Positions 1 to 64,000 of a stretch of DNA of 64,000 bases are shown piece after piece; within the stretch, counting starts at the first letter, position 1, and every line of letters begins with the position of its first letter. The notes under the pieces are model-generated. The model made no database searches. It was given only the letters and a program-made list of their open reading frames with translations, and had not been told where the DNA came from. The stretch comes from Gracilibacillus caseinilyticus. GTDB taxonomy: Bacteria > Bacillota > Bacilli > Bacillales > Amphibacillaceae. Position numbers and translations under genes: made by a program. The stretch spans positions 3,472,001 to 3,536,000 of the forward strand of contig NZ_CP095072.1 of assembly GCF_022919115.1 (NCBI RefSeq), written 5' to 3'.

Positions 1-149
1 GACTGCCCCTCAACATGAGAGTCAATGGTAATTGCTGACGATGCATGGACAGTATGTGCTTGAAGAACCATAAAAAAAAGTGAGAATGCGATCAAAAGAA
101 TCATCAGAGCTAAACTTCGTACGTTTTCCAGTTTCATTTTACCCAACAT
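1..149 (-). CDS. N-terminal part of a secreted protein (cut by window edge)
   Basis: The ATG at 147-149 is preceded by a strong AGGAGG site on the minus strand. The visible 49 residues look like a Sec signal peptide: a charged start (MLGKMKLENVRS), a hydrophobic stretch (LALMILLIAFSLFFMVL) and a small-residue cleavage region (HTVHASSA). The mature part begins ITIDSHVEG and then leaves the window, so the family cannot be named. A cre-like site lies 21 bases upstream, which would suit an extracellular sugar-acting enzyme; that is inference only. Confidence 0.7.
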   Translation of the reverse strand, partial: MLGKMKLENVRSLALMILLIAFSLFFMVLQAHTVHASSAITIDSHVEGQ

Positions 150-169
150 AAAACGAACCTCCTATCTTT

Positions 170-184
170 TTGAAGCGCTTTCAA
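170..184 (-). promoter_or_regulatory. cre-like catabolite repression site
   Basis: On the minus strand the site reads TTGAAAGCGCTTCAA. It matches the B. subtilis cre consensus WTGNAANCGNWNNCW at all but one defined position. It lies just upstream of the ribosome binding site of the secreted-protein gene at the window edge, where CcpA binding could block transcription. Confidence 0.5.
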
Positions 185-333
185 TAAAGTATACAGACGA
201 AACAATATATTGAACATGTATTTATTTGTTGTACTTGTTTTCTTTTGTTCGAACGTTGCAGTATTTCGGAAAAATAAAAAAAAGAACTAAACCCGCCCAG
301 TTTTTATTAAACTTTATCATACATAAAGCTACC

Positions 334-530
334 TATAATACGGATTATGTAAAGTGGAATTGTTAAACGATTTGGTTATTTTGAAATGTTTTATGTGCTT
401 AGCAAAGCTCCGGAAATAAGCTCCTCGTCCTGTGGGGCACGAAGTGGTTGGCGGGAGCGGTATCCCTGCACATGTATCATTTCAAAATGATCACTAAGCA
501 GTTAGTTGACATAATCCGTATTATGAGAAC
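334..530 (+). repeat. Palindromic intergenic repeat, copy A (short form)
   Basis: About 197 bp with the left end TATAATACGGATTATGT (334-350) and the right end ACATAATCCGTATTATG (509-525), an inverted pair. Inside, ATTTTGAAATG on the left faces CATTTCAAAAT on the right, and GCTTAGCAAAGCTCCGG faces GGGAGCGG..TGCAC, so the whole unit can fold into one long hairpin. No ORF of note. It lacks the 0.25-0.4 kb apical segment of copies B, C, E and F. Confidence 0.85.
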
Positions 531-533
531 ACA

Positions 534-566
534 AAAAAGCACCCCATAACCACTGGAGTGCTTTTA
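534..566 (-). terminator. Rho-independent terminator of the sigma-factor operon
   Basis: The hairpin AAAAGCACCCC..GGAGTGCTTTT ends in a T run on the minus strand, 12 bases past the stop codon of the membrane-protein gene. Confidence 0.75.
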
Positions 567-577
567 CTGGAGACTGT

Positions 578-1639
578 TTATGATTTCTTTTTCCGGTTCA
601 TTAGTGCGAGCTTCATGCCGCCTCCAATCAGCAATAAACAGACGATGCTAACTTGGAAATAGGAGTTATAGTAATGCCAGAAATTATTGCCTAGCAGATT
701 ACCCAGTACTGGAAGAAGCACATGATCAAATAAATAAAATAATCCAAGTACGACTAATCCAATACCGAGCCACTTTTGGTTGTTCTTAATATTCTTAAAG
801 ATCGGCACGTCTTCCACGTTTTCATATTCCATTCGATTTGCCGCTTGCATCGTATCAAAGAAACTGTAAAACCAGACGATCGGAATCAGGAATAAGAAGA
901 GTGATAAGTGTAATACGTCTAAAATATAAATAGCAGACAAGAATACAGCCATCAACTGAAGCCCACGCTTCTGCAAGCCAAGGTACAAGTGGCCAGCACC
1001 TGGGAAGATAGATAAAATAACGGCTAAAACACGGCTTTTGTTTTCACTATTTCGCGCACGTTCAAAATCATCTAATATCGTTTTATCTTCTAATACTTCG
1101 CCAGCTTGTTTGCGATTTAGAAGTTGAATCACATCAAATAAACTATAGACCCAAATAATTGGCAGGATTAATAAAAAGATTAAAAATACACCACTGGTTA
1201 AGATGCTGATAAAGAATACAATGGTGATGATTCCGATAAAAGCTGATAATAGCGTAAGACCGCGGTATGTTAATCCTATGTAAAAATGGCCAACACCAGG
1301 AATAACGGAAAAAATAATGGTCTTCACTCTTTCATTATTGAGATTTGTCTCGTGATCATCAACTTGTGCATTCCCAACTCCAGTTGGTTTTGCATGTAAA
1401 ATCGTGACGATCATATCGAGGAAATTGATGAACCAAATGATAGCTAGTAAAAGAAACATTAATATATAAAATTCACTATAACCAACAACCCCCGTAAATG
1501 CTGAGAATAACGAAACAAACACCCCACCGAAAAAGGCTAACATATATATAATTCCTCGGAATATACGGCCCCAATAAATATGACCAAACCCTGGGAAAAA
1601 GCTTAAGAAAAATGCTAATACTGCAGATTTGTTATTCAT
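578..1639 (-). CDS. Triplicated 'PGxGHxYxG' integral membrane protein of an ECF sigma operon
   Basis: A 353-residue polytopic membrane protein. Three internal repeats each begin FFPGFGHIYWG (near residue 15), VIPGVGHFYIG (near 113) and IFPGAGHLYLG (near 209). Each is followed by RG and two or three hydrophobic segments, resembling tandem TM2-like units. A fourth, unrelated hydrophobic region fills the C-terminus (about 290-350), ending in a basic tail RKKKS. Its ATG overlaps the anti-sigma stop codon, so it is translationally coupled as third gene of the sigma/anti-sigma operon. It may help signal envelope stress to the anti-sigma factor, but no function is established from sequence. Confidence 0.85.
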   Translation of the reverse strand: MNNKSAVLAFFLSFFPGFGHIYWGRIFRGIIYMLAFFGGVFVSLFSAFTGVVGYSEFYILMFLLLAIIWFINFLDMIVTILHAKPTGVGNAQVDDHETNLNNERVKTIIFSVIPGVGHFYIGLTYRGLTLLSAFIGIITIVFFISILTSGVFLIFLLILPIIWVYSLFDVIQLLNRKQAGEVLEDKTILDDFERARNSENKSRVLAVILSIFPGAGHLYLGLQKRGLQLMAVFLSAIYILDVLHLSLFLFLIPIVWFYSFFDTMQAANRMEYENVEDVPIFKNIKNNQKWLGIGLVVLGLFYLFDHVLLPVLGNLLGNNFWHYYNSYFQVSIVCLLLIGGGMKLALMNRKKKS

Positions 1640-2046
1640 TCCTTACCCTCCCCTTTTAATTTTTCGATCCATTGATCTGTTTTTAACATTAGATGCTCTG
1701 AAATAGATGGCTTTTGTTCCATTTGTTGATCGTTTGTTGCTTGCATCACACCTTGGAAAACCCCAGATACTGTTAGAAGCACTGTGAATCCAGCGGCTAT
1801 CGCATAATGAATGAGTGCACGATTTGTTCGATCCTTCGAAGGTGTTACGACAGTTTTGTTCATGTGTTGCATGAATGTATCGGTAAAATCAGAAGATGGT
1901 GCGGCTTCATATGTTTGTTCGTCTATAACAATAAGATATAATTCCATACAGCTGTCACACGTTAATAAATGATCTTCCATTTCCTTTCTATTATCGATAG
2001 TTTGTTCTACATACGCGATAACTTTTTCTTTCGAAAGATGGCTCAT
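1636..2046 (-). CDS. Anti-sigma factor with zinc-finger and one membrane segment
   Basis: A 136-residue protein. The N-terminal part carries a zinc-binding anti-sigma motif, H-x3-C-x2-C (HLLTCDSC, residues 26-33), as in the ZAS family. One membrane span (about 82-104, YAIAAGFTVLLTVSGVFQGVM) follows, with a short extracytoplasmic tail. The start overlaps the sigma-factor stop by 4 bases and its own stop overlaps the next gene, a classic sigma/anti-sigma arrangement. It probably holds the adjacent ECF sigma factor at the membrane until a signal releases it. Confidence 0.85.
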   Translation of the reverse strand: MSHLSKEKVIAYVEQTIDNRKEMEDHLLTCDSCMELYLIVIDEQTYEAAPSSDFTDTFMQHMNKTVVTPSKDRTNRALIHYAIAAGFTVLLTVSGVFQGVMQATNDQQMEQKPSISEHLMLKTDQWIEKLKGEGKE

Positions 2047-2588
2047 CTAAAATCTTCCTCCTTCCAATTTTCCTTCATCCATTTTCTGGCTCTGTACAGC
2101 CTGGTCTTCACCGTCGTTCCTTCCAGACCATAACGATCCGCTATTTGTTTATAGCTCAATTCCTCGAAGTAATACGCATGGACCACTAATTGAAATTTAG
2201 CAGGCATCTGCTTGATCCGCTGTTGGATAATAGTGAATTGATCTTTAGCCATCACCTCTTCTTCCACATTCAACTTCTTGTCTACAGGGTGAAAAGCTTC
2301 AAACGTATGTAATTCTTCCCGCTTTCGTTTCCTCTGGCGCTGATGATCAATTGCTTTATGCAAAGCGATTCTTGATAACCATGTTTTAAACCCTTGATTC
2401 TGATAAGTTGGAAGGGCATCGAGCATTTTGATAAATGTTTCCTGTGCAAGATCCTCTGCAATTTCTTGGTCACGAACGACACTATATGTTACTTTAAAAA
2501 CATGGTGCTGATAACGTTCTACGATCATCCGAATTGCATGTTGATTACCAGCTTTCATTTTATCGATCAGTTTCGTCTCATCAATCAT
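2043..2588 (-). CDS. ECF-type RNA polymerase sigma factor
   Basis: A 181-residue sigma-70 family protein of the extracytoplasmic-function type. Region 2 is seen at about 20-90 (VTYSVVRDQEIAEDLAQETFIKM) and region 4 at about 125-175 (YYFEELSYKQIADRYGLEGTTVKTRLYRARKWM). It should direct polymerase to its own regulon and be held by the downstream anti-sigma factor. The start ATG has a GGGGGGAG-type site. I could not place it in a named B. subtilis class such as SigW, SigX or SigY from sequence alone. Confidence 0.9.
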   Translation of the reverse strand: MIDETKLIDKMKAGNQHAIRMIVERYQHHVFKVTYSVVRDQEIAEDLAQETFIKMLDALPTYQNQGFKTWLSRIALHKAIDHQRQRKRKREELHTFEAFHPVDKKLNVEEEVMAKDQFTIIQQRIKQMPAKFQLVVHAYYFEELSYKQIADRYGLEGTTVKTRLYRARKWMKENWKEEDFR

Positions 2589-2736
2589 GCTCTCCCCCCT
2601 TCTATACGACTACACCATAATGGACGACACCAAGGAATAAAAAGTATACAAAATTATTCAAGTTTTTAATGCTTAAATTTTTCCAGATCGTGCTATAATG
2701 GTTACTATTAGATAACAAGCAGTCAGGAGTGAAAAA

Positions 2737-3861
2737 TTGAGGAAGTTAAGAGCACTTATATCCTTGCTACTTATTGCTGGTATAGTAGGCTTTATATATA
2801 GTGATGACTATCAGGAAAATGGCATAAACGGTGTCTGGCAGCAATTAACCACCGATGTAGATAACATTAAAAATAATCCGCAGCTGTTAAGTACGATTGA
2901 AACGATGAAGTACAAGCTTGAGGATGTCTTCGAACGATTGACTGAATCGAATACAGAACCACCTGTACCATCTGATGCGGAAAAACCCGAACTCACAGCG
3001 CCAAGCGAACAATCGTTCTCGATCCATAATATCGAATTGTCCCAGTCAAAAGCAAGCGTAACGGAGCAATTAGGAGAAGCGAAACGACAAAGTCTGAATG
3101 AATATGGCGTTGATTGGTACAGCTATCATGACAATTTTCAAAATTTCCTTATGGTAGCCTACAATGAGCAAGACCAGGTAGCTGCTCTGTATACCAATCA
3201 GGATTTAATCTCATCCACAAAGAATATTACACTTTCAAGCAACAAAACAGACGTTCGCGATGCGTTTGGAGAACCATTAGATTCGATTCGAAAAGGTTTT
3301 ACCCGGTATAAAATAAATGATAGTGAGGAGCAAGATACGTTCCTTATTGATGAAAGTTATGTTACTTTCTTCTATGATGTCCACCAGGGTAACCAATTAG
3401 CAGCGATTCAGATTGTTGCGAAGTCATTAGAGAATCAAAAGCAGGATTTCTTCGGTGGAACGGGTGACTCCTTAAAAGAAGGATTCGAATACCAATTATT
3501 TGATCTGACAAATGCATCCAGAGTCAAGTTCGGTCTACCTGTTCTGCAGTGGTATGAAGAAGCACGAACAACCGCTCAAAACCACAGTACCGATATGGCC
3601 GAAAATAATTACTTTGGTCATAACAATCTCGACGGTCAATCTCCATTTGATCGCTTAAAAGAGGACGGTATTTCCTTCCAATTAGCTGGTGAAAATCTGG
3701 CAGCTGGTCAAGCGAGCAGTATCTTTGCACATCAAGGTTTAATGAATTCGGAAGGTCATCGAAAGAATATATTACATGCTGATTTTCGTCTTATGTCGGT
3801 AGGTGTTGCCATGAAAGAGGATGGTCAGCCTTTCTATACAGAGAGTTTTATCACGAAATAA
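2737..3861 (+). CDS. Secreted or membrane-anchored CAP-domain protein (YlbC-like)
   Basis: 374 residues from a TTG start with CAGGAGTG six bases upstream. Residues 6-22 form a signal or anchor helix. The middle (about 100-240) looks like the CAP-associated N domain, with two half-repeats around 'IELSQSKASVTEQLGEAKR' and 'ITLSSNKTDVRDAFGEP'. The C-terminal CAP/SCP domain (about 255-370) has the typical HSTDMAENNYFGHNN, GENLAAG and HRKNILHADF motifs. B. subtilis YlbC has the same architecture. The gene is monocistronic, divergent from the sigma operon, and ends in a strong terminator. Molecular function is unknown; CAP proteins are linked to the cell surface. Confidence 0.85.
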   Translation: MRKLRALISLLLIAGIVGFIYSDDYQENGINGVWQQLTTDVDNIKNNPQLLSTIETMKYKLEDVFERLTESNTEPPVPSDAEKPELTAPSEQSFSIHNIELSQSKASVTEQLGEAKRQSLNEYGVDWYSYHDNFQNFLMVAYNEQDQVAALYTNQDLISSTKNITLSSNKTDVRDAFGEPLDSIRKGFTRYKINDSEEQDTFLIDESYVTFFYDVHQGNQLAAIQIVAKSLENQKQDFFGGTGDSLKEGFEYQLFDLTNASRVKFGLPVLQWYEEARTTAQNHSTDMAENNYFGHNNLDGQSPFDRLKEDGISFQLAGENLAAGQASSIFAHQGLMNSEGHRKNILHADFRLMSVGVAMKEDGQPFYTESFITK

Positions 3862-3892
3862 AGCTTACCCGCGGGTAAGCTTTATTTTTTAC
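3860..3892 (+). terminator. Terminator of the CAP-domain gene
   Basis: A perfect 24-base palindrome, AAAGCTTACCCG and its complement (3860-3883), overlaps the stop codon and is followed by TATTTTTT. Confidence 0.9.
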
Positions 3893-4209
3893 TCTTTATC
3901 TTTTTTGTGATGATGTTTGTGATCCCACTTCGGAACAAATTGATTCTCTTCGAGCATTTTGTATTTCCTATCAAGATGCTCGAGAATATTCTTCCCTTTT
4001 TCCTCCGTCAGCACGCCATATTCCACATACTTATTAATAATTGTTTTTTCTTTTTCTACCAATTCCTGCTGTAAGGTCTTCATTTCAGCGATTTGTTTAT
4101 CTGTTAACGTTACATCGTTCGTTTCTGCTTGTACAGGTGAAATTGTGATACCTGCCAGCAGCGACATCATAAACCCAGCGATTAGCCATTTCTTCCATAA
4201 TCTAATCAT
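3889..4209 (-). CDS. DUF2680 (YckD-like) secreted protein
   Basis: 106 residues with a Sec signal peptide (WLIAGFMMSLLAGITISPVQA) followed by a short helical DUF2680-type region: LTDKQIAEMKTLQQELVEKEKTIINKYVEYGVLTEEKG. The tail is rich in His and Lys (KWDHKHHHKKDKE), which could bind metal. YckD of B. subtilis belongs to the same family; no function is known. The start has an AAGGAGTGA site. It converges on the CAP-domain gene. Confidence 0.8.
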   Translation of the reverse strand: MIRLWKKWLIAGFMMSLLAGITISPVQAETNDVTLTDKQIAEMKTLQQELVEKEKTIINKYVEYGVLTEEKGKNILEHLDRKYKMLEENQFVPKWDHKHHHKKDKE

Positions 4210-4278
4210 GCAATCACTCCTTTTACTCTTAGTGTGACGTAAAGCCCATCATTTATACGAAAAAAAGGAGTGGAAAAA

Positions 4279-5005
4279 CTAGACGGTTGTCATCCAATTA
4301 ATTAATAAATCTTCCTGATACAAATCATCAGGATACTGTACCATCGCAGTGTCTTCCTCAGCATATAAATACTGTAATAATTCATTAAATGCACCCATGT
4401 ACTCCTGGTATAGAAATTCATAGCTGATCGTTTCTTTCGGCATTTCATTGTTCTTACATACAGCAGGATCCGTATAATTCACATAGGTTCTGCATGGCAA
4501 TGGCCTGATTTCGTATGCAAGACATTGATTGGATTCTGTATCGAGCATTACACAAGGAAGCCCTGCTTTTTTTATAATTGTATTTAGCATCAGCGTCAGA
4601 TACTACGTCCAGTTTGCCTAATTTCTCTACCTTCTGTCCATAAGTCTCATAGTATTGTTTGATATGATCGTTAATCTTGTTTTTACGGGATGCAGGCAAC
4701 TGATCAAACGAATTCCGAATTATTTTCGCCTCCATTTTATTAATAACAATCGGGAAATAGCAGCAGAACGCACAGCCCATTTGACAAGTCGGTTGCAATG
4801 AAACGGCTGCTTCCATCTGTTCCATCTCCATCGATACAGCTTTCATCAATTGCTGGTATCCCTCGATTATTTTCTGCTTAGTGGGCAAATCACTATCTAT
4901 CAATTGATCAACTACCTGGTAAAACGTTTCTTCATCTATACTATATTTTTCATTTAACGCCGCACATTTCGTTAAAATTTCATCATATGTTACATAACTC
5001 TCCAT
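4279..5005 (-). pseudogene. YkgJ-type cysteine-cluster protein, frameshifted in a 7-A run
   Basis: The N-terminal frame (5005 to about 4585) carries CQMGCAFCCYFPIVI, the typical Cx3CxxCC metal-cluster motif of the YkgJ/UPF0153 zinc- or iron-chelating family. The C-terminal frame (about 4590-4279) carries AGLPCVMLDTESNQCLAYEIRPLPCR, the second half of the same family. The frames switch at a run of seven As on the minus strand (4567-4573). Reading six As gives ..YNYKKAGLPC.. and restores one protein of about 242 residues. This is a real one-base insertion, a slippage-variable site, or a sequencing error. Confidence 0.8.
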
Positions 5006-5052
5006 TAAGATAAACTCCTACTAGTTTTGATATCTTCAACTAGTATAACAGA

Positions 5053-5847
5053 TCACCGCACATTTTCTACTGGAAATAGTGAAAATTCCATACTGATATA
5101 CAAAGTCGCAAGCATCCACATGATTAGCAGACAGACAAATAGAAGATCGTGCAGAGAAATCGACATTTTGTAATAAAAAGTTCTAGCCGTTTGTTTGGTA
5201 AATTGTTTGGCTTCCATTGCGACAGCGATTCGGTGTGCTCTTCGAATACTTTGTGCCAGTAATGGAATACTGTATTGTTTCACTTTCTGATACATGCCTT
5301 TAACGCCTCGTGGAAATACGACTCCTCTTACTCTCATGGCTTGTCGTAATGTTTGGAATTCTTCGAGCATAATCGGCAGCATACGAATGCCGGCCATGAA
5401 ACTATATGCATATGCTGGCTTTACTTTCATTTGCTGCATCACAGAATAGAACAGATAGACCGGTCTGGTTGTTAAAGCAAAAATCAGACTTAAAATCCCA
5501 AACACCGTACTTCTTAATCCTAAGTGGAGTCCACGATAGAAGCTTTCTTCTGTAATATGAATCAGACCAAACTGATACCATGTCGTCTCCCCTTCGCCAA
5601 AAAAGATCATGGCAGTAGCTGAGGACACGAATATTATCACTAATGGCAACGCCAGCAATCCGATCACTTTCCCCGTATGCCCAGTAGCAAATAAATAAAT
5701 CAGGGTGGCGCCGATTATAAAATAAAGAAGAAAATTGGGATTATGAATAAATAATAAGCCAATAAATAATGATAGAAAAGCGATTAATTTCATACTAGGA
5801 TTTAATCGATGCAGCCATGTTGCCTGATACGTTATCTCTCCGATCAT
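5053..5847 (-). CDS. ykoC: ECF transporter transmembrane subunit EcfT (YkoC-like)
   Basis: CbiQ/EcfT family membrane protein with about five or six hydrophobic segments and the family's coupling helices (GIRMLPIMLEEFQTLRQAMRVRG near residue 158 and the later SIPLLAQSIRRAHRIAVAMEAKQF). These touch the two ATPase domains. I chose the ATG at 5847 (MIGEITYQ) over a GTG nine bases upstream because AAGGGTGA is correctly spaced for it. It is the last gene of the TPP-riboswitch operon, after the duplicated ATPase. It should form the energising module for uptake of a thiamine precursor, probably hydroxymethylpyrimidine. Confidence 0.88.
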   Translation of the reverse strand: MIGEITYQATWLHRLNPSMKLIAFLSLFIGLLFIHNPNFLLYFIIGATLIYLFATGHTGKVIGLLALPLVIIFVSSATAMIFFGEGETTWYQFGLIHITEESFYRGLHLGLRSTVFGILSLIFALTTRPVYLFYSVMQQMKVKPAYAYSFMAGIRMLPIMLEEFQTLRQAMRVRGVVFPRGVKGMYQKVKQYSIPLLAQSIRRAHRIAVAMEAKQFTKQTARTFYYKMSISLHDLLFVCLLIMWMLATLYISMEFSLFPVENVR

Positions 5848-5852
5848 TTGTC

Positions 5853-7283
5853 TCACCCTTCACGTTGAATTGGCAATGGATATGCCGTCATTTCCTGAAC
5901 TTGCCCCTCTTGCACGCGCCATTCTCTTGTCGCAAAATGCCTGACAATTTCATTTTGATGGGTAACCATCACAATCGTTATCCCATTTTTGCGACATGCG
6001 TCTAACATATCGAGCATGGCAAAAGTGTTTTTAGCATCCTGTCCGAATGTAGGCTCATCCAGGAGTAAGACATCAACATTAGCGATCGTAGCAGTAGCAA
6101 CACTTAACCTTCTCTTCTGCCCGACCGATAATTCGTATGGATGTTGATCTTTGACTTGAAATAAGTGATATCTTTTTAAGTGCTGTTCAATTGTTTCAGG
6201 AAGCACTTCCTCTTCACTATTCACTAAGGATTGAGCCAGCTCCTCATACACAGAATTTGCAATAAATTGTAATTCCGGATTTTGAAAAACATAGCCCATT
6301 TTCTGATAGTTACAATTCGTTGATTTCTCTGACAAATAATAATAGATATTCCCTTTTGTACGAATCAATTGCATGATGGCAAGTAATAGTGTGCTTTTGC
6401 CAGAGCCATTCTCACCAGTAACTGCCAGCCAGTCCCCTTGATAAATGGTTGCCTTTTCCACTTCCATTTTTAACTTTTTCAGATGGTAACCTTTTAAGGA
6501 GTCGAGACGAATTACCGGCAGATCTAGTATATGCGTAGAAGGTTTGGGATTGGCTCGTTGCGCAAGAAAATCATGCCAAATTTTCGGATACCAAACACCA
6601 TAACGATAAAGCTTCTCGCGAAATTTTGTGAAAATGGCTTCTGGTGTGTCATCTCCCAGTATATTGCCTGACTCATCTATCATGATGACTCGATCCACAA
6701 AGGATAAAATATGCTCAATTTTGTGTTCGACAATGATAATGGTTTTATTGGCTGCCACTTTTTTTATCGTATCCCACACATCTACAGTACCTTGATCATC
6801 TAACATTGCGGTAGGTTCATCCAAAAAGATTACGGACGGCTCCAACGCCAGAACGGTGGCAATCGCAAGTCGCTGCTTCATACCACCTGATAAATGTTGA
6901 ATCGGAATATGATTGTCAGCAAATGATAAGCCGACTTGCTCGAGATACTTGGTAATCAAATCTGGCATTTTTTCACGAGCGACACCTCGATTTTCAAGAA
7001 CAAACGCTATTTCCTCATCGACATATGGCATACAAAATTGTGCATCCGGATCCTGAAAGACAATACCGTAAGCATCAGGTAAAGTACGAGATTGATATTT
7101 CAATGGAATTTCAATAACCTCTGGAATTAACCCGGCTAATATTTGCATGATAGTTGATTTACCGGAACCCGAAGGACCAATCAGTAAGACCTTTTCCTCC
7201 TCTTGGATGGATAAGGAAAAGTCGTTGATAATCGTCCTTGACTGGCCAGGATATTTTGCTTTTAAGTGATTAATTTCGATCAT
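5853..7283 (-). CDS. ykoD: Duplicated ECF transporter ATPase (YkoD-like)
   Basis: Two ABC ATPase domains are fused in about 476 residues. The first has Walker A GPSGSGKST, signature LSGGMKQR and Walker B VIFLDEPTA. The second has Walker A GENGSGKST, signature LSVGQKRR and Walker B LLLDEPTFGQD. The B. subtilis YkoD protein has the same fused layout. The ATG at 7283 follows the ykoE stop by one base and starts MIEINHLKAKYPGQ; an upstream in-frame ATG is less likely. The gene is coupled to ykoE upstream and overlaps ykoC downstream. Confidence 0.92.
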   Translation of the reverse strand: MIEINHLKAKYPGQSRTIINDFSLSIQEEEKVLLIGPSGSGKSTIMQILAGLIPEVIEIPLKYQSRTLPDAYGIVFQDPDAQFCMPYVDEEIAFVLENRGVAREKMPDLITKYLEQVGLSFADNHIPIQHLSGGMKQRLAIATVLALEPSVIFLDEPTAMLDDQGTVDVWDTIKKVAANKTIIIVEHKIEHILSFVDRVIMIDESGNILGDDTPEAIFTKFREKLYRYGVWYPKIWHDFLAQRANPKPSTHILDLPVIRLDSLKGYHLKKLKMEVEKATIYQGDWLAVTGENGSGKSTLLLAIMQLIRTKGNIYYYLSEKSTNCNYQKMGYVFQNPELQFIANSVYEELAQSLVNSEEEVLPETIEQHLKRYHLFQVKDQHPYELSVGQKRRLSVATATIANVDVLLLDEPTFGQDAKNTFAMLDMLDACRKNGITIVMVTHQNEIVRHFATREWRVQEGQVQEMTAYPLPIQREG

Positions 7284-7284
7284 A

Positions 7285-7878
7285 CTAAGACCCCGTTTCT
7301 TCATCGGAAAAGTGATAATCTTTTTCTGATAATGGCCGGATCATCTTGGTTACTCCTGTTTTATCCAATGCTAAAACTAAATAATAAGCAAAAACGCCAG
7401 TAATCACGATAGCACCGATCGTTCGATTGACGATTAACAACGTAACATTCCACCATGCTAACGTATCGATATAGCCATAAAACACATCCAGTATTAACGA
7501 ACCTATTGTAGCGCCGACAGCCGCCAGACAGGTGACGAACAATCGATAGCTTTTGTAACGAACCATCGCAAACACAAGTTCACAGCCTAGTCCTTGCAAA
7601 ATGCCATAAAGTAATAATGAAATCCCCCAGGAGCCCCCGAATAGAAATTCCCCCTGAGCTGCCGCCACTTCTGCTAATAAGGCAACACCCGGCTTTCGAA
7701 TAATGAGGAAAGCAACCGTAGCCGCCATAAACCACATACCATATACAAGTTGATCGACATGCAAGCCGACCACAGATATCACGCTGTACACTGGTCCCCA
7801 TACTCGGTAAATCACACTAAAAATAAAAGCAATGACAATCGTAATTAAAATGTCCACCAATGTTAACTTTTTCTTCAT
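7285..7878 (-). CDS. ykoE: ECF transporter substrate-binding subunit YkoE (thiamine-related)
   Basis: 197 residues with about five or six membrane spans, of the YkoE S-component family. Known family members take up the hydroxymethylpyrimidine moiety of thiamine. Its placement directly behind a TPP riboswitch and ahead of the ATPase and EcfT genes supports that role. The start has a GGAGTGGGAG site. The fourth B. subtilis gene, ykoF (a soluble thiamine-binding protein), is absent here. Confidence 0.9.
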   Translation of the reverse strand: MKKKLTLVDILITIVIAFIFSVIYRVWGPVYSVISVVGLHVDQLVYGMWFMAATVAFLIIRKPGVALLAEVAAAQGEFLFGGSWGISLLLYGILQGLGCELVFAMVRYKSYRLFVTCLAAVGATIGSLILDVFYGYIDTLAWWNVTLLIVNRTIGAIVITGVFAYYLVLALDKTGVTKMIRPLSEKDYHFSDEETGS

Positions 7879-7917
7879 GTACTCCCACTCCTTCTACATA
7901 TTTGTTATCCAAAGCAC

Positions 7918-7952
7918 AAAAAAGCCACCTTCTCGCACGCAAGAAAGTGGCT
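7918..7952 (-). terminator. Riboswitch-controlled terminator of ykoEDC
   Basis: The minus-strand hairpin AGCCAC..GTGGCT (with CTT/AAG extension) runs directly into TTTTTT, between the TPP aptamer and the ykoE ribosome binding site. It is the expected expression platform. Confidence 0.85.
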
Positions 7953-7990
7953 ATACTTATACTTATTCAAATCATATGTATAGGAATAGT

Positions 7991-8085
7991 TGCCACTTCC
8001 CTACGCTGGTATAAACCAGATCAGGTTCTAAGGGTCTTAAAGTATCACTTTAATCTCAGTCTTGTTAAGACACCCCTAGTGGATG
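7991..8085 (-). ncRNA. TPP riboswitch (THI element)
   Basis: The minus strand shows the conserved TPP aptamer core: GGGGTGTC, then CTGAGAT, then ACCCTTAGAACCTGATCTGG and TACCAGCGTAGGGAAG. The last two blocks are the hallmark thi box. The aptamer is followed by a terminator hairpin and the ykoEDC genes, so high thiamine pyrophosphate should stop their transcription. Confidence 0.95.
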
Positions 8086-8284
8086 TGTTTCGTATATTAA
8101 TTTCGACTTTATCATATCAGATTTTTCCAGATTGTCAAGAGCATACCCATATTTATTGAAATAATAATCGTACGACGTTTCAATCTTTCTCAAAATATTG
8201 ATCAGTATAATTTGTCACTAATGAGAAAAAATAAGCTAACATTGCAGGCAGTCTTAATGGAGAAAATATTGGGAGGGATTATAG

Positions 8285-8530
8285 ATGACGCAGCCTTATA
8301 AATGTCCAAAATGTAAAACGAACCGGTCTCGCTTTAATGTGATTGAGCAAGTGGCAAAGCCGGTGAAATTAGACATGGATACCGGAGAAATAGTAAATGA
8401 TTACGCAAAAGAACCGCTCGAGATTTTTCACATCGCCTACAATGGGCCAAACCAGAGAATACAGTGTGGTGTATGCGGATTGATTGAAAATGAAGAAACC
8501 TTTATTAAATATGCTAAATCACTAAACTGA
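8285..8530 (+). CDS. Small zinc-ribbon protein
   Basis: 81 residues with two Cys pairs: [12 protein letters not shown] near the N-terminus (residues 7-10) and CGVCG near 60, which form a zinc ribbon. A GGGAGG site lies ahead of the ATG. It sits 18 bases upstream of sspP on the same strand and may be cotranscribed with it. I do not recognise a named family member and assign no function. Confidence 0.75.
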
Positions 8531-8548
8531 TGAAGGAGGATAACTATA

Positions 8549-8701
8549 ATGGCTAAAAATCGAAAAGGACCAAAACAGTCTGAACAACCTGATTTACCAA
8601 AAAGTCCAACTCAGCCTTACGGAGAACCGATGGCAGGCTCTCATAAAGTAAAGAACCAGAATCATTCTAGACAAAAACATAATAAGTCGCATGATATGTA
8701 A
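8549..8701 (+). CDS. sspP: Small acid-soluble spore protein P
   Basis: A 50-residue hydrophilic protein starting [10 protein letters not shown] and ending [21 protein letters not shown]. The C-terminal block closely matches B. subtilis SspP (..SGSKKVKNRNHTRQKHN..). An AAGGAGGA site lies eight bases upstream. Such proteins are made in the forespore, so the host is an endospore former. A strong bidirectional terminator follows. Confidence 0.88.
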
Positions 8702-8722
8702 TTTAGTAAAAATTAATAAAGT

Positions 8723-8761
8723 GGTTAGTGTAACAAACTCGCGAATTATGTTACACTAACC
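8723..8761. terminator. Bidirectional terminator between sspP and the DUF4256 gene
   Basis: A 13-bp perfect stem GGTTAGTGTAACA / TGTTACACTAACC, with A/T-rich flanks on both sides, separates two convergent genes. Confidence 0.8.
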
Positions 8762-8773
8762 CCCTCTTTATAT

Positions 8774-9337
8774 TCAAACTCTACATGAGCCTCGAAAACC
8801 TCTGGCAGCATAATAGGAGTCTGCCCCATTATGATAAGTGAATACGGTATCATAACGACGATCACAAAAGATCGCCCCACCGCGATTTCTAATTTTCTCA
8901 GGTGTTTTTACCCAACTGGATGTTTTCTTATCGAATTCACCTAGTTTTTGCAACTCTCGATATTCTTCCTCTGTTAATAGTTCAATGCCCATGTCAGCGG
9001 CCATATCCACAGCCGTATTTTCAGGTTTGTGTTTTTTCCTCGACTCCAGTGCTTCTCGATCATAGCAAACACTTCTGCGACCTTTAGGACTTTCAGCGGA
9101 ACAGTCGAAAAATAGGTATGCCTTTGTGTTTTCGTCAAATCCAACGACATCCGGTTCACCGCCTGTCTCTTCCATTTGGTTAAGCGACCACAATCTATTC
9201 GGATCAGCTTCCAGCTTGGCTTCAATTTTATCCCAATCTAATCCTTGATGGCGTTCCGTATTTTTTTCAAAACGGTCTTTCAACAAACTTATTAATTCTT
9301 CCCGTTTCTCAAGCGACAATTCATTATTTTTGGTCAA
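8774..9337 (-). CDS. DUF4256 domain protein
   Basis: About 187 residues, soluble, of the DUF4256 family; the typical core is WSLNQMEETGGEPDVVGFD, YLFFDCSAESPKGRRSVCYD and RGGAIFCDRRYDTVFTYHNGA. I prefer the TTG at 9337 (MTKNNELSL) because AAAGGAG lies nine bases before it; the upstream ATG would place this site inside the gene. Function is unknown. It converges on sspP. Confidence 0.8.
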   Translation of the reverse strand: MTKNNELSLEKREELISLLKDRFEKNTERHQGLDWDKIEAKLEADPNRLWSLNQMEETGGEPDVVGFDENTKAYLFFDCSAESPKGRRSVCYDREALESRKKHKPENTAVDMAADMGIELLTEEEYRELQKLGEFDKKTSSWVKTPEKIRNRGGAIFCDRRYDTVFTYHNGADSYYAARGFRGSCRV

Positions 9338-9428
9338 TTTCTTTTTCTCCTTTCTAAAGATCATTATATGCCTCGTAGAAATAGTAACATAATTATGAAT
9401 AATAGCGCTAAAGGCCGAATGAAAATTT

Positions 9429-9584
9429 TTAGTCGCTTTTAAACTTTACTGCTCTCGTAGCAATAAAAGTTTTGATATGTTCGTCCAATATTATGCTACC
9501 ACCAAAATCATCTTCATAAAAATCAATTATCGCAAAACCAGCGACAATTTGTCCTTGAATTTGATCGTACAAGAAAAACAACTA
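9429..9584 (-). pseudogene. Possible gene remnant (52 codons, no start signal)
   Basis: A short open frame ends DEHIKTFIATRAVKFKSD and includes DQIQGQIVAGFAIIDFYEDD. The composition looks protein-like. No ribosome binding site or ATG is present and a stop lies directly upstream. It may be the C-terminal scrap of a lost gene. I do not recognise the family. The rest of 9338-9760 holds nothing else I can support. Confidence 0.3.
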
Positions 9585-9763
9585 AACGCTGTGATAAGAG
9601 TAATATAGCTAATTATACTGTGCATTCTTGATACTTTCTGTTCGTTATGCATCACAGCACCTCATCCTAACATTAACATAAATATCCAGTAATGCAGGTT
9701 TAAATCTTAAAAAGAATGTAGAACAACAATTTATAGGAAGATTCGCTAATTTAAAATTCTCCA

Positions 9764-9792
9764 TTGCAATCCAGTTCGTTTTTTGTTATAGT
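9764..9792 (+). promoter_or_regulatory. SigA-type promoter of the lysine-riboswitch/dapA unit
   Basis: TTGCAA (-35, 9764-9769) and TATAGT (-10, 9787-9792) are separated by 17 bases, about 60 bases upstream of the aptamer. Confidence 0.65.
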
Positions 9793-9850
9793 GGGAAACA
9801 ACATAAAACAATTTAATATTTTACTTCAATTTTTTTATTGAAGTGAGAAT

Positions 9851-10025
9851 AGAGGAGCAAAGACCAATAGTACATAATCGGAGGAAGATGTTACCTGTGA
9901 TGATTATGGAAAGGGGAATTTGCCGAAGTAATGAAAGCAGACATCAGCTGTTATTACTGGTCCATCATTAAATAAATGCTGGGCTGTCATATAGTGAATA
10001 ACTATATGGAGGGCTATCTCACGCA
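9851..10025 (+). ncRNA. Lysine riboswitch (L box) aptamer
   Basis: The characteristic L-box blocks appear in order: AGAGGAGCAAAG, AGTA, GGAAAGGGGAATTTGCCGAAG, GCTGGGCTGTCATATAG and TATGGAGGGCTATCTC. A terminator follows and then dapA. Lysine binding should favour the terminator. In Bacillus the L box usually precedes lysC; here it controls a stand-alone dapA. Confidence 0.92.
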
Positions 10026-10042
10026 TCGAATCCAATCATTCA

Positions 10043-10080
10043 AGATGCAACAATGATAGCCACATTGTTGCATCTTTTTT
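10043..10080 (+). terminator. Lysine-riboswitch terminator
   Basis: A 13-bp perfect stem AGATGCAACAATG / CATTGTTGCATCT is followed by six Ts, 75 bases upstream of dapA. Confidence 0.9.
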
Positions 10081-10097
10081 AATTGGGGATGAGATAC

Positions 10098-10145
10098 CCT
10101 CTATTCAATGGAATGTCTCAATTGTTTTAAATCTTTGAATAGAGG
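10098..10145 (+). promoter_or_regulatory. Hairpin masking the dapA ribosome binding site
   Basis: CCTCTATTCAA (10098-10108) is an exact 11-base complement of TTGAATAGAGG (10135-10145). The second arm contains the AGAGG of the dapA ribosome binding site. The stem lies downstream of the transcription terminator, so it could add translational control in read-through transcripts. The pairing is seen; the regulatory role is inference. Confidence 0.5.
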
Positions 10146-10154
10146 TGGATAATA

Positions 10155-11045
10155 ATGAATTTCGGACGTATTTTAACGGCAATGGTGACACCTTTTGATC
10201 AACAAGGCCAAATTGATTATAACAAAGCAGAACGATTAATTAATTACTTATTACAAAATGGAACTGATGCAATTGTAGTGGCGGGAACCACAGGTGAATC
10301 CCCAACCCTGTCAAAAGAAGAAAAGATTTCTTTTATTAAATTCGTAGTGAAAACCGTTAGCCGTCGTGTTCCAGTAATAGCAGGTACAGGCTCTAACAAC
10401 ACACAGGAATCGATTGAATTAACAAAAAAAGCAGAAACAATTGGTGCTGACGGCGTACTATTAGTTGCTCCTTACTATAACAAACCTTCTCAGGAAGGGC
10501 TGTATCAACATTTTAAAGTGATTGCTGAAGCAACGACATTACCCGTTATGCTCTATAACATACCAGGAAGAACAAGTGTCAATGTTAATCCGGATACGAT
10601 CATTGAGCTGGCAAAGATTGATAATATCGTTTCGGTTAAAGAAGCTAGTGGTAATTTAGATGCAATGACAAAAATTATTCGCGAAACCAATGATGATTTT
10701 TCCTTATATTCAGGAGATGACACATTAACTCTACCAGCGGTAGCGATTGGTGCTGCAGGTATCGTATCCGTTTCATCTCATATCATTGGCAATGAAATGA
10801 ATGAGATGGTTGCAGCCTGCCAAACTGGAAACATTGTACGCGCCCAAGAATTGCACCAGTACTTAGTACCGATTATGAAATCGATGTTTATGGCACCAAG
10901 CCCCGCACCAATCAAATCAGCACTTGGTATGTTTGGTGTTGACGTTGGAGAAGTAAGATTACCACTCGTTCCACTTAATGAACAGGAAATGACACTCTTG
11001 CAACATGAACTTCATTTCTTACAGAAAAATTATTATGCAGGATAA
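10155..11045 (+). CDS. dapA: 4-hydroxy-tetrahydrodipicolinate synthase
   Basis: 296 residues, full length. It condenses pyruvate with aspartate semialdehyde at the first committed step to diaminopimelate, lysine and spore dipicolinate. The Schiff-base lysine lies in SVKEASG (K162), the catalytic tyrosine in LYNIPGRT (Y134), and the pyruvate-binding GTTGE at 45-49. It stands alone behind a lysine riboswitch rather than in the asd-dapG-dapA operon known from B. subtilis. It is therefore perhaps a second, lysine-repressed copy; the rest of the genome would decide. Confidence 0.95.
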   Translation: MNFGRILTAMVTPFDQQGQIDYNKAERLINYLLQNGTDAIVVAGTTGESPTLSKEEKISFIKFVVKTVSRRVPVIAGTGSNNTQESIELTKKAETIGADGVLLVAPYYNKPSQEGLYQHFKVIAEATTLPVMLYNIPGRTSVNVNPDTIIELAKIDNIVSVKEASGNLDAMTKIIRETNDDFSLYSGDDTLTLPAVAIGAAGIVSVSSHIIGNEMNEMVAACQTGNIVRAQELHQYLVPIMKSMFMAPSPAPIKSALGMFGVDVGEVRLPLVPLNEQEMTLLQHELHFLQKNYYAG

Positions 11046-11098
11046 AGAAACGGGAAAGTCCTCCCGGTCCTAACTAACATAAATAATAAACAACTACC

Positions 11099-11528
11099 TA
11101 TAATATGGATTATGTAAAGTAAAACTGACTGACATTGTGGTGATTTTAAAAGGCTTCATCTGCTTTGCAAAGCTCCGAAAATATGCTCCACGGACGCGGC
11201 TTCAGCTAGGCTACTACTTGAACTACTTCTAAAAGCAGTGATTCTTGGCATTATACGTCATCAGAGTAAGGCATAAAGCTGCAGTTAATGCTCTCTATCC
11301 TACCTGTCGCATTAACTGTGGAGTTAAACTTGAGCGTAAGCCAACCACGTAGATTCCTGCGGGACGTGTAGGTGCTGAAGCTAACTTTGTGAAGCGTTCT
11401 TCTTCACAAAGTTAGCTTCAGCCGTGCCCCGCAGGACGCGAAGTGGTTGGTTGGAGCGGTATCCCAGCACACTAAACATTTCAAAATTATTTCAACGATA
11501 GTTGACATAATCCATATTATAAGAACCC
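11099..11528 (+). repeat. Palindromic intergenic repeat, copy B (long form)
   Basis: About 430 bp. Left end TATAATATGGATTATGT (11099-11115), right end ACATAATCCATATTAT (11505-11520) followed by AAGAACCC. It holds the apical hairpin GCCAACCACGTAG..CTTTGTGAAG / CTTCACAAAG..AAGTGGTTGG. The outer left flank (about 11066-11098, CCGGTCCTAACTAACATAAA) and the outer right tail (to about 11604) also match copy C. It lies between convergent dapA and the epimerase gene. Confidence 0.85.
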
Positions 11529-11610
11529 ATTTTTATGTTCAGCATGATTACTTCTATGACTGTACTAGCGGTACGAAGTTTTGAAAAATTTGCTTTCTTA
11601 CAGGTTAAAA

Positions 11611-11655
11611 AAACTTGCCCCTCTGTTTTTTATAATAGAAAGGGCAAGTTTTTTA
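11611..11655 (-). terminator. Terminator of the aldose epimerase gene
   Basis: AAAAACTTGCCC / GGGCAAGTTTTTT stem-loop, with A and T runs on both sides; it can serve either strand. Confidence 0.8.
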
Positions 11656-11662
11656 GTTTTTA

Positions 11663-12541
11663 TTAATAAAACTTAATATGATATTCTGAAGTAAAGGTTT
11701 CTCCTTTTTTAAGTTTTTGCACACCTAACTTCTCCTTCATATCTCCTGTAGCATCATAGGTGTCGGCTATACCGTACCAAGGTTCAATACATACAAACGG
11801 TGCTATTTTACCGTCTTCCCCATACGGTGACCAAACCCCTACAAATGGAAAGTTTCCAAAAAGTACTTCTACACCATTTTCTGATTTATGAGAAGCAAGT
11901 TTCACCTTGTCTATATTGCTGTAGACGAGTGCATCATTTTTAAATAATGAATTAGAAAGCGGAATTTCCTCTATATCATTAGCAGCTCCCTTCTCATGAA
12001 TCAGTGCATCCTTCAGTTCGTATTCGATTACTTCTTTATCTTTGGCAGGTGTAATATGCAAGCTGTAGTCTTCCATTGTTTCATCTTCTATCAGAGGTAA
12101 TCGGAATGCAGGATGTGCCCCAATTGAAAAATACATCTCCTCAGCATTTTTATTGATAATTTCCCAGCGAACAGCTAGTGATTCGCCCTGTAATGAATAA
12201 TGTATGTATGCTGTAAATTCGTACGGGTACATATGACGAAATTGTCCATCAGAGTGAAACACGAATGAGATACTGTTTGTTGTATGTTTATCCACCTCAA
12301 ATTCCACATCTCTCAGAAAACCGTGTTGTGACATGGTGAATGTCTTTCCATTAAGCTGATACTGATCTTCTTTTAATCTTCCTACAATCGGAAACAATAC
12401 CGGAGAAACACGTCCCCAATAGGTTTTATCTCCAGTCCACATGTAGTCTAAGCCATTTTCCATGTGCTTTACTTTACGTATTTCTGCTCCTTGTTTTGCA
12501 ATTTCTACTTTCAACACTTCATTTTGAATTTCCAAAGCCAT
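11663..12541 (-). CDS. Aldose 1-epimerase family protein (LacX-like)
   Basis: 292 residues of the galactose mutarotase fold. Family motifs seen include GRVSPVLFPIVGRLK, QHGFLRD (catalytic His region), IGAHPAFRLPL (second His) and FVCIEPWYGIAD (the catalytic Glu region). This subgroup (LacX/YphB-like) acts on uncertain sugars or sugar phosphates. It is monocistronic, with a GAGGGATC site before the ATG. Exact substrate unknown. Confidence 0.82.
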   Translation of the reverse strand: MALEIQNEVLKVEIAKQGAEIRKVKHMENGLDYMWTGDKTYWGRVSPVLFPIVGRLKEDQYQLNGKTFTMSQHGFLRDVEFEVDKHTTNSISFVFHSDGQFRHMYPYEFTAYIHYSLQGESLAVRWEIINKNAEEMYFSIGAHPAFRLPLIEDETMEDYSLHITPAKDKEVIEYELKDALIHEKGAANDIEEIPLSNSLFKNDALVYSNIDKVKLASHKSENGVEVLFGNFPFVGVWSPYGEDGKIAPFVCIEPWYGIADTYDATGDMKEKLGVQKLKKGETFTSEYHIKFY

Positions 12542-12642
12542 TTAGATCCCTCTTCTTTTTCTTTCTTGTTTACGATTTTTCTATACCTTTATTATTATAA
12601 CATTTGATATCTTTAGGTTCACATGTGACAGATTGTAGTAAA

Positions 12643-12670
12643 AAAAGAGCTAACTTTGTAGCTCTTTTTA
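12643..12670 (-). terminator. Terminator of the penicillin-binding protein gene
   Basis: AAAAAGAGCTA..TAGCTCTTTTT overlaps the end of the coding region and is followed on the minus strand by a run of Ts. Confidence 0.8.
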
Positions 12671-14767
12671 CTCTTCCTCTTCTGTTTGTTGATTATCTTT
12701 CATTTCGTAGTATGTTTTAATAATACGTTTACCGATTGCATGATGAATTTGATGTCTGCCTGATCCAGTACCATTTTCAGGTACCATGATGGCAAAGGCA
12801 ACTTTCGGTTCATCTAGTGGTGTATATCCAATTAATGCTAAATTGTCGGTATAAGTTTCAACTCCATTGTCGACGATAGGCTTTTCTGCTGTACCGGTCT
12901 TCCCAGCCATTTCATAAGGAAAGCCACTCCACTGACCACTTGCCGTTCCTCGAGAACCAGCATACACTCTTCTAAAACCTTCTTGTACTCTCTCAATATA
13001 CTTCTGATCCATTTCCACTCTGTTCAGAACTTCCGGCTCAAATGATTGAATGATTTTACCAGGAGCACTCTCCTCGCCACTAGGTTCTCTTATTTCTTTC
13101 ACAAGGCGAGGTTTCATGCGATAACCATCATTCGCAATGGTCGACACATATTGAGCTAACTGTAGCGTTGTATACGTATCGTATTGTCCGATAGCTAAAT
13201 GCATTAAATTTTCTGTACTAGGTTCACCAGTTAATCCTGTTGCTTCATACGGTAAATCAATACCTGTCTCGACACCTAGGCCAAACTGACTGTAATAATT
13301 TCTCAGCTTATTAAACGTTTCCGGTTCATTAATATTTAATGGTTCATTTTGCCGATAAACACCATTTCCAATTTTAATAGCTACTTTTGCCATGTACACG
13401 TTAGACGACCGTTCTAAAGCAACCAAATCTGAAATTGCCCCCATTGCTGAACCATGGGATGAGAATGATGGTGAACCTTTAATTTTAATCGGTGCATCCA
13501 CCAGTGTCGAACCAATGCCTACTACACCTTCCTGATATCCAGCCAGCAAGGTCGCCCCCTTTATGGAGGAACCTGGTTCATGTGCATCATAAACTGTTCG
13601 GTAAGCTTGATTCATAAACTCATTTGTTTCACGGTCATAACGAAATCCGGACATTGCAAGTATATCACCGGTTTGCGGATTCATTACTACAGCTAATGCA
13701 TCTTTTAAATAACCATTGTTACTAGCAGGGTTATGAATCGCCGTTTCCAGCTCTTCTTTCACAATCTTATCCACTTCTTGCTGAAATTCCATATCCGTAG
13801 TCAAGACAAGATCTTTACCCCTTTGTCCTTCCACCACAACTTCTGAACTAATAACATTTCCGTCTGCATCCGTGGTATAGTTCACTTTCTCTTTTCTTCC
13901 TCTTAAAACATGTTCATACTCCTGCTCTAATCCACTTTCACCAACACGATCATTCCTCGTATAGCCATTAGATAAATAAAACTGACTGTTGTCTCTTGGT
14001 ATCCCTTGTTCAGAAGTAGAGATACCACCGATAAAAGAGCTGATCGTATTTTCATACATGTTTTTCCTTTCCCAATCAATCATCGCGTTGATTCCTTCCA
14101 GATGATAGAGGTTTTCTGCTACTTTCGCATACTCCTCATCTGTTAACCCTTCATTAACGACGATATGTGGTGACAATTCATATGCAGCGGCAAGCTCTTT
14201 CTTGATCGCGATAATGTTTAATAAATCAGCATTCCAGTCTACTTTGTCTAAATCTTCCTGTGTGATCTTCTTTAGTTCCACCTTATATTGTTCACTACTG
14301 TCAAGTGCCTTTTCTTCTTTTGTTAACCTCTCCGCTACTGTGTCACGATTCTCGAGATACCAATATTCTTTTTTATCTCTTTCGCTGATTGATTCTGTTA
14401 ATTCTTCTTCATCTTTGATAATCGTGATATATGCCGCTAACTCTTCAGCTAATTTTAACAGGTCTTCTGCAGACTCCCCGTTCTTAGGCGGTGTATACGT
14501 AATCGCTTTTACCGGTTCGTTATCTAAAATTAAATCATGATTGCTGTCATACATTTTCCCTCTTGGCACAGCTTTTTCTGTAGGTGTATTAGCGGTTTCA
14601 TTAATTTCCCGCTGTGCTTCTTCCCCATTCAGAATTTGCACAATACCTAACTGAACAATTAGTAGTGAAAAAATCAGAAAGACAAAGGCAAATAATATAT
14701 TTAAACGAATAGGCAATTGCGATCGTTTCTTTTTTGGCTTTTTCTTTAATATAGCATTCGGCTTCAT
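12668..14767 (-). CDS. Class B penicillin-binding protein (PbpA/PbpH type transpeptidase)
   Basis: 699 residues from the ATG at 14767, which has a GAGGGGG site; an in-frame ATG 75 bases upstream has none. A basic N-terminus and one membrane anchor (about 21-47 of this start) precede the PBP dimerisation region (VPRGKMYDSN). The transpeptidase domain has SxxK (SSIK, active serine about 400), SxN (SSN, about 454-456) and KTG (AGKTGTAEKP, about 625). It cross-links peptidoglycan at the outer membrane face. The N-terminus resembles B. subtilis PBP2A (PbpA), which shapes rod elongation. It is a single-gene unit here. Confidence 0.9.
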   Translation of the reverse strand: MKPNAILKKKPKKKRSQLPIRLNILFAFVFLIFSLLIVQLGIVQILNGEEAQREINETANTPTEKAVPRGKMYDSNHDLILDNEPVKAITYTPPKNGESAEDLLKLAEELAAYITIIKDEEELTESISERDKKEYWYLENRDTVAERLTKEEKALDSSEQYKVELKKITQEDLDKVDWNADLLNIIAIKKELAAAYELSPHIVVNEGLTDEEYAKVAENLYHLEGINAMIDWERKNMYENTISSFIGGISTSEQGIPRDNSQFYLSNGYTRNDRVGESGLEQEYEHVLRGRKEKVNYTTDADGNVISSEVVVEGQRGKDLVLTTDMEFQQEVDKIVKEELETAIHNPASNNGYLKDALAVVMNPQTGDILAMSGFRYDRETNEFMNQAYRTVYDAHEPGSSIKGATLLAGYQEGVVGIGSTLVDAPIKIKGSPSFSSHGSAMGAISDLVALERSSNVYMAKVAIKIGNGVYRQNEPLNINEPETFNKLRNYYSQFGLGVETGIDLPYEATGLTGEPSTENLMHLAIGQYDTYTTLQLAQYVSTIANDGYRMKPRLVKEIREPSGEESAPGKIIQSFEPEVLNRVEMDQKYIERVQEGFRRVYAGSRGTASGQWSGFPYEMAGKTGTAEKPIVDNGVETYTDNLALIGYTPLDEPKVAFAIMVPENGTGSGRHQIHHAIGKRIIKTYYEMKDNQQTEEEE

Positions 14768-15049
14768 CCTGTATTCCCCCTCATTGTATACAGTATAACA
14801 TGTTTCATGGAATATTTTATACTCATTAACACAAATAGCCATTTATGTAAGTCAACTATCTTATTTTAAGCTGTAAAAAATTTAGAAGTTAGTTTAGAAA
14901 GTAAAGGTCTTCGTGTAAAGTATTTCAATCCTTGCCAACATTCGTTATGCTTAACTCGAAGCGCCAAAGTAAGCGTTATCATATATTTAGGAGGTGGAAC
15001 TGACTTACTGCAATACGACACTTTTCAAAAGATAAGGAGGAATTTGCGA

Positions 15050-16111
15050 GTGAAACAGCACCAAAAAAGATACCTTATTACCACATTACTTTGCTTTATC
15101 CTGATGGTTCCGGCAGTGAATGTACATGCCGCAGTAACAAGCAATGATACAGGTACCCATGATGGTTATGATTATGAGTTCTGGAAAGACAGTGGCGGTT
15201 CAGGCAGTATGACGCTTAATAGCGGTGGAGCATTTAGTGCGGAATGGAGTAACATTAACAACATATTGTTTCGTAAAGGGAAAAAGTTTGATCAGACACA
15301 AACCCACCAGCAAATTGGCAACATTTCGATTAATTATGGGGCGACTTATCAGCCGAACGGCAACTCATACTTGTGTGTATACGGTTGGACAGTGGATCCA
15401 CTGGTAGAATATTATATTGTCGATAGCTGGGGCGATTGGCGTCCACCTGGAGCAACAGCAAAAGGTACTATTACCGTAGATGGTGGAACGTATGACATTT
15501 ATGAAACGACCAGAACGAACCAGCCGTCCATAGAGGGAACAGCAACATTCCAGCAATATTGGAGTGTGCGCAGAACAAAACGTACAAGCGGGACCATCTC
15601 TGTCAGTGAGCATTTTAAAAAATGGGAAAGCTTAGGCATGGAAATGGGAAACATGCATGAAGTAGCACTTACAGTAGAAGGCTATCAAAGCAGCGGTACG
15701 GCTAATGTGTACAGTAATACACTAACGATCGGCGGCGATGAAAGTGGCAGTACGACCAGAGTAGAAGCAGAGACCATGACGAAAAGTGGACAGTATACCG
15801 GAAATATCAGCTCCCCTTTTAACGGAGTCGGGTTATACGGCAACAATGATTCCGTTAAATACACGCAATATTTTGCAAACGGTACGCACAGTTTTTCACT
15901 AAGAGGTGCATCCAATAATTCGAACATGGCCAGAGTTGATTTGAAAATTGGCGGACAGACAAAAGGTACATTTTATTTTGGTGATAGTTATCCTGCTGTT
16001 TATACATTAGACAATGTCTCTCACGGAACTGGTAATCAGGAGATTGAGCTCGTAGTTACGAGTGATGATGGGCAATGGGATGCATTGATCGATTTTTTAG
16101 AAGTCGAGTAA
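15050..16111 (+). CDS. Secreted GH11 endo-1,4-beta-xylanase with CBM36
   Basis: 353 residues from the GTG at 15050; AAGGAGG lies nine bases before it, whereas the TTG at 15044 is too close. A signal peptide ([19 protein letters not shown]) is followed by a GH11 jelly-roll domain (about 30-228). The nucleophile is in [14 protein letters not shown] (E120) and the acid/base in [11 protein letters not shown] (E210). A short Ser/Gly linker leads to a C-terminal CBM36-type module (about 236-353, [15 protein letters not shown]). CBM36 binds xylan with calcium. This domain order is known from alkaliphilic Bacillus xylanase J. Monocistronic; a partner beta-xylosidase is not in the window. Confidence 0.93.
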
Positions 16112-16122
16112 CAACACTTTCT

Positions 16123-16153
16123 AGCCCCAACGGTATAATGGACCGCTGGGGCT
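16123..16153 (+). terminator. Terminator of the xylanase gene
   Basis: AGCCCCAACGGT / ACCGCTGGGGCT stem-loop 11 bases after the stop codon; only a short T tract follows. Confidence 0.65.
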
Positions 16154-16168
16154 GCTTTCATGTGTATT

Positions 16169-17374
16169 TTACTCCTGCCATTTAGCATATGAGAATCCTT
16201 TATAAATACTCCATACTAAGGCTATGGCCAACAATGTCATCACCCATCCACCTATTTGCACGCTGATTTGAATAGAAATTTTTTCGGCTGCAACACCTAT
16301 CAAAGTAGTAACCAACATAATGAGGACAGCCTCAAAAAATTGAAACATACTAGCAATTCTTCCCATCATATAGACCGGAATATTATATTGAAAGTATGTA
16401 AGAATGCCTGTATTTGCAAAGGAAATGAAAAACGCGAGACTAAAAAATCCAACCGATGCCGACAAGAATGAACTAGAATAAGCATAGATGATGTACCCGA
16501 TGGAAACAAAGATCGTGCCAGCCCCAATTAAAATATATATAGCGACTTTACTGCCAATGAGTGTATTAATGAGTGCTCCGACAACAATTCCCATGCCAGC
16601 AATGGATACCAGGATACTATATTCACTATTGGATAAAGACAGTACCACTTTTGTAAAAGACACTTCGAGAGAATCAATGCCACTCGGCAGTATGACCATT
16701 ACACAGCTGCTTAGTAAATAAATACCCATAATGTGCTTATGTTTTTGACTGAATGTGAACACCATATGCCAATCTTCTCTTAATAGCTTTGAGGAAAATT
16801 TTTTATTCATCGAATCTTTTCTTTGATCCATGTCTACGTTTGGCAGCAGCCAAGTGATCATACCTGAAAATAATAATGCTACCGCATTGATTAAAATCGC
16901 CATTTCTGGGTCACTTATTAAAAATAGTAGACCTGAAATCGCTGGCCCGATAAAGAATGCACCCGATGTCACTAAACTTAAAATAGAATTAAACTGTTGT
17001 CTGCTGGTTTCTGGTATTAATTTCGTCATATAAGTGATCGATACTGGTTCGAATATTGCGCTTGACATGTTGACGATAAGTACAGCTGCGTAAATGGTGA
17101 TAAGATCCTCTGTGAATAGTAATGAAAATATTACCAGTACTCTAAATAAATCAAGAAAGATCATTAAGTGACGCTTATTTAATCGATCTATCAAACTTCC
17201 AGCCCAAAGATTTGTCAATAACGTTGCGATAGGTTTTATTAAGTATAAGCCAGTAACTGCAAGTGGTGAGGATGTCTTATCTAACACAATCAAGTTTAAA
17301 GCAAGAAAGTATATCCATTCGCCAATATTTGATATGCCAATACCTAAAAGTAATAGAAATGCATAATATTTCAT
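16169..17374 (-). CDS. MFS transporter behind a T-box leader
   Basis: About 401 residues with 12 predicted membrane segments and the MFS loop motif (GSLIDRLNKRHLM, near residue 62). It resembles the MefA-like/enterobactin-exporter-type efflux subfamily. I start it at the ATG 17374 (MKYYAFLL), which has an AGGGGGGAA site; the upstream in-frame ATG lies in the leader. Substrate is unknown. The T-box directly upstream implies induction when one aminoacyl-tRNA is scarce, which suggests an amino-acid or peptide transporter rather than drug efflux. That is inference. Confidence 0.85.
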   Translation of the reverse strand: MKYYAFLLLLGIGISNIGEWIYFLALNLIVLDKTSSPLAVTGLYLIKPIATLLTNLWAGSLIDRLNKRHLMIFLDLFRVLVIFSLLFTEDLITIYAAVLIVNMSSAIFEPVSITYMTKLIPETSRQQFNSILSLVTSGAFFIGPAISGLLFLISDPEMAILINAVALLFSGMITWLLPNVDMDQRKDSMNKKFSSKLLREDWHMVFTFSQKHKHIMGIYLLSSCVMVILPSGIDSLEVSFTKVVLSLSNSEYSILVSIAGMGIVVGALINTLIGSKVAIYILIGAGTIFVSIGYIIYAYSSSFLSASVGFFSLAFFISFANTGILTYFQYNIPVYMMGRIASMFQFFEAVLIMLVTTLIGVAAEKISIQISVQIGGWVMTLLAIALVWSIYKGFSYAKWQE

Positions 17375-17410
17375 GTTGATTCCCCCCTGTTTCACGGCTA
17401 TTTCTGAAAC

Positions 17411-17452
17411 AAAAAAATCTCGCCCCAAGACTGTGTCTTAGGGACGAGATTT
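17411..17452 (-). terminator. T-box-controlled terminator before the MFS gene
   Basis: On the minus strand AATCTCGTCCCTAAGAC / GTCTTGGGGCGAGATT runs into TTTTT, 37 bases upstream of the MFS start. Confidence 0.85.
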
Positions 17453-17690
17453 ATTCACCGTGGTACCACCCATATTCGTTAATATATCACTATATTAACC
17501 TCTTCAAGTACAACAACTCTCTGCATATACTCTAGCTCTGTAACAGGAGCTCCTGTCACGCCATCATCTTTAAAGAAATCCAACGCGATACTCTGAGGCT
17601 TGTTTCAATAAAGTCATACATACCCCTTTTCAGCAGCTGGGGCTCTCTAATATGAATGGTTCTTTATTTACTCTTCTCTTCTATGTATGT
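17411..17690 (-). ncRNA. T-box leader, predicted threonine specifier (ACA)
   Basis: The T-box sequence GGTGGTACCACGG lies at 17458-17470 (minus). Stem I shows the loop-E pair AGTA (17669-17672) and GAA, with AATAAAG / CTTTATT directly distal to it and AGAGAG plus GCTG in the upper stem. The bases after GAA read ACA then A, so the specifier is ACA (17601-17603, Thr). The same rule gives CCT (Pro) for the proB leader in this window, which supports the reading. Confidence 0.85.
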
Positions 17691-17748
17691 AAGTATTAAT
17701 TTTGTATATATTACCATTTAACAAGGTCCGATGCAAGACAATTAGATG

Positions 17749-17923
17749 TTACTTTTTCAGTAATCCTGTGAAGACAACGCCAACTATTATAAATCCTAAT
17801 ACAATCGGAATCAATAATTGACTGAGATAGTTGTAGACATTCATAAAGAGTTGTTGTAATGGTATGTCAAATAGAATTGCTAGGATGAGTAGAACTAAAA
17901 TGGCTACTAACCATTTCCTCATT
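17749..17923 (-). CDS. Small two-helix membrane protein
   Basis: About 57 residues from the ATG in ..IMRKWLVAILV. Two hydrophobic helices (WLVAILVLLILAILFDI and LLIPIVLGFIIVGVVFTGLL) and a LysLys C-terminus are seen. A GGAGG lies upstream; in-frame ATG/GTG starts up to 12 residues earlier are possible. No family recognised. It neighbours another tiny membrane protein gene (18500-18586). Confidence 0.5.
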
Positions 17924-17998
17924 ATCGACACACCGCCTCCCATAAAAAATGTTGTCACTCAGGATCTACTGCTTACATATTTGTACGTTTATATACCG

Positions 17999-18451
17999 TT
18001 AAAAATCCAACCTTAGCCGGATCATATCTCTGCATATAATACCATTTTCGTAAATTTTCTGTTGATAGTTTCGTATAAAAAAATCTTTATCAATTGCAGC
18101 TAATCTAAAACCACATTTTTGATAAAGTGCTAGTTGGTTTATGCTCGAGTTACCAGTACCAACTTCGATCGACTTGTAACCAGCTTTATATGCTCGCTGA
18201 ATAGCATCCTGTACTAATTGTTTTCCCAATCCTTGACCACGATATTTATCTGCAATGGCAATATTCACTAATTCTACTGCAGAATCTCCTGCCGAGACTA
18301 ACACATATACGCCGATGATCTTTCGGTTGTGTTCCATGACATAACATTCGCCATTCTTTAAATACTCTTGAACAAGGTGTGGAGACGGATCTGCTTCTAC
18401 TAGTAATTCCATCGGTGGTACTTCATTGTTCGTTAATCGTCTGACTTCCAT
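17999..18451 (-). CDS. GNAT family N-acetyltransferase
   Basis: 150 residues with the GNAT acetyl-CoA motif RGQGLGKQLVQDAIQRA (about 75-92) and the typical C-terminal 'LALYQKCGFRL' strand-helix. It transfers acetyl from acetyl-CoA to an unknown amine. GGAAGGGTG precedes the ATG. Nothing nearby points to a substrate. Confidence 0.85.
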   Translation of the reverse strand: MEVRRLTNNEVPPMELLVEADPSPHLVQEYLKNGECYVMEHNRKIIGVYVLVSAGDSAVELVNIAIADKYRGQGLGKQLVQDAIQRAYKAGYKSIEVGTGNSSINQLALYQKCGFRLAAIDKDFFIRNYQQKIYENGIICRDMIRLRLDF

Positions 18452-18499
18452 TTCTCACCCACCCTTCCTTTATTTATTCAGTCGGATTTTTCTTATCAG

Positions 18500-18586
18500 C
18501 TAATAAAGCAATACAACGGATACTATGGGTACTATCCACGTGATAAACAAGCCAAGTAACACTGAAATAATCGCTGATAAATTCAT
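18500..18586 (-). CDS. 28-residue single-span membrane peptide
   Basis: A very short ORF with an excellent AAGGAGGATGACAA-ATG start. It encodes MNLSAIISVLLGLFITWIVP followed by IVSVVLLY. It is one long hydrophobic helix with no charged residues. The strong ribosome binding site is the main evidence. It could be a toxin-like or regulatory membrane peptide, but no antitoxin RNA or repeat was identified. Confidence 0.5.
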   Translation of the reverse strand: MNLSAIISVLLGLFITWIVPIVSVVLLY

Positions 18587-18667
18587 TTGTCATCCTCCTT
18601 TTTCATTATAAGAAAAAAGGGGAAAGCCCCAGCCGGTTCTAACTAACATAAATAATATACAACTACC

Positions 18668-19259
18668 TATAATATGGATTATGTAAAGTGGAACTGTCTG
18701 ACGTTATGGTAATTTTGATATATTTCATCTGTTTAGTAAAGCTACTAAAAATTGCTTCACGTCCTTTAGGGCGAGGTTTTAACTAGCCTAATACTCGCAC
18801 TACTTCTTTACTGCCTTGTGCCAAGGAAGGTTACTTCGAAGTGATTCCTGCAGACACAGGCACAGACAAAGTGGATCTTCAGCTCGTACTGACGCATGCG
18901 GAGCGGAGTCTCCACACATATTTCTTCCGTGAAGTGCTACAACGTATGGAACAGCTAAAAGCAGTCGTGTTGGGCATTGTATGTCATCAAATTAAGGTAT
19001 AAATCTTGCAGATAGTGCTCCATATCCTACCTGTTGCATTATTTGTGGAGCTATACATGAGCGTAGGCCAACCACGTAGACTCCCGCGGGACGTGCAGGT
19101 GCTGAAGATCCACTTTGTGAAGTGCTTTTCTTCACAAAGTTAGCTTCAGCCGTGCCCCGCAGGACGCGAAGTGGTTGGCCGGAGCGGCATTCCAGCACAT
19201 TAACAATTTCAAAATTACCATTAATCAGCTAGTTAACATAATCCATATTATAAGAACCC
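18668..19259 (+). repeat. Palindromic intergenic repeat, copy C (longest class)
   Basis: About 592 bp with the left end TATAATATGGATTATGT and the right end ACATAATCCATATTAT plus AAGAACCC. The apical hairpin GGCCAACCACGTAGAC..CTTTGTGAAG / CTTCACAAAG..GAAGTGGTTGGCC (about 19067-19180) is very well kept. The outer left flank GGTTCTAACTAACATAAATA and the outer right tail (to about 19322) match copy B. The ORF-like stretch inside is an artefact of the palindrome. The remaining intergenic bases hold only this copy. Confidence 0.85.
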
Positions 19260-19323
19260 ATCTTCATGTTCAGTATGATTACTTCTATGACTGTACTTAT
19301 ATGCTTTCTTAACGTATAAGAAA

Positions 19324-19351
19324 AAGTCCGCCTGATTGGAAAAGCGGACTT
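19324..19351 (-). terminator. Terminator of the M20 peptidase gene
   Basis: AAGTCCGC / GCGGACTT stem followed on the minus strand by TTTCTT; it abuts the tail of repeat copy C. Confidence 0.8.
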
Positions 19352-19365
19352 ATCAACTTACAGCT

Positions 19366-20505
19366 TTAATACTTTGCTAACTCATTAATGACATGTGCTA
19401 ACAATAACGTACGTGGTACAAATGAATCTAATTCGAGGTATTCACTTTCACGATGTGCCCTTCCGCCGACCGGTCCTAAACCATCGACTGTTGGAATGCC
19501 TAGCGCTGAGGTGAACGAAGCGTCTGATCCACCACCTGTTTCGGTGTCCTTAATAAATAAGTCTAACTCATCGCCCACTCGTTTTATAATTCGTAACAGC
19601 TTTTCGGTTTGTTCCGTTTTCTCCATAGGCGGACGATTAATGTCACCTTCTAATTTGACTTTAGTCCCATCTACTTCTGTACTGGCAATGATCTCAGCCA
19701 TTTGTTCTTTAATTTCTTCTGCCTGTTCCTGTGTACGGAATCGCACATCAATTTGTGCAGTAGCATGGTCAGATACAGTATTAACTGACGTACCGCCTTC
19801 GATTAAGCCGACATTAACATGAATTCCCTCTTCTTCATCAGTGATTTCATACAATTGGATAATCTTATAGGCCAATTCCTCAATTGCACTTCTACCCTTT
19901 TCAGGTTCGATTCCTGAATGGGCTGCTTTCCCGAGTACCTCTAACGTATATTGTCCTTTTCCTCTTCTGGCTGACACGATCGCTCCGTTTTTGCGGGCTG
20001 GCTCCATAACGAGTGCAAATTTTTTGCCAACCGCGTGTTTTTCAATTAGTTCCCTGGATGTTGGTGAACCAATTTCCTCATCGCTGGTTAATAAAATTTC
20101 CACTTTGCCACAAGCATCGTTCTGACTATGAAGCAAGGCTTTGACAGCATAAATGACCGACACGATACTCGCTTTCATATCGATCACACCTGGACCATAT
20201 GCCCGATTCCCCTCGATCTTAAAAGGCCTGGTGCTGGCTGTACCTTTTTCAAAAACAGTATCCATATGGGCAAGAATTAAAATAGTTGCGTCTGATGGAT
20301 TTCCGCTTTTACTAACGATAAAATGATTTCCGAGGTCCGCCTGTTCTACTTTATGGACATGAAAATCTAATTCCTGATATATATCACGGAGTAGATGACC
20401 AACTTGATTGACCCCATCTTTATCATTGGAACCACTATCGATATTAACTAATTTCTCTAATAACTGCAGCATTTCATCTCGATGTTCTTCCAGATATCTT
20501 TTCAT
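19366..20505 (-). CDS. M20 family metallopeptidase (glutamate carboxypeptidase-like)
   Basis: 379 residues. Two-zinc M20 ligands are seen: H in LILAHMDTVFEKG (about 80), D in GPGVIDMKA, EE in TSDEEIGS, E in VMEPA and the C-terminal H in RAHRESEYLE. The dimerisation domain (about 180-290) carries AHSGIEPEKGRSAIEELA. It resembles carboxypeptidase G2-type enzymes that remove C-terminal glutamate or act on amino-acyl amides. Substrate is not certain. Monocistronic. Confidence 0.87.
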   Translation of the reverse strand: MKRYLEEHRDEMLQLLEKLVNIDSGSNDKDGVNQVGHLLRDIYQELDFHVHKVEQADLGNHFIVSKSGNPSDATILILAHMDTVFEKGTASTRPFKIEGNRAYGPGVIDMKASIVSVIYAVKALLHSQNDACGKVEILLTSDEEIGSPTSRELIEKHAVGKKFALVMEPARKNGAIVSARRGKGQYTLEVLGKAAHSGIEPEKGRSAIEELAYKIIQLYEITDEEEGIHVNVGLIEGGTSVNTVSDHATAQIDVRFRTQEQAEEIKEQMAEIIASTEVDGTKVKLEGDINRPPMEKTEQTEKLLRIIKRVGDELDLFIKDTETGGGSDASFTSALGIPTVDGLGPVGGRAHRESEYLELDSFVPRTLLLAHVINELAKY

Positions 20506-20606
20506 TTATTTCCCTTACTTTCCTTTTATACTAAGAAAATCATACTATAATTTAGGTCATTTTGCTATACTATTGATACACTGTTTATAGAAAAAGGGGT
20601 GGTAAG

Positions 20607-21050
20607 ATGAAAATTTTTGTAGATGCAGACGCTTGTCCAGTTGTAGATATTATTATAGAAGAAGCAGGACGATATGATCTCGATGTCGTGTTAGTCAGGA
20701 GCTACAGTCATTTCTCGATGAAAGACTATCCGAAGCATGTCGAAGTGAAATATGTAGATGATGGTGCAGATGCTGCAGATTATCAAATTGTCAGAATGGT
20801 TAGTAAAGAGGATGTAGTTATTACACAAGACTATGGACTTGCGGCTTTATGCTTACCAAAAGGCAGCTACGTAATGCATCATATCGGCTTTCGTTACACC
20901 AAGGAAAAAATCGATCGCATGCTTCAGGAGCGACATCTCAATGCAAAAGCTAGAAAGGCAGGGCAACGAACGAAAGGACCGAAAAAATTTACAGAGGAAC
21001 AAAAAGAAAGCTTCCGGTGTAAATTCCGAAAGCTGCTGGAAACAGTTTAG
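20607..21050 (+). CDS. UPF0178 family protein (YaiI/YqxD-like)
   Basis: 147 residues, full length for the family. The PIN-like N-terminal motif MKIFVDADACPV, the VRSYSHF segment and VITQDYGLAALCL are hallmarks. The role is unknown; the fold suggests a nuclease-like domain. An AAAGGGGTGG site precedes the ATG. Its stop overlaps the stop of a small convergent ORF. Confidence 0.88.
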   Translation: MKIFVDADACPVVDIIIEEAGRYDLDVVLVRSYSHFSMKDYPKHVEVKYVDDGADAADYQIVRMVSKEDVVITQDYGLAALCLPKGSYVMHHIGFRYTKEKIDRMLQERHLNAKARKAGQRTKGPKKFTEEQKESFRCKFRKLLETV

Positions 21051-21205
21051 TCCTGCTGTTTCTCTTCTTCTACGACCTCTGCAATTCTGCTTACCTGCCA
21101 GCGTTGTGCTGTTTCATTATTTACCTCATATACTTTACCTGCCCGTAATAATTCTTTATTATAAGTTGATTGGACAAGCATTTTAACCTTTGCCAATTTA
21201 CTCAC
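21047..21205 (-). CDS. Small conserved-looking ORF overlapping the esterase gene end
   Basis: 52 residues from a GTG that overlaps the esterase stop codon by 8 bases, ending against the YaiI-like stop. The protein reads as globular (KVKMLVQSTYNKELLRAGKV, then YEVNNETAQRWQVSRIAEVVEEEK). The pattern 'K-x-Y-E-V-x-x-x-T-A-x-R-W' resembles small phage-type hypothetical proteins. No strong ribosome binding site, so translational coupling is likely. Function unknown. Confidence 0.5.
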   Translation of the reverse strand: MSKLAKVKMLVQSTYNKELLRAGKVYEVNNETAQRWQVSRIAEVVEEEKQQD

Positions 21206-21986
21206 CACTTTCTGCTATATAACCTGATAACCATCTGAGACATGCATTCTTCCAGTCTTTCGTGTAATTATGGTCATCTGCAAGGCCTAAACCATGTCGG
21301 CCATCCTGATAAATATGCAGTTCATAAGGAATCTGATAATGTTGTAGTGCATCTGCATAATGCAAGCTGTTCATTGATATAACTGCCTGATCATTCGCCG
21401 TAGACCAAATAAATGCTGGCGGTGTCTCGCTATGTACCATTTTCTCACACGAGTAAGTGTCAATCAATTCTGAGGCAGCATCAGGTCCGAGTAAATTATC
21501 TCTGCTTCCTTCATGTGTAAATTCCCCCATTGTAATCACTGGATAGCAAAGGATTTGAAAATCAGGTCTGGAGTTCATGTTCTGATTAACTTGATAACGG
21601 TTACTTATGACAGCAGTTAAATGACCGCCAGCAGAAAAACCTAATACCCCGACTTTATTATTTCCGGATAAGCCCCATTCTTTACGCTTCGTTTTAACAG
21701 TTATGATTGCTTCTTGTGCCTGAAGAATGGTCTCTTGATCTTTAATCGGTGCTACTTGATAACGCAACACACAGGCATGATAGCCATTTTCGTTTAACCA
21801 TTTTGCCACTGGTTCGCCTTCGTGGTAAGCTCGGTGTCCATATCCCCCACCAGGAACAACTACTATGATTGGTGCATCTTGCTCACCATCGATTAAATAT
21901 GGTGTCAAGCTTGGACAATCTTCATGTAAATACTCGTCTTCCCACTTCACATGTGTTTTTTCAATAATTTTCAATGAAACTACCAT
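21198..21986 (-). CDS. Alpha/beta hydrolase (acetyl-esterase-like)
   Basis: 262 residues with the oxyanion motif VVPGGGYGHRA (about 44-54), the nucleophile elbow GFSAGGHL (Ser near 118), and the C-terminal DGRHGLGLAD with the catalytic His. It resembles the xylan acetyl-esterase/BD-FAE type of hydrolase, which would suit the xylanase 5 kb away, but the substrate is not established. The start at 21986 is weakly preceded by GAGGATGGTAG. Confidence 0.82.
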   Translation of the reverse strand: MVVSLKIIEKTHVKWEDEYLHEDCPSLTPYLIDGEQDAPIIVVVPGGGYGHRAYHEGEPVAKWLNENGYHACVLRYQVAPIKDQETILQAQEAIITVKTKRKEWGLSGNNKVGVLGFSAGGHLTAVISNRYQVNQNMNSRPDFQILCYPVITMGEFTHEGSRDNLLGPDAASELIDTYSCEKMVHSETPPAFIWSTANDQAVISMNSLHYADALQHYQIPYELHIYQDGRHGLGLADDHNYTKDWKNACLRWLSGYIAESGE

Positions 21987-22101
21987 CCTCTTTTATATTT
22001 TATTTTTATGAAAATAGGTGAATACCCCTATCCTAAATTGTACCCGTTGCATAGGCTACTATCAAGTGATGAAAGAATCCAGTCAGAGAGGAGAATGCAT
22101 T

Positions 22102-22368
22102 ATGCATCATCACCAGTTCGAGATGGCACCACCTCATTTTCGCCATCCACAACAGCCATATCAAGATGAACGATTCTTCGGACCAATCGGACCACTGGGC
22201 GCTGGGTTGTTAGGATTTGGCCTTGGCTTCTTAGGAGGAGAGTTAGCAGGAGCACCAGGACCATATCCATACCCGCCTTATTATAACTATCCACCATACG
22301 GTCCGCCTTACGGACAGCCGTATCCTCCATATTGTCCAGGACCATACTGCGGGCCAGGCCCTTATTAA
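22102..22368 (+). CDS. Pro/Tyr/Gly-rich small protein (spore-coat-like composition)
   Basis: 88 residues from the ATG at 22102, which has an AGAGAGGAG site. The N-terminus is MHHHQFEMAPPHFRHPQQPY. A hydrophobic glycine segment follows (IGPLGAGLLGFGLGFLGGELAG), then a Pro-Tyr-Gly tail of repeats such as PYYNYPPYGPPYGQPYPP. This composition is common in Bacillus spore-coat and surface proteins. An upstream in-frame ATG at 22018 lacks a site. The role is inference from composition. Confidence 0.7.
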   Translation: MHHHQFEMAPPHFRHPQQPYQDERFFGPIGPLGAGLLGFGLGFLGGELAGAPGPYPYPPYYNYPPYGPPYGQPYPPYCPGPYCGPGPY

Positions 22369-22372
22369 GATC

Positions 22373-22409
22373 AAATTAGTGCTTAGAACTCTCTTCTAGG
22401 CACTAATTT
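22373..22409. terminator. Terminator between two convergent small genes
   Basis: AAATTAGTGCTTAGA / TCTAGGCACTAATTT stem, serving both strands. Confidence 0.7.
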
Positions 22410-22621
22410 AATTTATCTTGGTATAATATGTTTCCATCTTCATCTAATCCCCTTATTTCTATTATGTAGGAGTTTTTGCCTTCCCAATTAATGAGAAACA
22501 TACCATCTTCATTCACTTGACCTTGATATGTCTGGATTTCATTTCCCACTTTCTTTTTCATATATACCTCTTCTGCATGTACATCCACTTCAATGTCTGT
22601 AACTCTTGGATTATTTTTCAC
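22403..22621 (-). CDS. Small hypothetical protein, beta-rich
   Basis: 72 residues, soluble, with alternating strands (VTDIEVDVHAEEVYMKKKVG, GMFLINWEGKNSYIIEIRGLDEDG). No family recognised. It may be an OB- or Ig-like fragment. The weak upstream signal and small size keep confidence modest. Confidence 0.5.
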   Translation of the reverse strand: MKNNPRVTDIEVDVHAEEVYMKKKVGNEIQTYQGQVNEDGMFLINWEGKNSYIIEIRGLDEDGNILYQDKLN

Positions 22622-22783
22622 TCCATAATCAACTGTAAACTACAATATTTCCTGTCTATTATAATGGATCTTCTTATGATTTTCCCCATTTACATAAACC
22701 TCACATTCTTTTCATGTGGTTACCTTTTTGGAACAAATTTACATTTAATTAGGAGTTTTTAGGTGAATGTTCCTTACAATAAG

Positions 22784-23278
22784 TTATAAAAGCTTCGCCA
22801 TATAATATTCATCGATAAATTCTCCATTAATCCTCAAAGAATCTTTTTTGGTTCCTTCCACTTCAAAACCCATTTTCTTATATAATGATATAGCGTGTTT
22901 ATTTTTCGTTACTACAGTTAATTCCAACCTATGTATGACATGATCGTTGGCCCATTCCACTAGTTTATTTATGAGCAAATTGCCAATCCCTTGCCCTCTA
23001 AATTTATTGAGCACACCTATAACGATATAAACGGTATGCTTATTTCTGTTGGCATTTCCGCCTATTGCCATTACATACCCTGTCAGCTCTTTCTCTTCTG
23101 CCACAAGTATTGTTGCGTTTTCTTTATTTAATATATTTTCTATAACCTTTGATTGACTAGAAGTGTTTACTTCTCTTTCCCCTGGCTCCCATAGCATATA
23201 TTGCGCTTCCTGTTCCACCTGACGTATCAATTTAGCGAATGGCTCTGCATCTGTATGCTTGATTTCTCTAATTAGCAC
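22784..23278 (-). CDS. GNAT family N-acetyltransferase
   Basis: 164 residues with the acetyl-CoA loop RGQGIGNLLINKLVEWA (about 95-111) and the C-terminal SLYKKMGFEVEGTKKDSLRI. It resembles the RimJ/RimL-SpeG branch that acetylates proteins or small amines. AGGAAGGGGAGG-type upstream sequence. Substrate unknown. Confidence 0.85.
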   Translation of the reverse strand: MLIREIKHTDAEPFAKLIRQVEQEAQYMLWEPGEREVNTSSQSKVIENILNKENATILVAEEKELTGYVMAIGGNANRNKHTVYIVIGVLNKFRGQGIGNLLINKLVEWANDHVIHRLELTVVTKNKHAISLYKKMGFEVEGTKKDSLRINGEFIDEYYMAKLL

Positions 23279-23325
23279 TTTACTTCCTCCCCTTCCTAAC
23301 TAGCATCATTATAAATAAGGCTTCC

Positions 23326-23529
23326 AATAATACGGATTATGTAAAGTAGAACTGTTTGTAATGTGGTAATTTTGAAATGGTATATATGCGTAGCAAAGCT
23401 CCGGAAATTTACTCCGCGTCTTGTGGGGCACGAAGTGGTTGGCCGGAGCGATCTCCTTGCACATAAAACATTTTCAAAATGGTCTTATCGATAAAATTTC
23501 TAGTTGACATAATCCGTATTAAAAGAACC
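23326..23529 (+). repeat. Palindromic intergenic repeat, copy D (short form)
   Basis: About 204 bp. Ends ATAATACGGATTATGT and ACATAATCCGTATTAA plus AAGAACC. It has the same minimal core as copy A, with GCAAAGCTCCGG and GTGGTTGGCCGGAGCG joined by a short loop. The tail after the right end (to about 23601) matches the tails of B and C, with CTTTCTTTACATACAAGAAAA at its end. Confidence 0.85.
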
Positions 23530-23597
23530 GACCTTAAAGACATTGACTTCTGTCATTTGTTCTACGTCTGTAATTATATGCTTTCTTTACATACAAG

Positions 23598-23636
23598 AAA
23601 AGGAGATTAACTCCGCTTTAGGAATTAACCTCCTTT
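23598..23636 (-). terminator. Terminator of the SDR gene
   Basis: AAAGGAGATTAA / TTAACCTCCTTT stem with a following TTTCTT on the minus strand; it abuts the tail of copy D. Confidence 0.7.
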
Positions 23637-23645
23637 GCATTTTGA

Positions 23646-24290
23646 TTATAAGTTTTTAACTGCCTCTTCAATATCAGTGTCGCCATTGATTAAATCAAAT
23701 GACTGATTAACTGCATTGTCTGAAAGCAGACTTGCAATAATCGTATCCGCAACGTCTTCACGTGTCACAGATCCTGGTTCTAGGTTTTCTGCGATGCTAA
23801 TTTTACCTGTACCAGCATCATTTGTTAATGCGCCAGGACGAATAATGGTATGGTCAAGCGTGCTTTCCTCTAAGATACGGTCTGCGTGATGTTTAGCGAC
23901 AAAGTAATGCTTGATCTGCTCACTCCAATTTTTACGGTTATGTGCTTGGAAGGCACTTACCATCACGAAGCGTTTCACACCTTTGTTTACTGCTGCTTCT
24001 ACCGCTTTGGCCGCACCGTCAAGGTCTATCAATAGTGTTTTATCAGCGCCTGTTTTCCCACCGGAACCGGCTGCAAATACAACGGCATCGATACTATCCA
24101 TTGCATCTGCTATATCTGCTACGCTTCCTTCAAGATCAACAAGTGTTGTTTCTATGCCTTGTCCTTGGAATTTTTCTACTTGTTCTTGTTTACGGACCAT
24201 TGCGACAGGATTCGTACCTTGCTGTGTATTTAATTTCTGTACAACATGAGTACCAATTTGTCCATTTGCTCCAATTACTAAAACATTCAT
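23646..24290 (-). CDS. NAD(P)-binding SDR-like protein (YhfK-like)
   Basis: 214 residues, atypical short-chain dehydrogenase of the NmrA/YhfK type. It has a Rossmann motif at the N-terminus (VLVIGANGQIGTHVV), AVVFAAGSGGKTGADKTLLIDLDG in the middle and HTIIRPGALTNDAGTG late. An AGGAGGAG site precedes the ATG. It lies just downstream of cysK. It could act in redox or stress sensing; the substrate is unknown. Confidence 0.85.
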   Translation of the reverse strand: MNVLVIGANGQIGTHVVQKLNTQQGTNPVAMVRKQEQVEKFQGQGIETTLVDLEGSVADIADAMDSIDAVVFAAGSGGKTGADKTLLIDLDGAAKAVEAAVNKGVKRFVMVSAFQAHNRKNWSEQIKHYFVAKHHADRILEESTLDHTIIRPGALTNDAGTGKISIAENLEPGSVTREDVADTIIASLLSDNAVNQSFDLINGDTDIEEAVKNL

Positions 24291-24311
24291 CTGAAAAACT
24301 CCTCCTGTTGT

Positions 24312-25226
24312 TTAGAATAAATGCATACTCAAATACCGCTCTCCTGTATCCGGTGCAATACAAACAACTTTTTTGCCTGTTCCAAGTTTTTTGGCAACTT
24401 GAATAGCTGCAAATACAGCTGCACCGGCAGAAGGGCCAACGAAGATACCTTCCTCTGCTGCTAAACGTTTAAACGTATTAACAGCATCATTGTCAGCTAT
24501 TTGAATAATTTCATCATATACGGTTGTATTGAGAATGTCCGGGACAAATCCTGGACTTGTCCCTACTAGTTTGTGTTTACCCGGCTTTCCGCCAGATAAA
24601 ACAGGAGATCCTTCCGGTTCAACAACCGCAATATGTATATTGGGCAAACACTCTTTCAATGTTTCGCCAGTTCCGGTAATGGTCCCACCCGTTCCAGCAG
24701 TCGCTACAAATCCATCCAAATCTTGTTCCATCTGTTCTAATATTTCCATTGCCGTCGTAGTTCGATGAATAGCCGGATTCGCTAAATTCTCAAATTGTTG
24801 AGGCATGAAACTATCAGGGATTTCTGCAACTAATTCTTTCGCCTTTTGAATCGCGCCAGGCATTTTTTCCGAACTAGGTGTTAAGACTACTTCCGCTCCA
24901 TATGCTTTCAATATATTGATTCGTTCTTTCGTCATATTGTCAGGCATAACTAGAATCGCTTTGTATCCTCTTGCAGCAGCTGTCATAGCTAGTCCGATCC
25001 CAGTGTTACCACTAGTCGGTTCAATGATCGTTGATTTTTCTGTAAGCAATCCTTCCTTTTCCGCTTCCACAATCATATTGTAGGCAGCACGATCCTTAAC
25101 ACTTTTCGAAGGATTAAACATTTCTAATTTTACATACACTTCAGCGGCATGCTCTGGTACAATTCGATTTAATTTCACAATCGGAGTATTTCCGATTAAA
25201 TCTGTCATATTTTCATATACATTCAT
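24312..25226 (-). CDS. cysK: Cysteine synthase (O-acetylserine sulfhydrylase)
   Basis: About 304 residues from the ATG 25226 (MNVYENMTDLIGNTPIVKLN). The PLP lysine lies in NPSKSVKDRAA (K44), the substrate loop in PTSGNTGIGLAM, and the phosphate loop in TAGTGGTITG. It makes cysteine from O-acetylserine and sulfide. An in-frame ATG 54 bases upstream is possible but the family starts here. The C-terminus ends GERYLSMHLF, typical of CysK. It precedes the SDR gene by 22 bases and follows the monooxygenase gene, so the three may be one unit. Confidence 0.92.
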   Translation of the reverse strand: MNVYENMTDLIGNTPIVKLNRIVPEHAAEVYVKLEMFNPSKSVKDRAAYNMIVEAEKEGLLTEKSTIIEPTSGNTGIGLAMTAAARGYKAILVMPDNMTKERINILKAYGAEVVLTPSSEKMPGAIQKAKELVAEIPDSFMPQQFENLANPAIHRTTTAMEILEQMEQDLDGFVATAGTGGTITGTGETLKECLPNIHIAVVEPEGSPVLSGGKPGKHKLVGTSPGFVPDILNTTVYDEIIQIADNDAVNTFKRLAAEEGIFVGPSAGAAVFAAIQVAKKLGTGKKVVCIAPDTGERYLSMHLF

Positions 25227-25294
25227 GGATTTACTTGATCCCCTTCCTAATACATCTACCAATATCATATCAACCAGCAAAGGAGAAATCCAAT

Positions 25295-25603
25295 TTAGAG
25301 TCCTTTTCCACCTTCTACAGCAAAGGTATGGATTCGTTGCACATCTTTTAGAATAGGTTTTGCTTTTGCTATTAATTTTTGATTTACTTCAAGCGATAAC
25401 GAGGCTTTGTGCGCATTGACAGAACGCCAAATTTCAAAAACGTAGACAGCTTCAGGATTTTCCTGTGCCGTTTGTATAACATATACTTTACAATCATCAA
25501 TATATTCCATCGATGTTGCCGCTTCTAGTAAGATGCCTCTCAGCTTTTCCTGCTCCCCGCTATTAGCTGTAAATTCTGTCAATAAACCGAATTCACTCAT
25601 CAT
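25295..25603 (-). CDS. Antibiotic-biosynthesis-monooxygenase-like (ABM/YgiN) protein
   Basis: About 102 residues of the dimeric ABM ferredoxin-like fold: FGLLTEFTANSGEQEKLRGIL at the N-terminus, CKVYVIQTAQENPEAVYVFEIW in the middle, and the FAVEGGKGL end. Often annotated as putative quinol monooxygenase. The start is either of two adjacent ATGs behind AAAGGTGG. The substrate is unknown. It lies 69 bases upstream of cysK on the same strand. Confidence 0.75.
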   Translation of the reverse strand: MMSEFGLLTEFTANSGEQEKLRGILLEAATSMEYIDDCKVYVIQTAQENPEAVYVFEIWRSVNAHKASLSLEVNQKLIAKAKPILKDVQRIHTFAVEGGKGL

Positions 25604-25765
25604 CAATTCCACCTTTTTTACGATTTTTGATCTTAAATTGAAAACAGTATGTTATATACTAAGGAGTATTATAATCTTACCATAATGCAACTAATAAGAC
25701 AGCGTTATCATCAAACATTAATCCAAATATAACGCTTATGTATAGGCAATTGCTCCTGCCATAAA

Positions 25766-25797
25766 AGAAGAACAGTCTTCTTCAGCTTCAAAGAGGA
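25766..25797 (-). terminator. Terminator of the lut operon
   Basis: Imperfect stem AGAGCAGTCCTC / GAAGACTGTTCT followed on the minus strand by TCTTTTAT. Confidence 0.6.
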
Positions 25798-25812
25798 CTG
25801 CTCTACGATATT

Positions 25813-26517
25813 TTATAAATCATCTACTACAATATATGCAGTGTGAATCGGCCCATGTACACCAACCACTAAGTTCATCTCAATATCCGCACTATTACTC
25901 GGACCAGTGATGAAGTTAATGCAGGATGCAATATCTTTTCCATCTTCGGCTAACTCATGAATCAAATCGGTAGCTTGTGTCATTCGTTTCACAATCGAAG
26001 ACTTTGGCACAATTGCAACATAGTTCGTCGGGAGTAAGCTGATCGAACGTCCTTGGAATTTCTCATTTAACAAAACGACCGTTCCTGATTCAGCCAATGT
26101 CATATCACTGAACGTAATCCCGACATCTGCTTTTTCCGCAAATTCTACAGATCCATTTCTATCCTGATTATCCCATTTGCAGGAATCTAGTTCTTCCATA
26201 TACTTGTCTAGTCCAACATTAGTAAATCGAGAATCATCCGGATATATAACTGATGACGATGCATATTGCTCCATAATAGATGAAATCGTATCTGCTAAAT
26301 CGTTTGTAGTTGTTTGAAAAAAGTCAGTGTGAATTTCCTTGCATTGCTCTCGCAATACTGTTACTAATTGATCCTGATCATATCCCACTAGCACGTTCTT
26401 TTGAGGGGTTACAGACCACTGAGGTTTCTCGATCGGCTTATCAGCTGAAATACCTCCAATTTTTTCACGGACATTAGCCAAAAATGAGTCTCGATTTGTA
26501 ATACTTCCTTTAGGCAT
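25813..26517 (-). CDS. lutC: Lactate utilization protein C
   Basis: About 234 residues from the ATG 26517 ([20 protein letters not shown]), which overlaps the lutB stop by 8 bases. LUD/DUF162 domain with [19 protein letters not shown] and [24 protein letters not shown]. LutABC oxidises L-lactate to pyruvate with iron-sulfur clusters. The track's longer start reaches into lutB and is unlikely. Confidence 0.9.
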
Positions 26518-27943
26518 TTTTGTCACCCCGCTTCTCGCGATTAGCAAACCAGTCTCGGAATCGTTCATTTGCTGGCATTGGAAAATCTCTGGCATGGGTC
26601 CAATGCTTCAATGGCCCAGGTCCTTTGGAGATTACATTATTTTTGGCAAAAGGTGTCGTGAGAAATGGCGCCATTTTGGTCGCTGTTCGATAAAAATTGG
26701 CGGAATGCATCACTTGTTCAAAACCTTTCATAACAAAACGCTCTGCCAACGGTGTTCGTTTTTCCTCTTCGACAATTTTTTTTCGGTGCATAATCAGTTG
26801 TTCATGTAATGGAATTTTTACAGGACAAGCTTCTGTACATGCTCCGCATAAGGAAGAAGCATAAGGCAATTCTTTGTACTCATCATAATCCGATAATAAC
26901 GGCGATAACACGGCACCAATTGGCCCCGGATAAATTGAACCATATGCATGCCCGCCGACATGGCGATAAACGGGGCAAACATTGATACAGGCTGCACAGC
27001 GGATACAATGCAACGCTTCCTGAAATTCTGTCCCTAAAATTTTGGAACGGCCATTATCTACAATGACAAGGTGAAATTCTTCAGGACCGTCTGCTTCCCC
27101 TTCTTGTTTCGGACCAGTTAATGCAGTAATATAACTTGTCAGCTTCTGACCAACTGCTGCTCGTGTTAATAAACTGACCACAATATCTAACTCTTCCCAG
27201 CCTGGGACAATTCGTTCCATCCCCATTACAGTAATTTGTGTTTTCGGAAGTGTAGACACCATCCGAGCATTTCCTTCATTGGTTACTAATGCAAAGGAGC
27301 CGGATTCCGCTACTGCAAAGTTACAGCCGGTAATACCTAGATCCGCCTCTAAAAATTCTTCACGAAGTTTTTCACGTGCAAATAACGCTAATTCTTCCGG
27401 CTTTTCAGATTTTAAATAGCTTAATTTTTCCTTGAATACATCACGGATTTGCTCTTTATTTTTGTGCAGTGCTGGTGCAACGATATGGGATGGTGGATCG
27501 TGATCGTCGATTTGCAGAATGTATTCTCCTAAATCGGTTTCAATTACTTCGCAACCTATTTCCTCCAATGCTTCATTCATCGAGATTTCTTCGGTTACCA
27601 TTGATTTGGATTTCGCAATTTTCTTTGCGTCTTTCTCTTTGGCAATTTTTTTGATATATTCATTTGCCTCTTCGCCAGTTTCCGCAAAGAAGACATGTCC
27701 ACCCAACTCAGCGACTTTCTCGCTTAACTGGTGCAAGTAGTAATCTAAATGCTCAATCGTATGACTGCGTATTTCCGATCCAAGTGTTCTCCAGTCTTCC
27801 CAATCACCTAATTCTTCTGACGCGGTTGCCTTTTTGTCTCTTAGTCTTCCTTGAGCCGAGCGAACAGCACCACGCATGAAATCATCTTCAATTCCTTTTG
27901 TTACCCTTTTTTTAAAGTCTTTTTCCCCAATGTGCATCGGCAT
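26510..27943 (-). CDS. lutB: Lactate utilization protein B (iron-sulfur protein)
   Basis: 477 residues. N-terminal LUD domain, then two [4Fe-4S] ferredoxin motifs: [19 protein letters not shown] (about 310) and [18 protein letters not shown] (about 360). The C-terminus ends [14 protein letters not shown]. It is the middle subunit of the LutABC complex and starts at the stop codon of lutA, a tight operon. Confidence 0.93.
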
Positions 27944-28668
27944 TATACGTCACCTCTGCTATTTAATATTTCTGCAATATGTTTTACTTCTACCGGACTT
28001 CCGTTACGAGACAATCTTCCTCCGATATTCATCAGACAACTGCCATCCGCACCTAATAATAAATTCGCCTTCGTTTCTTCAATATGATGTACTTTTTCGT
28101 CGACCATCTGCTCCGAAATATCACTCATCTTCACGGAAAAAGTTCCCCCAAATCCACAACAATCATGACGGTTAGGTAAATCAATCATCTCTAACCCTTT
28201 GACATTGTTTAAAAGGCGAAATGGTGCTTCGTTCACCTTTAATAACCGTGTCATGTGACAAGATGTGTGGTAGGTTGCAACCGCATCGTAACTGGCGCCT
28301 ACATCCTCTACTCCAAGTAGGTCCACAATAAATTGTGTTAATTCATATGTTTTTTCTTTTAATTTGATTGCTCGTTGCTGCCATTCAGAACCTTCTTCGA
28401 ATAAGTGCACATATTCGTGAATCATGTAAACACATGAGCCAGAGATACCGACAACATACTCAGCATGTTCAAATGTTTCGACCAAATGCTTTGCCACTTC
28501 TATTGTTTCTCTCTGATAACCACTGTTATAAGCAGGCTGACCGCAACACGTTTGTGTTCTAGGAAAATCAACCTCACATCCAAGATGTTCTAATAATTCG
28601 ACAGCAGCTTTGCCTGCATTGACATAGAACATATCCCCTAAACATGTGATGAAAAATGATACTTTCAT
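27943..28668 (-). CDS. lutA: Lactate utilization protein A (CCG-domain iron-sulfur protein)
   Basis: About 241 residues from the ATG 28668 ([16 protein letters not shown]), with an AAAGGGGAG site. Two CCG-type cysteine motifs are seen: [12 protein letters not shown] (near 40) and [13 protein letters not shown] (near 170), which bind iron-sulfur clusters. First gene of lutABC, which lets the cell grow on lactate and supports biofilm formation in B. subtilis. Its own regulator LutR is not in the window. Confidence 0.92.
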
Positions 28669-28740
28669 TTTGTATACTCCCCTTTTAGGAACATCGCAAT
28701 CCTCTTGCAATCTATTTTAACAGCTATCCGCTAATAAGAG

Positions 28741-28775
28741 AATGGATAAACCCTCCTAAAGAGGGTTTATCCATT
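28741..28775 (-). terminator. Terminator of the rhamnose operon
   Basis: A perfect 15-bp stem AATGGATAAACCCTC / GAGGGTTTATCCATT with a 5-base loop, past the rhaEW stop and before lutA. Confidence 0.8.
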
Positions 28776-28825
28776 TCCAATCATTATCCTGGGCTAACTG
28801 TTTAGTAAGACAGTACAGTCTCACA

Positions 28826-30892
28826 TTATCTAGTGAAGGCTGCTGCGACCCCACCATCAACCGTTACCATACAACCAGTTGTTTTGGCTGCTTTGGAGGA
28901 TGCTAGGAATGCAATTGATTCTGCAATATCCTCTGGTAAAATATTCACGTTTAAAATCGTACGTTTACGATAATGCTCTTCTAAATCATCTGTACCAATC
29001 CCGTAAGAAGAAGCACGCTCTTTCTTCCAGGATGAATCCCAAATCTTAGATCCACGGATAACGGCATCTGGTAATACGGAATTAACACGGATTCCAAGTG
29101 AACCACCATCTGCTGCAATTGTTCTTGCTAAGTGAACCTCAGCAGCTTTTGCTGTACTGTATGCTGCTGCATTCTTTCCGGCATAAATGGAGTTCTTAGA
29201 ACCGATAAATACCATGCTTCCACCGATTTCTTGTTCCTTCATTAGCTTGAATACTTCACGTGCAACAAGGAAATAACCAGTTACTAATACGTTGATATTT
29301 AGATTCCATTGATCCATTGTTGTTTCTTCAAATGGTGCAGAGCTAGCTAATCCAGCGTTGTTCACTAAAATATCAATTCCCCCGTACTGTCGGATAGAAG
29401 TCGCTAATGCTTCCTGCACTTCTTCTTCTTTTGTTACGTCCATCTTTACCGCAAGTGCTCGGTTTGCTCCGTACTTTTCGTTTACTTCATTTGCAAGGCT
29501 TTCTGCACCTTCTAAGTTAATATCAGCAATCACAACGTGTGCACCTTCATTAAGCAAACGATACGTAGTAGCAGAACCGATTCCACCAGCACCACCTGTT
29601 ACAAATGCTATTTGACGAGAAAATTCTGCTTCTGGCGGAGCTAAGCTTAATTTATATAATTCTAATGGCCAGTATTCGATCAAATAGGATTCCTCTTCAT
29701 TTAGTGACACAAAGTTACCAAGAACTGTCGCACCGCTCATTACCGCTATAGCGCGATGATACAATTGTTCACTAATATTTGCTGACTTCCAATCCTTACC
29801 GGTATTCACCATACCTAAACCAGGAATTAGAATAATACGTGGAGCTGTTTCTACGATTTGATCGCCTTCACTCTTATTTCTTTCAAAGTAAGCAACATAC
29901 TCTTCTTTATACGCTGCTACTCCTGTTTTGATTTGTTCTTTTAGTGTATTAATATCACCGGACTGTGGATCCCAATCAATGAATAACGGTACACGTTTTG
30001 TATGGACTAAGTGGTCCGGGCATGCTGCGCCAACTTGGGAAAGCTCTTCTGCATCATGACTGTTAACAAATTCTAATACTTTGGTATCATCATTGTAAGT
30101 CGTAAGCATTTTCTTATCATTGCTAACTTGTCCACGAATGACTGGCATGATTTCTGCAAAAAGATTTTTTCTTTCATCATCAGATAGTGACTGGTATTTT
30201 GCACCACCAAACAGTGCCTGGTCCTCTGCTTTTTGATTAATAAAGCTTTCAGCCTCGTTAATCACTTCAATTGTTTTATTGTAGCTTTCTGTCGATGTTT
30301 CGCCCCATGTAACCAGTCCATGTTTCTCCATGATAACTAATTCAGCATTCGGGTTATTCTTTACACCTTCAGCAATCATTTTAGATAATTTGAAACCAGG
30401 ACGGATGTACGGTACCCATACAAATCGATCTCCATAGATTTCTTCTGCAATTTCTTTTCCGTTATCTGCACAAGCAATGCTGATAATCGCATCTGGATGC
30501 GTATGATCTACTTGCTTAAATGGTAGAAATGCATGAAGTAATGTTTCTATCGAAGAACGTGGATGCTTGGCATCAATCATACAATGTGATAGATATTCCA
30601 CCATTTCTTCATCAGACATGTCTTCTCTTTCTAGTAATGGACGAATATCATCTAGTTTTAAACCAGTGAAATTGTGAGATTTCATCGTAGCTAAATCAGA
30701 TCCGCTACCTTTCACCCACATAACTTCGATGTCGTCCCCTTTAAAGTCCTTTTCGATTGTTTTAGAAGACGTATTACCTCCACCGATATTGACTACTGCG
30801 CGATCTGATCCTAGAAGATTAGAACGGTATACTAGTGTTTCTAACCCTTCTCCTTGTGTTACTTGACTATCGTCCCATTTGTTTTGTACCAA
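28826..30892 (-). CDS. rhaEW: Bifunctional rhamnulose-1-phosphate aldolase / lactaldehyde dehydrogenase
   Basis: 688 residues from a TTG start with GGGGAGG eight bases upstream. The N-terminal class II aldolase domain (about 1-400) has zinc His residues in VDHTHPDAI and MEKHGLVTWG. The C-terminal SDR domain (about 425-688) has VTGGAGGIGSATTYRL, NNAG and AAYSTAKAAEVHLAR (catalytic Tyr and Lys). It splits rhamnulose-1-phosphate and converts lactaldehyde onward. The same fusion is B. subtilis YuxG/RhaEW. Last gene of rhaB-rhaA-rhaEW. Confidence 0.92.
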   Translation of the reverse strand: MVQNKWDDSQVTQGEGLETLVYRSNLLGSDRAVVNIGGGNTSSKTIEKDFKGDDIEVMWVKGSGSDLATMKSHNFTGLKLDDIRPLLEREDMSDEEMVEYLSHCMIDAKHPRSSIETLLHAFLPFKQVDHTHPDAIISIACADNGKEIAEEIYGDRFVWVPYIRPGFKLSKMIAEGVKNNPNAELVIMEKHGLVTWGETSTESYNKTIEVINEAESFINQKAEDQALFGGAKYQSLSDDERKNLFAEIMPVIRGQVSNDKKMLTTYNDDTKVLEFVNSHDAEELSQVGAACPDHLVHTKRVPLFIDWDPQSGDINTLKEQIKTGVAAYKEEYVAYFERNKSEGDQIVETAPRIILIPGLGMVNTGKDWKSANISEQLYHRAIAVMSGATVLGNFVSLNEEESYLIEYWPLELYKLSLAPPEAEFSRQIAFVTGGAGGIGSATTYRLLNEGAHVVIADINLEGAESLANEVNEKYGANRALAVKMDVTKEEEVQEALATSIRQYGGIDILVNNAGLASSAPFEETTMDQWNLNINVLVTGYFLVAREVFKLMKEQEIGGSMVFIGSKNSIYAGKNAAAYSTAKAAEVHLARTIAADGGSLGIRVNSVLPDAVIRGSKIWDSSWKKERASSYGIGTDDLEEHYRKRTILNVNILPEDIAESIAFLASSKAAKTTGCMVTVDGGVAAAFTR

Positions 30893-31008
30893 TGAAATTT
30901 CCTCCCCTAGCCATCTTTGTTTTGTTTGATTTAGTTGGTTGTTTCTGTTTTTATTATACTACAAACCAAAAATAAATCAACACAAACAAAGACGATTACC
31001 GTTTATTA

Positions 31009-32268
31009 TTAGCTGTTACGCTTAGATAAAACGTTTTCTTCGTATTCTTTTACTTCTTGTAACCAGTTCTCTTGAGCCGGAACTCCCATTTGCTCACAAT
31101 AATGATCCCAAATCGCACCGAATGGATAGGTTTTAAATTCTTCCATTAAGGCAAGGCGATCTGTGAAGTTACCTTCTTCTTGTAACTGTTTTAAATGTTC
31201 ATTAGGTAATAATAGTGCATATAATAATGATTTGATCATATTACGTGTTCCGATTGTCCATGCCGCTACACGATTGATACTGGCATCGAAGAAATCCAGC
31301 CCGATCATGACTTTATCCAATGCATCGTTGCGAACAATCTCTAAACCGATTTCGCGCAATTCATCATCAAGAATTACTACATGGTCACTGTCCCAACGAA
31401 CTGGACGTGATACGTGCAATGCAAGTTTATCGCTAAATAATAGTAATGATGAAATTTTGTTTGAAATAACTTCTGTTGGATGGTAATGTCCGGAATCTAG
31501 CAAGCACAATTTATTATTTTTCATTGCATAGCTCATATAAAACTCATGGGAACCAACTACATAAGCTTCTGAACCAATACCGAACAGTTTACTTTCCACC
31601 GCATCGATATTTAATGATTCATCCACATCTGCAGCAAAAATTTCATCTAATGAATCTTTTAAACGCTTACGCGGTGTTAACCGGTCACTAGGAATATCTT
31701 TATACCCATCTGGAATCCAAATATTATTTAAAGCGGGCTGACCTAATTCGCGAGCAAAATATTCGCCAATTTTGCGTGATTGAATGCAGTGCTGGATCCA
31801 GAAATCACGAATTTCTTTATCTGGATGAGCTAATGTTAAGCCGTCTGCTGCCTTAGGGTGTGAGAATAAAGTCGGATTAAAATCAAGTCCTAAATCGTTT
31901 TCTTTTGCCCACTTTACCCAGTTCTCAAAATGTTTAGGTTCCAATTCATTCCGATCAACCACTTGTCCATTTGTTTCTGCATAAATAGCATGCAGATTTA
32001 TCTTGTGCTTACCAGGAATAAGCGATAACGCTTTCTCCAAGTCACTACGTAACTCTTCAGGAGTTGTTGCTTTTCCAGGATAATCTCCTGTTACATCAAT
32101 TCCACCTGATAATTCTTGCTGATCTACTTCAAATCCGCCAATGTCATCGCCTTGCCAGCAATGGATCGAAATCGGTACCTTTTTTAGTTTGGCAAACGCA
32201 TCTTCTACAGATACTCCCCATTTTTCATATTGTGCTTTTGCTCTTTCGAAATTTTCTTTTACGCTCAT
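31009..32268 (-). CDS. rhaA: L-rhamnose isomerase
   Basis: 419 residues from the ATG 32268 ([20 protein letters not shown]), which has a GAGGTGA site and a length matching the family. It turns L-rhamnose into L-rhamnulose. Family motifs include [39 protein letters not shown] and [15 protein letters not shown], with metal-binding His and Asp residues. It starts 16 bases after the rhaB stop. The small mutarotase gene rhaM, present in the B. subtilis operon, is absent here. Confidence 0.95.
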
Positions 32269-32284
32269 TATCGTCACCTCTTCA

Positions 32285-33676
32285 TTAAAATTTTTGAATA
32301 TCAAATGAATTATTGATAATCTCTTTGGATGCTTCTATCGTTGGTAATTGTCCAGTCGCTAACATTTGAGCAATTAAATTACCAATTGCCGTTGCTTCGG
32401 ATGGTCCTGTGAAAATAGATTTACCAGAAACTTCTGCTAATTTTTTATTCATGTAATTATTTTTACTTCCACCGCCAATGATATGAATAGAGTTGTAGGT
32501 TTTGCCTGTTAGTTCTTCAATTTCTTTAGCGGTTTCATCATAACATTCAACTAAACTGTCATAAATACACTTTGCAAATTGTCCTGGTGTTTCTGGTAGC
32601 TGCTGATTAGTCTCCTGGCAGTACTCTTGAATAACTTGTTTCATACTCTCAGGGCTTAAGAATCGCTGATCATTGACATCGACCTTCGAAGTGAAATTCG
32701 CTTCCTGTTCAACGAGCTCAACAAACTCGGCAAAGCTGTACTGTTCGTTATATTCCCTTCTAACCTCTTGTATCATCCAAAGCCCCATAATGTTTTTCAG
32801 AAAGCGAATGTTCTCGCTTGCTCCACCTTCATTAGTGAAATTATACTGAAACGCTTGTGGTGAACTGATTGGTGAATCATGCTCCACACCCATTAACGAC
32901 CAAGTACCTGAACTAATGTAAATCGTATCTTGTGCTGGTACGGATACAACTGCAGATGCAGTATCGTGTGTCCCAGGTAATACAACATCTAGATTAAAAC
33001 CAAGTTCTTTCTGCAGTTCATCGGTAAGGGAGCCGATCGACTGCATCGGCATCGTCGGTTCGGAAAATAGCTTATCTGGTATTCCGATCTTCTCAAGAAA
33101 TGCTTTTTCCCATTGTTGGGTACCTGCATTCAATAACTGAGTAGTTGTTGCATTGGTATATTCGTTCGTTATTTTTCCTGTTAGTAAATAATGCAGATAA
33201 TCAGGCACCATTAAAAAATAGGCTGCTTTATCAAAAATTTCAGGACTTTCCTGCTTTAACGCATGCAACTGATAGATTGTATTAAAGGGTTGAAACTGAA
33301 TCCCTGTTTGTTGGTATATTTCTTGCTGATCAATGCGCTGAAACACTTTCTCCATGGATCCATCTGTTCGATGATCGCGATAAGCAACAGCGTCAGTAAT
33401 TCTGTTTTTCTGCTCATCTAAAAGGACGAAGTCAACTGCCCATGTATCAATCCCGACAGTCTGAGGCTGATACTTCATTTCAACACTCTTTCTTAGACCT
33501 GTTTTAATTTCGCTAAATAATCGGTCAATATCCCAACACAGGTGTCCATCTTTTTTGATCATATTATTGTCAAACCGATGAATCTCTTCAAGCAACAGCT
33601 GATTATTCTCAAGATAACCAGCAATAACCCGACCACTGGAAGCACCGATATCAACAGCTAAATTACATTTTTGCAA
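32285..33676 (-). CDS. rhaB: Rhamnulokinase
   Basis: About 463 residues of the FGGY kinase family. It phosphorylates L-rhamnulose. I choose the TTG at 33676 ([16 protein letters not shown]) because AAAGGAG lies eight bases before it, while the GTG at 33685 abuts it. [12 protein letters not shown] is the N-terminal phosphate motif and [21 protein letters not shown] the C-terminal ATP site. First gene of the rha operon; a cre-like site lies just upstream. Confidence 0.93.
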
Positions 33677-33691
33677 TAGGTTCACTCCTTT

Positions 33692-33706
33692 ATGAAAGCG
33701 GTTTAT
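33692..33706 (+). promoter_or_regulatory. cre-like site upstream of rhaB
   Basis: ATGAAAGCGGTTTAT matches the cre consensus WTGNAANCGNWNNCW except at one defined position. It lies 16 bases from the chosen rhaB start, where CcpA would block transcription when glucose is present. No rhamnose-specific regulator gene is adjacent. Confidence 0.45.
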
Positions 33707-33900
33707 ACATTAATCATAAACGAATGAGAAATAAGATTTAATATCGAAAATTATTTTATTATTGTCTTTTTTTGCAACGCCCTTCAAATTACCAGGATTT
33801 GCATTAAAAACCCACTCGTTTTTTTGCCAAAGTATATAAGAAGTCTTACTAAACTCTATTTTTTAATAATTGTACCTTATTCATCTTTCTGGCTACTAAA

Positions 33901-33936
33901 AAAGAGAGACAAGCTACTGGTTGATTGTCTCTCTTT
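33901..33936 (-). terminator. Terminator of the nuclease/phosphatase gene
   Basis: AAAGAGAGACAA / TTGTCTCTCTTT perfect 12-bp stem followed by TTTAG on the minus strand. Confidence 0.88.
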
Positions 33937-33943
33937 CTGCTAT

Positions 33944-34858
33944 TTAATAGGATATTGTTAGATTTGAGATTACTGGATAATGATCACTTGGGAATTGTCC
34001 ATTTTTATAATCGTTGATGATCTTCGTTTTATGTGTGAATATGTTCCCCTTGCCCAATACCCAATCTATGCGGCTATCAGGACCTCCGCCTGTTCTATCA
34101 TCGAAACCGTTGAAAGTACCGAGATTTTCATTAATGGTGACATTTGCCGTTTTAAGTAAATCGTCGAAAGCACCTTCACTTGTCAGCGTCTCATATGGAA
34201 TGCTATCAGGACTTGCGTTAAAATCTCCAGTTAACAATACTGGCAGTTCTGGGTCGAATTCTTTTATCTTTTCATTGATCAATACCGCACTCTTTTCTCT
34301 AGCGTTTGCAGATTGGTGATCGAAATGAGTGTTCACTACATAGAAGCTTTGTTTGCTCTCTTGATCAAAGAATTTTGCCCAAGTAACCATACGCGGTATA
34401 CTGTTTCCCCAGCTTGTTGAGCCTATAACATCTGGCGTATCTGATAACCAAAAATGATCATACTCTAGAGGAATATAGCGATGTTCATTATAAAATATAG
34501 CTGAATACTCTCCTTTACTTCTACTTCCTCCTTCTCGCCCTAATCCAATCCAACTGTAATGATTTAACGTTTTTTCTAAATCCGTTATTTGCTGATAGAC
34601 TGCCTCTTGAGTGCCTATAATGTCTGGGTGATTTTTTCGTATAAGTTTTTTAATAGCCGGAAGTCTCTCTTCCCAAGTATGTGGCGACGGGTCACTGTCA
34701 TTTAAATACCTTAGGTTATACGTCATAACATTTAACTGTACTTCTGAAGCTGCTGCAGATTTTTCTGAAGCTTCTAATTTTGATGTACCTAGAAATACAT
34801 TACTCGCTAATACTGTGACCAAACTACAAAGGATAATAGAATAGAATATTTTTTTCAA
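33944..34858 (-). CDS. Secreted endonuclease/exonuclease/phosphatase-fold protein
   Basis: 304 residues with a Sec signal peptide (IFYSIILCSLVTVLASNVFLG). The EEP fold is shown by NVMTYNLRYLNDSD, DIIGTQEAVYQQI, VNTHFDH, LLTGDFNASPDS, RIDWVLGKG and the terminal SDHYPVISNLTI (catalytic Asn, Glu, Asp and His). It may hydrolyse a phosphodiester outside the cell, such as nucleic acid, phospholipid or inositol phosphate. AAGGAGGAAATC precedes the ATG. Monocistronic. Confidence 0.85.
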   Translation of the reverse strand: MKKIFYSIILCSLVTVLASNVFLGTSKLEASEKSAAASEVQLNVMTYNLRYLNDSDPSPHTWEERLPAIKKLIRKNHPDIIGTQEAVYQQITDLEKTLNHYSWIGLGREGGSRSKGEYSAIFYNEHRYIPLEYDHFWLSDTPDVIGSTSWGNSIPRMVTWAKFFDQESKQSFYVVNTHFDHQSANAREKSAVLINEKIKEFDPELPVLLTGDFNASPDSIPYETLTSEGAFDDLLKTANVTINENLGTFNGFDDRTGGGPDSRIDWVLGKGNIFTHKTKIINDYKNGQFPSDHYPVISNLTISY

Positions 34859-35176
34859 CTTGATTTCCTCCTTTTTGTTTTACAATTACAGTGTAACGAG
34901 TACTTGTAAAGCCATTATTAATTTCTATTTTCATTTTGATAAAAAATAGAATTAACGGAGGAAATCCCATCCTAATAAGGGATTGAAAGGAAAAATTGAG
35001 AATATGATTCTATTAAATGTTAGTGTTTTGTAAAAATTCCAGATATAAAATGCCCATCAAATACTGAACTTTCTTTGTTTTTCTATGTTTTTACATTTGA
35101 TTAGTTAATCACTACTATTAATGTTTCATCACAGATTAAATCAATTGGTATGAAACAAAAAAGTCCTGTTTTCCTA
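34859..35176. other. Intergenic region without recognisable gene
   Basis: A 318-base AT-rich spacer between two minus-strand genes. It should contain the promoter of the secreted EEP protein. I see no repeat copy, riboswitch or convincing small ORF. A short stem-like CCCATCC..AAGGGA at about 34966-34984 is too weak to call. Confidence 0.4.
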
Positions 35177-35815
35177 TTAATATAATTTATTTGTATAACT
35201 TATTTGCAATCTGTTAGAGATAGATTCTTCCGTCATGCCCGGAAGCTTAGCATGTTCGGAAACTATTTTTGCAGCAGAGGGTAATGTTGTTCTATCCAGC
35301 CAAGTCTCTGGATTCCATAACTTAGAACGGATTAATGCTTTCGCACAATGAATAAAACATTCATCTACCTCCACTCCAATACCAAGGATCGGGCTTTTTC
35401 CACGACACTTCATCTCGTTGAGTAATACTTCGTCTGTTACTAATGTTGCTTTACCGTTTACTCTTAAGGTTTCTCCTAATCCTGGAATAAAGAAAATCAA
35501 ACTGATAGCGGGATGTGATAAAATATTTCGCATGGAGTCTATTCTCTTATTTCCTGGACGTTCCGGAATGATAAGATGTTTTTCATCTAATACTTTGACA
35601 AAACCGATCTCATCCCCTCGGGGTGAAGCATCACTAAAACCCGATTCGTTCATAGTACCCATAACCAGAAAAGGTGATTTGCTAATAAAATCTTTACAAT
35701 TCGAATCTAAATGGTTTATCACTTTATTATTAACTAAATCACTTGGAAAACCAACTAGTGATCGAAGTTCTTCTTCTGTTTTTATTGTTTCACCGAAAGG
35801 ATTTGTTTTATTCAT
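35177..35815 (-). CDS. Pyridoxamine 5'-phosphate oxidase family flavoprotein
   Basis: 212 residues of the FMN-dependent PPOX split-barrel family. FLVMGTMNESGFSDASPRGDEIGFVKVLDEKHLIIPER is the FMN-binding core, and ISLIFFIPGLGETLRVNGKA follows. This branch (as in MSMEG_1061-type proteins) reduces unknown substrates. Its start is preceded by GAGGTGAGCAA. No pathway context. Confidence 0.82.
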   Translation of the reverse strand: MNKTNPFGETIKTEEELRSLVGFPSDLVNNKVINHLDSNCKDFISKSPFLVMGTMNESGFSDASPRGDEIGFVKVLDEKHLIIPERPGNKRIDSMRNILSHPAISLIFFIPGLGETLRVNGKATLVTDEVLLNEMKCRGKSPILGIGVEVDECFIHCAKALIRSKLWNPETWLDRTTLPSAAKIVSEHAKLPGMTEESISNRLQISYTNKLY

Positions 35816-35896
35816 TTGCTCACCTCTAAACTAAATAATGTACTATTTTCTTGAAGAATGTTATATCATAATTGTTCTATCTTACGGTCTTGACTT

Positions 35897-36115
35897 TTAT
35901 TCACTTTTATTAACACCTATTATTAAACCAATCAACATTAATAGTGAGCCAATTATGTTGAAATTTTTCAGTAACAGAAAACCTCCAGAAACAGTTAGGT
36001 GCATACCGAATAACTGAAGTTGTATTACGGTTGGCTTTATAAAATCAAACAAATAAAAAATGAGCAAAAATATTATTGAAACCACTAATACACTAATGCC
36101 AATTATCTCTATCAA
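35897..36115 (-). CDS. Small two-span membrane protein
   Basis: 72 residues from a TTG with AGGGTGAGA close upstream. Two or three hydrophobic stretches (IIGISVLVVSIIFLLIFYLF and NFNIIGSLLMLIGLIIGV) with short polar ends. No family recognised. It lies next to a decaying-gene region but is itself open. Confidence 0.55.
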   Translation of the reverse strand: MIEIIGISVLVVSIIFLLIFYLFDFIKPTVIQLQLFGMHLTVSGGFLLLKNFNIIGSLLMLIGLIIGVNKSE

Positions 36116-36132
36116 AATCTCACCCTATGCAA

Positions 36133-36645
36133 TTAACCCTTCATCAATTGTGATTTTACCACAATATCATACAAGGATTGTTTCTTTTTGGTAAAAATGG
36201 CTGTCAATATATATGTGAATATCAGCGCATAGATAAATCCGCCAATCAGATAGTAAGCGAAAGGCACTGCTCCATCCCCTATATAAATCAGTCAATAAGT
36301 CAGGAAATGCGACAACTCCCAAGGTAAAAACTTTAGCAAGGTTCTTATAGTTATATGCAGTAGTGACAATGATTCTCCGTTATTCCCAACAACCCGGATA
36401 CCTGTTTTTCTTTTTCCGTAGGACTGTTTACCAACCTTCGAATCACTAATTATAAAATAGAGTGAGACAGGAAAAGTCACCAGCAAAAAAACAGCAAATT
36501 GCGCCATTAGTAGTGAGCCCTGAAAGAAATGCTGCAAGGATGGAAAGAGATATACACTAATAATAAAGAGAACAGCCAGATATACAAGAATAAGTATGTA
36601 ATCAATCATAAAAGCTTTGAATCGGAGTAGAAAGGAAGCATTCAT
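36133..36645 (-). pseudogene. RDD family membrane protein broken by one TGA codon
   Basis: The frame opens at the ATG 36645 with an AGAGG site and runs FLLRFKAFMIDYILILVYLA, KVGKQSYGKRKTGIRVVG, LLKFLPWELSHFLTY. It then meets TGA (36292-36294). The same frame goes on without gap as LIYIGDGAVPFAYYLIGGF.. to KKKQSLYDIVVKSQLM and stops at 36133-36135. The RDD family has an Arg at that place in the pattern, so CGA to TGA is the likely change. The rest of the gene is intact, so the loss looks recent. Confidence 0.8.
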
Positions 36646-36783
36646 CAACAAAACCTCTTTTCGATAGGAAATGTTCGAATAATTAAGATGTAACCTTATC
36701 TAACAAAGACTATAATTGGATGATGTAATTCATTCCAAAATTTGACCACTATTACATCTGACATCTAAAAGCAATACAACTCG

Positions 36784-36990
36784 TTATTCTTTCTTTGCAT
36801 CTAAAATTAATGGACTAACCAGATGCTCACCCTGATTTCGCTTATCAAACTTTTTCGAACGGAAGATGAGTCCTTTTTTCTCATCCCAGTCATGATAGTG
36901 AAATTCACCTTCTTCGTCACAATACTCTACTAGTCTGACATTAAACCCAGCTGATTGGAACAGTTTAGATAGAGTTTGATAGTTATATAT
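36784..36990 (-). pseudogene. C-terminal fragment of a COG4627-like methyltransferase
   Basis: The frame reads EIYNYQTLSKLFQSAGFNVR, then LVEYCDEEGEFHYHDWDEKK, GLIFRSKKFDKRNQGEHLVS, and stops in KKE. This is the typical C-terminal part of predicted SAM-dependent methyltransferases of COG4627. There is no N-terminal part: at about 36985 the sequence joins, in another frame, an acetyltransferase fragment. It is a deletion joint between two genes. Confidence 0.65.
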
Positions 36991-37749
36991 CTCTTAAACA
37001 ATGATGGAGTAAAGAAAAACCAACTCCTTTTATTCTGTTTTGTGAGGAAACACCCATTGGTCCAAATAGTCCCTTTTTTTTCCTAACAATGTCGTAAGCA
37101 GCAAAGCCAATTATTTCGTCATGATCATCAAAAGCAATGTATATAGTTGTTTTTCCAGGCTTTATAGCATTTTGAGTTGTCTTCAACCAATCTTTGGCAA
37201 AATTTTTATTAATGAAATCATATAAATATTCATCATTCTTCGATGTTAACTTTTTTATGTTTTCAAGTAATTATCGGGAAATTGGTATTCTCTGAGAGAG
37301 GTTATCATATCTCGTGGTTTGGAAAGGTTGCGAACAATAATCGATCTAGTTTCATCGCTTAAAAAATTATCGAACAATGCAGAAAATATTAGTGCTTTCA
37401 ATAAGTGTCCTTCATTTAGAAAAACTTGATGATATCTTTCCATATACTTTACTGCTTCGTCAAATATTTGATGAACATCCTTCGTTATCAGAACGCCTTC
37501 TTCATAATCATTTGAGGGCTTCTTTGACATATCATCTAGTAGCTTTGAGCCATTTCTCAAATGAATTAGATCAAAATCACATGTAAGAAATACCTCAGCA
37601 AGCGCTCCACTTCTTTCATTTACACTACCTAATAATAAGTGAAAAGGATTTAATAATTGGCACTCTGTCATTACCCTTTCTTTCTCAGCCAGCCTTATGA
37701 TTCTTTGCACTCTGTCTGTGTATCGCCATTCTTTAACGCTCATTTCCAT
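36983..37749 (-). pseudogene. Clp_N-like / GNAT fusion gene, frameshifted and truncated
   Basis: The first 164 codons (37749-37255) form a Clp N-terminal-repeat-like domain (TDRVQRIIRLAEKE, LLNPFHLLLGSV, LNEGHLLKALI). Just after it, the frame shifts near 37262 and continues as ENIKKLTSKNDEYLYDFINK.. to a GNAT core IAFDDHDEIIGFAAYDIV and FGPMGVSSQNRIKGVGFSLL. One missing base would restore a single Clp_N-GNAT protein, an architecture I recall from Bacillus. The GNAT end is lost at about 36985. The first ORF keeps GTG/ATG starts and may still be translated. Confidence 0.7.
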
Positions 37750-37786
37750 TCACCCCGGATTAACTAAGTATTCTTCATTCTTAATT

Positions 37787-37983
37787 TTATGCAGACTTAG
37801 AGGAATTCAATAAAAATAGTAGTATGAAAGTGATGAATAGAGCCTGGGCACCGCAAATTACTAAGTCAATCTTCCAATATGTTTTCCAAACGGAGACCAT
37901 TTACCTCCCAATACACTAAATAGCCTTGCAATCTCAAAAACGCACAGCCATATACTGAAGAAAATAAATATTAGACCCATCAT
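37787..37983 (-). pseudogene. Small membrane protein gene with a frameshift
   Basis: An AAAAGGAG site and ATG (37983) open MMGLIFIFFSIWLCVFEIAR.. GGKWSPFGKHIGRLT, 40 codons to a TAG at 37861-37863. A shifted frame continues IDLVICGAQALFITFILLFL and NSSKSA to a stop at 37787. A two-helix protein of about 65 residues is restored by one indel near 37868. Family unknown. Confidence 0.5.
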
Positions 37984-38018
37984 TTATCTCCTTTTATAAT
38001 ACAGTATATGATAAATTA

Positions 38019-38701
38019 TTAAACTTGCTTTCTCGTAACTAACGTAAGTGCATTCGTTCTTAATAAAACTTGTTGATTATTTCTTTCAATTTGAAATTCA
38101 AGTGGTCTTACTGATTCTTTTAATATCTGCCAATCCTCATGGTAGATTTTGTTTAATTTCTTCTTCATACTTTCTGATGAGAGGATCTAACTTTTCTCCT
38201 GTCTCCATAAGTGTTTCTTCTACTTCCGTGTTTGCAATAATGCAATGAATACCGTCTACTTTAGTACCTACCGCCATCTTTTATAGCACTTCTTCCAAAA
38301 TATCTTCTGATACAAGATGTTCCAGACTTGATACTGCTATAATAAGATCAAATTCATTCTCATTAATTGTATAATTGCCAATGTCAGACCTCACTGATTC
38401 AATGAATTCTTCCACTTCAAATTTATGACTGTAATATTCTAATTTTTCTATAGCAGATGGCAATAAATCAACACAGACAACTGTTCCTTTGTTTAACCGT
38501 TGGGCAATTGGAATACTGTTTCTTCCTACTCCACAACCCAAATCTAATACACGGACGTATCCTTGATCTTTTAGTAATGGCAATTGATTCATCACTGTCT
38601 GGACTGGTTTACTTAACCAAGATCCTTTTTCAAACAGCTTAAAATGATTATAAAAACTATCGTGATAATTCTTCTCTTCTTATGTAATCCAGTCTATCCA
38701 T
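38019..38701 (-). pseudogene. Class I SAM-dependent methyltransferase with several lesions
   Basis: The start MDRLDYIRREE (ATG 38701, GGAG upstream) runs out of frame; then NYHDSFYNHFKLFEKGSWLS opens a second frame. The core VRVLDLGCGVGRNSIPIAQR (SAM motif I) and FDLIIAVSSLEHL follow. A TAA (38281-38283) interrupts, the same frame resumes KMAVGTKVDGIHCIIANTEV, and a last shift near 38115 gives KIYHEDWQILKESVRPLEFQ to the end. Three lesions show an old pseudogene of a TehB-like methyltransferase. Confidence 0.8.
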
Positions 38702-38918
38702 TTGATTCAGCTCCATCTCCAAATTCTAATTAACATTGAAGGCAATACAATTCACTATTTATCCATAAAGATTTTAAAATAGCTTTTCAGTTAAAAGGCT
38801 GGTGATATTTCTCTCGCATTTTTGAATAAAAAAGGCACCCTCCCATGTTCCACACCCCATCCTGAGAAGTACGCGACTTATCAAGAAAAAACGACTTTTA
38901 CTTAATATTTTAACTAGC
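38702..38918. other. Intergenic stretch without recognisable feature
   Basis: About 217 bases of AT-rich sequence between the methyltransferase pseudogene and repeat copy E. It holds no convincing ORF, terminator or RNA motif that I can see. Confidence 0.4.
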
Positions 38919-39431
38919 TATAATATAGATTATGTAAAGTGGAACTGTAATACAAGGGGGTTATTTTGATAGGTTTTATCTGCTTAGCAAAGCTCCGGAA
39001 ATATGTTCCGCGTCCTGTGAGGGCGGCCTCAACTAGAAGCCCACTTTCCTGCGGGATTTTCGGACACGACTGATCTGACGGGAGTCTCCGCATATTTCCT
39101 ATGCTTAAATAAAGAGCCACAACGATTGGAACAGATAAAAGCGGTGGTGCTAGGCATTATACATCTCTAGAATGATATGTAAATAGCGTTCCATATACTA
39201 ACTGTCACACTAGTTGTAGAGCAAACACAATAGCGCAGGCCAACCACATAGACTCCCGTGGGATCAGCACGAGCTGAAGATCCACTTTGGAAAGAAAAGA
39301 ATTTTCTTTCCAAAGTTAGCTGAAGCCGTGCCCCACAGGACGCGAAGTGGTTGGCCGGAGCGGTTTCCTAGCATTTGAACCATTTCAAAATGAATACTAA
39401 GCTAGTTTACATAATCTATATTATAAGAATC
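38919..39431 (+). repeat. Palindromic intergenic repeat, copy E (long form)
   Basis: About 513 bp. Left end TATAATATAGATTATGT, right end ACATAATCTATATTAT plus AAGAATC. The apical hairpin arms differ slightly from B and C (CTTTGGAAAGAAAAG / CTTTCCAAAG), with matching changes on both sides of the stem. It lies 22 bases from the AraC gene end. With copy F it brackets the AraC gene in opposite orientation. Confidence 0.85.
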
Positions 39432-39453
39432 TATAAGCTGTAATGGCTGTTCG

Positions 39454-40437
39454 TTATTCCTCCATCAACTGTTTCTTATAGGCTTTGGGAGTCTTCCCAT
39501 ATTTTTGTTTAAATAACCGATAAAAATAGCTAATGTTTTCATAACCTACTTCTTCCGCAATGGCTTGCATCGAGAGATCACTGTACATTAATAAATTTTT
39601 GGCCACTAACAGTCGTTTTTCCTGAACGAGGTCTTTAAAGTTCTGTTTGGTAATCGCTTTTACTTGTTTGCTGACCCAATAGGCTGTTTGGTTTAATTTA
39701 TTGGCCAGCGCATTTAAATTGGCATCCTGATAGTTATCCTCAATATAGCGGAACACCTCTGTCAAAAACGACTGATGATTAGTTTGAGAAGGATCTTGCT
39801 CAAACTGATTTGTTTGTTCAACTAGTTCTAAAATTAATAATCCCATCAAAAATTTTATTTTCGATTTGGACAGGATAGAATCTTCCATCATTTCCTTAAG
39901 AAGCTGGTCCATGATATCCTGTACTCTTTCTGACTCTGCAACTGGATAAAAAAGAAATTGTGCTGTCTGGTTATAGGAAAACATACTGCTCATCAGAAAT
40001 TGGAGCATCTGGCTTTGAATAAATCCCGTCGATAAATTGGAAAGAATATAGTCAAAAAAAGCTGGGTGAATAATGAAATTGATGACGATATCTTCCTTAC
40101 CACAAGCAGAAAGTTCATGATCGATGTACTGATTCAGTAATAGAATATCGCCTTGTTTCAAGTTAATTTTCTTATCTGCTACCTGCTGCTGAAAAGAACC
40201 GTGAAATACATAATTCATTTCGATATAATCATGTGAATGTCTGGGAAAATCAATATACCTGGGATGCTTACGGATCATAATTAGATCGTCTTTGAGAAAT
40301 TTTTCACTTTGGATGACGAAATCTGATGTTAAATCCGTATAAATTTGTTTGTTCACAGCCTGATTGCCCTCTAATATGGCCAATTCTTCATCCGTTTCTT
40401 TCATTAAATCTTGATATAGCTCTCGATCCAACTGCAT
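39454..40437 (-). CDS. AraC family transcriptional regulator
   Basis: 327 residues. N-terminal cupin-like ligand domain (about 55-200: IDFPRHSHDYIEMNYVFHGS, GDILLLNQYIDHELSA) and C-terminal double HTH (about 225-325: ANKLNQTAYWVSKQVKAITK, MQAIAEEVGYENISYFYRLFKQKYGKTPKAY). The arrangement is typical of sugar-responsive regulators. Its target is unknown: the sugar genes near are bgaB 2 kb upstream and rha 6 kb downstream, both on the same strand. The gene is flanked by copies E and F in opposite orientation. Confidence 0.88.
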   Translation of the reverse strand: MQLDRELYQDLMKETDEELAILEGNQAVNKQIYTDLTSDFVIQSEKFLKDDLIMIRKHPRYIDFPRHSHDYIEMNYVFHGSFQQQVADKKINLKQGDILLLNQYIDHELSACGKEDIVINFIIHPAFFDYILSNLSTGFIQSQMLQFLMSSMFSYNQTAQFLFYPVAESERVQDIMDQLLKEMMEDSILSKSKIKFLMGLLILELVEQTNQFEQDPSQTNHQSFLTEVFRYIEDNYQDANLNALANKLNQTAYWVSKQVKAITKQNFKDLVQEKRLLVAKNLLMYSDLSMQAIAEEVGYENISYFYRLFKQKYGKTPKAYKKQLMEE

Positions 40438-40513
40438 CGCTCCTGTTCAGAAGTATTAAAAACTAGGCTAGGAAGCCGCCTGGTCGTAATGAACTAAAAT
40501 ATCCACAGCTTCC

Positions 40514-41102
40514 TATAATACGGATTATATCAACTAGCTAGACCATTTATCGATACGACCATTTTGAAATGGAGTATGTGCTAGTATACCGCTTCGCCCA
40601 ACCACTCCGCGTCCTGCGGGGCACGGCTGAAGCTAACTTTGTGAAGAAGGGCACTTCACAAAGTGGATTTTCAGCACCTGCACAATCCCGCGGGAGTCTA
40701 CGTGGTTGGCCTACGCTAGGGTTGGTACTCTACAACTTTTGAAAGAGGTAGGATTTTGAGCGCATCCATAATTGTATAATAATAGCGTTCGATAGAATAA
40801 CATATGCTAGCACCACTGCTTTTAGCTGTTGTGGTACTTCCCTTAAGCGTAGGAAATATGCGGAGACTCCTCATGCGTCAGCGCGAGCTGAAGATCCTCT
40901 GTGCCTGTGTCTACTAGTATTGCTTCAAAGCAAGCTTCCTCGGCACAAGGCAGCAAAGAAGTTGTTCAAGTAGTAGCCCTAGCTGAGGCTGTGCCCACAA
41001 AACGCGGAGCATATTTCCGGAGCTTTGCAAAGCAGATGAAGTCTATCCAAATTACCACAATGTCAGACAGTTCTACTTTACATAATCCGTATTATAAGAA
41101 CT
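40514..41102 (-). repeat. Palindromic intergenic repeat, copy F (long form, core inverted)
   Basis: About 589 bp. Left end TATAATACGGATTATAT (40514), right end ACATAATCCGTATTAT (41080-41095) plus AAGAACTC. The core runs the other way round from A-E: right-hand material (CTAGCTAGACCATTTATCGA, CCATTTTGAAATGG) comes first, and left-hand material (GGAGCTTTGCAAAGCAGATG, CAGTTCTACTTTACATAATC) comes last. The outer left flank and the outer tail keep the normal order (TGAACTAAAAT..CTTCC; CATGATTACTTCT..CTTTCTTAAGGTGTAAGAAAA). Confidence 0.85.
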
Positions 41103-41169
41103 CACACTTCATCTTAAGCATGATTACTTCTGCTATTTTCATTAAAATCTACTTTCTTAAGGTGTAAGA

Positions 41170-41195
41170 AAAGGAAGCGACTGTCCGCTTCCTTT
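41170..41195 (-). terminator. Terminator of ilvA
   Basis: AAAGGAAGCG / CGCTTCCTTT perfect 10-bp stem with a T run on the minus strand; it abuts the tail of copy F. Confidence 0.85.
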
Positions 41196-41198
41196 CAC

Positions 41199-42458
41199 TT
41201 AGATCAACAATTGGAATAATTGCTCATCCTTATTGATTTCGATATAAGTAAAGCCTTTACTCTCCATACGTGAAATAATTAAATGATAATCTTCCGCATG
41301 TTTTAATTCAATTCCAACGAGTACAGGTCCTCTATCACGATTGTTTTTCTTTGTGTATTCAAACCTTGTTATGTCATCTTCTTTTCCGAGAACATCATCC
41401 ATGAATTCACGTAATGCACCTGCACGTTGTGGAAAATTAACGATAAAATAATGCTTAAATCCTTCATAAATTAAGGAACGTTCTTTAAAATCTTGCATCC
41501 TATCAATGTCATTATTACCGCCACTTACCACACAAACAATATTTTTACCTTTGATTTCTTCCCGGTAATAATCAAGAGCTGAAACTGGTAAAGCGCCTGC
41601 TGGTTCTGCAACAATGGCATTCTCGTTATAAAGATCTAACAATGTACTGCATAACTTCCCTTCCGGCACAACAGCAACGTCATCAATAAATTCTTTGGCA
41701 ATATCAAACGAAATATCACCGACTTGTTTCACACTTGCACCATCAACAAATTTATCGATTTTGTCCAATTTAACAATTTCGCCTTTATTTAAAGCTGCTT
41801 GCATCGAAGCTGCACCTTGTGGTTCAACACCAATAATTTTTGTATCAGGGCTAATACTGCTTATGTAGGATCCAACACCAGAAATTAATCCTCCACCACC
41901 GATTGCCATAAAAACATGGGAAATAGGTTCTTCCATTGCATCTAAAATCTCTAAACCGATTGTCCCCTGTCCGGTAATCGTTCTCGTATCATTAAATGGA
42001 TGAATAAAGGATGACTGGTGCTGATTGCAATATTCCATTGCTTCTTCGAAGGAATCGTCAAATGTATCACCAGTTAAACGGATTTCCACAAAAGGACCGC
42101 CGAAAAATTCGACACGGTTTACTTTTTGACGAGGTGTCGTACTCGGCATAAAGATAACACCTTTAACACCTAAAGCTTTACAAGAGTAGGCTACACCTTG
42201 TGCATGATTACCCGCACTGGCACATACAACTCCATTAGCTAATTCTTCTTTTGTTAATCCTTGCATTAAGTTATACGCTCCACGAATCTTAAACGAACGG
42301 ACAACTTGTAAATCTTCTCTTTTTAAATATACGTTACAATCATATTTATCCGATAATATTGTATCACGTTGTAGAGGTGTTTTCACCACGACATCTTTTA
42401 ACACTTGATTTGCTATAATGATATCTCTTACTTGGATTGGATTGACTTTTGTACTCAT
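41199..42458 (-). CDS. ilvA: Threonine ammonia-lyase (threonine dehydratase)
   Basis: 419 residues, near the B. subtilis length. It makes 2-oxobutanoate from threonine, the first step to isoleucine. The PLP lysine is in RSFKIRGAYN (K57), with SAGNHAQGVAY and AIGGGGLISGVGSY as PLP loops. The C-terminal ACT-like region (about 340-419, YFIVNFPQRAGALREFMDDV) senses isoleucine in the family. Single gene with its own terminator; the ilv-leu operon is not in the window. Confidence 0.93.
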   Translation of the reverse strand: MSTKVNPIQVRDIIIANQVLKDVVVKTPLQRDTILSDKYDCNVYLKREDLQVVRSFKIRGAYNLMQGLTKEELANGVVCASAGNHAQGVAYSCKALGVKGVIFMPSTTPRQKVNRVEFFGGPFVEIRLTGDTFDDSFEEAMEYCNQHQSSFIHPFNDTRTITGQGTIGLEILDAMEEPISHVFMAIGGGGLISGVGSYISSISPDTKIIGVEPQGAASMQAALNKGEIVKLDKIDKFVDGASVKQVGDISFDIAKEFIDDVAVVPEGKLCSTLLDLYNENAIVAEPAGALPVSALDYYREEIKGKNIVCVVSGGNNDIDRMQDFKERSLIYEGFKHYFIVNFPQRAGALREFMDDVLGKEDDITRFEYTKKNNRDRGPVLVGIELKHAEDYHLIISRMESKGFTYIEINKDEQLFQLLI

Positions 42459-42538
42459 TCTACGAACCCTTCCTACTTCAATTGTTAAATTTATACTAAC
42501 ATAAAGAAGCAGAATAGAAAATAAATTTACTCAATTTT

Positions 42539-44548
42539 TCAAAATCTTATGACAGCTACATCTGTACCACTAACCGTTATTTCATCTGATACATCTGTTT
42601 TTTGTAAACAATTTTCGTATAATTTGTTCGGCTCCAGCGAAATAGTGACAGGATCTTCATTATAATTTAATATAAACAAAAAGGTTTTTTCATTCTTTTT
42701 ACGCTCGACTATTTCCACATTTTCCGGTGCATCAAGCGGTGCCTTAATGTCTGACTGTTGGAATATACCTGCCAATAAGCTGGCTAAGCATTCACTTGCT
42801 AGATTTGTTCCAATATAAACGGATTTCCCCTTTCCATAGCGGTGAATTGTCACTGCTGGTTTGCCTTTATACCAGTTATCCTTAAAATGAGCGACAGCTT
42901 TTGCACCTTCTAACCGGATAATATCCGCCCATGTATCCACAGTAGTAATCTCACCATTGGCGACGATTCTGTTGGTCTCGTCATCTGCCATCGGTGCAAA
43001 CTCCTCGACAGTCATACCTAACAGGTTTCGAAGCGGTGCTGGATATCCCCCTAAATGAATGTGATCTTGCTCATCTACAATTCCACTGAAAAAGCTGACA
43101 ATTAGTGTGCCACCATTTTTTACGAACTCCTCTAGATGCTTCTCTTCCCCATTGCGGATCATGTAGAGCATCGGAGCCACTATGACTTGATAGGTTGATA
43201 GGTCACTGGTCGTTTCAACAAAATCAACGGCGATATTTTGTTCGTAACATACCTGATAATATGAATAGACTTGATCTAAATAAGATAATTTGTTGTGCGG
43301 TTTTCCTTCATGCTCAACAGCCCACCAATTTTCCCAATCGAAAATAATGGCTACTCTAGCCGTACCTCTGGCACCTGCTAAGCCATCCAATTGCTTTAAC
43401 TCTTGACCAAGCTGTTTAACCTCTTGGTAGACCCGGCTGTTTGGATCATTCGAATGCTGAACCATCGCACCATGAAACTTCTCAGCGCCTGCTCTTCCTT
43501 GACGCCATTGGAAATACATCACGCCATCTCCACCACGTGCTACGGTTGAATAACTCCATAGACGCATTTCGCCTGGTTTCTTGGTCAGGTTGATATCTCG
43601 CCAATTAACATGAGAGGTCACTTGTTCCATTAGATAAAATGGCTGTCCATTCTTTAAGCTTCTCATCAAATCGTGATGCATGGCATGTCGATATGGTCTC
43701 CCTTCTCTTGGATCCGGATAGGAATCCCAAGTAACCAAATCCATTTCTTTTGCCCATTCGAAATAATTTAACGGTTTAAATTCATACATAAAATTCGTGA
43801 ATACCGGTACTTCTGGTGTTACATCACGTAATACTTCTTTCTCAATTTTATATAAATCAAAAATCGCGTCGTTCATAAACCGTTCGTAATCTAATCGTTG
43901 ACTCGGATTATAGAAAGTTGGCAGATTAACAGGAAATTGAATTTCATCCCAGTCATTATAACGTTGACTCCAAAAGTTCGTTCCCCACTTTTGATTCAGT
44001 TGTTCTATCGTCTCGTAACGATTTTTTAGCCAATCACGGAATGTTTCTAAGCTCTCTTGACTGTAACATTCAGCGAGATGGCATGCATATTCATTATTGA
44101 TATGCCACATTTTTAATGCAGGATGATCTTTATAGCGATTGGCCATTTCGGTTACCAGTCGTTTAACGGCATAACGGAATCGCTTACTATTGGGCGAATA
44201 GTGCTGTCTTGAACCAATTTGATAGGGGACACCATTTGCTTGAACCGCTAATACTTCCGGATAGTCTTTCGATAACCAAGCAGGAGGTGAAGCAGTTGCT
44301 GTAGCTAACGAAACGCCAACACCGTGTTCGTGTAGAATATCCAGTACACGGTCCAGCCAATGAAAATCAAATTCTCCTTCTTTCCTTTCGATTACGGACC
44401 AGCTGAAAATAGCAACAGAAACAAGGTTGACCCCAGCTTCTTGCATCAATTTCGCATCCTCTAACCATACAGATTCATCCCATTGCTCAGGATTGTAATC
44501 GCCACCAAAAGCAATTTGCGGCATAACATCTTCAATTGCTTTGACCAT
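42539..44548 (-). CDS. GH42 beta-galactosidase
   Basis: About 669 residues from the ATG 44548 (MVKAIEDVMPQIAFGGDYNP) behind GAGGAG. It has the GH42 TIM barrel (about 1-390) with acid/base Glu in MWHINNEYACHL and nucleophile Glu in FYLMEQVTSHVNWR. A middle trimerisation domain and C-terminal beta domain follow. It removes beta-galactose from oligosaccharides such as plant galactans. No transporter gene is next to it. The GTG nine bases upstream is too close to the site. Confidence 0.92.
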   Translation of the reverse strand: MVKAIEDVMPQIAFGGDYNPEQWDESVWLEDAKLMQEAGVNLVSVAIFSWSVIERKEGEFDFHWLDRVLDILHEHGVGVSLATATASPPAWLSKDYPEVLAVQANGVPYQIGSRQHYSPNSKRFRYAVKRLVTEMANRYKDHPALKMWHINNEYACHLAECYSQESLETFRDWLKNRYETIEQLNQKWGTNFWSQRYNDWDEIQFPVNLPTFYNPSQRLDYERFMNDAIFDLYKIEKEVLRDVTPEVPVFTNFMYEFKPLNYFEWAKEMDLVTWDSYPDPREGRPYRHAMHHDLMRSLKNGQPFYLMEQVTSHVNWRDINLTKKPGEMRLWSYSTVARGGDGVMYFQWRQGRAGAEKFHGAMVQHSNDPNSRVYQEVKQLGQELKQLDGLAGARGTARVAIIFDWENWWAVEHEGKPHNKLSYLDQVYSYYQVCYEQNIAVDFVETTSDLSTYQVIVAPMLYMIRNGEEKHLEEFVKNGGTLIVSFFSGIVDEQDHIHLGGYPAPLRNLLGMTVEEFAPMADDETNRIVANGEITTVDTWADIIRLEGAKAVAHFKDNWYKGKPAVTIHRYGKGKSVYIGTNLASECLASLLAGIFQQSDIKAPLDAPENVEIVERKKNEKTFLFILNYNEDPVTISLEPNKLYENCLQKTDVSDEITVSGTDVAVIRF

Positions 44549-44695
44549 CTTCTCCACTCCTCATCACTCTCTATGTATTGATACGTACATCTTATAAGAA
44601 AACGCTGTCACAATCAAGTTATGTACTCTGTTTTCTAAACAGATATCGTTGAATTACATAAACTAATAGCAGTATATGAAAAGCAGGTGAGATTC

Positions 44696-45220
44696 ATGGT
44701 TACGAAAGAGCAGCAGCAATTAGGCGGTTGGGTGCAGGCAGCAGGCACTGTCTTAGCTGCGATTGGCAGTACGCCTGAATTTAAATTATCAACAGATCTC
44801 CAGCAAAATCTTCAATTAATTGGTAATGTCATGCAAGCAACAGGAAATGCGATACAGGTAGATGAGATTTCCATCACTGATTGGGATAGTATGGCGAATG
44901 AAATACAAGCAGCCGGCAACATTACAGAAATTGCAGCCTTACAGCTTAATATTGATGAGTACATGCAAAACCAACTCAATACACAAGGTAATTTAATGCA
45001 GGCATTAGGCGGCTCGATCAGTTTCACTCAAACTTGGCAACAGCCATTGTCCACTGAAATCATGTATAGTGGCTACGGTAATTTATTGCAAGTAATTGGA
45101 AACAGCCTTCAAGCACTGTCTACCCAACTAAAGCAGCAAGCCGAAAATGTAAATACGATCGGTAACTGGATTCAAGCGATCGGCGCTATTATGACAGCCC
45201 TTGCAAATGAACTGGATTAG
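44696..45220 (+). CDS. Repetitive protein of the DUF6944 type
   Basis: 174 residues from the ATG at 44696, with AGGTGA close upstream. Six repeats of the pattern G-N/G-x-x-Q-A-x-G: GGWVQAAGTVL, IGNVMQATGNAIQ, ANEIQAAGNITEI, QGNLMQALGGS, YGNLLQVIGNSLQ and IGNWIQAIGAIM. No signal peptide or membrane span. The glycine-rich amphipathic repeats suggest a regular helical or fibrous fold. Its stop overlaps the stop of the convergent methyltransferase gene. Function unknown. Confidence 0.75.
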   Translation: MVTKEQQQLGGWVQAAGTVLAAIGSTPEFKLSTDLQQNLQLIGNVMQATGNAIQVDEISITDWDSMANEIQAAGNITEIAALQLNIDEYMQNQLNTQGNLMQALGGSISFTQTWQQPLSTEIMYSGYGNLLQVIGNSLQALSTQLKQQAENVNTIGNWIQAIGAIMTALANELD

Positions 45221-45993
45221 TATACATCGATAACTCCATAATGAAACAAAGCGGTTTTCCTTATTTGTTGTTCAAATCCAAATTCAGCGAATCGCTTACT
45301 TTTATAATGGTCTTTTAATACAACCCGCTTTCGTGCAACACGTTTGGCTTCTGCTATCGTATGCTCTGTTATCGCTTCCGTTATGGATCTGGAACGCAAC
45401 CCTTTTATCCCATCGGAAGTGTCTATTCTTTCCTCGAACATCGGATCAAAATAAATGACATCATAAGCATTTGTCTCCGTGTGCTGCAGAAATTGTAAAT
45501 GCATTGCATGCTTTACTTCGATTTGTTTCATAGCAGTATTAATTGCCGCATTAGCAGATTGATAATGTTGCAGCCCCTCCTTAACTAACAGATATAATGG
45601 AAAGCTTCCTTCCACACCTGTCACTACACCGCTTGGACCGACAGCAATACTTGCGATGATTGCATCTGACGCTAGACCTAATGTACAGTCCAAATAAGAC
45701 ATTCCGGATCTTAGCCCTGTTGCCTGAATAAATGGATCCCCTTCACCTTTTAGTAACCGTTTTGCCCGCACCATTGCCATATTAGGATGAAAAAAGACAT
45801 CCGTTTGCAGTTCTTGAGGAGATAGGTTTAATCGATTTTTCCCTACCACCAGCACATCTGTGTGATACCGCTTTTTTAACTGCTCTACCGATACGCCTTT
45901 CCGTTCGACATATGGGAAGTGATATTGCTCTGCTAATACTTGTGCTTCTCGGATAAAAATGTCAGTAGTTCGACCTGCTGTAGTGATAATCAT
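45217..45993 (-). CDS. RsmJ-like class I SAM-dependent methyltransferase
   Basis: 258 residues. SAM motif I is YLDCTLGLASDAIIASIAVG (about 100-119), and a late DVIYFDPMFEER fits the N-methylation DPPY/DPMY-type loop of the RsmJ/UPF0341-like branch. A Bacillus relative is YpiP. It probably methylates rRNA or another nucleic acid. AAGGGGATCCAG precedes the ATG. It may be expressed separately from ppaC, which has its own terminator. Confidence 0.75.
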   Translation of the reverse strand: MIITTAGRTTDIFIREAQVLAEQYHFPYVERKGVSVEQLKKRYHTDVLVVGKNRLNLSPQELQTDVFFHPNMAMVRAKRLLKGEGDPFIQATGLRSGMSYLDCTLGLASDAIIASIAVGPSGVVTGVEGSFPLYLLVKEGLQHYQSANAAINTAMKQIEVKHAMHLQFLQHTETNAYDVIYFDPMFEERIDTSDGIKGLRSRSITEAITEHTIAEAKRVARKRVVLKDHYKSKRFAEFGFEQQIRKTALFHYGVIDVY

Positions 45994-46014
45994 CTGGATC
46001 CCCTTATTCGTGAA

Positions 46015-46045
46015 AAAGAGGTATTATCGATGATAATACCTCTTT
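46015..46045 (-). terminator. Terminator of ppaC
   Basis: AAAGAGGTATTATC / GATAATACCTCTTT perfect stem with a 3-base loop and TTTTTCA on the minus strand. Confidence 0.88.
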
Positions 46046-46056
46046 CACCAGTCTTA

Positions 46057-46980
46057 TTAAAATATATTTTGTAAATTTGGCACAACTTGTTTCTTACGAG
46101 ACACTACGCCCTTTAAAGTAGCAGTCGAATCATCTAAGGTCACATCAAATGCTTCTGCTACTTTATCGCCAGCTTCACCCACTGTTAACACAACCGAATC
46201 GTTATTTAAAATGTCCGTAATTAAAAATACAAATAGCTTCAAGCCTTTGTCTGCTACTGTTTTTTCAATAACAGGCTCAATTTCGCTTCTCAATGAAAGG
46301 ACATCATTGATATCTACCGTGTTGACTTGAGCGATTTCTACTTTGTTACCATTCATATCGAATTCTTTTGCATCAAGACTAATTAATTCTTGGGGCGTCT
46401 TATCGCTGAGATCAGCACCAGCTTTTAACATGTCAAGACCATAGCTATCCGCATCTACACCAGCAATTTCAGCTAATTCTTTAGCAGCTGCAACATCCTG
46501 GTCCGTACATGTTGGAGATTTAAATAATAAAGAATCAGAAATAATAGCAGAAAGCATCAAGCCTGCAGTTTCTTTTTTGATCTCTACATTATGTTCTTTA
46601 TAGATTTTATTTAGAATAGTCGCTGTACAGCCAACTGGTTCCGCACGATAGTACAATGGATCATTTGTTTCAAAATTGGCAATACGGTGATGATCAATTA
46701 CTTCTAATACTTGAACACGATCAATATCTTCCGCACTTTGCTGACTTTCGTTATGGTCAACCAAAATTACCTGATCGACTTCATCAGACACGTTTTCCAC
46801 CATACGTGGTGCTGCTTGTTTAAAGTAGTCTAAAGCAAATTGTGTTTCCCCGTTCACTTCACCAAGTCGAACAGCTTCTACATCTTCCCCTAAAGCCGTC
46901 TTTAATTCGGCATAAGCAATTGCTGAACAGATCGTATCTGTATCCGGATTTTTGTGTCCAAAAATTAATGTGTTTGCCAT
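46057..46980 (-). CDS. ppaC: Manganese-dependent inorganic pyrophosphatase (family II)
   Basis: 307 residues, full length. DHH-family metal motifs are complete: [39 protein letters not shown] and [11 protein letters not shown]; the C-terminal domain has [10 protein letters not shown] (substrate-binding SRKKQ). It hydrolyses pyrophosphate to drive biosynthesis. AAGGAG precedes the ATG. Confidence 0.95.
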
Positions 46981-47055
46981 GTCTCATACTCCTTTATTTA
47001 CCATATATTTATATCCAACCCCATTATACAGGAATTGTTGCAAAAGAAAAATAAT

Positions 47056-48300
47056 TTACTTAATTTGTCCAGTACCATGTAACAAATATTTTGTAGAGGT
47101 TAAGGCTTCTAGTCCCATAGGCCCTCGGGCATGCAGTTTTTGAGTACTGATTCCTATTTCCGCACCAAAACCGAATTCAAATCCATCGGTAAATCTGGTG
47201 GAAGAATTATGGTAAACTGCAGCAGCATCAACTTGATTCATAAATGTCACAACATGTTCTTCATCTTCAGAAATAATCGATTCAGAATGACTGGTACCGT
47301 AATGATTAATATGCTCAATTGCTTCATCTAGCTTATCAACGACTTTGATTGCTACGATTTTATCTAAATATTCCGTACCATAATCTTCGTCCGTTACTGC
47401 AATTACATGATCAGCAGCCTGCTGTGTGAAACGATCCCCATGGATTTCCACATCCGCTTGCTGCAGAGATGTCACAAGATCTGTCATATACTTATCTGCC
47501 CAATTTCGATCGACCAAGATTGTTTCGATCGAATTGCAGACAGAAGGACGTTGAGTTTTGGCATTGATCGCGATCTCGATGGCCATATCCTTTTGTGCCG
47601 TTTCGTCGATAAACAGATGACAATTCCCTGCTCCTGTTTCAAGTACTGGAACAGAAGCGTTCGCAACGACAGTATCAATCAGTTTTTTGCCACCTCTAGG
47701 AATAAGCACGTGTAAATATTTATTGAGCTTAAACATTTCTGAAGCTGTTGCTCTGCTGGTATCCTCCACCAATTGAACAGCATCATTTGGTAATGCCGAT
47801 TGACGTAGAGCATCATGAATTACGTTGACTAGAGCTATGTTTGAATAAATAGCAGATGAGCTACCCCTTAACAAAACAGCATTTCCTGTTTTTAAACATA
47901 GGCTGGCTGCATCTACTGTCACATTTGGACGAGCTTCATAAATCATACCAACTACACCAATAGGAACACGCATTTTTTGAATGTTCAAACCATTTGGTCT
48001 TGACCATTCTTCTAAAATAGCTCCAACTGGATCGGCTAATTCTACTAATTGCAGCATCGCATCCGCCATTTCTTCTATTCGTTGTTCATTTAGGACAAGT
48101 CTGTCAATTAATGACTCATGCAGACCATTGCTGCGACCTTTTTCGATATCACGGTTATTCTCTTCCATAATGAATTCTTTCTGATTACGTAATTCTTCTG
48201 AGATGAGTCGTAGTGCTTCATTTTTTTGCGCTGTACTTGCGGATGCTAAGTCTGTTGTTGTCGCATGCACAAGTTGCGCTTTCTCTAATAAATCACTCAT
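47056..48300 (-). CDS. proA: Gamma-glutamyl phosphate reductase
   Basis: 414 residues of the aldehyde dehydrogenase family. The catalytic Cys lies in [17 protein letters not shown]; the N-terminal NAD(P) region is [20 protein letters not shown]. It reduces glutamyl phosphate to the semialdehyde for proline, which serves as an osmoprotectant in salt-tolerant bacilli. Overlaps proB by 8 bases and shares the T-box. Confidence 0.94.
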
Positions 48301-49420
48301 AATTGTATGCCTCCTCTATCGATAATACGAGTCTGTCCCGATGAACAGCTTCCGGCCTGTTACTGGCCGATTGCTTCATAGCGACTTTACTCTGTTCTCC
48401 TTTAGATTGAATCAGTTCGGTTGCAGAATAGTTTACTTGCCCCTTCGCGATAATATGATCGTTATAGACAATATCTACAACATTACCGATCTCAAAGTCA
48501 CCTTCTACCCACTTGATTCCAGCTGGCAGCAGGCTTTTACCATGATGAAGGATCGCCTCACTTGCCCCTTGATCGACGTGCAATCTGCCAGAAACTTTAG
48601 AATGAAATGCGATCCATTGTTTTTGTTTGCGGTAACTGTTACTCAGTTCTTCGCCAATATACGTCCCATCTCCGTGTTCTTCCATTATCTGGATTAATTT
48701 ATCCTTTCCAGAACCTGTTCCGACAAACACTTTTACTCCTAGCGATAACGCGGTTTTGGCAGCAAGCAATTTCGATTTCATACCACCTGTTCCGACTTTC
48801 GATCCAGTTTCATGCTTCGTTTGTTGCAGAATCTCTGCCGTTAGCATTGGCAGTCGCTCATATTTATTAGCAGTTGGATCAGTTTTCGGGTTCTTATCAT
48901 ATAAGCCATTGATATCCGTCAGCATTATTAAGAAATCGGCATGCACAAGCCCACTTACCAAAGCAGATAACATGTCATTATCGCCAAAGGTTAATTCGTC
49001 GATCGCAACCGTATCATTCTCATTAATAACCGGAATCACATCTCGCTTTAACAGCTCCGTTAACGTCTGATACACATTACTGTATTGTAATTGATTTGAA
49101 AAAACATCCTTTGTTAACAGTAATTGAGCAGCAACCATATCATATTCTTTGAACGCATCGTTATATGCCTGGACGAGCAACCCTTGCCCCACTGCAGCAG
49201 CTGCTTGTTTTCCTGATACCGTTACTGGTCTCGACGGGTATCCTAAATCATAAAATCCGGCAGAGACCGCGCCAGACGAGATTAAGATGACTTCATAATG
49301 CTGTTTTTTCAATGCTGCGATGGCTGCTGTATGTTCTTTTAATTTCAACAAATCAAGTCCACCATTTTTATTGGTGAGGGAACTACTTCCTATTTTCACC
49401 ACAATCCGCTGTTTTGCCAT
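48293..49420 (-). CDS. proB: Glutamate 5-kinase
   Basis: 375 residues from the ATG 49420 ([20 protein letters not shown]); the upstream in-frame ATG lies inside the T-box region. The N-terminal amino-acid kinase domain (to about 255) has [17 protein letters not shown] and [15 protein letters not shown]-terminal PUA domain (about 275-365) follows. It starts proline synthesis and is normally inhibited by proline. Controlled by a proline T-box. Confidence 0.94.
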
Positions 49421-49464
49421 AACTTCCACGCCTTCATTTGAAATAGTCAAATCTGCATCATACC

Positions 49465-49690
49465 AAACAAAAAACTCCCCCATCCCTTATCAAAAAGGAC
49501 GAAAGAGCTTTCCCGCGGTACCACCTTTATTTGATCATACATTTGGTATGATCCTCTCAACTCTTTAACGCAGAGTAACGTTTAAGTTTATCCTTAACAG
49601 TTCCTAGAGTAGGTTCATCAGGATAGTGGATGATGGAATCTCTCAGCCAATGAATTCCATTCTCTTCTCATCATATCACTCACTACTGGC
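49465..49690 (-). ncRNA. Proline T-box leader of proBA
   Basis: GGTGGTACCGCGGG at 49512-49525 is the T-box sequence. Stem I has AGTA near its base and GAA then CCT then A; the specifier is CCT (49611-49613, Pro). A terminator with wobble pairs, CTCTTTCGTCC / GGGATGGGGGAG plus TTTTTT (about 49465-49510), follows. Uncharged tRNA-Pro should allow read-through into proBA. Confidence 0.92.
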
Positions 49691-49761
49691 TCTAGTCATA
49701 ACTTTTTATTTATTCTAATGTTATTATAGTGAATAGCTTTGTAAATCTCAAGTGTTATTGC

Positions 49762-50841
49762 CTATTTATAACTAACTTTTGTCGTCCAATTAAAAATGTC
49801 ATCTTCCGTTCCATACTGAATACCGGTTAAGGTTTCATATAAACGCTTCGCAATAGGACCAGTTTTACTTTCATTGATAACCATTTGGTGACCTTCCCAA
49901 GCAAGCTCACCAATCGGTGAAATAACAGCTGCCGTACCGGAACCGAACGCTTCTTCTAATGCACCATCCTGGTAATGCTGATATAGTTCTTCCATTGTAA
50001 TTTTTCGTTCTGTTACAGGAAGATCCCAGTGTTTCAACATTTGGATTACGGAATTTCTAGTGACACCCTCTAAGATACTTCCGTTCAGTTCAGGTGTGAC
50101 AATTTCACCATTTATTTTAAAGAAGACATTCATACTTCCGACTTCTTCAATGTATTTTTTCTCTACACCATCTAACCATAAAACTTGAGCATATCCTTCT
50201 TTTGAAACAATTTCCTGAGCTTTCAAGCTGGAAGCATAGTTTCCTGCCGTTTTCGCTTCTCCTGTTCCACCTTGTACAGCACGAACAAATTGATTTTCGA
50301 CAGCAATTTTTACTGGGTTAATCCCTGCTTCATAATAAGCACCAACTGGTGAAAGAATGACAATAAATTGGTAGGTAGCAGATGGTGACACACCTAAATA
50401 TGGTTCTGTTGAAATCACGAACGGTCGGATATATAGAGATGTACCTGGTGCATCCGGTACCCATTCCTGATCAATATGTACAAGATGTTTAATCGCATCG
50501 ATAGCAAATTCTTCATCGATCTGTGGAATACATAATCTATCGTTCGAGCGATTCAAACGTTCCATATTTTTATCCGGTCGGAATAATTGGATGTTATCAC
50601 GTTTCGTACGATATGCTTTTAACCCTTCAAAAACAGTCTGACCATAATGAAAAACAATCGCTGCAGGATCAAGCGTTAGTGGCTGATATGGTACAATTCT
50701 CGGATTATGCCATCCACGGTCTGGATTATAATCTTGGATAAACATGTGATCTGTAAAATATTTGCCAAAAGAAAGCTGATCAGATTGTGGTTTTTCTTTT
50801 GGATTTTCATTCTTGATATAAGTTATCGTATACTCTGACAT
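49762..50841 (-). CDS. ilvE: Branched-chain amino acid aminotransferase
   Basis: About 359 residues from the ATG 50841 (MSEYTITYIKNENPKEK), with AAGGAG. Fold-type IV PLP enzyme of the class I/II BCAT2 type: FHYGQTVFEGLKAYR, GTGEAKTAGNYASSLKAQ (PLP lysine region) and GVTRNSVIQM. It interconverts leucine, isoleucine and valine with their keto acids. Monocistronic. Confidence 0.93.
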   Translation of the reverse strand: MSEYTITYIKNENPKEKPQSDQLSFGKYFTDHMFIQDYNPDRGWHNPRIVPYQPLTLDPAAIVFHYGQTVFEGLKAYRTKRDNIQLFRPDKNMERLNRSNDRLCIPQIDEEFAIDAIKHLVHIDQEWVPDAPGTSLYIRPFVISTEPYLGVSPSATYQFIVILSPVGAYYEAGINPVKIAVENQFVRAVQGGTGEAKTAGNYASSLKAQEIVSKEGYAQVLWLDGVEKKYIEEVGSMNVFFKINGEIVTPELNGSILEGVTRNSVIQMLKHWDLPVTERKITMEELYQHYQDGALEEAFGSGTAAVISPIGELAWEGHQMVINESKTGPIAKRLYETLTGIQYGTEDDIFNWTTKVSYK

Positions 50842-50979
50842 AAAAAAAGACTCCTTATTTGTATGAATTCGATCATTTTTCGGCAAAATAACCTATAACT
50901 TTTATTTTATTACTAAACAAGTAAAGATGACAACCTTTTTATTCTGACAATTCGCAATCAATTAAAGGAGAAATACATC

Positions 50980-51711
50980 ATGGATGAAGCACGATCTGCA
51001 CGATTCGAAGCTGCTTTTAATCAAATACACGATAAATTGTGTGATTACGCACAAGAACAGAACAACCATTCATCATTCACAGAAGTCTTGACCAAAGCCA
51101 AATACCACCATGCTGTTATTGAACAATATTATCATATACTAAAGCAATGCAGTAAATTAAGAAATGCCATGGTCCATCGAAAAATCAAAGAAGATTTTTA
51201 CATAGCTGAGCCGCACGAACAAGTAGTAAAAGAAATAGAGCAGCTTGCAGCGATACTGACAGAGCCGCCATTAGCCGTCACAATCGCGTCAAAACCAGTA
51301 GAATTTTTTGAACTGAAGTCAACTGTTCCCAAATTATTCGACTGTTTACAGGAAAAAGGCTACTCACAATATCCCATTTATCAGGAGAATAAATTTGTTG
51401 GCTTGTTAACAGACGGTGAAATTGCAAATACTGTTATCCGACATATGGATCAGCTGCCAGAAGATAAGGAACAGACTATCGGCGATTTATTTGAAATCAC
51501 GAAAGAAGAAAATGTCGCGATCGTAGGTAGTGATGCTACTGTAATGGATGTCGAAGTACTATTTCAAGCTCATTTACAAAAAGGGATTAAATTAGAAGCG
51601 ATTCTTCTTACCGAAACAGGTTCTGCTGCAGAATTACCAGTCGGGATCATCTCTTCCTGGGACCTTATCCGTTTGCGAACGTACGATTTTCCTTTATTGC
51701 GTCATACGTAA
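50980..51711 (+). CDS. CBS-domain protein with a HEPN-like N-terminal region
   Basis: 243 residues. The N-terminal helical half (about 1-90) has LRNAMVHRKIKEDFYI, which recalls HEPN-type helical domains. The C-terminal half (about 100-240) is a CBS pair (YSQYPIYQENKFVGLLTDGE, and LPVGIISSWDLIRLRTYD). CBS pairs bind adenosine nucleotides. AAAGGAG precedes the ATG. Function unknown; the HEPN link is inference. Confidence 0.75.
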   Translation: MDEARSARFEAAFNQIHDKLCDYAQEQNNHSSFTEVLTKAKYHHAVIEQYYHILKQCSKLRNAMVHRKIKEDFYIAEPHEQVVKEIEQLAAILTEPPLAVTIASKPVEFFELKSTVPKLFDCLQEKGYSQYPIYQENKFVGLLTDGEIANTVIRHMDQLPEDKEQTIGDLFEITKEENVAIVGSDATVMDVEVLFQAHLQKGIKLEAILLTETGSAAELPVGIISSWDLIRLRTYDFPLLRHT

Positions 51712-51730
51712 TGTACTAACTTCCAATTCC

Positions 51731-51875
51731 TTTGTAGAGTCCAAACATTAGCGTAGGCCAACCACGTAGACTCCCGCAGGACGCGAAGTGGTTGGCCGGA
51801 GCGGTATCCTAGCACATTAAATATTTCAAAATAAGCACAAAGCTAGTTAACATAATCTGTATTATGTCGACTAGC
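51731..51875 (+). repeat. Palindromic intergenic repeat, copy G (left-truncated)
   Basis: About 145 bp, matching only the right third of the long form: GCGTAGGCCAACCACGTAG, GACGCGAAGTGGTTGGCC and GGAGCGGTATCCTAGCAC. The left end is missing. The right end ACATAATCTGTATTATG is fused to its own mirror image, so 51842-51875 is a palindrome (GCTAGTTAACATAAT / ATTATGTCGACTAGC). Between convergent CBS-protein and gltD genes. Confidence 0.8.
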
Positions 51876-51941
51876 TATTTACTTCAGTCACTAGCTACGT
51901 TTATTTATTAGTTTTCTTCATTCCTCTTTCTTATAATAGGA

Positions 51942-51968
51942 AAAGTCCCGACTTTACCGGGACTTTTC
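51942..51968 (-). terminator. Terminator of gltBD
   Basis: AAAAGTCCCG / CGGGACTTTT perfect stem, 5 bases past the gltD stop; T tract on the minus strand. Confidence 0.88.
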
Positions 51969-51972
51969 TTCG

Positions 51973-53469
51973 CTACATATTCGCTACTGACGGCAATGCT
52001 GTGTCGCCCATTAAATATTGGTCTACCTGATAGGCTACTTCTCTACCTTCGTTAATAGCCCATACGATAAGACTTTGACCACGTCGAGCGTCACCTGCTG
52101 CAAATACATGTTCCACATTCGTACGGAAATCACCGTATTCTGCGCTGACACGATTGCGTTCTGTTTCTACATCAAATGCTTTCAACACTGGCTGCTCAGC
52201 CCCTTCAAAACCGATCGCGATTAAGACTAATTGAGCTGGCCATACTTTCTCCGTTCCAGGAATTTCTTCAAATACGAACATGCCTTTTTCGTCGCGAGTT
52301 TTCTTCATTTCAACTGTGTGAAGTTCTTTTAGCTTGCCATTCTCATCTGTAACAAATTTCTTTGTTTGGATGGAATATTGGCGAATATCTTCACCGAATT
52401 TTTCTCTCGCTTCTTTATGTGCGTATTCTAGACTGAAGACCTGTGGATATGCTGGCCATTGATTATCATCATTACGTTTAATCGGTAGTTGAGGGTGTTT
52501 ACCAAATTGTGCGATACTTTTCGCACCTTGACGAAGTGCTGTTGCGATACAGTCGGCACCAGTATCCCCGCCACCAATAACAATGACATCTTTACCATCA
52601 GCATCCAATTCTTCTTCTACTTCGACGGAATCATCTAAAATACTTTCCGTCGCTCTTGTTAAATAATCCATTGCAAAACGTACACCTTTACCCTCACGGC
52701 CTTCTAACGGAAGGTCACGGTGTTTTTGAGCACCCGTACACAGAATTACAGAATCATATTTTTCTTTAATTTCTTCAGCAGAAATATCTTTTCCTACTTC
52801 CGTATTTAACTCGAAGGTCACACCTTCTTCACGAAGTAATTGTACACGACGTTCCACAACTTCTTTATCTAATTTCATGTTAGGAATACCGTACGTAAGC
52901 AATCCGCCAGCTCGATCTGAGCGTTCGTAAACTGTAACCTCATGTCCTGCCTGATTTAATTGATCGGCAGCAGCCATTCCAGCTGGTCCAGAACCGACAA
53001 TTGCAATGGTTTTACCAGTGCGATGTTCTGGTACACGTGGTGTTATCCAACCTTCTTCAAAACCTTTATCGATAATTTTTTGCTCGATATTTTTGATCGT
53101 CACAGCTGGATCATTAATTGCCACGGTACAAGAACCTTCACATGGTGCAGGACATACTCTTCCCGTAAATTCAGGAAAATTATTTGTTTTCATTAAACGA
53201 TCTAAGGCCTCTCTCCATTTCCCCTTGTACACCAAGTCATTCCACTCGGGAATTAAGTTGTAGACAGGGCAGCCTGAAGTTGCCCCATCTATATCCATCC
53301 CGATATGACAGAATGGTGTACCACAGTCCATACAACGTGCTCCTTGTGTTTTTGCCACTTCATCTGAGAAAGGAGCAGAGTATTCTTTCCAATCATGAAT
53401 TCTTTCCGCAGGATTACGTTCATTTGCTGATTGTCTTTCTATTTCCATAAAACCTGTTGCTTTCCCCAT
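51973..53469 (-). CDS. gltD: Glutamate synthase small subunit (NADPH)
   Basis: 498 residues. The N-terminal iron-sulfur region is CMDCGTPFCH (about 45) and CPVYNLIPEWN; FAD binding is GSGPAGMAAADQLNQ (about 150); NADPH binding is VIGGGDTGADCIATA (about 290). It feeds electrons to GltB for glutamate synthesis from glutamine and 2-oxoglutarate. It follows gltB by 16 bases in one operon and has an AAAGGAGAC site. Confidence 0.95.
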   Translation of the reverse strand: MGKATGFMEIERQSANERNPAERIHDWKEYSAPFSDEVAKTQGARCMDCGTPFCHIGMDIDGATSGCPVYNLIPEWNDLVYKGKWREALDRLMKTNNFPEFTGRVCPAPCEGSCTVAINDPAVTIKNIEQKIIDKGFEEGWITPRVPEHRTGKTIAIVGSGPAGMAAADQLNQAGHEVTVYERSDRAGGLLTYGIPNMKLDKEVVERRVQLLREEGVTFELNTEVGKDISAEEIKEKYDSVILCTGAQKHRDLPLEGREGKGVRFAMDYLTRATESILDDSVEVEEELDADGKDVIVIGGGDTGADCIATALRQGAKSIAQFGKHPQLPIKRNDDNQWPAYPQVFSLEYAHKEAREKFGEDIRQYSIQTKKFVTDENGKLKELHTVEMKKTRDEKGMFVFEEIPGTEKVWPAQLVLIAIGFEGAEQPVLKAFDVETERNRVSAEYGDFRTNVEHVFAAGDARRGQSLIVWAINEGREVAYQVDQYLMGDTALPSVANM

Positions 53470-53485
53470 ATCATCTGTCTCCTTT

Positions 53486-56400
53486 CTATTTGGTCAGAAC
53501 TTCTTCCTGATTTAGTGTAACTGTCATTTTGTCATCTTTCTTAGCCATAAACGCTTCGTAACGAGCATCGTCATCTGATAATCCTTGAGATGCGAACCAA
53601 TCAATCTGACGTAACATTAACTTGTAATCAGTTGGAATTACTTTAACAATTTTGCTTAGCTCTGCATCCCAATTCTGTAATGTTACAGCAGCTTTATCAC
53701 TGTTCGTATACTCATAATGGTTAGTAATCATTTCTTTTAATTCTGCTATTTCTAGTTCATCTGAAACCTCTTCAAATTGGACCAATTCATCGTTACACAG
53801 GTGTTTAAACTGATCCATATTGTCAGGTTTCACATAAGCTACTCCGCCTGACATACCTGCTGCAAAGTTTTTGCCGACATTACCTAGTATAACAACACGG
53901 CCACCAGTCATATATTCACATCCGTGATCCCCTACGCCTTCTACAACGATTTTTGCTCCACTATTTCGGACAGCAAAACGTTCGCCAGCATATCCTTGGA
54001 TATAAGCTTCACCACTTGTAGCGCCGTAGAATGATACGTTACCAGCAATAACATTATTACCTGGATCAATGGTTGTTTTATCAGAAACACGAACAATTAC
54101 TTTACCACCAGATAAACCTTTACCTACATAATCATTCGCGTCGCCTGTTACCGTCATCGTCATTCCGGATGGCGTAAATGCACCGAAACTTTGACCTGCT
54201 GATCCTGTAAAGTGAAGGTTGATCGTGTCAGCTGGTAAACCTTGTTCACCATATTTTTTAGAAATTTCACTACCGACAATCGTACCTACAACTCGATCAG
54301 TATTTTTGATCGGATAGGATGCTTCAACCTTTTCACCTGTCTCGATGGCATCTTTAACAGCCGGCAAAATATATTTTAAATCAAGTGATTCATCTAGTTT
54401 GTGATCTTGTTTGGTTGTATTAATACGAGTTCCTTCAGGCTGATACAACAATGTTGATAAATCCAGATGCTGAGCCTTCCAGTGTGACTTCGCACGTTCT
54501 GATACTTCTAATACATCCGTTCTGCCAACCATTTCGTCAATAGTGCGGAATCCTAATTCTGCCATAATTTCTCGTACTTCATTGGCGATAAACGTCATAT
54601 AATTAACTACATGATCCGGATCACCTGTGAACTTCTTACGTAATTCAGGGTTCTGTGTCGCTACCCCTACCGGACATGTATCTTTTTGACATACACGCAT
54701 CATGACACAACCAACTGCAACTAATGGCGCTGTTGCAAAGCCATATTCTTCTGCACCTAATAATGCTGCCATTACGACATCTCTACCTGTTAATAGCTTA
54801 CCGTCTGTTTCTAATATGACACGGTCACGCAAATTGTTAAGCATCAAGGTTTGATGTGCTTCTGCTAGGCCTAATTCCCATGGTAGACCCGCATGTTTGA
54901 TACTAGTTTTAGGAGATGCACCTGTACCACCATCATAACCGACAACTGAAATAACATCTGCATTTCCTTTTGCAACACCTGCAGCAATGGTACCAACACC
55001 TGATTTCGCAACAAGTTTCACACTAATTCTTGCATCACGATTAGCATTTTTTAAGTCGTGGATTAATTGTGATAAATCCTCAATTGAATAAATATCATGG
55101 TGTGGCGGCGGTGAAATCAAGTCAACACCTGGAGTGGAACCACGCACGTCTGCTACCCATGGGTATACTTTCATACCTGGTAATTGACCACCTTCACCTG
55201 GCTTCGCACCTTGGGCCATCTTAATCTGCAATTCTTTCGCATTTACAAGGTAATGACTCTTCGCACCAAAACGCCCAGATGCAACCTGTTTGATCGCACT
55301 GGAGCGTAAGTCACCATTTTCATCTCTAGTAAATCGGTCAGGGTCTTCGCCACCTTCACCACTATTACTTTTACCGCCAATGCGGTTCATGGCTATTGCT
55401 AATGCTTCGTGTGCTTCTTTACTAATGGAACCGAATGACATGGCTCCTGTTTTGAATCGTTTGAAGATCGATTCTATTGATTCTACTTCTTCAATCGGAA
55501 TCGCATTTGATTGCTTAAAGCTGAATAAATGTCGTAGTGAGCCTATATTCCCATCATTTGCTGCTTTGGAGAATTTCTTAAATAAGCTGTAATCACCGCG
55601 TCGACAAGCCCATTGCAAGGTATAAATGGTCGTAGGGTTAAATGCATGATGTTCCCCTACTTTACGCCATTGGAAATCACTTCCTGGTTCTAATGATTCC
55701 TCGATCGCTTCTTTATATCCTTCCTTGTGGCGTTTCTCCGTTTCTTCTTGAATAACTGATAAACCGATACCGTCAATTTGTGAAGCAGTTCCAGTAAAAT
55801 GATCCGCAATTACTTGCTTACTGATACCGACTGCTTCAAAAATTTGCGCACCTCTATAACTTTGTACCGTTGAGATACCGATTTTTGACATAACCTTGAT
55901 AATACCTTCTGTAGCAACACTAATATACTTGACTTGTACGTCTGCAAGCGTCAGGTTCATACGGTTATTTAAAATCGATTCATAATACGTTTGATACACA
56001 AGGTATGGATGAATTGCATCAACCCCATATCCTAGCATTGTAGCAAAATGATGCACTTCTCGTGCTTCACCGGATTGTGCGATAATGCTTGCTCGTGTAC
56101 GGATACCCTCACGTACTAAATATTGGTGTAAACCACTTACCGCTAACAAGACTGGAATGGCTTTCTTGTTTGCATCCATGTTTTTGTCACTAAGAATAAG
56201 GATATTGCTTCCAGATTCAATCGCAGTTTTTGCTTGTGCAAACACATCTTCTAAAGCTTCTTCCATATTATTTGTAAATAATGTTTCAATAACCGTTGAT
56301 TTAAAATAATCAATTTGATTATTTTCTAATTTATCAAGCTGTGTGTTCGATAAAATCGGAGAATCCAAACGAATTCTGCTATTTTTCGTTTTTGCAGGGT

Positions 56401-58039
56401 GCAGGATATCTCCTTCGCCACCGATCCAGGTCAGCATGGAGGTAACCAATTGCTCACGATATGCATCTATCGGTGGATTCGTAACCTGTGCAAATAATTG
56501 TTTGAAATAATTAAACAAGCTTTGCGGACGTTGTGATAAAACCGCTAACGGCATATCATTACCCATTGCTCCGATCGGGTCTTTTCCTTCTTCTACAAGC
56601 GGAATCAGATATTTTTCTACATCTTCCGTTGTGTAACCAAATGCCTTTTGTTTCTGAATAAGTTGCGGGTCAATATAGTCGTCATTTTCAGCATCTACTT
56701 CTAACCTTACAATTTGTTCATCCAGCCATTCACCGTATGGTTGAGTACTCGCGATCTCTTCTTTAATTTCTTTGTCGGAAATAATGCGTCCTTCTTCTAT
56801 ATCTACCAGAAGCATTTTCCCTGGACTTAAACGCTCTTTTAACAGTACATTTTCCTCTTCATAGTCGATAACACCAACCTCTGAAGAATAAATGATATAG
56901 TCATCTTTTGTTACATAGTAACGAGCTGGACGTAAACCATTACGGTCTAGAATCGCACCGATTTGTTTTCCATTTGTAAACGTAATGGAAGTAGGCCCAT
57001 CCCATGGCTCCATCATCATACTGTGATACTGATAGAAGGCACGTTTTTTCTCCTCCATGTTTGCATTCTTATCCCACGGTTCCGGAATAAGCATCATCGC
57101 TGCATGTGCAGGCTTACGTCCTGCAAGTGTGAAGAATTCCAATGCGTTATCTAATGTAGCAGAGTCACTTCCGCCACCATTGATAATTGGCAGAATTTTG
57201 TCTAAATCATCGCCAAATGCTTCAGAAACAAACTGTTGTTCACGAGCACGCATCCAGTTCACGTTTCCACGCATTGTATTAATTTCCCCGTTATGAATTA
57301 AATAACGGTTCGGGTGTGCTCTTTCCCATGATGGGAATGTATTCGTACTGAAACGAGAGTGTACGAGAGAAAAAGCAGACACAAACGCTTCATCTTGTAA
57401 ATCAAGATAAAATTTATCTACCTGGTCAGGTGTTAATAATCCTTTGTATACAATTGTGCGGTTCGATAAACTTGGGAAATAGAAGCGAATTCCTTGTTCA
57501 TTTGCCCAGTTTTCCGCTTGTTTTCTAATAATATATAATTTCCGTTCGAACGCTAAATCATCATCTAATTGGTCATTCGCTTCAATAAATACCTGAAGAA
57601 CGTTCGGTAATGTTTCAATTGCTCCTTTACCAATATGTGTCGGATCGACAGGTACATCACGCCAACCAATTAATTTCTGACCTTCTTGTTCGATCAATCC
57701 ATTAATTTTGTTTATTGCATCTTTGTTTTCATTCTCATCTTGAGATAAGAACAACATTCCAACTCCATAGCGTCCAACAGCTGGCAGTTGAAAGTCTTTG
57801 CATTCTCTTCTAAAATAACTATCAGGGATCTGTACCATTAGTCCAGAACCATCACCTGTCAGTGGGTCTGCTCCCTGTCCACCACGGTGTTCTAGTTTAC
57901 ATAACATGTCAAGACCTTTTTTTACAATTTCGTGTGTTTGCTTCCCTTTTATATGTGCATATAAGCCAATACCACAAGCGTCGTGTTCATAATCGGGATG
58001 ATACAACCCTTGAGCTTCAGGCAAGTCACGATATGTCAT
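53486..58039 (-). CDS. gltB: Glutamate synthase large subunit
   Basis: About 1517 residues from the ATG 58039 ([20 protein letters not shown]), with GGGGGCG upstream. A short propeptide precedes the glutaminase Cys at about residue 22 ([10 protein letters not shown]), followed by the Ntn amidotransferase domain, a central domain and the FMN synthase domain ([28 protein letters not shown]). The 3Fe-4S cluster is [18 protein letters not shown], and the C-terminal GxG repeat beta-helix follows. B. subtilis calls this gene gltA. Controlled by divergent gltC. Confidence 0.95.
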
Positions 58040-58082
58040 ATGTGTCGCCCCCATTCAATATACTTTTAAGGTGTCTATTTAT

Positions 58083-58111
58083 ATTGTAAGTTTTCTTATC
58101 AATCTAAACAA
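58083..58111 (-). promoter_or_regulatory. gltB promoter
   Basis: On the minus strand TTGTTT (-35, 58106-58111) and TACAAT (-10, 58083-58088) are 17 bases apart, 44 bases upstream of the gltB start. Confidence 0.55.
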
Positions 58112-58128
58112 TATATAATATATATATG

Positions 58129-58145
58129 ATCGTTCTAATATTGAT
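58129..58145 (+). promoter_or_regulatory. Candidate GltC operator (LysR-type dyad)
   Basis: ATCGTTCTAATATTGAT is an ATC-N11-GAT inverted repeat between gltB and gltC, placed just upstream of the gltB -35 element. The position suits a LysR-type activator of gltBD. Confidence 0.45.
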
Positions 58146-58166
58146 ATATATCACGAGGTGAAAAAT

Positions 58167-59069
58167 GTGGAATTAAGACAATTACGTTATTTTGTGGAAG
58201 TTGCAGAAAGAGAACATGTGTCAGAAGCGGCAGCTGTTCTGCATGTGGCACAATCAGCCATCAGCAGACAGATCTCCAATCTTGAAGCAGAGCTTGGTGT
58301 CGAGTTATTTGAACGCGATGGCCGCAATGTACGATTAACCCATATCGGGAGAATATTTCTCACACATACCAAATCAGCTTTAAAAGCGATTGATCATGCC
58401 AAAAAACAAATCGATGAATTTATTGACCCTGAAAGAGGCTCGATTAAGATCGGATTTCCAACGAGTCTTGCCGGAAATATGCTGCCAACAGTTATTTCTG
58501 AATTCAAAAAGAAACACCCAAAAATAGATTTTCAATTAAGACAAGGCTCTTACAATTTCTTAATTGACGCTGTCAAAAACAGAGAAATAGATGTTGCGTT
58601 TATCGGTCCCGTCCCAGACGATCTTCCAGACATCAAAGGTGAAGTATTGTTCAATGAGAATTTTTATGCATTGGTGCCGATATCGCATCCTGCTGCGACG
58701 AAAGGTGTAATTGATTTACCGACACTTAAAGACGAGTCTTTCGTATTATTCCCAAAAGGGTATGTTTTACACCAGCTTGTTATTGATGGCTGTATAAGAG
58801 CAGGGTTTAATCCGATCGCTACGTCACAGGGAGAGGATTTGGATGCAATTAAAGGACTGGTCGCTGCCGGTATCGGAATTACATTATTACCAGAAAGTGC
58901 ATTTAACGATTTGAATCCATTTTACAGTGCTAAAGTAGCAATCAAAAATCCAGAATTAACCCGAACAGTCGGTGTTATTATTCCGAAAAAAAGAAAACTG
59001 GCCCCATCTGAACAAGTCTTTTACGAATTTATTATCGAATTTTTCTCGCTTATGCAAAAGATGCAATAG
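58167..59069 (+). CDS. gltC: LysR-type activator of glutamate synthase
   Basis: 300 residues from the GTG at 58167, the same length as B. subtilis GltC, beginning MELRQLRYFVEVAEREHVSE. GAGGTGA is five bases upstream; the GTG at 58158 overlaps that site. Winged HTH at 1-65 and ligand domain after it. In B. subtilis it activates gltAB when ammonium, not glutamate, is the nitrogen source. Its placement divergent from gltBD fits. Confidence 0.93.
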   Translation: MELRQLRYFVEVAEREHVSEAAAVLHVAQSAISRQISNLEAELGVELFERDGRNVRLTHIGRIFLTHTKSALKAIDHAKKQIDEFIDPERGSIKIGFPTSLAGNMLPTVISEFKKKHPKIDFQLRQGSYNFLIDAVKNREIDVAFIGPVPDDLPDIKGEVLFNENFYALVPISHPAATKGVIDLPTLKDESFVLFPKGYVLHQLVIDGCIRAGFNPIATSQGEDLDAIKGLVAAGIGITLLPESAFNDLNPFYSAKVAIKNPELTRTVGVIIPKKRKLAPSEQVFYEFIIEFFSLMQKMQ

Positions 59070-59155
59070 GAGTTTTGGGAAAATACATGTGAATAAGTTA
59101 AGATTCAGCTGACGTGACCATAAACCTTTGACAAAAGAATTTTAATCAAAAAAAA

Positions 59156-59204
59156 CCGAATATAACAAGCAATCCCATCAAAAAAGGATTCATGTTATAT
59201 CCGG
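59156..59204 (+). terminator. Terminator of gltC
   Basis: CCGAATATAACA.. AATCC / GGATT..TGTTATATCCGG long stem followed by CTTTATT. Confidence 0.75.
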
Positions 59205-59280
59205 CTTTATTCTAGTGCTGCAAAGTAACTTCTCAAGAAAATACTTTTTAATCAATTGATGTGAAATAAAGATGTACATC

Positions 59281-59495
59281 AAATTGGCTATTTTGAAATG
59301 TTTTAATTGCTTAGCAAGGCCGATATGCTTCGCGTCCTGTAGGGTGGGGTTCAGCTTCCTCGGAAAGAAATACACTTTCATGCGAGATCTTCAGCCGTGC
59401 CCCGTAGGACGCGAAGTGGTTGACCGGAGCGGTATCCCAGCACATTATCTATTTCAAGATGGCATCAACGCTTGTTAGCACAAGAAGTCTCAACA
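59281..59495 (+). repeat. Palindromic intergenic repeat, copy H (decayed, ends lost)
   Basis: About 215 bp. Core blocks remain (CTATTTTGAAATGTTTTAAT, GCTTAGCAAGGCCGATATGC, GACGCGAAGTGGTTGACCGG, GAGCGGTATCCCAGCACATT) but both terminal repeats are unrecognisable and internal bases have drifted. It appears to be an old copy between convergent gltC and ypcP. The rest of 59070-59630 holds only the gltC terminator. Confidence 0.7.
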
Positions 59496-59630
59496 AATTG
59501 TCATTACTTCGCAGCTTGCTTCAAAATCGTGTTACTTCTAAACTGACACGAAATAATTATATCTAGATCATTCATGTTCTAATATACACTCTTTTGTTAT
59601 ATTCCAGCCTTTTTCCCGTAAGGCTGTCCA

Positions 59631-60521
59631 TTATGAAGAAGCTTGTAATTTATCTAACCAGCGCCCTGGATTTTGAAATTCCAATTCGGTTTGTAAATAG
59701 CTGTGAATCGTACTAAAATCTTTATTGAATAAAGCTTCCTCAATCGAAAATGTAAGCGGAACTTCGGTATAAATGGCTGCCAGCTTACGAGACATTTCGA
59801 GATCCTCGGCATACTGCTCCAGCTTTTTCTGCATCCCTTTTGTTAGATTCTCTTTATCTGCTAACATATTATCGATTGTTTCATATTGTTGTAACAGTTT
59901 CATTGCTGTCTTTTCACCAACACCTTTGATCCCTGGATAATTATCGGAAGAATCACCCATTAATCCTTTTAAATCAATAATTTGACGGGGGGTCAATGAT
60001 TTTTTTTCATAAAAATTATCAGCAGTGAATACATCGTAGTTACCTTGACCTTTTTTCATGATTGCAATGTTAATGTTCTCATCCACCAGCTGTAACAAGT
60101 CCTGATCACCCGTTACAACAGTTACTTCGTGTTCCTTGTGTAATTGTTTGGCAAGTGTTCCTATACAATCATCTGCTTCAAATCCAGTCACTCCAATATT
60201 CGGTACTTGAAAAGCAGTCACCAATTCTTTTGCTAAATCAAATTGTGGAATCAGTTCTTCTGGTGGCGCATCACGATTGGATTTGTAGCCATCGTATAAT
60301 TCATTGCGAAACGTTTTACTTCCCATATCCCAACAACAAACAACATGAGTTGGTTGAAAAGTTTCCATTGAGTTCGTGAAATAATTTAAAAAACCAAATA
60401 ATCCATTTCTAGGTACACCTTTGCTGTTGTGCATAAAATTACCTGTAAATGATGTTGCAAAAAAACCTCTAAACAATAACGCCATGCCGTCTACGACAAG
60501 AATATGACCTTTATCAGACAT
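59631..60521 (-). CDS. ypcP: 5'-3' exonuclease (YpcP-like, Pol I N-domain)
   Basis: 296 residues. FLAP-type nuclease with LVVDGMALLFRGFFA, HVVCCWDMGSKTFRNELY, FEADDCIGTLAKQL and TGDQDLLQLVD (metal-binding Asp residues), then the helix-hairpin-helix GVKGVGEKTAMKLLQQYE. It removes RNA primers and processes flaps, overlapping with DNA polymerase I. Start preceded by AAAGGGTGAAAT. Confidence 0.9.
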   Translation of the reverse strand: MSDKGHILVVDGMALLFRGFFATSFTGNFMHNSKGVPRNGLFGFLNYFTNSMETFQPTHVVCCWDMGSKTFRNELYDGYKSNRDAPPEELIPQFDLAKELVTAFQVPNIGVTGFEADDCIGTLAKQLHKEHEVTVVTGDQDLLQLVDENINIAIMKKGQGNYDVFTADNFYEKKSLTPRQIIDLKGLMGDSSDNYPGIKGVGEKTAMKLLQQYETIDNMLADKENLTKGMQKKLEQYAEDLEMSRKLAAIYTEVPLTFSIEEALFNKDFSTIHSYLQTELEFQNPGRWLDKLQASS

Positions 60522-60618
60522 CTATTTCACCCTTTGAGTTTTATTCATTTACTTCTATTAACATAACTTGTATATTAAATGCTACAGAGTGATTTTGCAA
60601 TATGAAGGAGTAATTTTA

Positions 60619-61146
60619 ATGGAGAAAAATTTTAACAAAGCAACATTTGCAGGGGGATGCTTCTGGTGTATGGTCAAACCGTTTGATCAATGGGATGGGG
60701 TGGAAAGTGTCATTTCTGGATACACTGGTGGACATATAGACAATCCCAGCTATGAAGATGTCAAAACAGGAAACTCTGGTCACTATGAAGCTGTCCAGAT
60801 TATATATGAACCAGACAAGATTTCTTATCAGCAAATATTAGATTTATACTGGCCACAAATTGATCCAACAGATGATGGTGGACAATTCCATGACCGTGGC
60901 CCTCAGTACCGAACAGCCATTTTCTATCATGATCAGGAGCAACAACAGTTGGCAGAAGCTTCTAAACAAGGATTACAAGCTTCTAATCGCTTTAAAAAAG
61001 ACATCGCAACAGAAATCCTGCCTGCATCAACTTTTTATCCTGCAGAAGCGTATCATCAGGATTTTTATAAAAAAAATAAACAGGAATACGAAGAAGACCG
61101 TGCAAAATCAGGCAGAGATGCATTCATCGAAGAGAATTGGGATTAA
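60619..61146 (+). CDS. msrA: Peptide methionine-S-sulfoxide reductase A
   Basis: 175 residues from the ATG at 60619, with AAGGAG; the upstream ATG has none. The catalytic Cys is in the AGGCFWCMVKPFDQWDG motif, and SGYTGGHIDNPSYEDVKTGN, QIDPTDDGGQFHDRGPQYRT are hallmarks. It repairs the S epimer of oxidised methionine. No MsrB domain is fused and no msrB follows. Confidence 0.94.
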   Translation: MEKNFNKATFAGGCFWCMVKPFDQWDGVESVISGYTGGHIDNPSYEDVKTGNSGHYEAVQIIYEPDKISYQQILDLYWPQIDPTDDGGQFHDRGPQYRTAIFYHDQEQQQLAEASKQGLQASNRFKKDIATEILPASTFYPAEAYHQDFYKKNKQEYEEDRAKSGRDAFIEENWD

Positions 61147-61177
61147 ACAGACAAAAGAACTTATAGTCAAATGAATA

Positions 61178-61232
61178 GCCGAACGCAACACGGAATGTTA
61201 TCAAACAACATTCATGTTGCGTTCGGCCTTTC
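61178..61232 (+). terminator. Terminator of msrA
   Basis: GCCGAACGCAACACGGAATG / CATTCATGTTGCGTTCGGC long stem followed by CTTTCTTTT. Confidence 0.85.
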
Positions 61233-61346
61233 TTTTAAGTTGTCATAAAATGAAAATTAACAATTTGGTTTTGATAAAAATTCATTTATTATATTAATAT
61301 TATTGATAATAAGTGGGTTTGTCATTGGAAAACTGTATAATACTAA

Positions 61347-61379
61347 AAGCACCTCCAGAAAACTATTTTAGAGGTGCTT
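61347..61379 (-). terminator. Terminator of the his operon
   Basis: AAGCACCTC / GAGGTGCTT stem followed by TTTAGTATT on the minus strand, 25 bases past the hisIE stop. Confidence 0.75.
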
Positions 61380-61404
61380 CGTTTCCGGTTAATACATTAT
61401 TATT

Positions 61405-62052
61405 TTACCACTTCTTAATCTCAGATCGATCTCCTTTGCTGTTCCCCTTCTTTGCAAAGCGATTCGCTAACTCCTGCTTTACATCTTGTAAGGATACGCC
61501 TTGATTTGCCAGCATAACGAACGTGTGGTACAGTAAATCACTGACTTCATTAGTTATTTCCTGTTTCTCATCATTTTTAGCCGCAATCACAACTTCGCCA
61601 GCTTCTTCGATCAGCTTTTTACCTATCTTATCTACACCTTTATCAAATAAATAATTCGTATAAGAATTTTCTACCGATACCGATTTTCGTTGTTCAACTT
61701 CCTTCATAACGTGCTCGATGATGGAATTGTCAACGGTATCCTCTTTCTCTGCTATCCGGTTAAAAAAGCAGGTTTGTTCACCAGTATGACAAGCTGGACC
61801 AGCCGGAATTACTTGAATCAGCAATGTATCCTTGTCGCAATCCAGATCAATCGACTGCACATCTTGTGTGTTTCCTGATGTAGCCCCTTTATGCCACAGT
61901 TCCTCACGTGAACGAGAATAAAACCAGGTCTGTTTTGATTCCAGCGTTTTATCGTATGCTTCCTCGTTCATGTAGGCTACCATTAAGACTTCTTTCGTAT
62001 CATAATCTGTTATTACTGCTGGAATTAATCCTTTTGAAAAATCAGGCCTCAC
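61405..62052 (-). CDS. hisIE: Phosphoribosyl-AMP cyclohydrolase / phosphoribosyl-ATP pyrophosphatase
   Basis: 215 residues from a GTG. The N-terminal HisI domain (about 1-110) has [32 protein letters not shown] and [11 protein letters not shown] (zinc cysteines). The C-terminal HisE helical domain (about 118-205) has [17 protein letters not shown] and [16 protein letters not shown]. It carries out the second and third steps of histidine synthesis. Overlaps hisF by 11 bases and ends the operon. Confidence 0.94.
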
Positions 62053-62800
62053 GAATGTTCACTCCTTGTTGTTTACATACATCTTTTACTTGTTTAATCG
62101 TAAAGGTATTTTCATGAAAAATGGATGCTGCTAATCCTGCCGAAACATCAGTTTGATTAAAGACTTCAGGAAAATGCTCCGGTTTGCCAACTCCTCCTGA
62201 AGCTATAACGGGTATACGAACTGCTTGCACCACTGCTTCCGTTAACGCAAGGTCAAATCCGTCTTTCACCCCATCGGTATCTACACTTGTTAATAAAATT
62301 TCTCCTGCGCCTCTTTTTTCTGCTTCTTTGACCCATTCAATGGCGTCCATTCCGGTGTCCTTTGAACCGCCATGTGTCATCACATGCCATTTATCCCCTG
62401 TACGTTTCGCATCAATGGCTACAACCGTGCATTGCGCACCAAAGCGGTCAGAAGATTCTGTGATAAGTTGAGGATTCTCAACTGCAGCTGAATTCATGCC
62501 AACTTTATCTGCACCTGCTTTTAAAAGACGATTTACATCTTCAATTGTCCGGACACCGCCACCAACAGTAAAAGGTACAAATACTTGTTCTGCTGTACGT
62601 CTAACAATATCGACCATTGTCTGTCGGCCTTCATTTGTTGCAGAAATATCTAAAAATATGATTTCATCCGCACCAGCCTTTGAATAACTAGAAGCCATTT
62701 CGACAGGATCACCAAGTTCGCGTAATCCGACGAAGTTTGTTCCTTTGACTACTTTCCCTTCCTTTACATCTAAACACGGAATAATTCGCTTAGCTATCAT
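62042..62800 (-). CDS. hisF: Imidazole glycerol phosphate synthase cyclase subunit
   Basis: 252 residues, TIM barrel. Catalytic Asp11 is in [15 protein letters not shown] and Asp130 in [13 protein letters not shown]; phosphate loops GGGVRTIED and [11 protein letters not shown] are present. It uses ammonia from HisH to close the imidazole ring. It overlaps hisH by 4 bases, so the usual hisA between them is absent; its own sequence is clearly HisF and not HisA. Confidence 0.95.
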
Positions 62801-63414
62801 GATTGAACGCCCCCATCCATCGTCGTTTCTTGCATAAACAGTTTCAACAATTCCACTCCTGCTTCCCCACTTTTTTCCGGGTGGAATTGCATACCGTATA
62901 CATGACCGTTTTGAACGATAGCTGGTATTTTTGTTCCATAATCGGCAGTAGCGACAAGATAAGATTGTTCCGTTTGTGCCTGGAAGGAATGAACAAAGTA
63001 GACATGTTTACCCTCTAATGGTGCAAATCTTTGTTTTTGATTTTCAATTTGCAATTGATTCCAACCAATATGTGGCAAAATATATTCCGTTTCTATCACA
63101 TTGACGTCACCTGGAATCAATCCGAGCCCATCTGAAATACCATTTTCATAGCCTGTTTCAAATAATAGCTGCATACCTAGACAAATTCCTAGAAAAGGTT
63201 TTTCTTTCGCCAGTCGGATTAATGGTTCCTTTAATTGACGTTGTTCGATTTCATCCGCTGCCGCTTGAAATGAACCAACTCCCGGTAATATAATGTGACT
63301 TGCTTGTTCTAATTGTTCGATTGAGTCAGTAATTATAACTTGATAACCTAATCGTTCAAAAGCAGTTTTAACACTTGCGACATTACCCATGCCATAATCT
63401 ACAATTGCAATCAT
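62797..63414 (-). CDS. hisH: Imidazole glycerol phosphate synthase glutamine amidotransferase subunit
   Basis: 205 residues, class I glutaminase. The nucleophile is in [12 protein letters not shown] (Cys near 80) and the His-Glu pair in [12 protein letters not shown] (about 180). It makes ammonia for HisF. Overlaps hisB and hisF by 4 bases each (ATGA). Confidence 0.95.
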
Positions 63415-63998
63415 TCGATTATCCCCTTTGTAGAATTTACTCCTTTAATATCTGGATTGATTCGAATAGCTTCCCCTAACGCTCTTCCCAATGCTTTAAA
63501 CACAGCTTCGATCTTATGATGCGTATTATCACCGTATAAGACTTTCGCGTGGAGGGTAATAGCAGATTGAAACGCAAATGCTTGTAAGAATTCCTGTACT
63601 AACTCGGTATCAAAGTTGCCTAAACGCTGGTTGGAAAAATGTGCATCAAAAACGAGATATGGCCTTCCACTAATGTCGAGCGCAACAAATCCTAACGCTT
63701 CATCCATCGGAACGTAGGCACTGCCAAAACGATTAATGGATTGTTTATCACCTAATGCTTCTTTGATCAATTGACCGAGTACGATTCCTACATCTTCTAC
63801 AGTGTGATGACTATCGATGTGTAAATCACCCTCTGCTTTTATCACCAGACCGATGCGGCCATGACGAGCAAAGGCTTCGAGCATATGATCAAAAAAACCA
63901 ACACCTGTTTCAATAGATACTTCTGTTGGATCATCCAGATTAACTGAGATGTCAATCGATGTTTCGAATGTTTTACGCTGTTTAGTCGCTGTTCTCAT
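63411..63998 (-). CDS. hisB: Imidazoleglycerol-phosphate dehydratase
   Basis: 195 residues, complete. The two manganese motifs are [12 protein letters not shown] (about 62-73) and [17 protein letters not shown] (about 160). Ends [11 protein letters not shown]. The ATG sits in TAATG, probably overlapping the stop of the upstream gene (usually hisD) outside the window. Confidence 0.93.
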
Positions 63999-64000
63999 TA

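Follow-up and report, generated by a model that had tools for sequence, protein, structure and literature searches.

What are the long palindromic sequences that recur between the genes of Gracilibacillus caseinilyticus, and how did their inner parts come to lie in either orientation? In a window of 64,000 nucleotides (the whole stretch of DNA analysed; contig NZ_CP095072.1, positions 3,472,001 to 3,536,000), an earlier note had described eight such copies, A to H, as one family with shared ends. We followed these copies through the whole genome and into a sister species.

A genome-wide family of short noncoding elements

In the whole Gracilibacillus genome (4.51 Mb), the end motif TATAATAYGGATTATGT gave 292 + 309 = 601 matches with up to three mismatches, versus 27 + 29 = 56 for the reversed pattern. 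This surplus indicates a repeat family and not chance similarity, and one much bigger than the eight copies. From 82 paired ends we kept 72 elements, dropping overlaps and those with >5 mismatches. Two-ended elements occurred at ~42 per sampled Mb. We estimate that this genome and that of the sister species each contain some two hundred of these short noncoding elements, most of them directly behind genes.

Copies A to F were recovered at the positions reported, each with both ends (Table 1). For them the claim of shared ends stands. It is half true for copy G, which has the right-end motif at 51850-51866 with 2 mismatches, and fails for copy H, where neither side had an end at up to 4 mismatches. 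The share of the window attributed to the family, 4-5%, was borne out by a blast search using elements from other parts of the genome, which covered 2929 bases (4.6%), counting one doubtful 80-bp match at 61164-61243. That the elements encode no protein also held: in the initial set of 72, no element lay inside an ORF of at least 80 aa. Apart from a single IS inserted in an element of the sister species, we found no gene inside an element.

Table 1 Elements of the window, with their dif-like sites (arm matches to the organism's own dif, out of 22) and the spacers of the left and right site.
Feature	Position	Strand	Length or description	dif-like sites	Spacers
Copy A interior	334..525	.	192 bp	328-355 (18/22), 504-531 (18/22)	TACGGA/TACGGA
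Copy B interior	11099..11521	.	423 bp	11093-11120 (19/22), 11500-11527 (17/22)	TATGGA/TATGGA
Copy C interior	18668..19252	.	585 bp, reference long copy	18662-18689 (19/22), 19231-19258 (17/22)	TATGGA/TATGGA
Copy C e1 exterior	18610..18661 (limits approximate)	-	outward-pointing terminator-like sequence, then CTAACTAACATAAATAATATACAACTACC to the XerC-type arm		
Copy C e2 exterior	19259..19322 (limits approximate)	-	reverse strand: AAGAAAGCATATAAGTACAGTCATAGAAGTAATC...		
Copy D interior	23326..23523	.	198 bp	23320-23347 (19/22), 23502-23529 (16/22)	TACGGA/TACGGA
Copy E interior	38919..39425	.	507 bp	38913-38940 (18/22), 39404-39431 (18/22)	TATAGA/TATAGA (rare)
Copy F interior	40514..41096	.	583 bp	40508-40535 (18/22), 41075-41102 (18/22)	TACGGA/TACGGA
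Copy G, truncated	51731..51866	.		single dif-like end (right)	
Copy H, interior remnant	about 59259..59483	.			

The element ends resemble dif

XerC and XerD normally form the pair that resolves chromosome dimers, and dif, which serves this resolution, normally occurs once per chromosome. XerD and XerC genes were found in the Gracilibacillus genome, and a putative dif, ACTTCCCATAATATATATTATGTAAACT, lay at C1:3452225, at the GC-skew switch. One dif query matched six times, at this putative dif and at five element ends, versus 0 matches in the control. The shared end of the elements is better read as part of a dif-like Xer site of 28 bp, namely its inner portion. Such a site has a XerC-type arm outside, a 6-bp spacer (mostly TAYGGA) and a XerD-type arm inside. 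All six two-ended window copies fit two such sites in inverse orientation with the XerD arms inside, the XerC arm of e2 being the weakest part.

We scanned 1.664 Mb with the 22 arm positions of dif, ignoring the spacer. Among the 79 sites scoring at least 18/22, 59 were at paired ends and one was dif itself; of the remaining 19, 14 had element-like spacers. Four runs with shuffled arms gave 0 or 1 site each, and a reversed control gave 0. The scan is partly circular, with 11 of the 22 positions lying within the motif that had located the ends, and a phase test was restricted to the other 11 arm positions, outside that motif. Here the matches to dif peaked exactly in phase (3.53 of 6 and 3.60 of 5), versus 0.53-2.40 (of 6) and 0.75-2.13 (of 5) at 12 shifts. 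The two unlike interior ends have A, A and T in common within the outer XerD arm, including its last base, and then mostly diverge.

Some points speak against a Xer reading. The XerC-type arm of e2 (GGTTCTTATAA) agrees with dif at only three of six outer bases, and with hundreds of dif-like sites one might expect interference with dimer resolution. These candidate sites, arranged in inverted pairs behind genes, appear to have a spacer unlike that of dif.

An interior that faces both ways within an oriented exterior

The elements have two layers, an exterior (e2 ... e1) and, between the inverted dif-like sites, a partly palindromic interior of ~130-770 bp. The gene on the e2 side pointed into the element in 63 of 68 cases here and in 32 of 37 in the sister species. 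Slightly more than half of the exteriors were preceded by a recognisable terminator, as in copy C, where e2 comes after a terminator-like sequence of the right-hand gene; in some copies the exterior closed with a terminator of its own. Typing of the exterior on both sides failed for 23 of the 72 elements. The other 49 were asymmetric (one e1, one e2) in 44 cases and had the same type on both sides in five.

Relative to this exterior, 31 interiors had the same and 33 the opposite orientation, with 15 of 79 unclassified. In the sister species the numbers were 11 and 22, with 7 of 40 unclassified, a lean to one side (p 0.08). Within the window, the interior of copy F was reversed compared with A, B and C; copy E, which has an atypical exterior, was left untyped in this count. 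The two spacers of a copy were identical in 51 of 79 elements (shuffle mean 21.3, maximum 35 over 2000 shuffles) and in each of the six window copies that have two ends. Spacer agreement was weak in the sister species, with 25 of 40 identical (shuffle mean 19.3, maximum 26). One exterior without an interior, joined at a single spacer, was found at C1:857463, the only exact match across three genomes.

Like MITEs and REP-type palindromic repeats, the Gracilibacillus elements are short, noncoding and dispersed and have inverted ends. The description as MITE-like in the earlier note fits the short length, the lack of coding capacity, the many copies and the inverted ends. It does not fit as to where the mobile unit ends, because conserved sequence runs on beyond the "terminal inverted repeats" in many copies. 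In an ordinary MITE family these repeats would be recognised by a transposase, and the interior would have entered one set kind of target in either direction. Some insertions are missing from the sister species, which agrees with this, as does copy E, which lacks a typical e2 and at whose right arm the flank common with the sister species starts. We nevertheless consider it unlikely that this is an ordinary MITE family: the exterior stays conserved past the repeat, is mostly asymmetric and keeps a fixed orientation to the gene, the in-phase likeness to dif reaches beyond the inverted repeat, and six far-spaced facing pairs of ends, among the matches listed, lacked a transposase fitting the ends. 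The elements further differ from MITEs and REP repeats in having dif-like ends and an interior lying both ways within a fixed exterior, in a genome without a Y1 transposase.

Comparison with the sister species

Orthologous loci were available for 24 of the 79 elements (54 were without a sampled ortholog and one was lost at an edge). At five of these 24, the sister species lacked the end motif, and its aligned flanks were separated by just 30-89 bp (30 bp at the locus of copy C). The end motif was absent at the orthologous loci of copies B and E. We looked for target-site duplications at the insertion edges, which the high intergenic divergence between both species left too blurred to fix.

At four of 11 shared loci the interior was inverted between the species. 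A twelfth locus, 3277830, whose exteriors run in opposite directions, was for that reason left out of this count. Clean cases among the four were only 3512514 (copy F), where the sister species has the same exterior with an inverted and shorter interior, and 3047975. The exteriors are species-specific at several shared loci, so that independent insertion or conversion is possible there.

RNA fold and candidate movers

For 27 long copies a common hairpin was predicted (alifold -36.2, versus 0 to -0.3 for 10 column shuffles). Two-sided changes were found in three of 65 pairs, and in two of 45 on the other strand. The elements gave a single weak Rfam match, 17.7 bits versus a cut-off of 290. The proposal of a structured RNA therefore keeps its predicted fold, with little covariation and no Rfam match near the cut-off to back it. 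The hairpin bears on a further explanation, passive inversion, in which 17-bp inverted repeats, maintained because they form hairpins in DNA or RNA, would rarely recombine or switch template, with no recombinase involved. Perfect 17-bp inverted repeats can rarely invert without Xer; the ends here are inverted copies of each other, and part of the interior is palindromic. Passive inversion leaves unexplained both the dif-matching bases outside the inverted repeat and the exterior that lacks an interior and has a single spacer at its junction, and with the small RNA covariation we regard it as very improbable.

Several movers were searched for by their proteins. For a group II intron origin, PF00078 had 0 matches here (7 in the sister species, 5 in G007), and the group II family was absent among the four Rfam matches of the window. 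For a REP/RAYT mover, the Y1 transposase PF01797 had 0 matches here (1 in the sister species, 10 in G007). The earlier note had suggested looking for a transposase gene with the same ends. In the sampled sequence (1.863 and 0.798 Mb), none of the six far-spaced facing end pairs among the matches listed had a fitting one, which gives no autonomous relative: four spanned ordinary-looking genes, one was without an ORF of 120 aa, and the sixth contained an IS3-family transposase inserted inside an element of the sister species.

The same architecture might be flipped by a dedicated tyrosine recombinase instead of the host XerC/XerD. The genome has other tyrosine recombinases (12 PF00589 matches), and the ends in other species differ in their arms. 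The arms here, however, match the organism's own dif, and the sister species, itself a bearer of the family, gave no match at E 1e-30 to an extra Xer-like candidate (303 aa, 3602263). This comparison covered the one candidate; the other PF00589 proteins were viewed for length and end sequence, and two were scored against NCBIfam. On this evidence a dedicated recombinase is quite unlikely.

Proposed inversion by XerC/XerD and known systems

Together, these features are likely those of two-layer noncoding mobile elements, whose inner layer is inverted by the host XerC/XerD at matching spacers. The cell's own recombination machinery would then probably be what flips the inner part. The outer layer (e2 ... 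e1) would sit behind a gene in fixed orientation, and the inner layer would be bounded by two inverted 28-bp dif-like sites. If the 6-bp spacers match, XerC and XerD would recombine both sites and invert the inner layer. Rarer recombination would remove it, as the one empty exterior suggests, or swap it for that of another copy. From the sequences we infer XerC/XerD as the agents, ongoing inversion and the exchange of interiors.

The closest likeness was to the dif (pdif) modules of Acinetobacter. In the cited passages these occur as C and D types on plasmids and chromosomes, each consisting of DNA flanked by two 28-bp sites in inverse orientation (11-bp XerC arm, 6-bp spacer, 11-bp XerD arm); D types have the XerD arms inside, and module replacement and an ORF-less D module are described (PMC13141974, PMC12907356). 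One Acinetobacter chromosome is given with 22 dif sites (PMC12907356). The Gracilibacillus elements share with D modules the inverted 28-bp sites with XerD arms inside, and with dif modules both orientations relative to the surroundings and identical or nearly identical spacers. They are best read as noncoding relatives of D-type dif modules, which would be flipped and exchanged by the host XerC/XerD. They lie in a Gracilibacillus chromosome and, unlike the Acinetobacter modules, are scattered mostly singly, not in arrays, with hundreds of sites, a nearly uniform spacer and no gene found inside save the one sister IS. The interior is further enclosed by a repeated exterior, placed behind genes in one set orientation. 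Gene-bearing modules of alternating C and D type on Rep_3 plasmids are a different arrangement from these noncoding, chromosomal elements.

Other systems resembled the elements in part. IMEX are phages and islands that integrate via the host Xer (CTXphi, VGJphi, TLCphi, GGI); like our proposal they use XerC/XerD at a dif-like site, and the central region of VGJphi differs from dif, whereas in the portions cited IMEX carry genes and target dif, and the Gracilibacillus elements are 0.13-0.77 kb, noncoding and in ~two hundred places (PMC5357621). Insertion sequences of the IS1202 family target pdif and dif sites and, according to the excerpt cited, carry a gene for a 441-457 aa transposase as well as TIRs of their own (PMC10132070); no such gene was noticed among the Gracilibacillus elements. 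The RecV loci of C. difficile, as outlined in the cited part, likewise have a segment between inverted sites in both orientations, but there a regulatory region is inverted by a known recombinase, whereas the Gracilibacillus segment is a repeated element behind genes (PMC7446863). We found no comparable family outside Acinetobacter in the open-licence literature, covered mainly by titles and abstracts.

A wider reading, which we put forward only tentatively, is that XerC/XerD operate on ~two hundred noncoding cassettes located behind genes throughout the genome. Where 6-bp spacers match, interiors would be inverted, deleted or traded for one another while the exteriors stay fixed, much as in an integron that lacks both integrase and genes, and their orientation may alter the sequence 3' of each gene. 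If this is true, Xer recombination can sustain a chromosome-wide family of tiny noncoding cassettes. The elements would offer a natural setting in which to test how spacer identity shields the genuine dif, how Xer acts away from the terminus, and whether flipped 3' regions alter expression.

Distribution in other genomes

Copy C had 0 matches in 72,556 plasmid records and no match in phage records. The strict end pattern had no matches in named genomes of the collection searched, outside which near relatives may fall. A search with the hairpin pattern matched Gracilibacillus and other genera at 120 loci or more, 80 of which were examined. Good inverted dif-like ends were present in eight of 82 hairpin matches (seven of 80 loci), among the matches listed. 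The species with such ends, among these matches, were G. ureilyticus, G. timonensis, G. oryzae and Aquibacillus sediminis, and their ends differ in arm sequence.

Distribution of the elements

The window covers C1:3472001-3536000 of the Gracilibacillus caseinilyticus genome (one contig, 4,509,959 bases). Over the whole genome, the end motif TATAATAYGGATTATGT had 292 + 309 matches with ≤3 mismatches, compared with 27 + 29 for the reversed control. These genome-wide counts are motif matches, while paired elements were counted in a sample covering 41% of the genome: 79 two-ended elements in 1.863 Mb, the window included (~42 per Mb). The sister genome, from the same genus, had 40 in 0.798 Mb (~50 per Mb). 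The earlier note had ascribed common ends to all eight window copies; copies A–F indeed have both, G has one and H has none.

Among 61 genomes searched with the exact pattern ATAANNNGGATTATGT, the matches were concentrated in the sister (369, control 0) and G. caseinilyticus (277, control 1), followed by G. timonensis (48, control 1) and G. oryzae (7, control 1). The remaining genomes had 0–5 matches each, and a separate search agreed in outline. The interior hairpin, searched as an exact pattern, was more widely spread than the end pattern. Among the 80 loci listed, of at least 120, it was found in Gracilibacillus, Sediminibacillus, Paraliobacillus, Aquibacillus, Halobacillus, Thalassobacillus, Virgibacillus, Natronobacillus and Alkalibacillus. 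Most hairpins were without dif-like ends, these being present, by the pattern used here, at 8 of 82 matches. A different, terminator-like exterior surrounded the hairpin in four of six stretches from another relative, G002 (L137, L138, L139, L142), and in one of three from G. suaedae (L143). This exterior had GGGACATAACTAAATAGG at one flank and either TGTCCCAACCTC or TGTCCCAGCCTC at the opposite flank. The GGGACATAACTAAATAGG type was found in none of the three stretches fetched from G. orientalis. The hairpin was also present on several contigs (L159, L177, L187, L191, L227) of a record labelled Paenibacillus bovis DE0126, which stands apart from the genera above and is possibly mislabelled.

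Element ends as dif-like sites

A query modelled on the Bacillus dif found one near-perfect site, at C1:3452225-3452252 (ACTTCCCATAATATATATTATGTAAACT), and matched also five element ends with 3 mismatches (control 0). The GC skew changes sign between ~3.42 and 3.47 Mb, and because the near-perfect match sits at this change, we took it as the dif of the organism. The sister has a site identical to this putative dif.

Each element end can be read as an outer 11-bp XerC-type arm (RCTWCCTATAA in the e1 exterior, GGTTCTTATAA in the e2 exterior on the other side), a 6-bp spacer, mostly TACGGA or TATGGA, and an inner 11-bp XerD-type arm (TTATGTAAAGT or TTATGTCAACT). Within the XerD arm, the two interior end types had A, A and T in common; beyond these they mostly diverged. 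Scanning 1.664 Mb with the 22 arm positions of dif gave 79 sites scoring at least 18: 59 paired element ends, dif itself and 19 others, of which 14 had an element-like spacer (GG at positions 4–5) and four represented two palindromic sites, each counted twice, once per strand. Of the controls, the four with shuffled arms gave 0–1 sites each and the reversed pattern none. Half of the scanned positions were inside the search motif, and therefore the test was repeated with only the 11 positions outside it; the best dif match was exactly in phase. The element spacers are unlike that of dif, TATATA, and under the known Xer rules this difference would prevent recombination between elements and dif.

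Perfect palindromes of two XerD-type arms (AGTTTACATAAT...ATTATGTAAACT) were found at C1:3540027, and in the sister at C1:434037 and 449689, with no element called there. They may be another recombination site or the operator of a regulator.

Spacer agreement was frequent, 51 of the 79 copies having identical spacers at both ends (2000 shuffles: mean 21.3, maximum 35). The sister, with a single dominant spacer, gave 25 of 40 (shuffle mean 19.3, maximum 26). In the window, the two spacers agreed in each of the six two-ended copies; copy E had the rare TATAGA at both ends.

Orientation of exterior and interior

The exterior was asymmetric, with one e1 and one e2 in 44 of the 49 elements typed on both sides and two alike in five; 23 of 72 elements were untypable. 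With 60-bp exteriors, the e2-side gene was directed towards the element at 63 of 68 loci (p 8e-14), and in the sister at 32 of 37. Genes placed in this way often ended 70–140 bp before the element. On the e2 side, 33 of 59 elements had a terminator-like hairpin with a T-tract within 140 nt before the element, compared with 16/59 on the opposite strand and 6/300 random 140-mers. On the e1 side, 14 of 62 had an outward terminator, 12 of them at 48–52 nt, and 6 of 62 an inward one.

With interiors oriented by their homology to copy C, interior and exterior had the same sense in 31 elements and opposite senses in 33 (p 0.9), the consensus strings used for typing leaving 15 of 79 unclassified. The sister had 11 same and 22 opposite (p 0.08; 7 of 40 unclassified). 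Since the gene-side bias is strong and the interior senses are mixed, the exterior orientation is fixed and the interior orientation is not. In the window, the interior of F was opposite in state to A, B and C (the interior of D and the exterior of E were untyped). Copy E (38919-39431) was without a typical e2, and its XerC-type arm is where the sequence common to the sister begins, which would fit a target that already contained part of this arm.

One empty exterior was recognized at C1:857463-857490, with e1 and e2 joined as ACTTCCTTTAA-TACGGA-TTATAAGAACC without an interior, and with sequence resembling an exterior to the left and right. Near this joint, gene order is no longer syntenic with the sister. 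In three genomes searched with ≤3 mismatches, it was the only exact match. Eleven more, at 2–3 mismatches, appear from their letters to be ordinary element ends, and L310, the one inspected in its surroundings, is such an end.

Shared loci in the sister species

For 24 of the 79 elements, the sampled sister sequence had collinear flanks. At 12 of these loci the sister had a paired element, at seven at least one end motif without an accepted pair, and at five, including B, C and E, no end motif, the aligned flanks being 30–89 bp apart. From the 12 paired loci, 3277830 was set aside for its opposed exteriors. Interior length differed between the species at all 11 remaining loci, and the best interior–interior match was direct at seven and inverted at four (3512514, 3047975, 3948010 and 4492286).

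The clearest inverted cases appear to be 3512514 and 3047975. The first is copy F; its left and right exteriors are both orthologous, and its two spacers had changed together. At the second, the two species have the same unusual TTTAA in the XerC arm on the right, and their interiors match inverted over 204 bp at 85%. Several other shared loci had species-specific exteriors, and therefore separate insertion or conversion, instead of inversion, is possible there.

Recombinases and mobile genes

G. caseinilyticus encoded both XerC (TIGR02224, 359.2 bits) and XerD (TIGR02225, 395.9 bits). Immediately after xerD there is an element (C1:3342755-3343270, 3343481-3344225), and the orthologous place in the sister had no end motif. 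An extra Xer-like recombinase, the single candidate tested as flipper, was rejected, being not found in the sister, which has the elements. The far-spaced end pairs examined gave no autonomous element. From these pairs, an IS3-family transposase gene inside one sister element (L295, 12960-15680) was recognized as an insertion. Pfam models detected no Y1 transposase and no reverse transcriptase in the G. caseinilyticus genome; over whole genomes, the sister had seven reverse-transcriptase matches and G. timonensis five.

Comparison with Acinetobacter dif modules

On Acinetobacter plasmids, a dif module is described as a segment enclosed by two 28-bp sites in inverse orientation, with XerD sites inside in the D modules (PMC13141974), and 22 dif sites are reported for one Acinetobacter chromosome (PMC12907356). 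The Gracilibacillus elements resemble D modules in architecture and in having both interior orientations, and on this evidence would work like noncoding D modules. We set them apart from known dif modules because, unlike the gene-bearing plasmid modules, they are noncoding and lie within a repeated exterior of their own.

Other features of the window

Four riboswitches and leaders scored above the Rfam cut-offs.

Riboswitches and leaders in the window
Feature	Position in window	Strand
Lysine riboswitch	9842-10024	+
T-box leader	17437-17692	-
T-box leader	49492-49708	-
TPP riboswitch	7981-8087	-
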